The notes under the pieces are model-generated. The model was not told the DNA's origin. It did not search any database and was given only the letters and a program-made list of their open reading frames with translations. The translations under genes and the position numbers were made by a program. Positions 1 to 64,000 of a DNA stretch of 64,000 nt are shown in pieces (position 1 is the stretch's first letter; each line of letters opens with the position of its first letter). Origin of the DNA: Nepenthes gracilis (Eukaryota > Streptophyta > Magnoliopsida > Caryophyllales > Nepenthaceae); NCBI GenBank assembly GCA_033239525.1, contig BSYO01000019.1:9158592-9222591 (forward strand), given 5' to 3'.

Positions 1-2025
1 GAAGAAACACGTTCCCCATTTTTGGTAGAAGGACCATCGCTTGCCAAACAACCAGAAGAGCCAGATAATTGAGCTTGATGGTTGGTGACAATCGGTGAAT
101 CTGGTGTGAAAGGTGGATGATGATTAAAAGCACCGATCACACCTGGGTCAGAGGAAGACCTTTCAAGCCTCATATTTAAAGGATCGGGAGGCTCCGGACA
201 ACGGTATGGACTCCCAGGCCAGGGGGTAGACGACTCGGATAGCCGACAAGAAGAGCCTTCTGCGGCGGGGCCATGAGGCAGAATCGGGTCTGCCTGGACC
301 CCGGCGGGCACCGTATCAGGGACAGAGCTATTGTGACTGGGAGGAGGTTCACGTTCACATCCAATGGGCAGCGCATTGGAGATCTGGACAGGGCTTTCTG
401 ACAGGTCATTTAAATTTTCCTCCTGTAAGGCCATCAATGGTCGAAGGGGCCGCCGCGGCAGGAGTTTTTAAGCGGGGAGACATCCTAGGAGGAGCGAAGG
501 AGGGTGAGTCATCCCGTGGAATGACCGCCTGCTTAGGGACCCAAGAAGTTTTGATTAGGTGACTCTTATTCCTACTCTTTTTAGGAGCGGCCCTGCGCGC
601 CGGCCTATGCTGGTACTCAAATTTGATTTCACATAGATGATCATTCGGATGTTCGGCGCAGCCTCTAGCACGAATCTTTACAGATTCCGGCCGAGCGGCA
701 TTGACCCCCATTTCAACACAAACTCTCGTGAAACCCAATCGCTCGAGTTTTTCAGTAACAAGGTCTAAAAAGAGAGGTTTGCCAACCGCACTTGCAATCC
801 AGCTTAACCCCAGCGGGGTCCAGTATTCAACCGGGATCCCAAACATGGTGATCCATGTAGGGAAGGATTTGTGTTCCTCACGGGAAAAAATTATTCCAGG
901 CCACCATTTTTTAAGAAAAAACGGATGTCCAGCAATCATCCACGGGCCATTAGCCAGACATTTGTCCAGCATTGAGCTTGAGGAGAAACGAAAGAAAAAA
1001 AAATCCGATTCGTTTCCAGCCACATGTTGTTGTTCGAATCGCTTCCATATTTTCTTAGTGATATAGTTAAACATTAAAATGAATGGGATTACCTACGAAA
1101 TATCCAACAAGGGTAGTACCCCACAAGTCCGAACCCTGTTGGATAACATGAGGAGGGGGGACAAAATGATATTCTCTAAATCGGAAATATTCGGAGGGTA
1201 GAATTTAAGAGGACACTTACCTCCAATAGCCCTTTTCTCGACAACTGACGCCCAAGAGACGCCCGGCGAGCAGGAGGCAAGTGCATCAATTTGGCAAGAG
1301 GCATCGGCGCTGTGGGAAACAATGTCACCGAAACTCTTTGGGGGCACCGCGAGCAATCCGATAGGTTCAGGCGAGCCCGAAGGGGGGACCTGAGGACCAA
1401 ATGAACAAACCACCGTCGCCAGGGCTCCTGGCGTGTTCAACAAACCAGAAGGAGAACCGGAAGAGCTAGTAGAGGGCCCGACGGGACAGGGATGGTGGGT
1501 TGAAAAGCTCGCAACCCCAACGCACGCAGAGTCAGGCAACAGCATAGAGGAAGGCTGTACCTTGAGGAAAGACTCGGCCAAACACAAATGGGCAAACTGC
1601 GAAGTCGGCCCCACCGGAACAATAGGGGCCACATCAGGGATGGAAGAGACAAACGAGGGAGACGATGGAGGTAGAGTGAGCAAATTGCTAATCGATTGTT
1701 GGAAATCGGTGGGAAATGGAGGAGAAGAAGGTGAAGGAGACAGGTCCTCAGAGACCAGGGGAGCCGCAACAGTTGGGGAAGAACTGGAGCGACGATTCGG
1801 ACGATGCTGGCAAGAGGCGGCAGACAGAGGGGGGTAGTCTGGGTCGGACGACGGGGAGATGGAAGGGGAAGAATCGGTGGGATGAGAAGTGGCGTGAGGC
1901 CACGGGGTGGCAGGGCGAGAGAAGAAGGAGGACGAGGAGGACTGGGAGACGGGTGGAAGGAGGACGGGGGAAAGAGGGTTCAAGGATGCCGGAAAGCAAG
2001 AGGGAGGAGAGTCGACCGGCGCCAT
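1..2025 (-). pseudogene. LINE-A1 ORF1 (DUF4283-type RNA-binding protein), frameshifted
   Basis: L1-type ORF1 protein, expected to bind element RNA and form the ribonucleoprotein. The start at 2,025 (MAPVDSPPS) matches the starts of the copies at 33,811 and 34,258. The first ~270 residues are Pro/Ser-rich and probably disordered. The DUF4283-like domain follows: a WASVVEKRA.GGK entry motif, ILSP, then KIWKRFE.QHVAGNE, HPFFLKKWWPG, SFPTWITMFGIPVEYW and GLSWIASAVGKPLFLD, ending RVCVEMGVNA. A basic tail (APKKSRNKSH) follows. Frameshifts near 1,160 and 1,075 break it, with an in-frame stop at 1,093-1,095 between them; another frame change near 410 is possible. The usual CCHC knuckle cysteines after DUF4283 are not evident. 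The family is certain from similarity to the two other copies here; function is known only from the family. Confidence 0.85.
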
Positions 2026-2100
2026 GGGTGCCGGCAAGAAAGTTGAAGGCGGGCAAATCGGGGGTTCAAAATCGGCTTGACCAACAACACGGTGAGACCA
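1..2100 (-). mobile_element. LINE-A1, 5' part of an L1-type LINE, cut by window edge
   Basis: Minus-strand 5' end of the same LINE family as the copies at 25.8-33.9 kb and 34.2-44.6 kb. All three share a short 5' leader rich in TTTGAA and TGCCCGCC, then a start codon in a CCGGC(G/A)CCCATGGCGCC context. Only the leader and ORF1 are inside the window; ORF2 and the hairpin tail would lie to the left. The leader abuts an endonuclease-coding scrap at 2,090-2,156. The TSD cannot be tested because the 3' end is missing. Confidence 0.85.
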
Positions 2101-2156
2101 AAATCGGCTTTCAACCAAACCCACAATACTACAGCCGTGGGAGCTGATGAGGTTAC
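2090..2156 (-). pseudogene. Short LINE endonuclease fragment upstream of LINE-A1
   Basis: The minus strand encodes CNLISSHGCSIVGLVES, matching the N-terminal endonuclease segment of LINE-A3 ORF2 (CNLICSYRCSIVGLVET, from about 36,465). It lies directly upstream of the LINE-A1 leader, so LINE-A1 either inserted into an older ORF2 or carries captured ORF2 sequence. The type B element interrupted its upstream side at 2,174. Confidence 0.6.
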
Positions 2157-2940
2157 AAGCAGGCAGGTACATCACATTGTGGAAACAATCAAATTCGAAA
2201 TCCTTCCACTTTCCCCGGCGTTGGTGCTGCCGTTGCCGGCCATGGCCGGTCTTTCGGGGGTTCCCCCTGGTCCACTCTCGAACCTCGGCTCCCATGGTCT
2301 TCCTTCTCCTTCGTCTTCTTCTCAGCAATCGAAGCGACTGGATTACGCGAATGATATCCCAAAGCTGAGGTGGTCGGTCGTATCCCTATCACCGGCCCCC
2401 GATGCTCCTTTTTTGTCTTCCCTGAAATCCAAGGGTCTCCGAAAAGACCTTGAGAACGAAGATTTTGTTCCTCCTTGGACGGCTATCATTCAGAAGAACG
2501 CGGCCGGCAAGCTGTCAAAAATTTCTTCTTGGGCTCGTTCTTCCGAGAGTAGGAGTTTGCGCTCCTTAGAACCTCTAAAATACTTCCCTTCCCGTTCTCC
2601 CGAGGGTATCGATCCCCTCTTTTCCCCTCCGGAGGAAGTCACTCAACAGTGCCGGGAGTTTTGGGGCTACACCCTGGTTGGATTTTTCGTCGAAAAGCCT
2701 CTACACTTCCTGGCTGTTAGATCCATTGCTCGCTGTATCTGGGCAAAATATGGGATTAATCATGTTGCTACTAACGGTAAGGGTTTCTTCTTTTTCAATT
2801 TTGATTCTGACGCTCATCTGTCAGCTTGCTTGGAGCACGGCCCTTGGTTTTTCAGGAAAAATCCCCTGTTTCTTAAGCGATGGAATCTCGGCATGGTTTT
2901 GAATCAGGAATCCCTTAAGTCAGTTCCTGTCTGGATTAGC

Positions 2941-5002
2941 TTTTTTTTTTGGTAAGTAAGTATTTTGGATTATTGGGAGAAAATTTACAAAAGCGATATT
3001 TTATCGCCAAGTATTTTGACTTGGGGATAAAACAAACCCGCTGGGGCATACCCCGAGCAACCAGTACAACCAAAAGTACTAACCAACCTCTAGGAGGCCA
3101 ACTCTCTACAAAATCTATAGAAATTAAAAGATATTACAACACTACCCAAAGCAGCCATAGAACCACGAAAACAAGGGCAGCACGTGCCAAATTAAAATTC
3201 ATCAGGTGAACTGCTTAACTGCGTCTTCAAAACTTCAATGTCATCAGACACATGATCATTACAGCAACCAGAAAGGCTTTCCATCAGCTCCAGCAAGGCA
3301 TAGCCACTTCGGCTCTAGCTAATATATCAGTTTCTGCATAACCTCAGATAGCAAGCAGCCAGCAGCGGGATATTCTGCAATAGCTAGAAAACACTGGCGA
3401 TCCAATTCGGGTCCATGAAACCCCAAGAGAATCGGCCAGCTGGTTCCCAAAACAGCAAAGCAAGGCCAAGACATTGGCCACCCTCAAAGCATCCACCAAA
3501 TCCCTACAGCAGCTGCATCTAATTCCGCAGATAGCAAATAATGGGCTCAGCTAAACAACCGATGAGCCCAGCAACAGCTAAATCCGATCCACCATCAGCA
3601 AAAACCAACCAAGAAACTGACCAATTAGAGAAGGCCATCATCGCAATACTCAATTAGAGAAGGCCAATCAACAGCAGGAGCACATGTCGTGCTCAGCAAT
3701 GACAGGGTAGAATGAAAATTCAGGACCCAAAGATAACAGCAGATAGAGAGCCGGCCAAAACCGACCCAATCACGGCCAAAACAGCAGAGCTGCCTAACTC
3801 CAACAAACAATTGAAACAAACCAAGAGACAACATATCCACCCATCTACATCAGCTGAGCAAGCATTGCAAACGAGCATAGCAATGGGACCACACCCTCAA
3901 CTTCCGCTAAAGCCAAGCAACATCAAAAACAGATGACACCAAAGATCCTTCAATGTCTTCAAAGACACCAGCGCAGGCACTGAGAACAACAGAAACGAAG
4001 AGGTCCTCAACATAAGCTGGAGGAGCAAATTGGTAGAAGGAGACCAACCACCAAAATATACACAGCATCCAAAGGATTCCCAGCATCCAAATCAAGCCAC
4101 TCCCATCTCTTCGACATTCCAGCGCAAAACACCCAATCCAAAGCAGACCCGGGCTCCCCTCAACCTAGCCAACAGGAAAGGATACACCGACAGAGATGCA
4201 AAAGAGACCGGGCACAGGTTGATTCATCCGCAGCAAATCCACCGAGCCACAAACAAGCTTTAGGTTCTAGCAACTGCTCCCGAAATGGGACGCAGCAGAA
4301 ACCCCAAGCACCAACCCATGGCTTCTACAAAGGGAGCCAGAGACAGAGACAGCGCTCTCTGCCATGACAGCCAGAGCAAAGAGCGCATCCGAAAATGGAA
4401 GAATAAACCCCAAGAAAACAAGATTTAAGGAAAGGAAGAGAAGGAAACCGAAAGGGCCACCAGGGCAACCGGCAGGAACCTCCATCCCAGCCTGAATCAG
4501 CAGAAGAAGCCTCAAAGTCGCATTCGAGGATACAGATGCCGCCGACGAAGCCAGAGACAGGGGTCCATAAGAGAGAATGTGGAAACGTGGCCGGGAGGCC
4601 ACCGGGCAGAACACCCAGGAGGCAACCGGGAAGCAATCGACCATCGACGGGAAGCAACCGGGCGGAGCGACACGGAGACCGGTCGAGGCCGGCTCCGGCG
4701 CCGCCCGCCCAGAGAAGGAGCGTCCCGAGGACGCTTTCAAATTTCAAAATCGAGAACGAGATTTGAAAAAGTAGAGAGAAGCGAGAGCTTCTCTCTCTAG
4801 GCGAAAAATCTTTTCTCGAAAACTGTGGTAAGGGTAAGCTTTTTAACGTGACTGGCCCCACCGCTTCGCGGTCCCATACCCCAGAAATCCCGAAGGATTT
4901 TTTAGGGAGGCTCAGTACCATGGGTGCTTCCACGGAGATTCGAACCCGGGTGGAGAGGGAAGGCGTGAGCGTTACTAACCACCAGGCCGAACTCCGCTTC
5001 GG
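2941..5002 (-). mobile_element. Long tRNA-headed SINE chimera (2.06 kb) inside type B ORF1
   Basis: Minus-strand unit with TSD CCTGTCTGGATTAGC at 2,926-2,940 and 5,003-5,017. The left end is poly(T)-GGTAAGTAAG plus the inverted hairpin tail and a CCTCTAGGAGG block (to ~3,130). The right end is a tRNA-like SINE head flush with the TSD. Between them lie about 1.7 kb with no credible coding capacity. Next to the head are a GAGAGAAGC/GCTTCTCTC hairpin (4,776-4,799) and GC-rich GCCGG modules (4,600-4,700). The head, hairpin and GC modules recur at 12.9-15.9 kb and 60.2-60.7 kb. Confidence 0.9.
4833..5002 (-). repeat. tRNA-derived SINE head with Pol III A and B boxes
   Basis: On the minus strand the unit starts CCGAAGCGGAGTT. 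It has an A-box-like TCGGCCTGGTGG (4,979-4,990) and a B box GGTTCGAATCTC (4,935-4,946) with near tRNA-like spacing. A conserved SINE body ends in AAGCTTACCCTTACCACAG. It lacks a full cloverleaf and is repeated four times in the window, so it is a SINE head and not a tRNA gene. Confidence 0.88.
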
Positions 5003-8000
5003 CCTGTCTGGATTAGCCTACTAAATGTTCCATTTGAATTTTGGACCCCACTTGGTTTGAGTTGGATTGCAAGTCGAGTGGGGCATCCTCTCTGTCTTGA
5101 TCCACGTACTGCTAGGATGGATTATTTGCATGCTGCTCGAATTTGCGTGGAGGTGGGTAGGGATGTCATTCTCCCTGATAAAATTAGGATATCTGTTGGA
5201 GCCGAGATGTCTCCATTGATAGCTGAGGTGGAGGTAATCTATCATTGGAAGCCTAATGGCTGCTTGATTAACTACAAATCCAAATAGAGCTGCTCTGCGT
5301 TGGTGGCAGAGGATCCGAAGCCTAAGCAGAATTCTTCTTCTCTGCCTCTGAAATTTGGTGGCGTTGTGGATGGGTCTGTCCTGCCTGAGAATGACGTGAA
5401 GATGAGGCACGTTTCTGCCCCTTTTTCAGGGCCTAGCTCTGGCACTGTTGGTGTTACAACTGACTTGAAGGAGGGGGCGTTTGCCATTATGGATCCGGTT
5501 ATAATGGAGGTGGAAAGTGGTTGTGCTGCGCAATCAGCCCCAGCTTCTGAATATTCTGAGGGTGTGGAGAAGTTCTCACCCCTGCTGGCCTTGTCTGGAA
5601 GGACTAAGGGGCCTGAGGCTGGATTTTCTCTGTTGATGATGGACTGTATGTAGTTGGATGCAGTTCGGCCGACTCTGAATTGGATGCTGGCCCCCATGCT
5701 GCTGACTTTGCTGATGCCCCTGGCATCTCAAATGTTGTTACTGTGGATCCGGTTGAAGCTGGTTCTGTGTCTGCGGCTGTACCCAGTGTAATGGATGATG
5801 CGGATTCTTTCTCGAAATCCACTATGCAGATCCCAGTGCCTCTGCTTGCTGTTGGTGTCCCTGCTGAGATCCCTGAGGTGGATTATGTAGTGATGCCATG
5901 TTGTGAACCCCTCTCTGCTGATGTCGCTCTCCCTGTGGTGGCAGCCTTTGCATCAAAGTTGCCCCCTATTTCCTCACTTGCCCAGTGTGCTCCTGGTCCA
6001 TCCACTGAGATTGATCCCGATATTACTCCTGATTCTATCTCTCGGATTGCTCGGAAACATGGCTTGATTCAGTCTGATCCGACTGGATGATTTACTCCTT
6101 TCGAACCATTGGATGTCAATCGTCCAGTTTGCTCGGTTGTGGACTCTGCTGATACTATGATTCCCTGTGAATCTCGCCATGATTTTGTTCCGGCTTTGTC
6201 CTTTGCGGACCCGGATGATGTTGTTGTGGGTTCTGATTCAGTGACCCGTGCTTTCGCGTCAGCTTTCCCTCTGGGGCATCCTGCCCGTTGGAATGAGGAT
6301 GAACTATTTGCTAGGCAGGCTGTAAATGGGTGGCAACGAATGGCCCGACGGCGTAATTCTGCACCCAAGAAAGCCCGGTCTCCTCATCCTTGAAATCCTG
6401 TAGCAGTTGGATCGGGTGCCTAACTCGGCCGGTAAGAAGCAAGGCAGCCAGCATTCCACGCCAGATGCCACGGCATGTTTCCACATTAGATAACCCGATT
6501 AAAAAGCAGCGAGAGTAAAATATCAGCATTGGCAAAGACCGATTCGGAGCAGTGTATAGGCAACCTATAATATTTGCTGTGAAATAGTGCATCACAAAGT
6601 TTCACATCCACCCAAAGAATTAAATCCAGCACAAGTAAAGTTGAGAAACCAAACGTTGAGGAAACCAAGCAACGGACAGATCGCGGCAAGACGGATTCTT
6701 GATGGCTACGGCCCAGGACCTCGGCAACACCGAGACATCTCCAACCGCAGCACCCCAACACCCCAACAAAGAAACATTCCCCCGCCACAACCGTATGCCT
6801 CGTGGAATCACCATCATGTCATCAAGGCGGCCATGGAATCCCACAGGCGTGAAGTTCACCATTCTACAAAGACGCACCGCACACCGCACACCAAAAGCAA
6901 CATATACATCCGCATCACATCTCCACGAAACAACATGCCTCTAAAAACCGTGTGCGGTATAATCCAAGCTTCAAGGAAGCATACGGGCCACATCGGTATT
7001 GATAGCTTTGCACCCAGCAATACCACTCCTTCCGTCAACCAAAGATCAAACTTCGGACAAAGATGTCATCATGAGAGAGCAAGCAGGACGCATCTTCATT
7101 TACTTCGAGATCAAACAGAATCAGCCGCACCCACCCGTAAGCACAATCAGCCTATTAGTCGTGTTCAAGGCCATCGGAATCAATACTTCCAAGTCACACC
7201 CAAAAGAACCACGCTCCAAAGATTCCAAAAAATAGAAAAGATCACAATTACACAGCCGCGAAGGAATTGTGCTTCACATGAGAAAATGTCAAGAAAATGA
7301 AAAGCATACAAAACAGCAACAAACGGTGCACATTTAGAGTAGCCACAGATCGGCAGCATGGCCCAAACAGCATGATACTCAACCAAACGGCAGCTCGAAC
7401 GGTGGACCACAAAGATCGAGCCAACAAGCGGGCGTGAGACCACTGCTAATAACCATGGGCATCACACCATACTTCATCTTTAGGAAGTAAATTTGCCAAG
7501 TTCGGTATGATCCCGCTTCACATCCCACACCACATCAATAATTGTAAGCAAACCACCTCTGACGAGAATCAAACCCCAGCCAACAAAGAACATATTTCTA
7601 ATCCAAATCTTCTCTTGCGCATCAATCCTCGATCATTCATTCATGATCAGCCCGTCATCCAAAGAAAGAACAGCAGCAAAGGAGATACGAACATCATCAA
7701 GACCCATGCTCGACCAGCATTCCTTAGAAAGAATGCCAGGGTAGCAACAATGAATTGGCACAAACTACTCTGTCCCAGCTTGGCTGCAAATATCACAGGG
7801 GCGAAATGCGGCACCCATAAAAATCAGCTACCTCGGGCGAGACAACATCGTTCGAGAAAGTTCCGGTAGCACATCAACTTGATCAGCCAAGCAACATACC
7901 CGAAGGCTCCAGTAGCGACCATCGACACCCGGTTTTACATCGGCATATTCATAAAACACAAAGATGCCATGGCATTACTAGAAAAGAAAGCCCCGGATCG

Positions 8001-8823
8001 ATGCGCTTCTTATAACATCAAGTATCTTTGGAGACCGAAAACATCACAATCGGGTTGAAGATGGCACATAGACAGCAGCACTTACCCCACACCACACCAC
8101 CAAAATCAGTCCGCCCCAAGAGGCAGCCACTTTATCCCCACTCAAGAATAACAGCGAAATCAACCGGCAGCAGCCACACTACTCGATGTCTGTTCACCGT
8201 CGGCTTGACAACCAGCACATCGGGCTTCAACATTACCGCAAATGACTCAAAGACTTATCCAAAATTGTGAAATAAGCAACTCGAGTCCCCGACACTTGCC
8301 ACAAAGCAAAAACAGCATTTTCAAAGTCCCAATGGGACAACAAAATACCAATAACATCGACCTCAAACCACCCCCGGGCAGATCAAAAACAACAATAGCT
8401 GCATGGAAGCCAACAACTAGAAACCAGCGCATTCCACTACCACATCCAATCATCAGCCAAACAGTCTCGACAAAGGAACCAGACCGTCCAAAATGTTTCA
8501 CCCGCAGTCACAAACCCATCAGAACCAAGAATGCCACTCACAAATCACATATGCACACCTCTTTTTTTTTCTTTTTTTTTTTGGGAGGGGGAGGGGAGTC
8601 AGATAGAGGGAGGGGACTATACGACAATCAGGAAATAGCATCGACCGAGTTCTAAAATACAATACAAATTTTTATGGATGAACAAACAAACCACAACCGG
8701 GAACCAAGCCCCAACGGAGCTATCCAATCCAATCGTCGATAAGCTCAGACTCCGCACGAGAGAAAGGCAAAAACCGCCAAAGATCAGCTGGTAGGCCAGG
8801 TGGCAGCTTCAACGGCCGCTCAA

Positions 8824-8840
8824 TTACTTACCAAAAAAAA
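8824..8840 (+). mobile_element. 17-bp ultra-truncated tail insertion
   Basis: TTACTTACC plus eight A lies between two perfect 13-bp copies of AACGGCCGCTCAA (8,811-8,823 and 8,841-8,853). It is an insertion retaining only the last nine nucleotides of the shared 3' end before poly(A). Confidence 0.9.
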
Positions 8841-8879
8841 AACGGCCGCTCAAGTCTAAAACCCCCCTTTTTTTTTTTA

Positions 8880-8983
8880 CTCCCCACCGCATCTGAGTCG
8901 TCCTGGAAACTCCCCTTTCAGGCACCGGGATGGTCAATAGTTTAAGTCTCACAACATTGACCACCAAAGAGAAAATTTGGGGT
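8880..8983 (-). pseudogene. Scrap of LINE-A ORF2 C-terminus
   Basis: The minus strand matches the last ~35 codons of ORF2 and its A-tract as seen at 53,400-53,513 (DNA motifs TTTGGTGGTCAATGTTGTGAG and CGGTGGGG before the A-run). It is too short for independent function and forms the 5' end of the inverted segment of the 6,421-9,504 insertion. Confidence 0.7.
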
Positions 8984-10084
8984 TTCAGGCCTCGAGGCTG
9001 GTGCTGTTCATATCGCCCTTGATGTTGTTCCTTGGCTGACGGGTCCCGATTTCCAAGCTGTTGGACCTTCCTTGCTCTCTGTATTCTCTTAATGCTTCTT
9101 GCCAACTTCCTGCGACAGGGATGATTGACTAAAGCTGAGGATTTTGTTTCTTTGGGCCTTGCTGCTGTTTGTCGGACCGGTGTGCCCATGGTTATTTGTT
9201 GGTTGTGAAATGCAGTTATCTGTTGTACATGTCATTGCATTTCGAGTTCTCTTTTGGCATGAGCTGATGATTGTTAGGTTGATATAGTCCTCGATCTTGA
9301 GCCTGTATTTTGTATAGATTTCAGTTTTACATGAGTCCGCCGTATGGTGTCCTCATTGAGATCCTTTGTTTTCTATTGTACCACTTGCTCGGGGCATGCC
9401 CTAGCGTTTATGTTTTATCTTCAAGTCAAAACACTTGAAGATAAAACATAGATTTTGTAATTTTTCTCCCATTAATCCAAAATACTTACTTACCAAAAAA
9501 AAAAAGTTGGATCGGGTGCCGACCCGAAGATGTAGTGATCGGCAGCTGCTGGAATTGAAAATTGGTGGTGCTGCTGTGTGGTCTCAGACCATCACTCAGT
9601 TTTGGTTGCTGTTGTGGCTTAGCGTTGAGGAGCTGGATTGAGTTTCTTGATCCGCAATATGATGTGCTTTCCTCTTCGTAGGTGGCTGTTGGAATGGTTG
9701 ATATTGCTGTTGGTGTCCTGCTGCTGCTACTTTTGCGTGGGCAGTGGAATGATGCTGAAGCTGTTCTTTCCTTACAGTGGCCTCATTTCCTTTGCTGTCG
9801 CTGCTGTGTGGATTATGTAGGAGCTGGTTATGATGCAATGGCTCCTTTCCTGTGCTGAATATGGTTTGGCTACTGTGATGTTTTCCTATCCATGGTGCAT
9901 ATTTTGATAGTTGGTTATCCAGCAGATGGTGCCCCTGGGCTTATGGTCTCTTGATTCCGATTTCCCTTGATTGGTTCTGAGGCGTTGATGTAGGAAGCTG
10001 CTGGCCGCGGCCCTGGTTGGCTTCGGTAGTTTTTTTTGTATGTATTTTGATGTACAAACTGCTCGGGGTATGCCCTGGCGTTTT

Positions 10085-10124
10085 ATGCATCATCTCCAAG
10101 TCAAAATACTGGGAGTTAATGCAT
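10085..10124 (+). other. Tail stem-loop with compensatory changes (type B element)
   Basis: The arms begin and end ATGCAT...ATGCAT, where most copies have ATGTTTTA...TAAAACAT. Both arms changed together, so pairing at the stem base is kept. It lies 50 nt upstream of the poly-A and downstream of CTCGGGGTATGCCC. Confidence 0.8.
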
Positions 10125-10196
10125 AGCCTTTGTAATTTTTTTCTCCCATTAATCCAAAATACTTACTTACAAAAAAAAAAGCAGGCAGGTACATCA

Positions 10197-10676
10197 GCAA
10201 GCAGAGCCTTCAGGGACAGCACCCGGAAGAGTAGCTACAACTATTTTCAAGCCATCCAAGGTTCCGCAGAGCAGCCCTCTTGCTAACATCATCCCTGATC
10301 CAGCAACTGGTGCAGCCGCAGGCCAAACCATAAAAGGGCATTCGGGCAAAGCGAGCAAAGGAACCCAGTGCATCATTCCATGAAAGCAGTAGGATATCCC
10401 ATGCAAATAACCATCAGAAGCTACCATTACTACACACCGCAAAGACAGCAAGAAGAACAAAGTGAAATGACTCGCCAAGAAGTGGCACATGTAATAATCA
10501 TCCATCAACAACCACCGACAACAGCATATCATTCACAAGAGGCAACGCGGGGTCAGCAAAGATAGAAAGGCTTTACAAAGACCTCCTACTTGATTCTTGC
10601 TATTCAACAAAGAAATTCAGCAAAGAATTTGCAGCCAACAATACACTCCACCAGCAGCAAGATCAGTCACCATACC
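10197..10676. other. Non-coding flank, unassigned
   Basis: Continuation of the DNA into which the type B element inserted (its other side is at 2,156). I see no plausible ORF, RNA gene or tail signature. CAG/CAGC-rich composition resembles the antisense strand of retroelement 3' extensions here, so it may be an old body fragment. Confidence 0.4.
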
Positions 10677-12229
10677 TTTTTTTTTGGTAAGCAAGTATTT
10701 TGGATTAAAGGGAGAAAAAATTACAAATTTGATATTTTATCGCCAAGTAATTTGACTTGGAAATAAAACATAACCGGTTGGGGCATACCCCGAGCAACTA
10801 GTACATCCAAAGGTACATAACACCTTTTTTTTTTTTTGGTAAGTAAGTGTATTTTGGATTAAAGGGAGAAAAGAAATTTACAAAACCTATGTTATAACTC
10901 CAAGTTTCTTGACATTGGAGTTAGGACATAAAAAGCTAGGGCATACCCCGAGCACCTAGTACATCAGAGTATAACTCAAAAACCTCTAAGAGGAACAATC
11001 TAATAGACCGAAAATGAACAGAGTCATTTTACATAATTAAAAAACTAAATGCACCCCAAGTATTTCAGCAGATGGAAGCAACACTCAACATCGCTCCAAC
11101 GCCATCAGGAAATCAGCAGAAGCTGCATTAGCATATGGCACAGCATGAGCAAGGACCTGGAAATCAGCCATTCCATCTTCAAGCATGCCAAGTAAGCATC
11201 AGCACCCACATATGGCACCAGCAGCAAAAGAGGCACCCAGCCATTCGCAGCATCCACCATCATCAGCCTGCCTGATCAGCAACCAGCCTTCAGAAGGGGG
11301 CCTACATCAAAATCATTGGAGGCCTCATCAGCATCCAACGGCCAGACCACCAGCTTTCATGCTTCCAAATCATTGGGCCAACATAGGACCTACATCAAAA
11401 CCTTGATTCCAGCAATCGCACCTTCAGCAGGGGAGCTGGATGATGCCAGCAACCAACTGCTATCCAGCACCAGTCAACAGCAGGAACACAGTCCAAAACA
11501 TCCATGATAGCCTGCATCAACAATAAGCTGGAGACAGCAATTGTGAAAGGCCAGCATAATAACAGGACCATGGGCACCAACAGCTGCTTCCATTCACCCA
11601 TCAGCATCAGCCAACAGCAGCACAGATCAACGACCAGCCAGCGCGCCTCACCAAGCCCCAAAGCGGATAAAGTGCACCAAAGAAATTTCACCTCAAACAG
11701 ACCAACATTAGCCCAGATCATACAATCGGATTCAGACCAACATTAGCCAGAAGGAAAGAAGATCACTAGGCAACGGTAGCAAAGCACCATCAATCACAGC
11801 CCTGCTAAGACAACCATAACAATGCCGCTTGCATCCACTACCCCAATTGCAAGCGTGATTGTAAACTGCCCATTTAGCCACAAACGGCAAAGCAGTAAAT
11901 GCATAATGTAATATCATCACAAACCGCCAAAAGGATCAGCCAACGAATGATCATCATCCAATACAATCCAAAATGAATCAAGTTGCAAAAACAACAAAGA
12001 AGAACAAACGGCGGTATTAACTGGACAACAAGAATCCAAGGGATCACACACAATCACACTACATTATAGCAGCGAATAGACAGGGCACCACCTCAACAAG
12101 AAGGAAGTTTAGCAACCAAAAAGTACCTCAGCCAGCTCATCAGCCCTCAGCCGAAGTGTCCCGATCCAGAAACACACGGGCTCCCCCAACCCAACCAACA
12201 AGTGGGACACACAGCCAGAGAACAATCAG

Positions 12230-13695
12230 AGCAAACGCCACAGGACATTCGGCTGCATCAATTCCATCGAGATGAGACAACAGCCGACTGAGACCTCAGC
12301 AATCCAAAGCTCTAGATGCCAACCCACATCAGAAATCAGTCAAAGGAAAGCCCTCACCGCGACCAAAAGAAATCTATCACCCAAACAGAACTTCGGCCAG
12401 CTCTTCAGTACCTCGCCTAACAGTTCGGCTCCAGAGCAGCACGGCATCCCCCAACCCGTCCAACAGGAGTGAAAACTCAGGAAGAGGAACATCAGGGCGG
12501 CAGCAAAGGTAATCAGAAGCGCCAGATCCTTCAAGAAGCTCAAGAGCCGACAAAACCTATATACAGCAACGCAAACAAAGAAAGCTGAAGCACCAGGGAC
12601 CCAGCCTTTCCTTTGCGCATACCAAGGAGAGAACCGAGAAGAAGGCGAGGGGGGCAGCCAGAAGACCGGCCATGGCCGGCTCCGACACCACCCAGCCAGA
12701 GGAAGCCACGCCCTACGACATCGCACGAGACAAGCGAAGAGAATAGGGCCACGCAAACGAGCCCACATCCTTGTCAAGCCTCGAAGAGAGACGGCGAAAC
12801 CAGGACAGATCTTCGCCGAAGAGAGCACGAGATGAGAAGGAGACAGAGGGGCGGCCGGGCGAGGCAACCAGGGGACCGGCCATGGCCGACGCTGGTGCCG
12901 CCCGGCCAGATGAGGAGCGCCGCCGCACCGAGATTCAAATTTCAAAAATGGAATTTGAAGATGGAAGGGTTTTAACATCCTTGGCCTAGAGAGAGAAGCT
13001 CTCGCTTCTCTCTTCCATCTTCAAATTCCATTTTGAAATTTGAAACTCGACGCTGCGGCGCACCTCATCTGGCCGGGCAGTACCGGCGCCGGCCACGGCT
13101 GGTCCCCTGGTTGCCTCGCCCGGCCGGTCCCCTGGTTGCCTCGCCCGGCCGCCCCTCTGTCTCCTTCTCATCTCTTGCTCTCTTCAACTTCGAAGATCTG
13201 TCCTGGTCCACCGTCTCTCTTCGAGGCTTGTCAAGGATGTGGGCTCGTTTGCGTGGCCCTATTCTCTTCGTTCGTCTTGTGCGATGCCTTAGGGCATTGA
13301 TTCCTCTGGCTGGGCGGTGTCGGAGCCGGCCTTGGCCGGTCTCCTGGCTGCCCCCCTCGCCTTCTTCTCGGTTCTCTCCTCGGTTTGCGCAAAGGAAAGG
13401 CTGAGTTCCCGGTGCTTCTGTTTTTCTTCGTTTGCGTCGCTGTATGTAGATTTTGTCGGCTCTTGAGCTTCCTGAAGGTCCTGGTGCGTCCGATTGCCTT
13501 TGCTGCCGCCCTGATAGAGCTGGCCGAAGCTTTGATTGGACGATAGTTTCCTTTAGGTTACGGTGAGGGCCTTCCTTTTGCTGATTTCTGATGTGGGTTG
13601 GCATCTAGAACTTCGGATTGCTGAGGTCTCTGTGGGCTGCTATCTCATCTCGATGGAATTGATGCAGCCGAATGTCCTGTGGCATTGCTCTGTTT
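12230..13695. repeat. Head-to-head inverted repeat of two SINE-chimera bodies (~0.7 kb arms)
   Basis: The left arm (about 12,230-12,967, minus element) is matched in reverse complement by 12,990-13,695 (plus element). Examples are AGGACATTCGGCTGCATCAA at 12,242 against its complement near 13,660-13,680, and the GC-rich GGCTCCGACACC/GGTGTCGGAGCC pair at 12,678 and 13,316. It arose because a relative inserted in opposite orientation at 12,967. A transcript across it could fold into long double-stranded RNA. Confidence 0.85.
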
Positions 13696-13711
13696 GTTCT
13701 CTGGCGGTGTG

Positions 13712-13892
13712 GCCGAAGCGGAATTGGCCTGGTGGTTAAACACACGGAAGTGTGCCTCCCCCACCCAGGTTCGATCCCCCGCGGAAGCACCAAAGTGGTA
13801 CTGTGCCTCCCAAAAAATCCCGCAAGGGGTTTCTGGGTTATGGGGCCGCGAGTGCGGTGGGACGAGTCACTATAAAAAGCTTACCCTTAACA
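13712..13892 (+). repeat. tRNA-derived SINE head (about 181 bp)
   Basis: Begins GCCGAAGCGGAATTGG. Its length and the TTTT directly after CTTACCCTTAACACAG recall Au-type plant SINEs, which I could not check against a reference. The central hairpin CCCGCAAGGGG and the GGCCGCGAGTGCGG stretch recur in the copies at 4,833, 20,534 and 55,936. The TTTT would be expected to end Pol III transcription here. Confidence 0.85.
13725..13778 (+). promoter_or_regulatory. Internal Pol III promoter-like A and B boxes
   Basis: A-box-like TGGCCTGGTGG at 13,725-13,735 and B box GGTTCGATCCC at 13,768-13,778, 32 bp apart. Both fit tRNA-type internal promoter consensus sequences. Activity is inferred. Confidence 0.75.
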
Positions 13893-15826
13893 CAGTTTTA
13901 AATGAACACGCAATCCACTCCGGAAGAAGCTAGAGAGAGAAGCTCTCGCTTCTCTCTTCATTTTCAAACCTCGAATTGAAATTTCGAATTCAATTTTGGC
14001 CGCATCTTCAGCGACGCTTCTCATCTGGCCGGGTGGCGCCGGAGTCGGCCTCGGTCGGTCTCCTGGAGGCCTAGCCCGGCCGTCTCCCGTTTCTCCTCCT
14101 CTTCTCTTACTCACGCGGCAGCACTGTGAACTGTTAGGTTTCGGTGTCGTCCCTGCCATTCAGGATCAAAATCTCCTTGGTTCGTGCTTTTGCAGTGCGA
14201 TTTCTATGGCTCTGGATACCCAATGGTGTTCCTCCGGTTCATCCGGCTCGGTGAGGTTTGGATTTCCCACCCTATTCTCTGGCGCTGTCCGGCCCTGTTC
14301 CAGGGCTCCGTGCGTAGGCCATTTCTGCTTCTCGCTGGAGGTGTCCAGTCCCTCTACCCTTCTGATTGGTTCGGGAGGTGCTGCTTGACGCCTTCGTCAT
14401 CTCTGTGCACCTCGAAGGATCTGGCGCTGACAAAGGTATGTTCTTCTGCGGGCTTCTAAAGTTCGTTCCCAGTGTTTTTCATCCTGTTAGACGGGTTGGG
14501 GGATGCCGTGCTGTTCAGGCTTGGATCTACTGGATGTGGTTCTGAAGAGCTGGCTAAAGACTGCTTTGATGCAAGAGATCCTTCGGGTGCGATGGATTTC
14601 CATCTGCTCGTAGCCACCGGCTGTGGGATGTTGGGTTCTCTCCGTTAAAATTGCTGTTCGCTGCTAGTTGGTTATGACGTTGACGAACGCCTGAGCCAGG
14701 GTTCTGATGCCTCTCTACCGGTATGTTCCCTCCGGTCTGATGGGTTGGGGGAGCCTGTTGCTAATCTGGTTTGGAAGTATGGGCTGGAGCGCGGAAGTAG
14801 CGAGAGTGGCATGTTCGGACGCTGAAAATCCTTTTAATGCGGTGAGTTGTTTTGCTGCTGTCATAGTAGCTTTGTTGCAGTCCATTGGAGTGTTGTTGTC
14901 TGGCTGTTATTGCCATTTTGTTTGCTGTTGTTGCGTTGTAACATCTCTGCTTGGGCTGCATTAGTTGATATCCTTCGTTGGCTGATCCCATTGGCCGACG
15001 TGTGATGATCCTCTGCTATGGTCCTTGCTGATGCTTGAAGATTACTACTTCTGGTATTGATGGATCTGCTGCCTGGGAGGCTGCCGAATTGCTGGTTTTT
15101 GGCAATTTCATCCTCACTATTGTGGCAATTTTTTTGATGCCTGAAGTGGGGAAACGTCTGGCAAATGGTGTTTCTACTGTGGGTTGTGTTGATGCCCAAT
15201 GTTTTGCTGTGAGTCTGAAAGGCTTTGCTGCTTGGGTGCATTTCAACTCCTGTAGGCTGTTCTGCAATTGCCTTGTGGTAAGGATGGGTCTCCTCTGTTC
15301 TGCGGATGCAGGGCTAGGTGCTGGTGTTGGATGGGCATTTTTGAAAATCAATCTGAATGGCAGATGAACTGGCAGTTGTTGTGCATTTTTGCACATGCTG
15401 TCTTCGATTCTCTTGGGGCAGATCCTTGCTGCTTGACCCGGAATTGATGGTTAGGCGAAGATGCTTCATTGTTGGCATTTGTTTGCTGCTGAATTGCTGA
15501 TGGAAATTTGCATTTTTGTTGCACTGATGCTGTTCTGGTGTAGTTGGCTACTGCTGTATGGTAGTTCCTTGTGCCAGTGTGCCGTGTTGTTGCTGCCGGC
15601 CTACGAGAATTGATGCTGGGCCTGCTCAGTGGAATTTTTCTTTGGTGCCGCCGGCTAATTCCAGTAGCTGGTGGACTCTGGTTGAAGGGGTTGGAGCGGT
15701 GCCTCCTCTCCCTGTTATGTTGTAATATTTTTAAATTTTCTATAGGCTTTGTAGAACGTTGGCCTCTTTGAGGTTTATCAAGTACCTCCGCTTGTACTAG
15801 TCGTTTGGGGTATGCCCCAACGGGTT

Positions 15827-15866
15827 ATGTTTTACCCCCAAGTCAAAATACTTAGTGATAAAACAT
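15827..15866 (+). other. 3' tail stem-loop of the long SINE chimera
   Basis: Arms ATGTTTTACCCCCAAG and CTTAGTGATAAAACAT around TCAAAATA. It is preceded by TCGTTTGGGGTATGCCCC and followed by TTTTGTAATTTTTTCTCCC and TTACTTACC-A(n). It is the candidate recognition structure for the reverse transcriptase. Confidence 0.8.
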
Positions 15867-17594
15867 CGATTTTGTAATTTTTTCTCCCATTAATCCAAAA
15901 TACTTACTTACCAAAAAAAAAGAAAAAGTTCTCTGGTGTTGTGTCTCACTTGTTGGTTGGGTTGGGGGAGCCCGTGTGTTTTCTGGATCGGGACACTTCG
16001 GATGAGGGCTGCTAAGCTGGCTAAGGTACTTTTTGGTTGCTAAATTTCCTTCTTGATGAGGTGGTGCCCTGTCTGTCCGCTGCTAAATGTAGTGCGATTG
16101 AGTTGCAGTCCCTTGGATTGCTTTGTTGTCTCAGTTAATACTTTTGCCGCTTTGTTGTCAGTTGCTTTGCAATGATTACATTTTTGACTGCATTGGATGA
16201 TGTTTCCTCGTTGGCTGATCCTTTTGGCGGTTTGTGATAATATCTTTGTTATGCATTGCTGCTTTGATTGTGGCTGAATGGCGGTCTGCAAATCACTTGC
16301 TTGCAATTGGGGTAGTGGATGCAGGGCAGCTTTGTTGTGGTTTGTATTAGCGGGGCTGTGATTGGTGGTGCTCGCTACCGTTGCCTAGTGATCATTGTAT
16401 GATCTCGGGCTAATGTTAGTCTCTTTGAGGTGGGCTCTTTGGTGCATTGTCCTTTGGGGCTTCACCGAGGCGCTGCTGCCGTTGTTGTTTTGGCTGATTC
16501 CCATTCGGGCCTAAAGCTGTTTGGTTGAGATGTGTTGCGCTAAACCCACGTGGGCTGATTTTTGTTCTTTGTTGGCTGATGCCGATGGGTGAATGGCAGC
16601 AGCTGTTGGTGCCGTGGTACCGGTATTATGCTTGGCCTTTCACAATTGCTTGTCTCCGCCTTATTGTTGATGAAGGCTATCGAGTTTAGCTCGAATGCGA
16701 TTGCTGAATGTTTGTCTGTCCGAATGTCCTTAATCGGATTGTGAGCTGCTCATCCGCTAATTCTTTGTGGAAGTTCTCGATTGTGTTCTGCTATTGATCG
16801 GTGCGGGATAGTCTGCTAGTTCTTTGGCATCATACGCCCTTCTTGAAGGTGTGAGTGGTCATTTTATGGCTCCCTCACCACCTGGGGTGATTCTTTGGAA
16901 TCAAGGATTTTGATGTTGGTCCTATGTTGTTCCAATGATTTGGAAGCATGAAAGCTGGTGGTCCGGCCGTTGGATGCGATGAGGCATCCAAGGATTTTGT
17001 TGTTGGCCCTCTTCTCGATGGCTCGTTCTTGATCGAGGCGGTGATGATGGTGGATCTTTGCGAATGGCCGGGTGGCCTCTTTTGTCTGCTGGGTACCATT
17101 GGTAGTGCTAGTCTTGGTCTGCCGATGGAATGTCCTTGCTCATGCTGTGCCATATGCTAGTGTAGCTTCTGCTTATTTCCTGCTGCGTTGGAGCGATATT
17201 GCATGTTGCTTCCAAATGCTGAAATACATGGGGTGCATTTAGTTTTTGATTATGTAAAATGAATCTGTTCATTTTCGGTCTTTTAGATTGTTCCTCTTAG
17301 AGGTTTTTGAGTTATACTCTGTTGTACTATGTGCTCGGGGTATGCCCTAGCTTCTTATGTTCTAACTTCAATGTCAAAATACTTGGAGTTATAACATAGG
17401 TTTTGTAAATTTCTTTTCTCCCTTTAATCCAAAATACACACTTATTTACCAAAAAAAAAAAAAAAAGAATTTGAAGATGGAAGAGAGAAGCGAGAGCCTC
17501 TAGGAGGCCAACGTTCTACAAAATCTATAGAAATTAAAAAATATAACATCACAATCCAGAGGGAAAGCGCCGCTTGCCAACCCCCTGAAACCAA

Positions 17595-17960
17595 AATGTA
17601 CTCCGGCACACTGCACTCCGGCCAAAAGCATTTCGGAAAAATTACACTCCGCAAAATGCACTCCGGAATTTTTCCACTCCGGACTCTGCAACACTCCGTC
17701 CCAAGCACTCCGTCCTGCGACACTCCGTCCCAAGGACTCCGTCCAATTTACTCCGGGTTAAAAACACTCCGGATTCTTGCGCATTCCAGGAAGGGAACAG
17801 GCAAAATGCACTCCGGCAAAAGGTCACTTCGGCAAATTGCACTCCGGCCAAAAGCACTTCGGAAATTTACACTCCGCAAAATGCACCCCGGAATTTTCCA
17901 CTCCGGACTCTGCAACACTCCGTCCTGCGACATTCCGTCCAATTTACTCCGGATTCAAAG
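17595..17960. repeat. ACTCCGG-motif block (irregular spacing)
   Basis: About twenty ACTCCGG/ACTCCGT/ACTTCGG motifs at irregular 8-30-bp spacing. A ~95-bp stretch starting CACTCCGGCCAAAAGCA at 17,614 is repeated with few changes at 17,840, a 226-bp offset. The motif occurs as its reverse complement in the plus-strand element at 46,050-46,910 and again at 55,775-55,870. Function is unknown. Confidence 0.85.
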
Positions 17961-17961
17961 C

Positions 17962-20296
17962 TTTTTTTTTTTTGATAAGTAAGTATTTTGGATTAATGGG
18001 AGAAAAAATTACAAATTCGATGTTTTAACTCCAAGTATTTTGACTTGGGAGTAAAACATAACCCGCTGGGGCATACCCCGAGCGACAATTACATCCGGGA
18101 GTACATAACAGAACTCAAGGATACTAACTTTCTACAGAACCTATAGAAAATGAAAGATATTACATCACAAAACAGCGGGACCAACCCACTGCATCTCAAA
18201 ACAGCAGCAACATAGGACAAAAATACCACTGTTGGGAACTGAAAGCAGCTTCATCTCCATTCAAACGTGTAAGCATCAAATCGCCATCATGCAGCCACAC
18301 ACAACACATTGCCTGCAAAAAGACAGCAGCAGCTGCACCTATCAGCTAGCCTCATCACCTATCTAGCGCCAACCTTCCATGCAACTGAAAACATCAGCAA
18401 CTTCAGCCGGCACCAGCATCAGCAGAAGACAGGATAGCAACTCATCACTGCAGTCCAAGGCTCCTACACCAGAAGCTGCTCTTCATAGCAAATTCAGAAT
18501 CTATTAGCAGCCAAAGTTCCAAAGCAACTGCTCGCATACACCGGGATCCAGCAAATTCAATTAGGATGGAAGAGCATATATATCCGCCTTGACAGCCCAA
18601 GCCCGCCATCAGCATCCAGAGCAGCAGAATACAAGCTCGTCCAAAAAATTCAGCATCCACATCAAGGACAACCATATCAGAAATGCAGCAGATACTGCAT
18701 CATTCCATCTGCAAGCCTGAACCGCATAAAAGGTTCAAACAAGATGCTGGCATCATTCAGCCTATAATCATCCTCACAAGCATCACACCCACCAACCCCA
18801 GAAGTAACCACCCTCAAGCCCCAACAGGGAACCAAATCAGTGCAGAATCAGACATCCACCCCACACAGATTGCAGCAACAACAAAGTATGTCTTTAGAAC
18901 AAGACCAGGTCCCACCATTAGCAGCGAGAGCCATCAAACACAGGCCTCAAAATGCAATACAGACCGAACAGCACCAGAATCAACTTAAGAGATCGATCTG
19001 ATGCAGCCGAGTTCGGCAATCTCCATCACAATCCAAAAAGGATGGAAATTCCAGCTTCATGTCATCTGGGTCGATCACAGCATTATTACATCTGCAACAG
19101 GGCCAGAAGAATAGGTCCCAGCCAATGCATCAAACATGGGAGCAGCAAGGCACAAAACCCCCCCACTCCCAAACCTGCAGCAGCAGGTTTTCATGCTTGA
19201 GAATTCCTGATTTTCATGGATGCAGCTTTACGCCGCCTCCCAGACTTGTACTTACGCCAGGGTGCTTCAGTCATAAAGGCATTGCCATGTAGCCCAGCTA
19301 AGATTTCGATCTGATTACACTCCGGGAAACCCAGACAATTTGTTACCGATCTCAGCAAAGATGACAGGAAACCATAAACAACCTTCTCCTCCTCAGGAGT
19401 GAATGAGGCACTATGGGCTTGAGAGGTGTCAGTTGTAAAAACTAGTTGGAAAGCCAGCAAATAGGCTTCATGGGAAAACCCATTTCCTGCTGCCTCCAAC
19501 GGAAAGGCCGTGCGGAACTTACTGAATTTCTCTACATTTATATCATGCCAGCACTTATTTAGGAAGTCCGACACAAGTTTCCTTGCTTAGCAGGGACATC
19601 ATGGAAAAGTTGACGAGAGCCATCTGTGTCCAGGAGCTGCTTGAAGGCCCAGTACAACGGCTCCTTTGCAACATGAACCTCGTCATCTGAAACAGAGATA
19701 GGAGTCTGGTCATCGATCAGGTTCACATCTGGAACCTTCTTGTTCACTGTGCTTGTCCCACGTTGTCGGTCTACATAATTCATACCACCAACAACAGAAT
19801 GCAAAGAGGATATAGCAGAGCCGATATCACTACCAGATGCCAAAGTAGCAGCTGCGGATGATTCAGAATTCACATCTGAGGCACCATAGTCTGGGGCCGG
19901 TTCCAGAATAGATTGATTGGCAAGCTCATCAAGGTCCACCAGACCATCAACAGAAGAAACCAAAGGGCGAATTCCAGAAGAAGGAGCATCCAGGGTATAT
20001 TTACGGACTATCCGCGCTATAGACTCCGGAGTAGAATCGTCAACTCCAGGAATCAGGCAGTTTACAAGGGCTGGAGCCCTGTCATCTGCAACATGGCCAT
20101 CTATGGGATCCAACAAAGCAACAGCCTCAACAGCCCCCAACCCATACGATACTCCAGAGACAATGGCCAGAACAAGAAGTGGTTTTTGTGGCAACACCAA
20201 CTCAGCAGTTCCCACCAATGGGTGGACATCAACCTCAGAGAGGGGTTCACAGTTCACAACTAAAACCACCTCACAACTTTCCCCAAGAACACCCTT
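17962..20296 (-). mobile_element. Type C ORF1 element (minus), 5'-truncated
   Basis: Poly(T) at 17,962-17,973 with GATAAGTAAGTATTTTGG and the inverted tail (stem-loop near 18,020-18,060, GGGGCATACCCCGAGC). About 1.1 kb of non-coding sequence and an ORF1 remnant (19,191-20,296) follow. No ORF2 is present. I found no TSD. The 5' end meets a plus-strand SINE-type body at 20,297. Confidence 0.7.
19191..20296 (-). pseudogene. Type C ORF1, C-terminal two thirds, with unrecognised C-terminal domain
   Basis: Reading on the minus strand from 20,296: an acidic, Val/Ser-rich linker, the conserved motif STPESIARIVRKYTL (about 20,000), another low-complexity linker, then a compact predicted-helical region. 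That region starts LYWAFKQLLDTDGS and continues, after a frameshift near 19,565, through FLNKCWHDINVEKFSKF, EEEKVVYGFLSSLLRSV and IEILAGLHGNAF. The end is basic (KYKSGRRRKA). The last ~130 residues are related to 45,591-46,018 and 48,643-49,040. I do not recognise the fold. The N-terminal DUF4283 part is missing through truncation, so assignment as ORF1 rests on the shared TP-SI-RI motif and element context. Confidence 0.7.
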
Positions 20297-21883
20297 GTTG
20301 AGGCTGCTAAGCTGGCTGAGGTACTTTTGGTTGCTAAATTTCCCTCTTGTTGAGGTGATGCCCAATCTGTCCGCAGCTAAAATGTAGTGCGAATGAGTAG
20401 CTTTTTTTTTTTGGTAAGTAAGAATTTTGGATTAATGGGAGAAAATAATTACAAAAAAATATTTTAACTCCAAGTATTTTACTTGGAGGTAAAACATTAA
20501 GCTCTAGGGCATGCCCCGAGCAACTAGTACATCTGTGTTAAGGGTAAGCTTTTTATAGTGACTCGCCCCACCGCACTCGCGGCCCCATAACCCAGAAACC
20601 CCTTGCGGGATTTTTTGGGAGGCACAGTACCACTTTGGTGCTTCCGCGGGGGATCGAACTTGGGTGGGGGAGGCACACTTCTGTGTGTTTAACCACCAGG
20701 CAAATTCCGCTTCGGCTAGTGCGAATGAGTAGCAGTCCTTTGGATTGCTGTGGTCTGGTGAACAATGCCAGTTTGTTGCTGTTGTAACTTTGCAACAGCT
20801 TTTTCCAGTGGGTTGCTGTCTCATCTCGAAGGAACTGATGTTGCCCGACCTCTCGGTGTTGCTCCGATTGTTCAGTGGCTGTGTGTCCCATTTGTTGATT
20901 GGGTTGGGGGAGCCCGTGTGTTTCTGGATTGGGATATATCGGCTGAGGGCTGAGCAGCTGGATGAGCTACCTTTTGGTGACTATATTTCCTTTTGTTGAG
21001 ATGGTGCCCGTATGTTCGCCGCTTAATTGTGGTGAGATTATGTTGCTGTTGTCCGGCTTTTAATGCCGGTTTATTCTTTATTATTGGGTGCAATTGATCT
21101 GCGGTGGGGGTGTCCTCACGCTTGGCGATGCTGAAGAGAGGAAATTCTGGCATTTGATGATAGTGTTGTGGGCTGTGCCGATGCCCATTGGTTTCTTTGT
21201 GAGCACGAAAGGCTTAGCTGTTCAATCCATGTTGGCGCTTCTGCATCGCCGTGTGGTTGGGTGGATTTCCTTTGTTCTCATGGATGCATGGCTTGGGATG
21301 ATCCCGATGCAAAAGTCTTTGGATTGGAGTGTTGTTTACGTATGAAGTGGTTAATGCCACTTTTGATGTGGGAACCATATCTTTGGTGAGCATTGGGGTG
21401 TCTTTGTTCGGCTTGGCGTGGAGGTGGAAAGGCTGAATCACGGGTCCATGTCGACGGGCTCTCCCGATTTCCTCTCTCCCGCCTTTGCTGCAGTGGGATA
21501 CCGTGTTCGGCTGCTTGCTGCCTGTGTGGCAAGTTCGGTGTGCGATTTCTTTGCTGCCTCTGAATTGGAGGATCTGTGAAGCTTGTTTTGGAGGTTTTGC
21601 TATGAGATTCTGAATCGGGTTTTCGATGTGTGGTGCAGCCTTTGTTGTGTGTCAACTTTTGCATGCTGTGTTCAGTCTTGTTTACGATGGAAATGTCAAA
21701 TTTTGTCGTTTTCGGTAAACGTTGTCCTCCTAGAGGCAATTTTGTATATTCAGATGTACTGTCCGCTCGGGGTATGCCCTAGCGTATTATGTTTTATCTT
21801 CAAGTCAAAATGCTTGGAGATAAACATATTATTTTGTACTATTTTTTCCCATTAATCCAAAATACTTACTTACCAAAAAAAAA
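20297..21883 (+). mobile_element. SINE-type body with hairpin tail (plus), 5'-truncated
   Basis: Starts inside the body segment seen near 15,990 (GAGGCTGCTAAGCTGGCTGA) and repeats related sequence near 20,880 (TTGGGGGAGCCCGTGTG). It ends in the tail at 21,755-21,883 (CTCGGGGTATGCCCTAGCG, stem-loop, TTACTTACC, poly-A). It is interrupted by the complete short SINE at 20,402-20,716. No TSD was found at its outer ends. It contains no credible ORF. Confidence 0.7.
20402..20716 (-). mobile_element. Complete 315-bp SINE: tRNA head joined to hairpin tail
   Basis: Perfect 17-bp TSD TAGTGCGAATGAGTAGC at 20,385-20,401 and 20,717-20,733. On the minus strand: head GCCGAAGCGGAATTTGCC, A-box-like TTTGCCTGGTGG (20,693-20,704), B box AGTTCGATCCC (20,649-20,660), SINE body to CTTACCCTTAACACAG. 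The tail follows immediately: GTACTAGTTGCTCGGGGCATGCC, stem-loop at 20,460-20,496, TTCTTACTTACC and poly(A). This is the minimal arrangement of the chimeric family. Confidence 0.93.
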
Positions 21884-21893
21884 GACCGTACGC

Positions 21894-22645
21894 GGGGACT
21901 GGACCTTAGGAATAAGGCTGATCAGAGTGGTATTCAACTGTTTAAGGAGCTTTCCATGATTAAAAAATCATGGATAGCTTCATAAACAGTATGACCGGTG
22001 ATCTCCCACGAGTCCTTAAAGAATTTCGAGGTAAAGCCATCAGGACCGGGAGCTCTGTCATCACCTATGGAGAAAATCGCAGAGCGAATTTCCTCCTCAC
22101 TAACCGGCCTAACAAGGGGGCCGGTTAGTGAATCAGGTACGGTATGGAGAATGTAGGGGCGTAGCCGATTTGCCTCCGCCGTCCCATGGGATCGACCAGA
22201 CCCAAGGACCTTTTTGAAGTGGCCCTCGATTAGATTATAAAGATCCTCCATCCCTTTAGTAGGGTTGCCCGACTCATCAAGGAGGGAAGTGATCCTATTC
22301 CGGTTATAGTTTCCACTAACAGTCTTAAAAAAGAAATTTGTGCATTGGTCACCCTCTTTGAGCCATTTGATCTTGGCTTTTTGTTGAAGGAAATCTGCCT
22401 CCTTAGCCATAGCAGAATAATACTCAGCCTTACGAAGGCGTTCGATGTCACAAGTCCCAGAGTGAGGGGGGGCATAGATTGGACATCCTCAAGGCATTTC
22501 CGAGTACGCAAGACCTATTCATGAACATCTCCAAATTGTGCATTAAGGCTTTTAAGCGCACTCTTCACCTTTTTGAGAGAGGACACCAGCTTAAACATCG
22601 GGGTACCAGAAATCTTGGTCTCCCAAGCTTCCTTAACCAACGGAA
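21894..22645 (-). pseudogene. LINE-A ORF2 fragment (linker and start of reverse transcriptase)
   Basis: Minus-strand remnant matching LINE-A ORF2 between endonuclease and reverse transcriptase. It includes KIKWLKEGDQCTNFFFKTV, a predicted helical linker, LRPYILHTVPDSL, and the early RT motif IGDDRAPGPDGFTSKFFK. It ends before the catalytic FADD box. It is truncated at both sides: homology to the 25.8-33.9-kb copy starts at GGGGACTGGACC and stops near 22,645. Frame changes occur near 22,400. No tail or TSD is attached. It is dead, with no independent function. Confidence 0.85.
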
Positions 22646-23387
22646 GGAAGGGCGATGAAGGGCGATGATTGGCACCTGCAACATCTCGGCTAAGGACCAT
22701 CTCGGTTGAAGGGCGATGAAGACCTCGGTCTTCACTGTAGCAGAATCCAGAAGGCCACGAATCCTACAAAATGATTTCCCAGCAATTCCATCATTTCAGC
22801 AAGCCATCTGCACCAAGCTGGCACCAGCAGATTTCACATAGCACCCACATTAGGAGCTTCTGCTCACCAGCATTGCAAGCCACCATGCACCAGTTTCAGC
22901 ATTTCCAGCATCATCTTCCAATAGCAAGGCCACACCCAGCATCTAAAGCAGTCATTGTCATCTCGGTCTTTTACTGGACAAAACTGCATACACCTCAGGC
23001 CATGGAAAAGATCATGGATAGCACCCCATATGCAGCCATCTTGGGCAATGGAAAAATATTGCACACAAGGGACAGTATATTGCATAAAACACTGGCCGCA
23101 GCATTGACCACAGATGTTGTTACATCGCCTCACGGCCAGCAGGGCTTCAGAACAATCAACGGGCAGCTCTTAAGCCAGCTCATGCTTCAGTAGAATCAAC
23201 CAGCAGAGTCCAAGAAACTCGAGTGACCTACCACCATGGCCAAGAAGGACCTCGGTCACTATCTCTTGCCAGAAGTCCATCTCGGCCAATTGTATAATAG
23301 AAAAACTTTAGCACAGAATTGCTACGGAACACCTCGGACAAGGCACCATCTTGGTCATTTACCAGACGGAGCCTTGGTCAAGCTGAC
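22646..23387. repeat. Non-coding stretch with dispersed (C/A)CTCGG motifs
   Basis: No ORF. CATCTCGG, ACCTCGGTC and CTTGGTCA motifs recur irregularly (for example near 22,680, 22,700, 22,725, 22,960, 23,247, 23,275 and 23,330). The same motif type continues at 25,555 beyond the nested element and reappears at 60,865-60,970. It may be another degenerate motif array like ACTCCGG. Confidence 0.6.
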
Positions 23388-25338
23388 TTTTTTTTTTTTT
23401 TTGGTAAGTAAGTATTTTGGATTATCGGGAGAAAAATTACAAAAGCTATATTTTATCTCCAAGTATATTGACTTGGAAATAAAACATAAAATGCTAGGGC
23501 ATACCTCAAGCAACCGGTACATCAAAAAATACCAAAAAAGCCTCTAAGAGGACAACGATCAAAATGTAATATGAATTTACATAAGAGCAGACACTATATC
23601 GACGACATTGCAAGTTCGACTTGCATTTCAACCGCACACAGCACCTGGCCACTAGCAGTGCAACCGGGCCCAGCCTCAGCAAAGGCAAACTGGCAACAGC
23701 CTAGTAAACAGAACATATTCAGCACCACGATCAGCTTCAAGATCAGATTGAGCATCGGGCAAAAAATTGGCCACATGAGATTCAACCACAACAGCGATGG
23801 CTCCCACCAAGCCACCAAATATACCAGCAGCAACTTCAGATCCCAACATCAGGCCAACCGCTGAGCTCACATCAGCACACCAACCGGGCCAAAGCATTAG
23901 CAGGCACCAGCACTTGGCTTAACACACTCGCAGTGCATCAGATCGTCAGGCAACAAACTCAGGCTGCAATACATCCTCGATGGAAAAGACAACAGACCAG
24001 CAGCTAATTCCATAGCTGCATGGTAGAACCAGCAGATCATTCTAGGCCATCATGATCAAATCACCGAAGGATCCAACCAGGCAACCCAAAATGCTCTTCA
24101 GCTGTGAACAGCAGCTCTAACCGGGCAGGTGGCAAGCATTATCTAAGTTAGCCCTTTTGGCTTGCCTCCATCTACGGGCCTTAGCCCTTTTTCATTCTTT
24201 ATGTTGCAATTCCTCCAATTCCCAAAGGGAGGAAAAATAAGTAGTGCCCGGCTTCTTTTGGGGACCGAGACCAGCAGCCACATCCCCGACTGGAGACACA
24301 ACAGGAGGATTGAAATCCTCGGGATTACTTGGGACAGGCCGAACAGCGGATTCAATTTGGTTCAAACAATAAGTTCGAGCAATCCGAGAGATAGATTCAG
24401 GTGTAACATCAGGATCAATCTCTGCTAATGGACCAGGAGCAACACTAGCAGGTGAGGGAACATGTGCCAACACCACATCATCTCCTGCCTCCACAGGGAG
24501 AGCGACAACAGCAGAAGGGGGGGCACAACAGGGCATTTCTGCAGAAGGCACCTAACGTTTCACGTCTGGGACCCCAGCAGCAAGCAAAGGCGCTGAAAAA
24601 TTAATCCCATCCAATGCACATTGTGCATCCCCAGACACACCATCCGGAACCACAAAAGCAGCATTTGAGATGCCAGGGGCATCAGAAGAAGCAGCATCGT
24701 GATGTTCATCACCCAATCCAGAAACGGCAGAGCTGCTACCAACATCACAGCTATCCCGCATCAGCAGAGATGAGCCAGCATTAATCCCCTCTGCTCGATC
24801 TGACAGAGCCAAATCCTCCACACCCTCAGATGATTCATGGACAGATTGCGCAGCTCTGTCAAAATCCATCTCCACTAATTTCAGATCCTTAGAGGCAAAG
24901 GCCACCTCCTTCAAATTAGCTGTGGCATCATCAGAACCAGAATCGAGCCTCAGTGATGAGACAGTCTCAGATTGGGTAGAGACCATCGGTCTCGAGGAGG
25001 AAAACCCAACATCAGCCGCACTACCACCAGAATCCAGTGATAGAGAAGGAGCTTTCGGCAAAGCTTTCGTATCCTCTGCCACCAAAACAGAGCTGCTCAG
25101 ATTGGGACTACAATCCTTCGAGCCACCATTAGGCTTCCAGTGATAAATTACCTCCACCTCAACTGTCGATAGGGACATCTCGGATCCCATAGATACTCTA
25201 ATCTTATCAGGGAGGGTGATATCCTGATCCACTTCCACACAAATCCGTGCGGCGTGCATATAATCTAGTCTAGCGGTTCGTGGATCAAGACAAAGTGGAT
25301 GCCCCACACGGCTTGCAATCCAACTTAATCCCATCGGT
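23388..25338 (-). mobile_element. Type B ORF1 element (minus), 5'-truncated, 1.95 kb
   Basis: Perfect 17-bp TSD GCCTTGGTCAAGCTGAC at 23,371-23,387 and 25,339-25,355. It has poly(T), GGTAAGTAAG, the inverted tail and CCTCTAAGAGG, then ~600 bp of non-coding DNA and an ORF1 remnant whose 5' end is exactly the insertion boundary. Confidence 0.9.
24192..25338 (-). pseudogene. Type B ORF1, C-terminal part
   Basis: The minus-strand reading starts at the insertion boundary inside the DUF4283-like domain (GLSWIASRVGHPLCLDPRTAR, RICVEVDQDITLPDKIRVS). A long acidic Ser/Ala-rich linker follows, with SSDAPGISNAA as in the 5.7-kb copy, then the conserved VTPESISRIARTYCL near 24,370. An in-frame stop at 24,552-24,554 separates two otherwise collinear parts. 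The basic C-terminus of the 6.4-kb copy is replaced by a different end. Truncation removes the N-terminus, so no product is expected. Confidence 0.82.
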
Positions 25339-25355
25339 GCCTTGGTCAAGCTGAC

Positions 25356-25761
25356 ATCCCGTCCAAAAGCAAATTCCAGCCCTCAGCATCACGGAATACA
25401 CCATAGTGAATTGTTCATGTCAATCCTTGCTAAAGGTACATTAACCAATCAAGTAAAATTTAGAGAGCACCTTCAAAATCGCCACTTCCAGTACATAAAC
25501 CTATGGAACTCCATCCTGCTTCGTTCTCAGCACTGATGCAATCTCAGCCATAGGGAACCTCGGTCAAAAGCAGCTCCTCCCTTGCAAACACCATGGTAGA
25601 GGCCACCTTGAAACAAAAGCAATTCACTGTCCAACTCAAAAAACACAGATGGGGCTGCAGCACCTCATGGGCAGTAGGGCAATAGTGTTTCCAGGGAAAA
25701 CAAACAAGGCCATTGGGGCAAGTAATGAGCAGTCTAATCCATCAGATGCAAGGTTCAACAC
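25356..25761. other. Non-coding spacer between nested insertions
   Basis: Continuation of the locus at 23,387. One ACCTCGGTC motif (25,558) is present. No ORF, RNA gene or tail is seen. Confidence 0.4.
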
Positions 25762-27879
25762 TTTTTTTTTTTTTGGTAAGTAAGTGTGTATTTTGGATTT
25801 AAGGGAGAAAAATATACAAAAATTAATGTTATAACTCCAAGTTTTTTGACTTGAAGTTAGAACATAAAAAAGCTGGGCATACCCCTGAGCGATCGGGTAC
25901 ATCATAGAATACCTTAAAAAGCTCCTAAGAGTAACAATCTAACAGAAAAATATAAACGAGTACAAAAAAGAGATTACAGGTCAATTTACATAATCGAAAC
26001 AAAAACAGATTTACACCCGGTTGACGGAATCAACAGCACCCACACACGCGCAAAGATCTTCTCTCGCAACACAATGCAACCCATTGCAAGAAAACTAAGC
26101 CCCACCCACTTGAGCACGCCGTAGCACCCCAAAGTTACAAACAAACAAAGGTAGAAGCATTTGCATCATACCCACCGCCCAACGCCATCAAAAATTGCAT
26201 CAAGACAAACGAGACAGCCATCACCTACAAGAACGTGTAAACAATTCTCACAAAGACCCTAGAAACGATGGAGGGCGGCACACGGCTACTCCATTCCAAT
26301 GAGAGCAGCAGCAGATGGGAGGAAACATCCGAATGCACAATGTCAACATGGACCATAGGCGGATCGGACAGCCGGTTTAGGTGAAACTCCACAAAGCCGG
26401 GACCACACTGAGCAGAGAAAATCCCAAGCCTCATAGATGAAAGCAGTATTGTCGATCGGAGGCATAAAAACAGCATCGGGAATCACACAATCGAGATTCA
26501 GCACTGATTCGTTGTTAAAAAACAGCATCTCGAGATGAAGCAAATACAAACGAAGCAGGACATAACACCATGAAGCTGCGGCAACTAATAGTATGCCAAA
26601 GCGAAGCATGGTCCATCGATTATAATCAGCATGCGTCATCATCCTCATCCAACAATATGGCACACGATTCTTTGCCTATGTCAACAGAATCCACACTAGC
26701 AGCCCTCGATATTGAGATTTCAAACCCAAAAGATTCATCACATTCTAACCCTTCTAACACCAAGACCCCATCTGGCGAGGCCCAGTGTAGCCCACCGAGA
26801 ATTCAAGGCCCCCACCACATGTGGCTCCAAATCAACAAATGCCGGGTGGAATGCGCACAGCTTCAGCAAGCGACAAACAAAGCATCCAAGGGAAGAGACC
26901 GCCCGATTCGGCACGAAACCCAACACATGCGGATGGGACAAATCCAACCAGATCGGGAACACGCCGGCAAAAGATCCAACCAGAAAATCCAACCATGAAC
27001 AGGTATGAGATCATCAAGAACACACTCACATCCACATTCAGACCCGTTGACACCGGGAAGCAGCATTTCACCCCTAAATTCGTGAGCGCATCCACCTCGG
27101 AGAGCCAAACAAGGTCACCGAGAATAGAAACAACCTCCACACTTTCAAGTGATTAGAAGAGCATCACCACGGCAGATCTATTCAAAGATCCAATGAGAGA
27201 GCTACGATCCAATTGCAGCAATATCAAGGCCACAACATAATGTATGATCAAGCGGCAGCCGGCCAGCAACCAAAGACATCAATCCCCAATGGTAATACCA
27301 AACAAAGAGCTTCCACGGGTAACCAAGATAGCATCCAAAGCACTAGCATAGTACCAACCCACCATCAACCTCCTACGGACTAAATGCAGGCATCACATCA
27401 AACAAAAGCAAGAAGGTCCAAGTCCGACGGAGAACAGCAAGCGGCGGCGGATGGTACCAAAAGCAAAACAACTCCTCGAATAAAGATCCGAAAAACCTAT
27501 GACATCTCAATCCGTAAATCGGTGTACATACATCAACCAACACCACACCACCAAGGTAGGTGACCCAACAAAAGCTGCACCACCCCAACCCCAAAGATCG
27601 GTAACAAACCGTAAAACGCCGAACCTAGAGACATAGCAATTCATCACCCCAAGCATAATGCTGCCAACCACCAGAAAGGGGTAAAGTTCATCCACAAAGA
27701 AACCCGAACAAATCATATTCCAGAAAAGTCTGCAGCAATAAAAACCCCTCCAAAACAACTACCAACATGTCCAAAGTACCCTACATAACAACCCCAAGCC
27801 CCAACCGTGGTGACACCACCCCACAAGATGGAGGACAAACCACCCAAAGGAACCACCAAAAAATTCAACAATATATATA

Positions 27880-27910
<31 letters not shown>

Positions 27911-27915
27911 TCTAA
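25762..27915 (-). other. Non-coding 3' extension and hairpin tail of LINE-A2
   Basis: About 2.1 kb with no credible ORF, between the second A-tract of the LINE and its poly-A. The stem-loop arms are ATGTTCTAACTTCAAG and ACTTGGAGTTATAACAT (25,827-25,866). A TA-dinucleotide run lies at 27,872-27,907. Equivalent extensions follow ORF2 in LINE-A3 and LINE-A6. Confidence 0.75.
27872..27907. repeat. TA-dinucleotide microsatellite
   Basis: Nearly uninterrupted TA run next to the second A-tract of LINE-A2. LINE-A3 has a short TATATATA at the same place (about 40,131), so it is an element feature that expanded. Confidence 0.9.
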
Positions 27916-28155
27916 ATTTTTTTTTTTTTAAAGGGAGGGGGGACAGAGTTTAGGGAGGAGGAAAGACCAGGGCTGAATAGCAGCCCAAGAGATAAAAAAC
28001 CGCAATCGTGGAACAGCCAAAGCAAAACCACCCCAGCGGATCAAGAACAACGGAGGGGGAAGCACTCCTATGAACATAAATCCCTCCGAGAAGAGGGCAT
28101 CCAGAGTGCAAGGCCGGGAAAAGTCAAGAAGCGGCCAATTTTTTTTTTTTTTTTT

Positions 28156-31100
28156 ATAACCCCACCGAATCCGAGTCGGCCTGTGATCAATCCTATTTGG
28201 AGCCGTGATGGTGATAATTTCAGCCTCACAATATCGACCACCATAGAGAAGAGGCAAGAAGAGTCAAGGGGCGGAGATTTTTGGAAAATCCGATTATTGC
28301 GCTCCTTCCAAATGATTTAAACCGTGGCAGCCCGAGAGACAAGCGTTTGGAAACAGCCAAGAGACTTTTCCTCTCCAACGGGTGGCAGCCCGGATATATT
28401 TTGATGCCGGTCGGTATGGCGGTGAATACCAAAGATGACGTTGGATATTATTCCATAGGGTTCTAGAGAATGGGCGGGAGAAGAACAGATGGGCGTGGTC
28501 TTCATCACCCGTGTTGCGAGAGAGTGCAAATGGGTGAAAGGTTAGGGATGTAATGGAGACGGTCAATGGTATTCAATTTGCCCTTAACGGCGAGCCAAAA
28601 GGTGAATGCATGAGAGGGGATATGGAATGGGCCCCACACTAGATGAGCCCAACACACCTTGGGTTTTGGGGGATGAAGGAGAGAGTATGCGGACTTAGTC
28701 GAGAAAATGCCGTTGCGAGTCCCACCATCTCAAAGAGTCTTTACGAATGCAGCGGGGAGGGTTGTTCGGCATATTCAAGGCAAGGTGGGCCACCTCCGTG
28801 TCAAAGGGGTTAGGCCAGTTCCATCTATTGTTCCCCGATAATGGCGTCAACCTTCACATCCCAATGCACTCCGAGACAAGGCGAGTTCGGTTAGAGCTCA
28901 CATCACTCGGGGGCCAAGGGGTGCCGCGCATCGTGCCGAGGAAAGTATCGGTCATAGTCCCCCTATGTCCTTAACAAAGTAGGCGCGCATAAAGGCCAAA
29001 GCTTCATAATTTTGCGCCAACTCCAAGGGGCCGAGGCGGGCACTTTGATGGTCCCGAGATGCACCGGTCTTTGATTCTGTTTTTGTATATCCATGAAGTC
29101 CAAGCGAAGTCGGATCTTTAGAAAGGAGACGCCATAGAAATTTGCGGTTAAGAGCTTTATTCTGATCAATCGGGTTCTTGATACCCAACCCGCCTTCATC
29201 CTTTGGGCAACAAATGTCATGCCAAGCTACTTTAGCATTAGCTCTGCCATCGAAGACCGTTCGGAGGAAATGTCGCAAGATGCGATCAATTTCCTTAAAA
29301 ACAGATTTGGGAATGATAAAAAGAGAAGCCCAATAAAGGTGGATAGAAGAAAGGATGGAGGCAACGAGTTGCAAACGCCCTCCAAAGGAGAGCCATCTGT
29401 TCCTCCCAGGATGTGATTCTCTTTGTGATCCTTTCGGTGAGGGATTTGCGTCGACACCGAGAGCCGGTGGTGATCAAGGGGACCCCCTGTGTATCGATAG
29501 GGAGATTGCCCAACTTGAAGCCCCAAATAGCAACAATATCCTGGCGAAGGGTGGACTCCTTAGAACATAAGAATATTTCACTTTTGTTCGGTTTTGCGTA
29601 AAGGCCGAGAAATGGTATGGAATTCATTGAGGCATTCTTTAAGAATCATAGTAGATTTGGTATCGGCATGGGAGAATAGAAGGAGGTCGTCGGCAAAGGC
29701 AAGCATAATAGTTTGAGTTTATTTCATTTCCGGTGAAATTTGAAATTATTGTCCCGTCTTGCCTTGACCTCAATAATGCCATTGAGGACTTCCATAACAA
29801 GGACAAATAAGTATGGGGAGAGCGGATCACCTTGACGCAGCCTTTGCCACCTTTAAAGAAACCGACCGCTTCCCCATTGATATTTAGGGAGTAAGTCGGA
29901 GTCGATATGCACCGCCAATCCAATTTACCATTTGTGGAGGGAATTCCATTAGGGTGAGGATATTGATAACGAAATCCCAATAGACAGAGTCGTAGGCTTT
30001 CTTCGTGTCGATCTTCATAGTACATCCGGGCGGGCCATGTCCCGAGATGGTACTTATGCAGAGCTCCGAGCTAATAGGATGTTATCACCGATGTGAGGCC
30101 CCTCCACAAAAGCCGTTTGGCAACGGTCAACCAAGTGAGGAAGAGTAGACTTGATTACGTTAGCGAGAATTTTTGATATCACTTTGTAAATTACGTTGCA
30201 GCGGGAAATCGGGCGATAGTCAAGTGACGGAAGGGGATTGGACCTTAGGAATAAGGCTGATCATAGTGGTGTTCAATCACATTAAGGAGCTTTCCATGTT
30301 TGAAGAAATCATGGACAGCTTCATAAACAAGATATGACCATGATCTCCCACGAATCCTTAAAGAATTTTGCGGTAAATCCATCGGACCGGGAGCTCTGTC
30401 ATCACCAATAGAGAAAAGAGCATCAAGCGATCGTCTTCACCGACCCGGCCTAACAAGAGGGCCGTAAGTGAATTAGGAACTGAATGGAGAATGTACGGGC
30501 GGATCCGGTTAGCCTCCGCCGACCCATGGGACCGCCCGAACCAAGGGCGTTAACGAAGTGACCCTCAATGAGCTTGTGAAGGTCCTCTGTCCCGTTTGTA
30601 GGAATGCCCGACTCATCAAGGAGGGAGGTAATCCTATTCCGATTATAGTTGCCACTAACAGTCTTAAAGAAGAAGTTAGTGCCTTTGGTCGCCCTCTTTA
30701 AGCCATTTGATCTTGGCTTTTTGGTGGAGGAAATCCGCCTCCTTAGCCATGGCGAGTAGTACTCCGCCTTACACCGGCGTTCAAGCTCACAGGACCCAGA
30801 GAGCGGGGGGGCTTAGATTGGATATCCTCAAGGCATTTCCGAGTGCAAAGAACCTCTTCATGAACATCTCCACATTGAGTATTGAGGTTTTTGAGCACAC
30901 TTTTGACCTTTTTGAGAAGGGACACCAACTTAAACATTGGGGTCCCAGGAATCTCGGTCCCCCAAGTTTCTTTAACCAACGGGAGGAAATTTGGGGATTT
31001 CGTGAGAAAATTGTTAAACCTAAAGATCCCATGGCCACGAGAAACCCACCCCTCAGACAAGAGGATGCATGGAGAGTGGTCGGATAATCTGGCCTGTGAA

Positions 31101-31759
31101 AAGACAGCTTTAGATCGTCTAAAACAATCAAACCACTGACCATTAGCGACCACTCTATCCAATTTTCTGAAAATACGGGTGGTGGGATCCCGACCATCAT
31201 TCCATGTGAAAACTCGACCTTCGTGGCGGACATCCTCAAGATCACGATTCGAAGACAGGTCATTAAGGTCAATGGCGCTTTTAGGGTGCCAGGACCCACC
31301 AAGGGCCTCATTCGCCCGATCGAATAGCGTTAAAGTCACCCATGACAGCCCAAGAATGTTCCCCGAGAGACCCGAAAACTCCGAAGGCAATGCCACAGGT
31401 GCTTTTGAAGGCCCTCGAGGTTAGCACCATAAACAAAGGACAGAGGCACCGAGAATTATCGGTAAGGACATTCACATCGGTATGGATAACCCGATCCTCC
31501 TTAGAGATAATATTGACAGCCACCTTCTTGGGGTCCCAAACCAACCCAAATCCTACCCTTGGATGAAGTAGAGTAGTTCATGGCCCAAACCCATTGAGAA
31601 TTAATCCTTGCCGAAATGTAGGCTGCATTTTCTCAAGAACTTTGGTTTCAACCGGGCCAATGATGGAACAATCGTGGGACTTAATGAGGTTGCGGACTTC
31701 ATGGGCCTTCACACCCCATTGAGACCCCTCACATTCCAGCAGAAGGCGGTGTTGATCAT
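28156..31759 (-). pseudogene. LINE-A2 ORF2 (endonuclease, reverse transcriptase, zf-RVT)
   Basis: Starts at 31,759 (MINTAFCWNVRGLNG), overlapping the end of ORF1. Endonuclease features: CWNVRGLNG, WAVMGDFNAIRS, HEGRVFTWNDGRDP, RIFRKLDRVVANGQWF and SDHSPC (31,000-31,700). The linker has VKSVLKNLNTQCGDVHEEV. The reverse transcriptase carries LNINGEAVGFFKGG and the catalytic FADD at 29,686-29,697, then LRRFLRTVFDGRANAKVAW. The zf-RVT-like C-terminal region (SAYSLLHPP, FTFWLAVKG-like) and AATVYFIWKE follow at 28,280-28,700. Many frameshifts and stops break it. In an intact copy the protein would nick target DNA and prime cDNA from the hairpin-tailed RNA. Confidence 0.88.
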
Positions 31760-33811
31760 TAGAGACAGAGGCGACGGGGGCCGCTCCTTAGGTCCCCCCA
31801 TTTGCTCATCTTCGCAGCTTTTACGTCTCCCGCTCTTAGTCACAAGGGCATTACCGTTGGAGACAGAGATATTAGGAGCGAGGACAAGGCGGGGTGAATC
31901 AATTGGACAAGCACTTGGATGGCTGTCCAGACAAACCACTAGGCCTATAGCCTCCCGGACGGAAACAGGGAAGATCGGGGTCGAAGGTCTCATCACTGAA
32001 TCTCTCGGATCCAAGACAGGCCCGTCTGGAACAGGAGGAGGGGGCAAGATCTCGACCTCAGCCCCATCGGGAGGAACGCCCCTCATCAAATCCATCTGAG
32101 AGAGGGATATGAATTGGGGCAGGTTCATGTGAGGGGGATCCGGTGGGGCCTCGGGCTGGTTAATCCGGAGGGATGAGAACATCGGACTCCATTTGGTCAT
32201 CATGATGGGGCTCTAAAGAATGCAGAAGGTATTGTTCGTAGACAAGGCCTTCTGGGCGGAGGAAGCACAGGGAGGGGCAGCACATCTGGCTGGAGATCTC
32301 ATGGGTGAGGCAACTTCCACTTTGGGCCTAGGAGAGACCCTTTTCTTAGGGACCTAAGAGGCCTTAGAATGTGGGCCCGAACCTCCACTCTTCTTGGGAG
32401 CAACACTCCGCGCCGCCGAATGTTGGTAACCAATATATATTTCTCTCGGTGATCATCCCGGGAACAAGATATCCGTTCGTGCGGATCTTTACCACATCCG
32501 GCCCGGGGGCTTCGCACCCATTCAACACATACTCTAGCGAATCCCGAGACGTTCAAGTTTTTCGATGACCGGGTCTAACTCCGAGGGTTTTCCAACCGCA
32601 CTAGCAATCCAACATAAACCCGGAGGGGTCCAAAATTCAACCGGGATCCCGAGACATGGAGATCCAAACAGAAAATGATTTATGCTCCTCACGACAAGAC
32701 CATTCCTGGCTTCCGGATCTTAAGGAAGAGAGAATGGCCCGCAATTGACCACGGGCCACTATTAAGACATTTTTCAAGCATTGTGTTAGATGAAAACGGA
32801 AGAAAAAGAAGCCCGATTCGTTCCCCGCTACATCTTTGTAACTCAAATCGCCTCCAAATTTTCCTAGTAATTGCATTAACCGCATTAAAGTGAATAGGAT
32901 TGCCGACGAGTAACCCACAAGAGTGGCACCCCGAGGTCCTCACCTTGTTGGATTACTTCCGGAGGAGGGGATAGGATGACATTTTCACCATGAGGAGAAC
33001 AAGGAGGAAAAAATTTGAGAGGAGACTTACCTCCAAAAGTCCTCCTTTCAACTACCGAAGCCCATGATGCATTAGACGGATCAGGGCCACCGGGCGGTTG
33101 CACGGCGGGCATACTTGCCTAAGGCGAATCATGATCACCATGTTTCGAGGCAGCACGGCGGGCAGCCCTCCCGGGACAGCGTGGCGATGATGACACTCAG
33201 AGGAGGTCTCCATGTGAACTCCATAGCCACACACAGGCGTAGATCGGCAGAATGAGTAGGAAGACCAATGGAAGGAGCAACTCGAATGGTAGCGAGACCC
33301 ATCGGGGCAGCGGGGGTACGGGAGCGGACCCGACAACTCCACCACCGACGAGACGCCTTCAACGAGCCAACAACGGGTAACCCATCCTCGGGAGAGAGGA
33401 TCAATTGGACGAGCAAGGTCGAACACTCGGGAACCGGGTGCGGTTCGTGCGAAACCCTATCAAGGTCACAATAGTACGAGGAGGAGGGGCGAGGAAGGGC
33501 CCCGGGCGACAAAGCCAGCCGATGGAGGAGAGACTCAAGAAGCGAGATAGGACCTCGAGATTAGAAAACGGTATATCGTCTCGGTCGGCCACCACCTAAG
33601 GCGGCCGAGAGAGGAGGGAAATCAAGCTCGGTCGAAGGCGAAGGGTGGAATTGGGAGGAGGAGGGCGAGGTCGGGCGGACGACGGCCAAGGGGTGGCGGG
33701 GCGTGGGAATGGAGGAGACGATGGGGCTGAGGGAGCAGGGAGAGAAAGTTCGAGGGGGGGAGTGGAGACAGGCTCAGAGAGGCAAGAGAGCGGGGCGGCG
33801 ACAGGCGCCAT
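31760..33811 (-). pseudogene. LINE-A2 ORF1 (DUF4283-type), degraded
   Basis: The start at 33,811 (MAPVAAPLSCL) is in the same CCATGGCGCC context as the other two copies. The order is a Pro/Ser-rich N-terminus, ASWASVVERRTFGGKSPLKFFPP (about 33,050), the DUF4283-like KIWRRFELQRCSG and CLNSGPWSIAGHSLFLK (32,700-32,870), ARVCVEW (near 32,530), a basic stretch, and a Pro-rich end with EILPPPPVPDG and GPKERPPSP. Numerous frameshifts separate the segments. ORF1 runs into ORF2 with no spacer, unlike the 3-nt gap in LINE-A3. Confidence 0.82.
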
Positions 33812-33994
33812 GGGCGCCGGCGAGGACGGAAGAAGGCGAGCAGGGCAGGATTCAAAATCGAGGGAGGTTGTTCTGCCACAAACAGCTCCTGCCCGCAAGG
33901 TTCAACACACAAGCCACCAAACTAGGAAAACAACAGTTTGGCAAAGGAAATGGCAACAGCACATGTCAGCTGAATTCCAGAGTCATTTGTACAC

Positions 33995-34086
33995 TTTTTT
34001 TTTTTGGTAAGTAAGTGTGTATTTTGGATTTAAGGGAGAAAAAAAATTTACAAAACCTATGTTATAACTCCAAATTTTTTGACCTG
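33995..34086 (-). mobile_element. 92-bp solo hairpin tail insertion
   Basis: TSD GAGTCATTTGTACAC at 33,980-33,994 and 34,087-34,101. It contains poly(T), GGTAAGTAAGTGTGTATTTTGG and the stem-loop only, truncated inside the second arm. Confidence 0.9.
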
Positions 34087-34257
34087 GAGTCATTTGTACA
34101 CCACAACCTGTCACATTAAGAAGGTTAGATACACTGCTACATATCAAAACGTATGTTTTTGAATTTCTGTAGCTTTCTCTCCCGATTAGGTTACTGTAGC
34201 TTTCTCTCCTGATTTGAATTTCTGCCCTGCCCGCCTCCGTTATCCCTGCCGGCGCCC

Positions 34258-36397
34258 ATGGCGCCGGTCGCCTCTTCTCCTTCTACACCCTCGGTTGCCG
34301 CCCTTCCACTCTCCCCTGACCTTCTTCCTGAACCCTCTGTGTCTCCTTCGCCCCCCTTCCAAACTCGGCCAGGCACCCCTTGGCCTCACGCCTCCTCCAA
34401 TCCTCTTGCATCCTCCCCTCCCTCCACCCCGTCGTCCGCCAACGATTTCCCTCCCCTGTCCACCGCCTCTCTTCGACGTCGTTCAAGGAGTCGTTCATGG
34501 TCGTCCTCCCCTTCTGTTGCCCCGCTAGCATCTGTTGTTCCATCTCCTCCCCTCTCTTCCTCTCCCTCCCCCCCGTTGTCCATCATTTGGGTTTCCAGAT
34601 CCCCGGCTCCCTCTCGACACCCCCCCTGTTGGATTCGCCCGCCTTGGCCGTGGCCACTGCTGATTCGGGCGGGCAAATTTCGTCGTCTGACCTCTCGCGT
34701 CCTGACGTTTCACCTTCCGTTGCTGTGTCTCCATGTCTTCTGCTGCCCGATTCTATTGGGGTAGGGGTTGTGAGCCCCTCAAATTGCCTCCTTTGCCCAG
34801 TCAGTCTCTCTTCAGGATCCCCGGGGTCCCCTGCTGGGTTGCTGCTCGGGTCGGGAGGCATGATGCCAGTTGCGGATATGTTTTCTCCCCTGGTGTCTTC
34901 TCCAAGCAAGCATGTTGATGCTTCCCAAAAACCTGATTCTGCCGGTTTGATTGAGGTGTTTCCTCAGGAGCCTTGTGTTCCTGTCTTGCCCAAAGCTGAT
35001 ACACCCCCTCGGCGTTGCTCCCCGTCTCACCCGCCCGGGCTCCTCATGGTCCTCCGTTGTCGAGAAAAGGGCTTTTGGAGGTAAATGCTCCCTAAAATTT
35101 TTTCCACCAAATTTTTTCGATTCGGATAATATCATTTTATCCCCCCCTCCCGAGGTCACCAAACAGGGGGAGGACATGTGGGGTCCAACCCTTGTTGGAT
35201 ATTTCGTCGGCAACTCTATTCACTTTAATGTGGTGAACTATATCACCATGAAAATTTGGAAAAGATTTGAGCTACAACATGTGGCTAGTAATGAAGCGGG
35301 GTTTTATTTCTTTCAATTTTCATCAATTTCCATGCTTGAAAAATGTTTGGCTATTGGCACGTGGACGATCGCTGGTCATCCGTTCTTCCTAAAACATTGG
35401 TGGCCTGGCATGATTCTATCCCGTGAGGAACACAAATCTTTTCCTACCTGGATCACAATTTCTGGGATCCCGGTTGAATACTGGACCCCGCTGGGCTTAA
35501 GCTGGATTGCAAGTGCGGTTGGCAAACCACTCTTTTTAGATCCGGTCACCGAAAAGCTTGAGCGGTTGGGATTCGCCAGGGTTTGTGTCGAATTGGGGAT
35601 CAATGCCCCTCGACCGAATTCTGTGAAGATTCGGACAAGTGGAGGCCCCGGTGAACTAAATGAACACCTCTGTGAAATCAAAATTGAGTACATTCATAGG
35701 CCGCCGCGCAAGGGCGGTCCTGTCTCGCGCAGGTCTAAGAATCACCCAATTAAACCTTCTTGGGTCCCCAAGCAGGGAGTACTTCCTCTGGCTAATTCAA
35801 CTTCCTCCGCTCCACCTAGGTCGCCTCCCCTCTTAAAACCTCCTGTGGAGGCTGTCACCGCGTCCATAGAAATCGTCCCTAAGGCCATAACGACCTCTAA
35901 TTCGTTTATGGCCTTACAAGTGGACAATACAAATGAATTGTCAGAATGCCCCGTTCTGGGTTCCTCTGCCCTGCCCTTTGGATGTGATCAAAATCCTCCT
36001 CCTAGTCATGTTGGTCATGCCCCTGATGCGGTGCACGTCACGACCCTTGCCGACCCGGTTTTGCCAAATGCCCATGACGGTATCGGCTCGTCCAGTCATC
36101 TACCCTGCTCATCTCCCCCTTGGGCCTGGTAGTCCAAACCGTTATTTGGAGCCACCCGGTTCGCTCCCTACGAAGCTTGAAAGGGCTTCCTCTGATCATG
36201 GATTGATTGAAGCACTTAATCTTTGTACTTCTTCCACCCCAGACCCACCGGCTGGCACCATCCATTATGCCTCTTTGTCGGGCCCCCCTGGTTGTGTGAC
36301 TAGTGGTGGCCCACCAACCAACATTGGGGTCCGTGCCCCCTCTCGTAAAAATAAAAAAACTCGGGGGTTTAAAAAGCCTTCCCCCCCTCAACCTTAA
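34258..36397 (+). pseudogene. LINE-A3 ORF1 (DUF4283-type RNA-binding protein)
   Basis: ATG at 34,258 in a CCGGCGCCCATGGCGCC context. Residues ~1-270 are Pro/Ser-rich. Then come SWSSVVEKRAFGGKCSLKFF and NIILSPPPEVTKQGED, followed by a nearly intact DUF4283-like domain: WGPTLVGYFVGNSIHFN, KIWKRFELQHVASNEAGF, CLAIGTWTIAGHPFFLKHWW, SFPTWITISGIPVEYW, GLSWIASAVGKPLFLDPV, RVCVELGINAPRP and LCEIKIEYIHRPP. A basic linker and a Pro-rich C-terminus ending RKNKKTRGFKKPSPPQP precede the stop at 36,395. Frameshifts near 34,640, 35,030 and 36,118 break it. The knuckle cysteines of zf-CCHC_4 are not visible. It is expected to bind its own RNA and accompany ORF2. Confidence 0.88.
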
Positions 36398-36400
36398 CCC

Positions 36401-39400
36401 ATGACTAACATTGACTGTTGGAATGTGAGGGGACTTAATGGGATTGTAAAAGCCCACGAAGTCTGCAACCTCATTTGCTCCTATAGGTGTAGTATCGTTG
36501 GCTTGGTGGAAACAAAGGTTGCGGAGAGAAATTCGGTGGCTATCTCCACTAGAATCAGACCTAACTGGTCCTGGTTTATGAATTACTCTTCATGTTCTGG
36601 TGGTCGGATTTGGGTTGGCTAGGACCCCAATCTGATTTCGTGCACCATTCTCTCCTCGGAGGACCAGGTCGTCCATCTTGATGTCCTGCTCCTAGAGGAG
36701 AATATTCGTTGCATTCTGTCCTTTATATATGGTGCAAATTCAGAAATTTCCCGTAGGCTCCTATGGGATAGCCTCCGCGCGATGTCTAACCATCCGGGCG
36801 ACCTCCCTTGAGCGGCCCTCGGGGATTTCAATGCTATCCGGTCCCCTTCCGAGGCCCTGTGAGGGATTTTGGCATAACAAAAGCTCGATCGATCTTGAAA
36901 ATTGTCTTAGAGACTGCGATCTTAATGATGTGTGTCATGAAGGCATGCACTGTACTTGGAATGATGGGCATGACTCTTCCCTTCGCATCTGAAAGCTTGA
37001 TCGTGTTGTCACCAATGGGCATTGGTTTGACAAATTTCGTAGAGCTAAAGCCCTTTTTCCCCCTCCCAGGCTTCTCGACCACTCGGCCTGTATTCTCATC
37101 CCTAATGGCGATCTCCCCAGAAAACATGGTTTTTTTCGGTTCAATAATTTCCTTACCAAATCCCCAAATTTTCTCCCTTTGGTTGCGATGCACAGTCGAA
37201 AGACACCAATGGCTCACCAATGTTCAAAGTTGGTGTCCGGACTTAAACGAGTAAAAATATCTTTGAAAATGCTCAATGTCCATGAGGGTGATGTTCATGA
37301 GGAGGTCATCCGTGCAAGGGAGAAGCTTGAGGCGACCCAATGTCAAACTCCCTCTAGACTAGGGAGTTTTCTTGAGGAGCGTCGCTGTAAGGATGCCTAC
37401 CATGCTGCTTTGGCCAAGGAAGCCGACCTTACTAAGCAAAAAGCTAAGCTAAGGTGGCTCAAAGAGGGTGACCAGTGCAATAAATTTTTTTTTAAGACTG
37501 TGAATGGAAACAACAATAAGAATCGGATTCATTCCCTCCTTGATCAAGAAGGGAATCCTACCAATGGTGTTGAAAATGTTCAGAATCTAATCGTGGACCA
37601 CTTTAGAAAGGCTCTTGGGACTGGCTGCACGTACGGTTCGGCTGATGCGATTCGGCTTCGTCCTTACATCCTTCATACTGTGCCTGCATCTCTTTTGGAC
37701 CCTCTTGTGGGCCCGGTAAGCGATGATGAGATCCGCAAAGTAATCTTTTCCATAGGTGACTATAGGGCCCCGGGGCCTGATGGATTCAGCTCCCATTTTT
37801 TTAAGGAGTCGTGGGATATCATAGGCCTAACTGTTTGTGAAGCCATTCATGATTTTTTCAATCATGGAAAGCTTTTCAAGCAAATGAATTTGACGATCAT
37901 CAGCCTGATCCCCAAAATCCAGTCTCCTCGGTTGGTTTCTGATTTCCGTCCCATTTCCTGCTGTAATGTCATATACAAAGTCATCTCGAAGATTATTGCA
38001 AATCGTTTAAAGATGACTTTACCTTATCTGGTCGATAAATGCCAAACGGCTTTTGTGGCGAAATGCCAAATCAGCTGACAGCATCCTCTTGGCCCAAGAG
38101 CTTCTCCACAAATATCATCTGGGTCATGACCCTCCACGATGCACTATGAAAATTGACCTCATGAAAGCCTATGACTCTGTTCATTGGGATTTCATTATCA
38201 ATGTCCTGACCATCATGAATTTTCCACCCAAAATGATAAACTGGATTAGGGAATGTATTACCACCCCCTCTTTCTCTGTAAATATTAATGGTGAAGCGGT
38301 GGGGTTTTTCAAAGGAGGCAGGGGTCTTCGTCAAGGTGATCCCATTTCTCCTTACCTTTTTGTTCTTGCGATGGAGGTGTTGAACGGGATTATCGCTTCC
38401 AAGGCTTGTAGGAATAATAATTTCACATTTCATTGGAAGTGTGAAGCGACTCATACTGTCATGCTTGCCTTTGCCGATGACCTGCTCCTCTTCTCTCATG
38501 CTGATGTCTACTCTATCCGTATCCTCAAGGATTGCCTTGAGGAGTTTTTTTGGCTCTCTGGCCTGTCGGCGAACACAAACAAGAGTGAGATTTTCCTTTG
38601 CTCTAAAGACCCATCCCTTAAGCGAGAATATTCTTGCGTCTTGGGATTCAAAGTTGGATCCCTCCCCATTAGATACCTCGGCGTTCCTCTAATATCCACC
38701 GGGGCTATCAATTCGGGGCCAGGCCCTCACTGATAAGATAACATGCCGCATCAAATCATGGAAAAACAGATGGCTCTCCTTTGGGGGACGCCTTCAATTG
38801 GTGGCCTCGATCCTCTCTTCTATCCACCTCTATTGGGCTTCAAATTTCATTTTACCCAAATCTATTCTTAACCAGATCGAATGCATTTTGAGGCGTTTCC
38901 TCTGGAATGGTTCTAAGGACGGGAGGGCTAATGCAAAGGTGGCCTGGACCGATCTCTGCTACCCTAAGAGTGAAGGCGGGTTGGGGCTTAAAAATTTGCA
39001 GGCACAAAATAAAGCCCTCATCTGTAAGCTTTTTTGGCGTCTCATGTCTAAAGACCCTGAATCGGCTTGGTCTTCATGGATCCACAAGACTAGAATCAAG
39101 GACCGGTGCATCTGGACCCTCAAAGTCCCTGATTCTGCCCCTTGGAGCTGGAGAAAGATCATGAAACTTCGTTCGTTCATGTGTTCACATACTATTAAGA
39201 TCATTGGTGACGGCGTTGACTCCATTATTTGGCATGACAGTTGGCACCCTGATGGCCCGCTCATTAGGGTTTGCACGGATCGCATTCGTATGGTCACTGG
39301 TCTATCCTGGGACAGCAAGGTATCTCAGTTAATCAGAGATGACCAATGGGCCTGGCCAAATCCTTTTGATCAGGAGGTCTCTAGTCTCGCTACAAACATG

Positions 39401-40024
39401 CCCCATTATCGGCCAAACAATGAGCAAAAGGACTCTTTGAGATGGGCTGGAAGCCTTAATGGTGTCTTTTCGTCTAAGTCTGCCTACCTCCTTTTTCACC
39501 CACCCAAATCGAAACCGAGCCGGGCGACCTGGTATGGGGCTGGCTTCCATATCCACGCCCACTCATTCACCCTTTGGTTGGCCATAAAAGGCCGGCTGAA
39601 TGCCTCCGACCGTGTCCACGGTGTTTCAACCTCTCACTCACTTGCTCTCTTTGTGATTCTTCTTGCTGAAAACCATGACCATCTCTTTTCTCTTGCCCAT
39701 TCTCCTCCTCCTCCGTGTGGACCTCTATCCAACGGATTGTTGGCATTCACTGCCATACCCCACCTGGTCCCAAAATATTGATTGGGCTGCTCACATGTGG
39801 AAAGGTAAGAATCACATTGCCCTTTCAAAGCGGCTCTCTCTGGCGACCACTTTGTTTATTATATTTGGAGAGAACGTAACAATTGTGTTTTCGAGAAATC
39901 CTCCCATCGGGATGCTTCCCACATTTGCTCCCGGATCTCAAACGTTGTTCGCAACAAACAAAAGGCCTCCTTGCCGGTGATGGTTGCCCTAACCGCTTTC
40001 TTGGTTAGGCGTTGGAACCTATAG
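36401..40024 (+). pseudogene. LINE-A3 ORF2 (endonuclease, reverse transcriptase, zf-RVT)
   Basis: ATG at 36,401, three bases after the ORF1 stop, so translation was presumably coupled. Endonuclease: CWNVRGLNG, SIVGLVETKV, LGDFNAIRS, HEGMHCTWNDGHD (36,410-37,080), damaged by a stop at 36,620 and frame changes. Linker: KAKLRWLKEGDQCNKFFFKTVN. Reverse transcriptase: YRAPGPDGFSSHFFKESW (37,760), SLIPKIQSPRLVSDFRPISC, KIDLMKAYDSVHWDFI, GLRQGDPISPYLFVLAMEVL, the catalytic FADD (38,470-38,481) and RYLGVPL. Then FLWNGSKDGRANAKVAW, and a zf-RVT-like region (KSAYLLFHPPKSK, HSFTLWLAIKGRLNASDRV). Stop TAG at 40,022. Frameshifts near 38,075, 38,715 and 39,650. Removing them from consideration, domain order and length are typical for plant L1. 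Confidence 0.9.
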
Positions 40025-40970
40025 AAAAAAAAAAAAGGGGGGTTTCTCTTGATGCATTTGAGGCCCCCGCCTTCTTGGCCCCGAGGGCATCTTTGTTGGT
40101 GGCCCTACATCATGGCGGCTTTGGTTGTTTATATATATAAAAAAAAAAGGTCTGTGCCCATTAAAAAAAAAAGCAGTCTGGTTTTCACGTGGGTGTTCTG
40201 GCATATTTTTCCCCACTCGTAAATCCTGCTACCCAGTGGTGGGTTTAGTCGAGTTGTTTTGTTTTGGAGTCGACATGGTGTCTTTGGAGTGCTCTTCCTA
40301 CATGAAGTAGCGGTTGTTGGGTTTGCTTGCTTCGAGGGTGGGAATTGGTTTGAGCTTCGGCTGGATTATATGCACTCAGCTCTGTTCCGGTTGCTATCCT
40401 CTCCTCGGTTGGTCTTGATGAAGCGGCCGGCTAGCGATGCCTCTCTATTGGATGAGACCACGTGTTTGGTTGTACTTCTATTGACGAGATTATCTTGTGG
40501 TTGCTATTGTTGGTATCTTTGTGGGGTCTCTCGGCTTGCGAACGATGGTGACCCAAGCTCCGCCTTGAGACACATGCTCATGGAGCAACTTGATTGTTTC
40601 TTTTACGATGTGAGAGTATAGGGTAATGAGGTCATATTCTTGGTTTTTTTGCTGGTGATGCCATCACGAAGTGTTTCTTTTGCATTTTCTATATGGAGGG
40701 TTGGATTTGGAATTGATCTTTGGTTGTTCGGTTTTAACTTGCTGCAAGCTTCATCCCCGAGTTGCGCGGCATTAGTCATTAGCATCCCCGCTGTCATGAG
40801 GTGGTGTGCTACTAAAGAATGATGAAATTGCCAATTGCGGTCGGGTGAGTTCTCGGAACAACGGAATGCTATTTGCTGTTCTCTGTAGCCTGGTGGTTTC
40901 CATGAAGGCAATTGGTTTCTGATGGAGCCAATTGTTTGTTTGGGAGCATTGGAAACAATCTGGCAGCACT

Positions 40971-41074
40971 TTTTTTTTTTTGGTAAGTAAGTGTGTATTT
41001 TGGATTAATCGGGAGAAAAAATTTACAAACACTATGTTATAACTCCAAGTATTTTGACTTAGAGTTAGATTTGG
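40971..41074 (-). mobile_element. 104-bp solo hairpin tail insertion in LINE-A3
   Basis: TSD AATCTGGCAGCACT at 40,957-40,970 and 41,075-41,088. Poly(T), GGTAAGTAAGTGTGTATTTTGG and the full stem-loop; truncated a few bases 5' of the stem. Confidence 0.92.
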
Positions 41075-41979
41075 AATCTGGCAGCACTCGGTCCTGCTGG
41101 AATTGATGCAGTATTGTTGTACCACTTGCTCTATACTTTTTGTGCAGTGTTGTGATCTTGCTCCTGGTTATGCTGTCAGGGGTTTCTTTGGTTTCTTGGC
41201 TCGAGAATCTGCTGCGGTTGTCGGCTTTGATATTTTACAAGTCATGGATTATCTCGAGATCTTGATCTGCGTTACACTATCGCGTACTTCTATTGAAGAT
41301 GATCTTTAAACTCGCCGCTTCTTACGTTTGGCTCTCGAGATGAATCTGCTGTGGATTTTGGAGTAAAATGATGACGCCTTGATGCCGCTCGCCTTGTAGC
41401 AATTTGCTGATCTGGTTTCTGTGCTAAATGTGGTCGTTGCACGGAGAGTTCTTTGTGCTTGTATAGGTAGCTGATGGGTCTGGACTATATGTTCTCTTTG
41501 GCCGATCTGTTTTTTTTTTTTTTGCTAAACTCTGCTATGACTTGTTCGTGGTTGATGCCGGCCTTGCCGATGTAGCATCGTTTCATCATCCGGCGGGGTT
41601 GGGCTGCTTGTGTGGTCGTGAATTGAGCCGGATGGCTCTGGAGGTCCTGGTTCATCGGTGTCGGTTGGCGGCCTTGATCGTGGTTGTTGGATTTCTTGAA
41701 GATGAACCTCCTACTCAATTCTGAAATTCCTCCCGGCTGGATGCGAGCTTGTGGAGGCTAAATGCTCGACCGTGAAGCGCACTGCTGCCGGTAATCCTCT
41801 CGATAAGATTGCCTTGCCTAAATGTCGCTCCAAGCTGCGTCCCGGTTTGGTTGATTTACCTTCGAGGTTAAGTGCCCTGCCTTGACCGAGGAGGTCTCTG
41901 CATTCTTGTCTCCTCTCTGTGTAGGTAAATGATGATAAGGACATGACCCCCACGCCCCTGTGTCGTTGGCTGTGGTTTC

Positions 41980-42834
41980 AAAACCCCAACATATTTCTTC
42001 TTCTCTGCCTCGAATTCTGGTAGTGTTGTGGATGGTCTTGTCCTCGACCGAGGTTGACGTGAAGATGAGACCCGTTCGCTCCCTTTTACGCCGGTGTGGA
42101 GAAGTTCTCTACCCTCTGGTTTGTCTGGGAAGGGCTGTAGGGATGGAGGCTGATTCTCCTTTGTCGATGTTGGTTGGCTGTGTGGGTGAGTGCAGCTCGC
42201 GGGACTCTGAGTGGGTGTTGGCCCCCTTGCCGATGACCACTGCCGATGCCCCGGCTCCTCATTTGATGAATCTGTGGATCCGGTTGAAGCTGATATAGGG
42301 CTGGGGATGTAAAGTTTGATGAGGATTCCTTCTCGAAATCCTCTTTGCACTCCCGTGCTCATCCCCGCTTGTGATCCCCGAGGTGGTTTATGTAATGAAG
42401 CCATCCTGTGTTGATGGTGATCTCCCTGTATCCTCACATGCTCACCGTGCTACTGGTCCGTCCGCTGAGATTGATCCCGAGTTTACTCCTGATTCAATCT
42501 CTCGGATTGTTCGGAAACATTGTTTGATTCAATCCGATCCAGCTGGATGTATTACTCCTACTTTGGAGGCCAACCGTCCAACTTGCTCGGATGTGGATTC
42601 TGCCGTTACAATGCCTCCCAATGAATCTGGGCATGATCCGGCTTTTCCCATTGTATACCTTGATTATGGAGCTGAGGACCCTACAGCAGTGACCCGTGCC
42701 TTCTCGGCAGCATTCAAGTATCATGTTCGTGGGAATGAGGACGAACTATTTGCTAGGCAGGCTTTCTTTGGGGGGCATCGTATGGCCAGGCGGCGTAATT
42801 CTGCACCCAAGAAAGCCCGGTCTCGTAAACTATG
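41980..42834 (+). pseudogene. Type B ORF1 remnant, C-terminal part
   Basis: The first half is frame-broken but aligns with the linker of the 5.3-5.8-kb copy (SSSLP, DVKM, TADAPA segments). From about 42,371 the frame is clear: IPEVVYVMKPSC, the conserved FTPDSISRIVRKHCLIQSDPAG (42,484 onward), AVTRAFSAAF, GNEDELFARQAFF, and the basic end MARRRNSAPKKARS before the stop at 42,832. The DUF4283 domain is absent through 5' truncation. Near identity of the C-terminus to the 6.1-6.4-kb copy shows this end is characteristic of type B. Confidence 0.82.
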
Positions 42835-43934
42835 AATTTCTGCAGCTGTTGGTACGTACCAGTGCCAACGATTTTGGCTGCTTTGTTTTGGTGTGGAACA
42901 TTGGGCTTTGGAGGCTGTTTTCACTTGGTTGGTATGAGCCATTGGCTGATGGCTGTGTATTCCTGTATGCTGATTTGAATTGGCAGCTGCGGGTTCTGAA
43001 TATGGGGGGTGCTCTGATGTAGTTTATGCACCTGGTCTCCTGGTTCTGTCCCTTCAGTTGGTGCTTTGTGCTATTGCGTGGGCATGTGATTGGCGGTCCG
43101 CCCCTCTGGTTTTGGATTTCTCTGCTGAGATTTTGTTTGCAGCTGCATTGTGTTCTGTTGGATGCAATTGCATTAGGATTAGTATTGAGCTATTACGCTT
43201 GAGGTGATTGGTGCCTTGGAGCTTAGGACTCTTTTGTGTTGTTCTTTGCTATGTTCATCACCAAGATGTTCTTCGCTGGTCTCGGAGCTGGAGCATTCTG
43301 CTTTCGGGCCTTGCCGGGCCACCGTGAGAAGCCGGTTTTGGATTCCGAGGAATCTGGTCGATGGATGATGAACTGCGTAGTTGTTTATCTGGCGATTGAT
43401 GCTTTTCGGGTTGCATGAGCTGGATTATGCTCGTGGATTGGAATGGTTGTTTGTTGGTGATGATTCAAAACTACGAATCGGATTGGTGGATTTCTCTCAC
43501 ATCTTGAAGTTTCTTTAGCTGCTGCATTCCCAGGGTTGTTACTGCTGCCTCGACTCGTGGTTGAGAGTTCTGCCCCTGCGACACCGCATAGCAGCTGGTT
43601 AGTTGCTTGATGTTCTTTGCCCGATCTTTGTGGGGCGTGGTTGGTGAGCTCTTGGACCGATTCATTGGGTGTCTTTGTGGGTCTGCTGCAGTGGCCTGCT
43701 GAGATTGTGGCCCTTGTCTCTCTGTAGATGGATTCCGCAGGCGGCTTCGGATTGGGCTGTGGTGAACCGGCATTCTGTTACTACTTGCTCCCTCGATGTG
43801 GATTTGCGCTCTGGCGCAAATTTTTTTCTTTGTTATGAGGAAATGTCATAGTTTTACGTAATTTTTGCCCTCCTAGAGGCCTTTATGTCTTTACTTTTGA
43901 TGTACTGTCCGCTCGGGGTATGCCCTAGCGTTTT

Positions 43935-43974
43935 ATGATTTATTTTCAGGTCAAAATACTTGGAGATAAATCAT
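43935..43974 (+). other. Tail stem-loop with paired substitutions
   Basis: Arms start ATGATTTA and end TAAATCAT, where most copies read ATGTTTTA and TAAAACAT. The paired changes keep the stem, evidence that structure is under constraint. Confidence 0.82.
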
Positions 43975-44638
43975 AGTATTTTGTAATTTTTCTCCCTATA
44001 ATCCAAAATACTTACTTACTAAAAAAAAAAAAAAAGGCTGGATGCGAGCTGCTGCTGGTGATGGGGAGGTGGAAGAGCTGCAGACGCCTATTGCCTCCTG
44101 TTTTCTTGACATTTTCTACTGGGATGCACAATTTCTACCTCGGCTATGAAGTAGTGCATGTGTTCTGTTCTTTGGAATGTGGCTCTTTTTGTTTGTGGCT
44201 TGGTATGTCCGGTGTTCGGTTGCCTTGAGAATGGCTGATGTGCTGATTATCCTCACTGGTGCGCGTGGCTGTTTTTGTCTGCCCGATGCAAATGAAGGGC
44301 TGCTATGCTTGCTCTCCCATGGTGACTTGCTGTCCGGTCGGTGGATTACGCTCCTGTGCGATGCGGATCCATGATGGTTTGTAGTGTCGTCTTCGATGTA
44401 TTAGGCGATGATTACACCAACCTTGCAAATATGAAAATGATGTCATTCCCATTTTCTCGATTGTGTGGTTGTTTTCTAAATGTTTTTTTGATGTACCGGT
44501 TGCTCGGGAATGCCCTAGCACGTTTTTGTTTTACCTCTAAGTTCAATACTTGGAGCTAAAACATTTAGTCTGTAAATTTTTTCTCCCATTACTCCAAAAT
44601 TCTTACTTACCAAAAAAAAATATATATCAAAACGTATG

Positions 44639-44815
44639 CAAAGATCCTTGATTTTAGAAAAGGACAACATCCGGCGGTAGATTTTTTGGCTGTATGTGAT
44701 CAGGTAAAGGTGCTCTGACGGCAAAGCTACCAATTGGCTTTGCATAAATAGTTGATACCCGCCGGTTTTTTTCCTTGCTGCACCATTGCGCAAGGCGTTT
44801 GATTTGGCTTCTTAT
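44639..44815. other. Unassigned flank between LINE-A3 and the next nest
   Basis: No ORF or RNA gene. It continues across the nest at 54,858 and then to the interrupted tail at 56,127-56,169, so it is probably the body of an older plus-strand tail-bearing element. Confidence 0.4.
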
Positions 44816-45524
44816 GAATTCTCTACCGAGCTATTGCACTGCTTCTGGAAATGATGGTCTTTTGTGGAATTTTCATCTGTTGCTGGTCTTGTAACTGATG
44901 CTGTTGCACTGCTTCTTGAAGTGGTGGTCTCTTGTGGAATTTTCATCTGTTGCTAGTCTTGGTGGATTCTGGAAATGCTGAGATTTTGCTGATTATTGGT
45001 TGCTGATGCTGCGAAGGGGTGCTTTGATCAGATCATCCTTACCATGCGGGTTGGCCCTTCTGATGCAGGGTGGATTACCATGTTTGCTTCCATGGTGTGT
45101 CTGATTTGTCGACCATGAAGTAGCTCTGCTGGAAGTTTTCCATGAAGAGGTGCAAAGTTTCCCTTGGTAGCTGATACTAGGCAAAGTATCTTCGGCCAGT
45201 TGAGCTCTGGGATGTAGGTTGATATTGAGGTTAGGCATTTCAGTCTTGCGTGTACATGGAGCCAAGTCTTGCTGTGGAAGGATTATCAGCATGCTGGTGC
45301 AGCAAAACAGATGTTTCCCTGCTGGTGTCCCCTGTTGCCAATTTACCCGGGACTCTGGAGATGATATTAGAGGCCAATGCTGGAGAGTTTTTTCTTTTGC
45401 TAAGACGATGCAAATGACATAGGCTGATGCCAATCGTCCTCTGTTGTTTTGGCCTATTGCCAAATTGTGAGCATTGAATGTTTTAGCATGATCTGGGGAC
45501 GATGTTCATGCTGTCTCCTCTGCT

Positions 45525-46021
45525 GATGATGCTGGTAAAAATTGGGCCACTGATAGTGACCCTAATGATGATTCTTCTCAGGGTGTCGGAGAATGGAGTG
45601 CTGAGGATGTTGCCAATGATCCATTGCTCTATGCCCTCCAGTGCTTACTTGGAGAGAGCAATTCTCAGATTTTCTTGAAATCCATTGTCAAGGACCAGTA
45701 TGATGTCTTGATTGAGTTCTTAGAATAAAGTTGGAATGATGTGACTGAGCTCACTAATGATAAGTTCAAATCATACTTTCCGAAGGTGGAGGATTATCTG
45801 AGGAATCCCTCGGTTACTTATTTTGTAGCCCTTAGTCTGTTAGTGACTGCTACTTCCACTAAGCCTCATATTGACCCATTATCTCCTAAGAGGAAGTCGA
45901 TTATTTTTTATCTCCTTATTGTCCTGCTGAAATGGAATAAGGATTTTCCATCAGATCAATATACCGATCTGGATGGTTTAGTGGTGGGCCTCCATGGCTT
46001 CCATAGCTCTCACATCTGTTG
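45525..46021 (+). pseudogene. Type C ORF1 C-terminal domain, copy 2
   Basis: The frame opens with an acidic segment (NWATDSDPNDDSSQGVGEW), then DPLLYALQCLLGESNSQIF and DQYDVLIEFLE, a stop at 45,726-45,728, and SWNDVTELTNDKFKSYF. NPSVTYFVALSLL, KRKSIIFYLLIVLLKW and LDGLVVGLHGF follow before the stop at 46,019. Spacing of YAL--LL, W-DV/DI and LxxLxGLHG agrees with the copies at 19,191-19,690 and 48,643-49,040. The pattern suggests an all-helical domain that I do not recognise. The upstream part is lost by truncation. Confidence 0.7.
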
Positions 46022-46049
46022 AATGTTGGATGGTTTCATCCGTTGTGCA

Positions 46050-46910
46050 TTATTATATCCGGAGTGCATTTGGACGGAGTAGATTTGACCGCTTAATCCG
46101 GAGTTGGCCGGTGTGTCCAAGATGAATTCGTTCCTTGGTGGCCGGAGTGTGTTTTGCTCTCTTTGGACGGAGTGGTTTTGTTCCTTATCCAGAGTGTCCT
46201 TTTTTCGGAGTGAATTTGGTTGGGATGGATTTGTCCCCTTGTCCGGAGTTAAATTTCCTCTTAAAGGTTGAAGTTTTTTGTAAAGGACGGAGTACTTGGC
46301 TTCCTTAAAAAACGGAGTTTCTTGTAAAAGACGGAGTGCTTCTTTATTGGCGGAGTGCTTTTACCTCAAAAGGCGGAATCCTTTGGATGGAGTGCAAAAT
46401 TTTTTGGACGGAGTGCATATTTTCAGGAAAAGACGGAGTGCTTTTTCACGGAGGATACTTACTTACCAAAAAAAAAAAAAAAAGCTTCTTCAAGGAGGAA
46501 CACTTTTATTATGTAGACGGAGCTCTTTTCATTTTTTGTCGTTTACTTGAACAATGATCCGGAGTGGACTTGGTGTGATGAATCCGGAGTGCTCCAAGCA
46601 TCCGGAGTGCCTTTTCAATAAAAGGCCGGAGTGGCCTTGAGCATGGATTCCGGAGTGAGTTATATACTCTCTTTGGCCGGAGTGGCCAGGCGTGAGTTGT
46701 GGCCGGAGTGGCCTTATTCCAAAGTGATGTTTTTGATTTCAAGCCGGAGTGGCCTTGAGTCAGAGGTTTCCGGAGTGCCTTTATTCTCTAAAAGGCCGGA
46801 GCGGCATGCGTGGTTTGGAAAAACACTCTAGAGGCCGGAGTGACATTGATTATGTTGGAGCCGGAATACATTTTGTACTCTTTAAGCCGGAGTACATTCG
46901 GTTCTGAAGG
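46050..46910. repeat. GGAGTG/CCGGAGTG motif block (about 30 copies)
   Basis: About thirty CCGGAGTG, ACGGAGTG or close variants at irregular 10-45-bp spacing in non-coding DNA with otherwise unrelated sequence between them. It is the reverse complement of the ACTCCGG motif at 17,595-17,960 and lies on the same strand relative to its element, since that element is on minus. It is not a regular satellite. Confidence 0.88.
46455..46483 (+). mobile_element. 29-bp ultra-truncated tail insertion
   Basis: ATACTTACTTACC plus sixteen A between GCTTTTTCACGGAGG (46,440-46,454) and GCTTCTTCAAGGAGG (46,484-46,498), a 15-bp TSD with two mismatches. Confidence 0.78.
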
Positions 46911-47581
46911 TGGCCGATGATGCTAATGTGGCATTTTTTCTTCATTCACTCTGGCGGGTGGATGTTATCTTTACAATGATCGAATATTATTGTATCCTTA
47001 TTTTTAAATGACTTTTGTCATTGGTTTAGGGGCTCCCCTGTTTCTATGTCTCTTTTCCCAAGTCGACAAAACACTTGGTTAAGAACATAGTCTTTTTTGT
47101 ACATTTTCTCTAAATTTTAATGCAATTAATTACTTTCCAAAAAAAAAGAGAATGTTTTAGCATGCGTAATGGGCTACTAAATGTTTTGTTCCTAGTAGTT
47201 TAGTCTTTTGTTTAGTGGATTTTCATCCAATGCTATTGAAATTCTACTGGAGGTGGTCGGCTCTTGTGGATTTTAAATTGCTGTTGGTTGTGGTGGGGTT
47301 GGGTTTTGCTCTTGGCTGGTGTGGATTATTCTTTGTGCTAGCGCTCTTGGCTGATGATTAACTCCCTGGAAATTCCTCTTTATTGCTGTAATATGTGTTT
47401 TGGGCTGGGCTCTTCTGTTTGCTCTGGTTAGAAAGTGAGGCAGCAGCCTGCCAATCTGGCATGTTTTCTTCTGCTGGGGGGACGATCCTTTTAGATAAAG
47501 TTAGGGTGAATGCTCCATTGATGTCTTTCTCTGCTACAACCCCAAACTAGCTGATGCTACTGATGCAGCTGCCCCTAACAT

Positions 47582-47935
47582 TTGAAGGCAGAAAGATCTG
47601 AGCAGGGAGCTGTGTTGTTTGGGTGCCAGCAGAATGTTGCTGAGACTTTGGTTTGTGAAGCTGGTAGTGAATTGTCCAAGCTACCCGGGCGCACTCCTCT
47701 TGTCCGAGGTATGGCTGATGGGTCCGAGATCCCTCAGCAATTGGCCGTTTTGCTAGTTTTTGCCCGGAATGCTATGGCTGTGTTTGTGAGCAAACTCAAC
47801 TCGGGATCATTGCTGATGGTCCGAGGTGCTGAGGACACATTTTCTTCTCCTCTTGAGGTTAGTTTGAAATGTCCAAATTCCCCTACACATGGATGAGCTG
47901 CTGTTCCTGCCCTCGTTGATTTGGAATTGGCCGTG
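47582..47935 (+). pseudogene. ORF1 linker remnant of the host element
   Basis: An open stretch reading GAVLFGCQQNVAETLVCEAG, DGSEIPQQLAVLLVF and GAEDTFSSPLEV. It is low-complexity and similar in composition and position to the acidic linkers of type B/C ORF1s, with no domain of its own. Assignment is from context and tail type, so modest. It is cut by the element inserted at 48,024. Confidence 0.45.
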
Positions 47936-48135
47936 AGCTTGTGGCCAGTCCGTGCTGTGGATTCTCTTACCAGGTTTTTCTTTTTTGTAAATTTTCTTCG
48001 ATCTCCTCACTAGTGGCCGGTTCAATGATTGTGTCGGCTCCAGAGGTCACCTGCCCAGTCCCTGGTGATAACTCAACCAGCGGGTTTGGACTTGATTCAA
48101 AGTCTCCCCCTGCTGATGCGGTTTCTGTGACTGTT

Positions 48136-48320
48136 GTTTTTATGTTCATCGCTGTCCTCTTAGAGGCTTTTTTGGTATTATCTGTTATATCGTCTGCTCG
48201 GGGTATGCCCTAGCTTTTTATGTTTTATTTCCAAGTCAAAATACTTGGAGATAAAATATAGATTTTGTAATTTTTTCTCCCTATAATCCAAAATACTTAC
48301 TTACCAAAAAAAAAAAAAAA
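48136..48320 (+). mobile_element. 185-bp tail insertion in type C ORF1
   Basis: TSD TTTCTGTGACTGTT at 48,122-48,135 and 48,321-48,334. Contains CCTCTTAGAGG, CTCGGGGTATGCCCTAGC, stem-loop, TTACTTACC and poly-A. Confidence 0.93.
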
Positions 48321-48833
48321 TTTCTGTGACTGTTCCGGTTGCTGTTTGTTCAGGGGCAGGTTCAATTTGTATGCAAAATGAACCAAAGCCTTTGATTAAT
48401 TTGATTCAGATCGATGGTTTTCAAGAAAGCTCTCTTATTGAGAGGAAACCGGAAATGCGTTCCTTGGATGTGGACTTAGAGTTAACTCCCGACTATATTT
48501 CAAGACTCTCTAGTAAGTATCTCCTGCTAAGGAGATAGTGGGCGTTGAGGTTTTTGAGACCGACGACCAACGGGTCCTTGATTGTATCCCTGTTAACACT
48601 TCTGCTCAGATCCCAGAGGCCATGTCAGTGGAGGATATTGATAATGATCCTATAGGTTATGCCCTCCAGAGTTTGATAACGGTAAAGATGTTTGGCTACA
48701 CCTTAACTCACTCACCCCGGATAAAAGATACATGGTTTATGCCTTTCTTGATAGTTGTTGGTGTGATGTAACTAAAAAGACAAGGGATGAGTTCAAATAT
48801 GAATTGCACCTCGGGTGCACCCATTGAAGCCCT

Positions 48834-48865
48834 TTTTTTTTTTTTTTTTTTGGTAAGTAAGTGTG
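48834..48865 (-). mobile_element. 32-bp ultra-truncated tail insertion
   Basis: Eighteen T, then GGTAAGTAAGTGTG, between perfect 13-bp copies of CCATTGAAGCCCT (48,821-48,833 and 48,866-48,878). Only 14 nt of element sequence remain. Confidence 0.92.
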
Positions 48866-50204
48866 CCATTGAAGCCCTCATATTGTTAATGGATGCTAAA
48901 TCTTCTAAACCACACATTGACTCAAAAAGGTTATTTTTTGTTTTCTTAGTTTCATACTGGAATTGAAAACTACCCGACCATTCAGTCATTTTAGCAATAT
49001 GAATGAACTTGTAGCGGGCCTCCATCTTCTAGATAACTCTAACCGCTCACAACCGCTGGACGGTCGCCTGTGAAGGATGTGCATCACAATCTAGGTATTA
49101 TGGTGCAAGATGGAACCTGGAACCAAGCCATGTCAAGAAAAAAGCGAAAAGGTGGCTCAAAGAAATCTAAGGGTTCCTCTGGCACAAAAGCCGCTCCATA
49201 GCCGTTTGAATGCAAATTCAGCCAGTGAGGCTGCGTTTCGATAGTGCTTTCGGCCGATTTGGGTTACCTTGCTGTCGTGGCTTATTCGCCTGCTAGGTTG
49301 CAATTTTTTGGCGGTGTGGAGTTGAGACCAGTTTAGTCTTGCTGACGTGGTCTGAAGTTTTGCTCCTCATCTTTTATGCCGCAAGGCACGGTGCGTGCTT
49401 TTTGTCAAAATGCGCATTAAGTCTGAGGACTCTGTGAAGGAGGTCGGCCCTCGTCCGAGGACTATGAAACTGGTATCCTTGCTTTGAATGTAGTTGCCCT
49501 TTCGACACGGAGGTGTCCCACCTCACTTTGAATATGCCGAACAACCCTCCCTGCAGCAATCAAAAAAACTCATTGAGATGGGCCGGGGCTCTCAATGGCA
49601 TTTTCTCGACTAAGTCCGCATACTCTCTCCTCCATCCTCCCAAACTTAAGGTGTGTTGGGCTCATTTGGTGTGGGGCCCATCCCATATTCCCTTCCACGC
49701 ATTTACCCTTTGGCTTGCCATTAAGGGCAGGCTAAATACCATTGACCGCCTCCATTATATCCCTAACCTCTCACCCAGATGCATTCTCTGCAGCACGGGT
49801 GATGAAGACCTCGATCACCTTTTCTTCTCCTACCCATTCTCCAGAACCTTGTGGACTAATTGTAACATCCCGAAAGTTTGACTCGGGATTATATAGTAAT
49901 AAAATTAATATAGTAATAAATAATTTAAAATGTTAATATTAATAAATATTATAAATTATAATAAGTATAAAATAATTAATAATAAACGATAAATGATAAT
50001 AATAATAAATTGGAATAAAATATATTTTAATAAATATTAATAATAATTAGTAATAAATAATAATTATAATAAATTATTATTAAATATTAATTAGAAATTT
50101 AATAATAATAAATATTATAAAATAATAAAAGATATAATTAAATAAATTATAATAATATATATGATAATAAATAATAATTATTATAATATATATATATATG
50201 TTTT

Positions 50205-50285
50205 ATAATAATAATAATAATAAGAATAATAATAATAATAATAATAATAATCATAACAAAAAGAAGAGAGAGAGAGAGAGAGAAG
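50205..50285. repeat. (AAT)n and (GA)n microsatellites in LTR
   Basis: TAA/AAT trinucleotide run followed by an AGAG run. Confidence 0.85.
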
Positions 50286-50414
50286 AGAGGGAAAGGAACG
50301 GGAAGAGAAGGATGAAGAAGGAAAGATGAAGAAGAGGGAAAGAAGAGGAGAAAAAGGGGGAAACGGCGTGCGAGGGTTGTGGCCAGGATGGAGGAAAGAA
50401 GTTGAGGCCATTCG

Positions 50415-50424
50415 CTCTATAAAG
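50415..50424 (+). promoter_or_regulatory. Putative LTR TATA box
   Basis: CTCTATAAAG within the solo LTR, downstream of a GA-rich stretch. A plausible U3 promoter element; no transcript evidence. Confidence 0.4.
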
Positions 50425-51423
50425 AAAGGGTGGGCAAGGAAGTCGGGAGATGGGAAAACCCTAGCGGTGCTGCCGTCGCCGTTGGCGTTGCTCATTGCTG
50501 TCGCATTTGTTCCTCGCCGTCGCCAATGCTACTGCCATCGTCGACCGTCTTGGGAAGAAGATTTGCCCTCGCCCGTCATCGTTCGAGTGGTTTCTTTGCC
50601 GTCGCCCGATGAAATCGGTACCGAAGCCGCCGCGCCGGGTTGCCGCTACTTGCCATCGTTGGCGCTCTGCCGGAAGAAGAGTCGCCGTCGTCGCCGGGTG
50701 TGTCACCGCGCGTCGTCGATTTGTGCGGCTTGTCATTACCCAAGAAGGAAAACGAAATTGAGGCAAGTGAACCCCTCCACCGGCCATTCTACTCAATTTG
50801 CAAGTGAATCTCCCTTAATTTCATTTCTTTTTCGATTGCATGCTAATTCGTGATCTCTCATTTATGCAAGTAAAATTATTCATTTCTTCTCAATGATATT
50901 GACGTGCTGAAATTTGTGGGAAAATTGACCGTATTTGAGGAATTTGGGAAAACAGAGCCCTTGCCTCCGGATGGTGAGAAAAACGGGAAATTTCAAGGGG
51001 ATTCATGATGTATGGAGGCTTGGAATTCTTGGAGTCATGGAATGAAATAATGGTTTTCATACGGTTGGATGAAAAATTGAAATTTCGTTGAAAACGGAAG
51101 GGAAGGGAGGAGGAACAGAGCACTCGCGCCTTGTTCGAAATTTGTACAAAGTGGGGATATGAACGAGTATGTATAATTATACGGTGTACTGACGTGTAGT
51201 CATACGTATGTGTACATCCGTGTGCGTATGTGAATGTGGATTGGCTGTGTGTGGACGCTGTGTGTGGGTTGTAGGCATTGCTCTGCGTGGGCTGTGTATA
51301 AAGAAGCGGCAGGCTGCTTTGCATGGGGGTATGCTGCGTGGTGAGTGCGGTGTGTGGTATGGGCCGTGGGCTGGAGTGTTTGGTGTGAGTGTGTGTGGAT
51401 TTGGTTGGCAGGATATGTGAGGA

Positions 51424-51425
51424 TG

Positions 51426-51476
<51 letters not shown>

Positions 51477-51494
51477 TAGTGTATGTGGATATAT

Positions 51495-51548
<54 letters not shown>
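51424..51548. repeat. Compound (TA)n-(TG)n-(TA)n microsatellite in LTR
   Basis: Alternating TA, GT and TA dinucleotide tracts. The minus-strand open frame across it is only a Thr/His/Tyr/Ile repeat and is not called as a gene. Confidence 0.92.
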
Positions 51549-51554
<6 letters not shown>

Positions 51555-53502
51555 TACTATATGAAAGTGCTTTGTATAAATATATATATAAGTGGGAATG
51601 TATAAGTGTATATGAATGTAGACGGATAATGAAAATATAGGTATGTTTATGTGTGGACATATGGGTATACATGAGAATAAAAATATTAAGGAGCATAGAA
51701 GGCATTTACACTTTGTATATGTGGTATTTTGAAATATACCGGCCTGTGTTAATAATTAGGTATGCACATTGATTGTTTGTGGAGAAATAAATATTGCTTG
51801 GGGATGGAACTTGAATAAAAGTAAAGATCGTTGGCCTTAGTTGTAGGCATCGCTCCAGAACAGAATGGAAGAACAGTTGAGTAGTTGAATTAAGCACATA
51901 AATCATATCTCGGTCCTTGTATGCCTTTGAACGTCCTGAGATATATTCCTTTGTGTTAGATTTGATGGAGTGAGTACGGTTTGTGTCAGCACTGAACGAC
52001 ATTCTTATCATTGATGTTGCAAAACCTTCTTTGCGTCATACTCGATTGTGTGAGTATCTTAATTGTTGGTTTCTTACGGTCAAGGTTGAGGAGAGTGTGT
52101 GAAAACATTGAAGTATCTGGTCGAATGGGAGGCTTTGGTACTTTAATGTGGTCTACGCTTATCCGATACTGATTTCCGTGTCCTGGTGGTATTGAGGTAT
52201 ATTGCCTAGTTCGGCGGGATGCTTATAGCCATGTGACCATCGTAGGAGATGATATCAGGGATATCATTTGGCGAGGGGTATCACGGATAGTATCGGCATG
52301 CTACGGGTACAGCCTCTGGGAGGACTGTAGGGGTAGTTGGATACCATGGATAACCTCGTTGCACTTACCCAGCCGTCGGGGGCGTAAATACGCGGTCTTT
52401 GGGTCACTATGGTAGAATAAGGTCCAAGGAGATTTATTGTGATGTTTCATTATTGTTGACATCTCGTGAGTTGGGATTCGGTTGAATCCACGAGTTATAT
52501 TTTGTTGAATCCATGGATTGGATTTTATGATATTCGGGTTTGGTGGAATCTATGTTGTTTATCGATATTGATGTTCAGGTCGTTCACGCTGACATATGGA
52601 CCGGGGAAATCCCCAATCATTGTTGATATCAGATTCCAGGAGATTACCGTTGTTTATTGGTACTCTTGTTATTTTTGGATGTGCGGGTCTTGTGGGACCT
52701 ATTTTGTTTAGAGTCGTATTTACGACGTGTTGTAATTCATCTCGGATATAGTAGATGGTTAGAGTGATGTTGAGACTCTATAGTTGATATTCGAGATTGT
52801 TATTGTTATTAGCATTTTTGATTATTATCACTTGTTGGGCTTTGGCTCACCCTTGTATTTCATTGGCTCCAGATTTAGCTGATTGCATAGTGCAGACCGT
52901 GGGGATCCTACTTTTACTGCAGGACTTTCAGGTAAAGCGATTTGTGTAGGTTAGACATTATTTATCAGTGGGAGACAAACTAGATGTGTTATTGATAGAA
53001 ATTGAGTAATTTTCATTTGGGCTGCGACCCATGATTCTTAACAGTTGCTATTTCGGGATGATTATATAATGTATTGATGAATTTGATAGTAGTTTAATTT
53101 AATTGTATTGTTATTATGGAATATTATGGATGATTTTAAATTTTGAGATTTCCGCGTGATTGATCCGAGCTATATTTGATATTTTGGGTTTGGGTCGTCA
53201 CACTAATATCCAAAGGCATTCTGGTATTCACTGGCCCTACCCTGAATGGTATAACAATATTTCCTGGGCTGCCTCTCATTGGAAAGGAAAAAGCCTTCTG
53301 GCTGCCGCCAAGCGCTTGTCTCTGGCCGCCACGGTTTACTTCATATGGAAGGAGCGCAATAATCGGATTTTCCAAAAATCTCCCCCCCAAGACTCCTCTT
53401 GTCTCTTCTCTTTGGTGGTCGATGTTGTGAGGCTTAAATTAATGACCTTCTCGGCTCCTAATAGGGCTGACTATAGGTCGAATCGGATTCGGTGGGGTAT
53501 AT

Positions 53503-54643
53503 AAAAAAAAAAAAGGGGCTGCGTTTTGGCTGTAGCCTGCCTTGCTTTCCGGAGGCCCTCATCTGGCTGGTTTTTGTGTTCCTATTTTCGCTTCTCCCCT
53601 TTGGAGTCAGTGGAACTTGATTCTTAGGTGTGCTAGGTGCCCGGTTTACTTAGTTTGATCCCTGCTGCCGTTGTTGTTCACTTTTGGGCTGCTTATTAGC
53701 TCTGTTTTTTTGTATTACCCCCTCCATTAGCTTTGTCTTCCCCTCCTAAAAAAAAAAATTTTTGGGGCTTTTGCCTCCTCTCTGTCAGGCGCTATAGCAT
53801 GGTTCTTGTTTTACTTTGCTGTGTTCGTGGTGGTTGCCTCTCGAGGGGCTCCACTTCCCTTTGTAGGGTGATGCTGTTGGCTTGGCTCTAGATTGGTGGC
53901 ATCCTGTACATGTATAATGAAATGGTGATATTCAGGTTTTCAAGCTGTAGCCCTCCTAAAGCTGATAATGCATATGCCTTGCCCGGTTATGGCTCGGGGT
54001 TGTTGAGTTGGATACTTTGTTCTTGATCTGTTGGGGATTTGATATGGTTGTATATGCATTGTTGTAGCATTCTAGAAATCTGGTGCTTTCTCACAAATTC
54101 GGACTGGTGCGGGAACTGTTGTTGTAATGCTGGATGTATTCTAGCCATCTTTCAAATGTTGATTCTGATGTGAAGGATGGTTGGCTACGTTCTGTTAGTG
54201 ATGATGCTAACAGTGAACAAACAACAGTGTCTTATGGCAGCCGTTGGTTGGTTTTTATGCTGATGCTGGTTATGGGATGTTGCCGGTACTGCTGGCTCAG
54301 CCTATCATTGGTGGTGTGGTGTGGGACGAATTGCCGAATCATATAGAGCAGGCGTGTTGGCTCTATACTGATGTAAAAGGTTTGTGCTGTCATCGGTTTC
54401 TGGAAATGAGAAGCTTTGCTGGTGCCAAGCTGTTTTCTTGCTACAACCGGGTGTTCACTGGACCCTGCTAATTTCTTTGGTTTGCTTTTGGGATTTTTTT
54501 TCTTTTCTTTGTGACTTTGTCATGATCTCAGGGGACTCCCTTGCTGCTATGTTCTTACTCCAAGTTGGCAAAACACTTGGAATGGAACATAGATTTTGTA
54601 CTCTCATTTATTTTTTAATACATTTACTTACTTACCAAAAAAA
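53503..54643 (+). other. Non-coding 3' region with two A-tracts and divergent tail
   Basis: A-tract at 53,503-53,513, then ~230 nt ending in CTTCCCCTCCT and a second A-tract (53,747-53,757). About 760 bp without ORFs follows, then the tail (stem-loop about 54,549-54,590) with poly-A to 54,643. Confidence 0.7.
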
Positions 54644-54857
54644 AGTGGCCGGTTCGGATTTGGTTTTTACTAGGTTTTTTTTCTTCTGTAATTTTTCTTC
54701 GGTCTCATGATATGGTTCATGGTGGTGCTCAGGGTATGCCCTAGAGTCTATATTCTACATCTAAGTCGGCAAAACACTTGGAGTCAAAACATTATTTTTG
54801 TAATTTTTTTTACTTTAATACATCTTTACTTACAAAAAAAAAGAATTCTCTACCGAG

Positions 54858-55227
54858 TTTCAGGCTAAAATAAATTTGTAACGTTGGGCCGGGCAATCGT
54901 CCATGTGCCATCTAGGAATTGTTTTGATGCACTGGCTTGCTGATGAAGTAGCGGGCTGCCATCTATGGAGAGTTATTGCTGAGGCGATGAAGCATTTAGA
55001 TGCATACTGATGCGCAGTGAATCTACTACAACAGGCCCTTGTTCAGGCCTTGGAAAACAGTTGACTCGCTGCCTGCTTTTTCCTGCCGTTGCATGCCGGT
55101 TCTTCCTACTGAAGCAATGCTCGGGGAGTATGTTCTGGCTTCTCTTCCAAACAAGTGATGCCGGTTTTGGTTTGTGTCAATCCCCTTCCATCAAAAGGTT
55201 TTTCTGGTGTAGGACTTGTTATTTTTT
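54858..55227. other. Unassigned non-coding flank
   Basis: Continuation of the 44,639-44,815 flank. No ORF or RNA gene. It leads, after the SINE chimera, into a tail remnant at 56,127-56,169. Confidence 0.45.
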
Positions 55228-55879
55228 GTATTTAATTTGATGTTTTTTTTTTGGTAAGTAAGAATTTTGGATTAAAGGGAGAAAAAATTACAAAATCGAT
55301 ATTTTATCTCCAAGTAGTTATACTTGAGGATAAAACATAACCTGCTAGGGCATACCCCGAGCAGCAAGTACATCAGAAAAACCATAAAAGAAACCTCTAG
55401 GAGGCCAGCGTTCTAAGAACCGACAGAATATGAAAAAATATTACAATAATGAACAAAGGGAACTGGTAATCCCCTGCAAAAAAACAAGCCAAAGGCTATA
55501 ATACAATAGCAACATGATTAGTTGCATCACCCGAAATAGCCTACAGATCAGCAATTCGATAGCAAAAGAATAACCACCAATCCATACGCAGAATCAACAC
55601 AGCATTAGGAGACACAAGCAGCAGTTAAGAACCGAATGCCAGTGCCCATCAGTTGCCATGGTTCAGAAGATCGCCACATCAGCAGTTCCACGTCAAGAAA
55701 CAAGCCCAGCCTTGAAAACAAATCAGCAGCAGTAAGAAACTTGTGAACCGCATGTCAAGACCAGCACCAGAGACACTCCGTCCAACCAATAGCCAAGAGG
55801 CACTCCGTACAATGCGTTACAGCCATAAAAACTCCGGAGAAGAGCACTCCTGTTAAAGAGCTTCGACTAGACAGCCACA

Positions 55880-55927
55880 AATTTTTTATTTTTATTTTTA
55901 TTTATTTATTTATTTATTTATTTTTTT
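55880..55927. repeat. (TTTA)n microsatellite
   Basis: TTTTTA then TTTA units directly next to the 3' boundary of the SINE head. It may mark the original 3' tail of the SINE before fusion. Confidence 0.85.
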
Positions 55928-55935
55928 GGAACAAA

Positions 55936-56109
55936 CTATGATGGGTAAGCTTTTTTAAGTGATTGGCCCCACTGCTTCGCGGCCCCTCATCAAAAATCCC
56001 GAAGGATTTTTGGAGGCTCAGTACCACTGCCAACATGGAGAATCGAACCCGGGTGGGTTGATGATTAGAGCGCGAACGCGATCAACCACTCCGCCAACTC
56101 CGCGTTGGC
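55936..56109 (-). repeat. tRNA-derived SINE head
   Basis: The minus strand starts CCAACGCGGAGTTGGCGG. A-box-like TTGGCGGAGTGG (56,086-56,097) and B box GGGTTCGATTC (56,040-56,050). Body ends AAGCTTACCCATCATAG. More diverged than the other three heads. Confidence 0.85.
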
Positions 56110-56126
56110 GTATTTAATTTGATGTT

Positions 56127-56169
56127 CGGGGTCAGACCCCGCGGCTACGATTTTATCCCAAGTTGAAAA
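56127..56169 (+). other. Interrupted plus-strand tail remnant
   Basis: CGGGGTCAGACCCCG mini-hairpin and ATTTTATCCCAAGTTGAAAA, the first stem arm and loop of a tail; the second arm is displaced by the LINE-A6 poly(T) at 56,170. Confidence 0.7.
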
Positions 56170-57557
56170 TTTTTTTTTTTTGGTAAGTAAGTAAATTACG
56201 TTAAATTAAAAGAAATATACAAAACTTTGTACTAACTCCAAGTGTTTTTCCGACTTGCAATTAGAACAAAGACAATGGGGTGAACACCTAACCTTTTTTT
56301 TTGGTAAGTAAGTATTTTGGATTAATGGGAGAAAAATAGTACAAAATAATATGTTTATCTCCAAGTATTTTGACTTAAAGATAAAACATAAAGCACTAGG
56401 GCATACCCCGAGCGGACAGTACATCTGAATATACAAAATGGCCTCTAGGAGGACAACTTTTACCGAAAATGACAAAAAATAACATTTCCATCGTAAACAA
56501 GACTGAACACAACCAACACATAACCAGCATCACACAGTGGCATGGCAAGGCAGTCAAGACCACAGTCATTTGTTGAAAACATAGCAAAGAAGAACATAAA
56601 TGAAACCTTGGCTCCAAGGCTCCACAAAACCAATGCAATTTGCATCATAGTCACTGTGGACTTCCAAATGGCAGCAGTTCAGCAGCACAAAAAGGCAACA
56701 GGAGGATATCTAGTCCCCATCCATCAGCATGCACGATGTGAATCGAGAACCGAACAAGCAAGTTGCGGCGTCGGCTGCACAGCAGCTACACCCGGTGCAG
56801 CAACCCGATTCTGACTTCATATGGGCAATTGGAGCATGCAAGCAAACCAGCTCCTGCATACTCAACCCACGGGAGATCAGCACACCATCATCAGCTAGAC
56901 TGCAACTGCAGCCAATTCATCCTCTGCCTTCCAAAAACTGCCATTCACCCTGCTTCTTACTTCAGGGGCAGCAAAATTGGTAGACCACCAACTTCAGGCA
57001 AGCTGCATACCAGTCTCATTAAGTACAAATCAACAGCTCCAAAAAGATGCTTCAGAGAACAGGTCGTGACCAAACCCCATCCACATCAAGGCCATGTTAC
57101 ATCAGCAGCATGAACTGGCATACCAAAATGCCTACTAAAAACCCGCATCCATCTTTCTTCACTCAAAGATGGGATCCGCATCCTACTATCAGCAGCAATA
57201 CCAATTCAGGAATGCAAGACAGCAAGATGCATACCCAACATATTCATAAAACAAAGAGGCAGCATCCCCCGAACAAACAGAAGGCAGCAGTTAGCAAACC
57301 GCCAATCATAGCCATTCTAAGACAATCCACAACAAAGCCGTTTGCATCCACTACCCCATTAGCAGGCAGCATTTGCAGCCGCCAAAAAGCCATTCCTGGC
57401 AGCAAGCAGTGCAGAACACACCAATGGGATCGGCCAACGCAGATTGCAGCCCAATCAACATTGTTGCAAAGCAACAACAGCAATAAACTGGCTGTAGAAG
57501 CCAGACAAAAGCAATCCGATGAACTGCAACATAAACTCACCACAATAAAGTAGCAAG

Positions 57558-57670
57558 CAGACCAGCACCACCTCAACAAGAAGAATTTTTAGCAACCAAA
57601 AAAATTCCGCAATCAGACCAGCACCACCTCAACAAGAAGAAATTTTAGCAACCAAAAATTCCGCAATCAG
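57558..57670. repeat. 56-bp tandem duplication
   Basis: CAGACCAGCACCACCTCAAC...TTCCGCAAT occurs twice in a row (57,558 and 57,614) with only A/T-run length differences. Single copy in relatives. Confidence 0.88.
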
Positions 57671-58319
57671 CTACTCTGCCCTCAGCCAAATTATCCCAGT
57701 CCATAAACACACGGGCTCCCCCAACCTAATCAACAAATGGGACACACAGCCATACCAACGGAGTAGCACCACATGAAATTCGGCTACACCAATACCTTCA
57801 AGATGAGACAGCAGCCCACAGAAAGGCACTAAAGCACTCCAAAGAATCGCACCTCCGAGATCTGGCGCGGCCTTAATTTAAAGAAGCACCCCACGAGACA
57901 CACCGGAGCTCAACTCAATAGACAAGCCCAACATAGAGCGAGACACACGAGAAATCCAGAGGAAGTAGCTCCCGAAGCCACACATCGAGACCCGGCCAAT
58001 ACGCTGCAGTCCATACCATAAGCATCCAAGCCATTCTCCAAAAATGGAAGCACAAGGAGAAATCCCCAACACACCAGAAAGTTCAGAGGCATCCAAGAGG
58101 ACCACGCCGGCGCTTCAGAGCATCCGCCAGGCTTCACCAAGCTAGCACGACACGGCATCCCCCAAAACCGTCCACCAGAAGGGAACAACCAGGCATCGGA
58201 ACCTCAGAGCCAGCATCCAGGCCTTCGAAAGCCCCATCCCAATCTGAATGGTAGAGACGAACCTAAATCAAACCCTAGGCGCAAACCGAGGAAAAAAGAA
58301 ACAAGGTGGAAGGAGATGC

Positions 58320-60377
58320 TTTTTTTTTTTTGGTAAGTAAGTATTTTGGATTAATGGGAGAAAAATAGTACAAAATAATATGTTTATCTCCAAGTATTTT
58401 GACTTGAAGATAAAACATAAAAAGTTAGGGCATACCTCGAGCGGACAGTACATCTGAATATACAAAATGGCCTCTAGGAGGACAACGTTTACCGAAAACG
58501 ACAAAAAATGACATTTCCATCGTAAACAAGACTGAACATAGCCAACACAAACCAGCATCACACAAAGGGCATGGCAAGGCAGCCCGATTCCACATTCGGC
58601 TGTTGAAAACTTAGCAAGAAGCACCATAAATGAAACCTTGGCTCCAAGGCTCCACAAACCGAATGCATTGGCGGCAGTTCAAAGAAGACAAAAGGCAACA
58701 GGAGGATATCTAGTCCCCATCCATCAAGATCCACGATGTGAATCGAGAACCAAACAAGCAAGTTGCTGCGTCGGACAGCAGCTACACCCAAAGCACGGTA
58801 GCCCCCAAACACTACACCTGGCATACACACCGGTACACCCCGGCGCGAAGAACAGCAGACATCATCCCGACACGAGCAGCCCAGTCCACCGCCCACCAAA
58901 GAAAAAACCAAGGCGCATGCATCGGTTCCTCAAAATAAGATGTTGCTCAAATGAGGCAAAATTTTATTCATCAATGAATAAAATTCCAGCCCCAATCGCA
59001 GCAAGTCTCCACTAAACTCGCATACCAAGCAAGGACAAGACCAACTTCACTTACCATACCAAAGAATAATATGAAGCGGTCGGTGCAAAGAACACTAAAT
59101 CGGCTGTATATAATCCAGCCAATAGCGATCCGGTGGACTTGACAAAGATCGCACTGAAGCGAGAATGGTTCTGCATACGGTGACAATAGTGTAGAAGGCT
59201 ATACAAAGACTTCCAACAAAGAATATCTCGCTTTTTGACAAAAAAACCACCACCGCGAGATCACCAAAGGACCAACAAAGACAAAGAAGAATCGGGCTAG
59301 CTTTGCAGCCAACCAACGTTTGAAAGGAAAATTCAACAAAGATCATGGAATGAGCCAATTGAATTCCCAAAATACTCAAAAGGAAAATGAGTTTAAGCTT
59401 GAGGTAGGCATGCACCAACCACAAACAAACAGCCAGTGACAAACCACCACCGAGACGATCTCGAAGAACGAACCTCAAATCGTCGGGGATCTCGGGCATC
59501 AAACGAATCCCACCAGCTCTTCCCGGTAAAGCCATGAACTCCCCAACCAGAAATTCACAGCATTCCCAACCCGTTCAACCGGAGGGGACACAATGGCAAA
59601 GAAGATAGAAAAGCCGACAACAAAAGCTCGTTCACCGCGGATCCAAAGAATGTGCGAGAGCAAAGCAGCCACCATCGAAATGTTTGTCAAGTGAGAAGCC
59701 AACAATCTCAAGAACTCAAACGGTTGCCATTAAGTAGAGCTTCAAAAATGGCAGCAACCCGAGGCCCCACCGCGGCGAGAGGGATCGCAAACAACCCGAA
59801 GTTCCACACCAGCTCTTCGACCATCGACCACATATCTCCAAACTAGCACGACATCCCCCAAACCGATCACCGTAAAGGAGGCACACAGGCGAGAAGCGCA
59901 ACAGAGCCGAGAGATACAGACCTTTGGATGCGGCGGATCCAACACGCGGCGAGGGAGCCGACAGAAGCTCCGGATATCGATCCCATAGCCGGGAGACGAA
60001 AGAGGCTGAGCCTACAACCCAATCGGGCCCGGGAGAACCGAATCGAGAGCACACTCCTAGGCATGCACCAGGGGGCCGACCCAGGACGGCTCCGTCGCCT
60101 CCCGGCCAGAGAAGAGACACCGAAGACAACGCTTCGAATTTCAAAAATGAAATTTTAACGAAGAGAGAGCCGAGGATTTCATGGATTCGAGGGTTCCGGG
60201 TTCACCGAGAACGACCCAACCATCGTAGGGATTCAGGAAGAAGGAGACGAAATACCGGAGGGGGACCGGGCACAGCAACCAGGAAGCCGTCCAAGGCAGG
60301 CTCCGGCGCCGCCGGGCACCCAAAGCAGCATCGACGAGGACAACGACGCCGGGATTTGAATTCAAAATTTGAATTCG
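58320..60377 (-). mobile_element. SINE-chimera body (2.06 kb), 5'-truncated
   Basis: Perfect 16-bp TSD AGGTGGAAGGAGATGC at 58,304-58,319 and 60,378-60,393. Inverted tail on the left (CCTCTAGGAGG, GGGCATACCTCGAGC, stem-loop near 58,380-58,420). The first few hundred bases match the outer 56.3-kb element closely. The 5' end stops within the TTCAAATT segment, before hairpin and head. GC modules at 60,050-60,110 and 60,260-60,320. Confidence 0.92.
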
Positions 60378-60776
60378 AGGTGGAAGGAGATGCGAGGACT
60401 CAAAGTGAGCGCCATCTCACTCGCAGAGGCCATAGGGCCCCAGCCACTAAATCTTCAACAGATGGAGGGCCTTCGTCCCCATCAGAAGGCGAAAAAAGTA
60501 AACCGAGCTCTCAGGCAACTACGAAAGCATGGAGGTCGCCGAGACTGACAACTCCAGAGCATGGAGACGAAAGGATGGAGACGGATAGCCGGGTGAGGGG
60601 GGGCCGGGCAAGCAACCGGAAGGCCGGCCATGGCAGGCACCGGAGCCGCCCGGCACCCAAGGCGGAAACGCCGTTGACAACGCCCTGGCAAGTTCAAAAT
60701 TAAACGAATTTTGAAAAAAAAAAGTAGAGAGAAGCGGGAGCTTCTCTCTCTAGACTGTTCGTACACCTAACCTCAT

Positions 60777-63411
60777 GAACATGTTATAATATGAGACCAT
60801 GAGCCAAGTCATGAAAAATAGAAATACAATCGAAAATACACAAGCAAATACATATTACCATGCACACCACTTCGGCCAAAACGACCTTGGTCAAAAGCAA
60901 CCCCTCTCGGGCATACAGCTTGGCATTCTGCCGAGATAGGCATCTTAGCCAAGGCATCTCGGCCAAGGCACATTGGCAGTAATCATTATCCCGGTCCAAT
61001 GCGAAATTGTTGTCCAAATCAGACCACCTTGGCACCAGCAGGAGGTTTTGAACAGCAAGGCTTCTTAGCAGGATTCAGAAGCAATCATACTGGCAGAAAT
61101 TGGCGAGCCTCCATATTAGCAAACTGGGCCTCAATCAATGTCCTCTTCGGCTCCACAACATCTAAGGGTGGGACAACCATGACAAGGACCTCACCTAGAA
61201 GAGCAAGAAAAGCATTCTAGGGAGGGATAATCAATGCAGGATCAACAGGAACAACACGGGTTTCCTTATCAGCTCACACTGGCAGCTCATCCATAGCCAC
61301 AGGAACCCAGCATCACAAAAGCTAATCATAGCAAAAGCAAAGGACAACTACATCAGAGCCCCATCACCTAGCAGCAACTTCCGACAACAGCTTCCCATCC
61401 CTACATTGAACTGCTACTACAACACCGCAACCAGCAGAACCACCAGGTGCAAATTCAGCACAAAAGCCAACAGCTGTGCAACAATACCAATACGGATTAA
61501 CATAGAGCTGACACTGGTACCATCTGCAATTCAGCCCAGCACCACATACTAAACAGGCAGAATAGCCACTAGCTTCAGGAGCTACCACACATCAGCATTA
61601 GCAAGGCTCCAAGAACAAGATTCAGCATTTCCAGCATCAGCATCCATCAGTAGGGCAATTCCATCAACTGCTTCCTTCAACACAACAGTATCAGCAACTT
61701 TGCAAGGCTAGAAACCATCTTTGGACTGCTGCAGCATCAGCTTTAAGCTATGCAGCACTAAGCTGCTCAAACAAAGAAGAAAACAGCAAAACTAGACTCG
61801 AAATCCACCAAAAATTGGACAACACACCGGCTGACACCAAAGAAAACTACATTGGACAGCAGCAGAATATCAGCGACCAGCAGTAGCTACCATCAGCGTG
61901 ATAGCCGCCAATACCACGAGTAGCACATTTACCTACCACCTATGTCAACCCGATGATGTATTCGATCCCCAATGACCACAATCATAGGCTGTAGTAACAC
62001 CATCCAGCAGCAAAGAATCGTGAACTGACTGTGCTCCCATCCATTTACACCACCCTGGATAACCATCACCACGGGCTACACCTTCGAGAGCAAAGTCCAT
62101 CGTGGCCTGGGTTAATATCACCACAGATAGCACCTACAGCACCTCGGCAACATTTTCACCAACCATCATCTAAATAGCTCAAACTGAGAATGCTCACACG
62201 ACATAGAAACTACATCTAAGCTCATAAAAACCAGATACAATATCCGCAGCAAAAAATTTTCACACCAGGATAGCAAATATCAGCTGAAGCCCAGTAGTAC
62301 TCCCCGGTTTACAGCACCAAAGGCTTGCATCTCAATCACAGGTTACAGGCAGAACAAGAGGAAACCAACTGCTTTAGAAGACCACCACATATTTTTATGG
62401 CAACCTCCAAATTCCACCGTATCCCAGCCATACAGAGATTATCACAATCCAATAAGACTGCAACTAGCCAAACTTGAGCTTGACAGGCTGCAGCTCTAAA
62501 ACCAGAGAGATGCCAACTGGAGCCATTTGAAGAGGGGTTACACCCCCCCTGGAACAGCAGCCAAGGAAAGTATATTAGAACCACCAATCAGCTCATTTTC
62601 AGCAACCCGATGCCACATTATAATCTAAAAAGTTAACCCGATACTCAATTTTGATCCAGTACATCAGCTTTATCAATGGCCAAACCCACAGCATAAGCAT
62701 AACTCTAGCCTTCATTACAAACAGAGGAGCGGATCTTAATATCTGCTGCCCTGGCTCCAACAGCATCAGAGCAAACCCTCCCATACCACTTTCGGGCGAG
62801 CCACCAGCAGCAATACAACATTTTCCAAGCAATGAGCTGCATCAGCAGCATCTAAATTTCCCCTACCGATGCTCTTCAACCCTACAGATTGGCTGCGAGA
62901 AATAGCAATGAGGGCCAGTGTTCAAGAGCAGAGCCCAACATCACCGATTTTCACATTTGTATAGCCAACCACAACCAGAAGCATAGCATCGGCAACATAT
63001 ACTAATCCACCAGACAAACGGAAGCATCATCAACCCAGTGGAAAACCCCAAAATGTAGCAGCAACCTACAACTGAATAAACCAGTGAGCCAGAGCGACCA
63101 GAGTAATTTCTCACCGACATGTGCACAGATTTTATTTTGGGCAGGGGGCGAATGTGTGTGTGTGTGGGGAAAGACAAGGACGGGTAAAAGAATAGAGAGC
63201 CCAAATAACCAGCCAAGGCTGGCTAGGAAAACAAAAACCAGAAACAAGAAAATTTATTTCCTATTATCAGCCAATGTACAGAACTCAGCCAATGCAAAAA
63301 ATGTGCACCCCAAAACAGAACCCAGCATCAATACAACTCCAATACACACCATGGATCCAACCAACCAGGAACCAGACTAGAGAAGCCCAGGCCGAAAGCA
63401 CAATACACACA
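60777..63411 (-). other. Non-coding 3' extension of LINE-A6
   Basis: No credible ORF on either strand. It holds (C/T)TCGGCCAA motifs at 60,865-60,970 and a (TG)n run at 63,150-63,165. Position and length match the 2-kb extensions of LINE-A2 and LINE-A3. Confidence 0.6.
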
Positions 63412-63663
63412 ATTTTTTTTGGGGGGGGCGCTTGTGAGTGTGTGTGGGTGAAAAAGGAGACATAGCTAGGCTCCGACGAAGACACCAACAAAAACAAAAC
63501 CAAAGCTTGACCTTAATACACAGGCCAAGGCGGTAAAGGCAATAAAAGGGGATAACAAATTAGGGAAAGGGCAAACCCGAAGGCTTGCAGCCTGGGGGGA
63601 GCCCAAGCACAGAGAATAAAAAAGGAGATTTCTTTTTTAGATGTTCCAATGAATCAGGTGCGA

Positions 63664-64000
63664 TCAAGATGCACACCTATCATCTTCCAAGGATTTTTGG
63701 AAAATACCTATCAATTTGTTCCGAATGGCATTGATTATCAATGAAAAAATATGGGAGACATCTTGTGGGGAGGATTTTTGAAAAATACGATTGTTATGTT
63801 CCTTCCAAATGAAGTAGACTGTGGCCGCCAGAGAAAGGCGCTTAGACAAGGCCATAAAACGTTTCCCTTTCCATTTGAGCAGCCCAAACGATGTTTTGGT
63901 ACCACTTGAGGTAAGGCCAGTGAAGACCCATTTTTCTTTGGATTTTGGTCCATAAGGATCTGGAGTAGGGACAGGAAAAGAAAAGATGCTCATGATCTTC
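63664..64000 (-). pseudogene. LINE-A6 ORF2 C-terminus, cut by window edge
   Basis: The minus frame reads PVPTPDPYGPKSKEKWVF, SFGLLKWKGKRFMALSKRL, SLAATVYFIWKEHNNRIFQK, SPQDVSHIFSLIINAIRNKL and a TGA stop at 63,664. This matches the last ~100 residues of the ORF2 at 53,203-53,502 (LSLAATVYFIWKERNNRIFQK), including the invariant WKGK and FIWKE blocks. It is open throughout the visible part, so this copy may be better preserved than the others; endonuclease and reverse transcriptase would lie outside the window. Confidence 0.85.

Follow-up and report, generated by a model that had tools for sequence, protein, structure and literature searches.

The 64-kb window, meaning the whole stretch of DNA analyzed and the sole source of all window-level evidence given here, contains a dense set of nested retrotransposon insertions. 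On recounting, 27 genuine copies of a common 3' tail are found, each followed by A(8-19), the same number as in the preliminary description; tails are designated below by position and strand. Two insertions are full-length LINEs. LINE-B (25762..33894, minus strand, tail 25783) is an L1-type element of 8133 bp that consists of a 5' UTR, ORF1, a degenerate ORF2, a 2-kb 3' extension and the tail, and is flanked by a 14-bp perfect target-site duplication (TSD), GTGTTGAACCTTGC. It aligns with LINE-A (34156..44620, plus strand, tail 44603) from near the 5' end through ORF2. The latter, with an own length of 8046 bp without two nested insertions, encodes, according to Pfam, ORF1 with DUF4283 and ORF2 with RVT_1 and a weak zf-RVT domain, followed by a 3' extension. 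The 18-bp TSD of LINE-A (1 mismatch) is masked by the nested insertions; a tailless LINE-A, suggested by A-runs at 40025 and 40139 with no tail nearby, was rejected because a TSD search over the whole upstream sequence led to tail 44603 behind both insertions.

LINE-related stretches are found at 7 places, a grouping that leaves out 5034-5103, part of the ORF1 of an ORF1-only element. Four of these belong to TSD-bounded units, all of which are tailed; the ends of the remaining three (8-2074, 21891-22649 and 63747-64000) are not readable. The third tailed unit, LINE-C (48024..54643, plus strand, tail 54628, 12-bp perfect TSD), is chimeric and contains a LINE ORF2 end and 3' UTR; these LINE parts (49497-49860 and 53204 to about 53760) are separated by a foreign stretch. 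A clean 5'-truncated LINE was considered and rejected, given that the first 1.2 kb show no LINE match and the LINE part has no separate TSD. In the fourth unit, LINE-D (6421..9504, plus strand, 16-bp perfect TSD), a LINE 3' region with antisense collinear matches to LINE-A, LINE-B and LINE-C precedes, in inverted orientation, the upright tail 9486, a twin-priming-like 5' inversion.

The protein matches point to L1-type elements. In Pfam, DUF4283 is detected in ORF1 of LINE-A (3.7e-28) and in the LINE at the window start (3.1e-29), and RVT_1 in ORF2 (1.1e-27); the zf-RVT match after the RT (9.6e-5, 23.4 bits) is under the 27.5-bit cut-off. The best PDB match of ORF2 is LINE-1 ORF2p (2.6e-15, 59.8 bits), with a modest margin because other RT proteins, among them 8gh6, which we take to be R2 (2.4e-13, 53.4 bits), are close behind. 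Of the ORF2 homologs listed, nearly all that bear a name come from plants, the best from Nepenthes gracilis; no match was found in viral contigs. As to an APE-type endonuclease domain in ORF2, the two LINE-B fragments scanned have no Pfam match and the frames in the window are broken, and PF03372 is present in several homologous proteins. No intact ORF2 was seen in the 64-kb window. The A-runs located just past ORF2 (28155-, 53503+, 40025+ and 8878-) were examined as candidate poly(A) ends and are internal because they have no TSD and occupy comparable places in several copies.

A second class comprises elements with ORF1 only. The longest (2175..10178, plus strand, tail 10163, 18-bp perfect TSD) has an own length of 2827 bp without nested insertions and encodes a DUF4283 protein (4e-13); no ORF2 was seen in it. 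Its ORF1 is 42-44% identical to that of LINE-A at the amino acid level (42% over 140 aa) and 28-29% identical to the broken LINE-B frames. The element with tail 23411 (23388..25334, minus strand, 21-bp TSD with 1 mismatch) is 5'-truncated within ORF1 and shows 52.5% amino acid identity to 10163+; the ORF1-only frame 24552-25382 yielded no homolog at E<=0.001 among 3857 candidates. A further 5'-truncated element, homologous to 10163+, is nested in LINE-A (41750..44035, plus strand, tail 44012, 15-bp perfect TSD). The protein support for assigning 17982- to this class is weak (E 9e-6 and 7e-4); it was labelled ORF1-only in the first tail tree and left unlabelled in the second.

Four elements start with a tRNA-like head. 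One is a SINE of 315 bp in which the head is joined to tail 20421 (20402..20716, minus strand, 17-bp perfect TSD). The others, with box A/B-like heads, are of 865 bp (55245..56109, minus strand, tail 55261, 17-bp perfect TSD), 2062 bp (2941..5002, minus strand, tail 2959, 15-bp perfect TSD) and 2217 bp (13711..15927, plus strand, tail 15904, 15-bp TSD with 2 mismatches), compared with a SINE norm of under about 700 bp. Box B (<=1 mismatch) together with box A (<=2 mismatches) is found in three of the four heads (4946-, 13768+ and 56049-). ARAGORN found no tRNA, and Rfam gave none in the window at E<=0.1 and none at E<=10 in two of the four heads. The SINE head is 97.8% identical to that of 13711..15927 over 184 bp, and its tail is 83.5% identical to the LINE-A tail. 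The element with tail 17442 (12968..17466, plus strand, own length 2267 bp, 17-bp perfect TSD) has a non-coding body of the long tRNA-headed kind, matching those of 15904+ and 2959-, and is truncated after the head. Another non-coding element, of 2058 bp (58320..60377, minus strand, tail 58340, 16-bp perfect TSD), shows short matches to the long tRNA-headed bodies and is inserted in the element with tail 56311 (56294..60762, minus strand), whose 11-bp TSD is the weakest of the perfect ones. The two match at 85% of nucleotides over 504 columns; it is on the strength of matches to 58340- that both 21866+ and 56311- are classed as non-coding.

The tails 47130+, 54628+, 54826+ and 56190- form a diverged subtype with 9-nt SL2 loops (e.g., CGGCAAAAC), no CCAAAATAC block and a weaker sequence match. 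They include a 1.6-kb element (45491..47149, plus strand, tail 47130, 15-bp perfect TSD) and an element with an own length of 1706 bp that contains five nested insertions (44831..54842, plus strand, tail 54826, 15-bp perfect TSD). Still shorter insertions consist of little besides the tail: TTACTTACC and an A-run alone (8824..8840, plus strand, 13-bp perfect TSD), TAC-TTACTTACC-A(n) (46456..46483, plus strand, weak 16-bp TSD with 2 mismatches), CACAC-TTACTTACC-A(n) (48834..48865, minus strand, 13-bp perfect TSD), two insertions truncated within the hairpin (33995..34086, minus strand, tail 34014, 15-bp perfect TSD; 40971..41074, minus strand, tail 40990, 14-bp perfect TSD, nested in LINE-A), and a 185-bp insertion truncated just 5' of the tail module (48136..48320, plus strand, tail 48297, 14-bp perfect TSD). 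The preliminary description treated solo tails as a class of their own; with perfect TSDs of 13-15 bp at 8824+, 48860-, 34014- and 40990-, these are 5'-truncated insertions, a product of target-primed reverse transcription.

TSDs can be read for 22 of the 27 tailed insertions, as reported before. In 18 cases they are perfect, of 11-18 bp (2959-, 8824+, 9486+, 10163+, 17442+, 20421-, 25783-, 34014-, 40990-, 44012+, 47130+, 48297+, 48860-, 54628+, 54826+, 55261-, 56311- and 58340-), and those of 23411-, 44603+, 46459+ and 15904+ contain 1-2 mismatches, the last having been first noticed by eye and then located computationally. The search found none for 10694-, 10846-, 17982-, 21866+ and 56190-. 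A TSD score of at least 11 is reached by 20 of the 27 tails versus 17 of 300 random flanks, using a script that misses 15904+ and 46459+. Three of 20 non-tail A-runs of at least 8 reach the same score, of which two were judged self-matches of the A-run or tail and one impossible, since it conflicts with the nesting order. Among these 20 runs of the window, none marks a poly(A)-only insertion with a credible TSD; the survey would overlook poly(A)-only insertions so old that their A-runs have decayed. The 21 TSD-bounded intervals (56311- left out) nest with no crossing. None of 21 target sites as read starts with 3 or more A, i.e., no TT/AAAA-type target was found, with a second, A-rich reading possible for 17442+ at the cost of 2 mismatches. 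A G directly follows the A-run in 22 of the 27 tails, compared with 24 of 104 other A-runs of at least 6. Poly(A) therefore need not anneal to a T-rich primer.

The tail comprises about 110 nt of the 3' end. Two hairpins, SL1 and the long SL2, are followed by a U-rich segment containing UUGUA and then by UUACUUACC plus a short poly(A). The LINE-B module (25775..25893, minus strand), supported by alignment A2, pair counts and a fold z of -3.37, includes SL1 (GCUCA-GGGG-UAUG-CCC-AGC), SL2 with a CAAAAA loop, UUUUUGUA and CACAC-UUACUUACC; that of LINE-A occupies 44499..44611 on the plus strand (alignment A2, fold z -3.86). When up to 2 mismatches are allowed, the motif TTACTTACCAAA is found 32 times in the window versus 5.94 +/- 2.05 in shuffles. 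The statement that all ends carry the same module holds for the TTACTTACC-like end with A(n), present in 27 of 27; the complete module is confined to a minority of tails because exact TTACTTACC is found in 20, the GCTCGGGG block (<=3 edits) in 19, the palindrome (<=1 mismatch) in 11 and SL2 along its full length in 22 of them (alignment A2). Tails 34014- and 40990- end inside the long hairpin, and 8824+, 46459+ and 48860- keep just 9-14 nt. The Rfam search recovered no family matching the tail, and one 21-base tail pattern has no exact match in collections of viral and prokaryotic DNA, in line with a plant origin.

Across the 22 tails with SL2 along its length, 90.6% of 508 SL1+SL2 cells are paired and 14 cells are changed on both sides of the pair, in copies that are related by descent and under a structure model drawn from one copy. 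None of 500 shuffles is as high on the paired share, the double-change cells or the covariation score, and slid controls reach at most 50.2% paired. Other measures discriminate less: 6 of 500 shuffles reach the count of doubly changed pairs and 54 that of further pair types, and the pairing slid by +3 likewise has 7 doubly changed pairs (10 cells). The first alignment, A1, included 24 tails, among them 34014- and 40990-, whose rows contain host flank; dropping these two reduced the double-change cells from 17 to 14. All 8 tails that were folded singly form both hairpins (z -2.4 to -7.0). The RNAalifold consensus of 24 tails has only 9 pairs: 6 are SL2 pairs of the present model, the other 3 belong to SL1 but in a shifted register, and 1 shows a double change. 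Judged by these comparisons, the tail is a structured 3' end with compensatory changes in its 3' stem-loop, of which RNAalifold alone gives a weaker picture.

One tail is thus common to LINEs, ORF1-only and tRNA-headed elements with different 5' content, as proposed previously, solo tails excepted. The shared structured tail, the tailed full-length LINEs and the lack of believable poly(A)-only insertions are what stringent recognition predicts, and we consider it likely that this nested pile, in a Nepenthes-like eudicot, was moved by L1-clade LINEs that recognize the 3' tail stringently. The LINE ORF2 protein would bind the ~110-nt 3' end (SL1, SL2, the UUGUA stretch and UUACUUACC) as an RNA handle; target-primed reverse transcription would start at UUACUUACC-A(n) and then run 5'-ward over any length; and the ORF1-only, tRNA-headed and non-coding elements would live on the LINEs, moving in trans. 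The insertions display a shared paired end, TSDs, tails on two full-length LINEs, a single 5' inversion and 5' truncations that leave as little as 9 nt. The stringent tail on an L1-clade LINE thus fits these data; the single reverse transcriptase postulated along with it does not, as the ORF2 regions of LINE-A and LINE-B are 68% identical at the nucleotide level and carry different tail variants. Because these two tails are 65% identical and the LINE-C tail is 49-56% identical to either, one ORF2 may not serve all. In the tail tree, each of the four LINE-containing units has a place of its own, which implies 4 changes of the LINE label, at least 2 of them forced by well-supported branches (3 before the tree was rebuilt without 34014- and 40990-). 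The best reading of these sequences is that several LINE subfamilies coexist, with tail variants grouping with different dependents. More tentatively, the tail might be an exchangeable barcode, each ORF2 reading its own variant and having private dependents, with tails swapped by recombination or template switching; such dependents would include ORF1-only elements, short SINEs and the unusual ~2-kb tRNA-headed elements.

Among the alternatives, it is unlikely that the elements of the diverged subtype belong to a separate, unrelated LINE and acquired the tail by convergence: their weaker match, 9-nt loops and missing CCAAAATAC block would fit, as would the chimeric LINE-C, whose ORF2 end is nearer to LINE-B (79-84% nt) than its tail (56%), but the same hairpin position, the common ACTTGG arm and the common TTACTTACC-like end with A(n) argue for one tail. 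Less probable still, the tail could be mainly a shared pol II 3'-processing signal (a UUGUA-like far-upstream element with cleavage at CC/A), with the RT requiring poly(A) only. In plants, UUGUA acts as an element of the poly(A) signal, and TTGTA is present in 23 of 24 aligned tails, preceding U-rich runs and A(n). Furthermore, T4-T7 runs are found in all four tRNA-headed elements, among the runs listed, and in the aligned tails; because these would halt pol III upstream of UUACUUACC, the tRNA-headed transcripts are probably pol II products. Such a signal leaves unexplained the hairpin pairs kept through double-sided changes, and host mRNAs are also polyadenylated, yet none of the 20 non-tail A-runs withstood scrutiny as the end of a TSD-bounded insertion; a processing role may hold in addition to stringent recognition. 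Least probable is ordinary descent, in which every element arose from a single LINE by deletion or fusion, recent ancestry alone accounts for the common tail, and poly(A) recognition is relaxed: the tails are alignable throughout (49-89% identity in 11 pairs compared) and 20421- clearly represents a shortened 15904+ type, but the ORF1 divergence between 10163+ and both LINEs, the LINE-A and LINE-B 3' extensions with no blastn match at 1e-3, and the LINE label changes in the tail tree indicate that tails were retained or swapped as the remaining sequence was replaced.

The shared 3' tail and its community of putative dependents have several counterparts. Mammalian L1 likewise has ORF1-only and small-RNA-derived dependents, HAL1, an ORF1-only dependent of mammalian L1, and Alu; its relaxed poly(A) recognition and TTAAAA target are not seen in this window. 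The stringent zebrafish ZfL2-1/ZfL2-2 and eel UnaL2 of the L2 clade also have a cognate stem-loop tail; in ZfL2 the tail is bound by the part of ORF2 that lies between endonuclease and RT (PMC4176376), and UnaL2 ends in TGTAA repeats (PMC3747384) rather than poly(A). In silkworm SART1, from yet another clade (R1), the 3' UTR is required together with a poly(A) end (PMC3747384). The closest likeness is to the L1-clade maize LINE1-1_ZM with ZmSINE2/ZmSINE3 and the sorghum relatives (monocot 1a, ME1), in which the 3' end is common to the LINE and tRNA-derived SINEs and forms a putative hairpin in which changes compensate each other, taken as an argument for stringent recognition (Baucom 2009, PMC2774510; Ohshima 2013, PMC3747384). 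With this lineage and its shared hairpin already published, the premise of the preliminary description that plant L1s are simply relaxed is outdated. Of three SINE/LINE pairs listed for flowering plants, the L1-type ones are solely from maize and sorghum (Ohshima 2013, PMC3747384). According to the text of PMC3747384, the part shared there is about 45-50 nt, compared with ~110 nt and two hairpins here, with CGAG beside the stem, a UCU loop and SINE ends in poly(T) or poly(A). These monocot 1a features are lacking in the present tails: UCU occurs in none of 24 SL2 loops and CGAG in one of 24 tails, there inside SL1. The principle is known; what is new relative to the monocots maize and sorghum is the eudicot host, the two-hairpin tail, the ORF1-only and 2-kb tRNA-headed dependents, and the absence of TT/AAAA sites.

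In vivo tests of such L1 lineages have been named as the route to establishing by what means plant L1s select the RNA they copy (Ohshima 2013, PMC3747384). A eudicot L1 with a two-hairpin tail, compensatory variants, truncations to 9 nt and several dependents would be a ready in vivo test system, relevant to the question of whether eudicot L1s as a rule copy poly(A) RNAs in a relaxed manner and to the joint evolution of tail specificity and parasite load. Should this LINE belong to lineages regarded as relaxed (ME2/ME3), the view that plants lost stringency in parallel would have to be revised.

The insertions in the window, designated here by the position and strand of their tails, share a 3' end of about 110 nt that consists of a hairpin (SL1), a long hairpin (SL2), a U-rich stretch and a short poly(A). 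The motif TTACTTACCAAA occurs 32 times with at most 2 mismatches in the 64-kb window, compared to 5.94 ± 2.05 occurrences in shuffled sequences; 27 of these are real tails, each with an A-run of 8-19, and the motif search combined with the A-runs returns the same number of insertion ends as the preliminary description. The complete module, which was claimed there for every end, is less uniform: TTACTTACC is found exactly in 20 of the 27 tails, the GCTCGGGG block (up to 3 edits) in 19, the upstream palindrome in 11 and the long hairpin along its length in 22, with two ends beginning within the long hairpin and three retaining just 9-14 nt ahead of the A-run. Readable target-site duplications (TSDs) are again identified at 22 of the 27 ends (18 perfect, of 11-18 bp, and 4 with 1-2 mismatches; that of 15904+ was first picked out by eye), and searches at 10694-, 10846-, 17982-, 21866+ and 56190- found none. 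A TSD score of at least 11 is reached by 20 of the 27 tails vs 17 of 300 random flanks. The 21 tabulated TSD intervals (56311- left out) are nested with zero crossings, as required of successive insertions.

The hairpins appear to be conserved as structures. Alignment was possible for 24 of the 27 tails, the other three being too short; two rows, 34014- and 40990-, stop within SL2 and include host flank, and the pairs were recounted on the other 22 tails. On these, the 7 pairs of SL1 and the 17 of SL2, the latter perfect in 9486+, give 508 cells, of which 90.6% are paired and 14 have both sides changed; the 24-row count is similar (90.6% paired, 17 double-change cells). For the 22 tails, none of 500 shuffles is as high in the percentage paired, double-change cells or covariation score, and the observed count of pairs showing a double change is reached by 6 of the 500, that of further pair types by 54. 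Slid structures are at most 50.2% paired on the same tails, a comparison biased against them because the structure was drawn from 9486+, one of the aligned sequences; double changes likewise affect 7 pairs in the version slid by +3. The RNAalifold consensus on the 24 tails comprises just 9 pairs, one with a double change, of which 6 agree with the proposed SL2 and 3 fall in SL1 in a shifted register. Single-sequence folds of 8 of the 24 tails contain both hairpins in all 8 cases (z from -2.36 to -6.95).

LINE-related stretches are present in seven places (our grouping, with 5034-5103 set aside as the ORF1 of an ORF1-only element). Four of these belong to units that are delimited by TSDs and carry the tail in every case; the ends of the other three (8-2074, 21891-22649 and 63747-64000) are not delimited. 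LINE-B (33894 to 25762 on the minus strand, 8133 bp) is flanked by a perfect 14-bp TSD, and its 5' region aligns with that of LINE-A (positions 39-98 against 58-117), which places the TSD at or near the true LINE 5' end. LINE-A, on the plus strand, extends from a TSD at 34138 (18 bp, 1 mismatch), identified by searching the entire upstream sequence, to the tail at 44603, for an own length of 8046 bp with two nested insertions subtracted; this pairing speaks against plain poly(A) near 40.1 kb as its 3' end. The LINE proteins contain DUF4283 in ORF1 and match RVT_1 in the RT domain, for which the best solved-structure match is LINE-1 ORF2p, by a modest margin. Among the best 120 of 984 protein matches to the ORF2 piece 36993-38078, the top three are from Nepenthes gracilis, with 78% identity over 81% of the query, 50% over 100% and 82% over 47%, followed by matches at 39-40%. 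This protein similarity points to Nepenthes or a close relative, within the eudicot order Caryophyllales, as the probable source of the window. Protein P0116, recorded under Nitrososphaeraceae archaeon (MAG TPA) and 43% identical to the LINE ORF2 over 61% of the query, is probably a plant contaminant. The LINE-C unit (48024-54643, plus strand) is chimeric and contains a LINE ORF2 end, which is split by a 3.3-kb foreign stretch (49861-53203) that starts with TGTAACATCCCG and encloses a GT/AT microsatellite near 51.4-51.5 kb. In LINE-D (6421-9504, plus strand, 16-bp TSD), LINE 3' sequence is inverted ahead of an upright tail, an arrangement resembling the 5' inversions made by twin priming. Four LINE copies contain two internal A-runs, one directly past ORF2 and the second about 110-300 bp further (28155- and 27929-, 53503+ and 53748+, 40025+ and 40139+, 8878- and 8582-); the post-ORF2 runs may be relics of an older poly(A) end, the present tail having been gained downstream.

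The content upstream of the common tail is as heterogeneous as initially described, including LINEs, ORF1-only elements, tRNA-headed elements and non-coding bodies. The ORF1-only elements are 10163+ (own length 2827 bp, with DUF4283), 23411- and 44012+; the ORF1 of 10163+ shares only 42-44% amino acid identity with that of LINE-A and 28-29% with the broken frames of LINE-B, so this element is no fresh deletion product of either. The tRNA-headed elements are 20421- (315 bp), 55261- (865 bp), 2959- (2062 bp) and 15904+ (2217 bp). Pattern search detects box A/B-like motifs in three of the four heads, and the fourth is 97.8% identical to one of these; ARAGORN finds no tRNA in the whole window, and Rfam no tRNA-model match in the two heads searched. 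The two elements of about 2 kb (2941-5002 and 13711-15927) are much longer than usual SINEs and have GC-rich stretches, and the SINE at 20402-20716 resembles a short form of the latter. Bodies of the long tRNA-headed kind, with the head absent, are found in 17442+ and 58340-. A diverged tail subtype is carried by 47130+ and 54826+, which are 1.6-1.7 kb long. Runs of T4-T7 occur in the tRNA-headed elements (among the runs listed, up to 15 each) and in the aligned tails; pol III transcripts would thus terminate ahead of the UUACUUACC end, suggesting pol II as the probable source of the full-length templates. At 17484-17500, the 10846- element apparently is joined, as judged by eye, to the pre-tail sequence of another element via AGAGG microhomology, a possible template switch.

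The insertions in this window give no sign of relaxed poly(A) recognition. Of 20 A-runs of at least 8 outside the tails, three gave a TSD-like match, two of them self-matches of an A-run or tail and one crossing a nesting boundary; with these judged artefacts, no convincing plain-poly(A) insertion is seen among the 20. Nor do the seven LINE-related places include a TSD-bounded LINE that lacks the tail. Within the window, this is consistent with the proposed stringency of tail recognition. TT/AAAA is absent from 21 target sites, none of which starts with at least 3 A as read (17442+ has an alternative A-rich reading with 2 mismatches). A G directly follows the A-run in 22 of 27 tails vs 24 of 104 other A-runs of at least 6, and at 17 of 21 resolved sites the 5' copy of the TSD likewise has G as its first base other than A; this bias may reflect an endonuclease that prefers a site different from TT/AAAA. 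Among dicot retrocopies with L1-like hallmarks, as reported in PMC4838847, one has an exact TTAAAA site and others deviate. Taken together, the absence of TT/AAAA and the G after the A-run suggest that the reverse transcriptase seems not to depend on annealing of poly(A) to a T-rich primer, consistent with a putative tail-reading enzyme.

A single reverse transcriptase serving all these elements, as first proposed, is a poorer fit to the divergence of the LINEs: LINE-A and LINE-B are only 68% identical in ORF2 DNA and 65% in their tails. The 22-tail tree has 19 inner branches, 3 of them starred and 9 open. In it, the four units with LINE sequence occupy four places, of which the starred branches force at least two; in the 24-tail tree, three LINE placements are forced. 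The tail of LINE-A groups with that of the SINE 20421- (91/88), that of LINE-B with 17442+ (91/86) and 10846- (88/75), and that of LINE-C with 47130+, on a long branch (96/94). The class labels as a whole show some clustering in the 22-tail tree (12 changes vs 14.7 for shuffled labels, 6 of 200 shuffles being as low), with 15 changes vs 15.9 in the 24-tail tree. With moderate support, several subfamilies of LINE that have some dependents each are a better fit than one enzyme for all, and there are signs of tail exchange between these subfamilies.

Communities of this kind have been described in maize and sorghum. ZmSINE2 and ZmSINE3 are reported to have 3' ends in common with maize LINE1-1 (Baucom 2009; PMC2774510), and stringent recognition is argued for the maize/sorghum L1 lineage, with a hairpin showing compensatory changes; the latter study lists three flowering-plant SINE/LINE pairs, the L1 ones being those of maize and sorghum (Ohshima 2013; PMC3747384). 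For ZfL2, binding of the stem-loop by an ORF2 region is reported (PMC4176376). A search by title and abstract, with subscription papers outside its reach, found no eudicot L1 case or Nepenthes LINE/SINE study among the papers listed, which does not establish absence. The elements in this window represent a probable stringent LINE/SINE community of the type seen in maize and sorghum but differ in the probable eudicot host, in the distinct, longer, two-hairpin tail, and in the presence of ORF1-only and 2-kb tRNA-headed dependents. Judging from the sequence, this single 64-kb window of a probable eudicot harbors a real, well-marked LINE/SINE community, probably of the stringent type.
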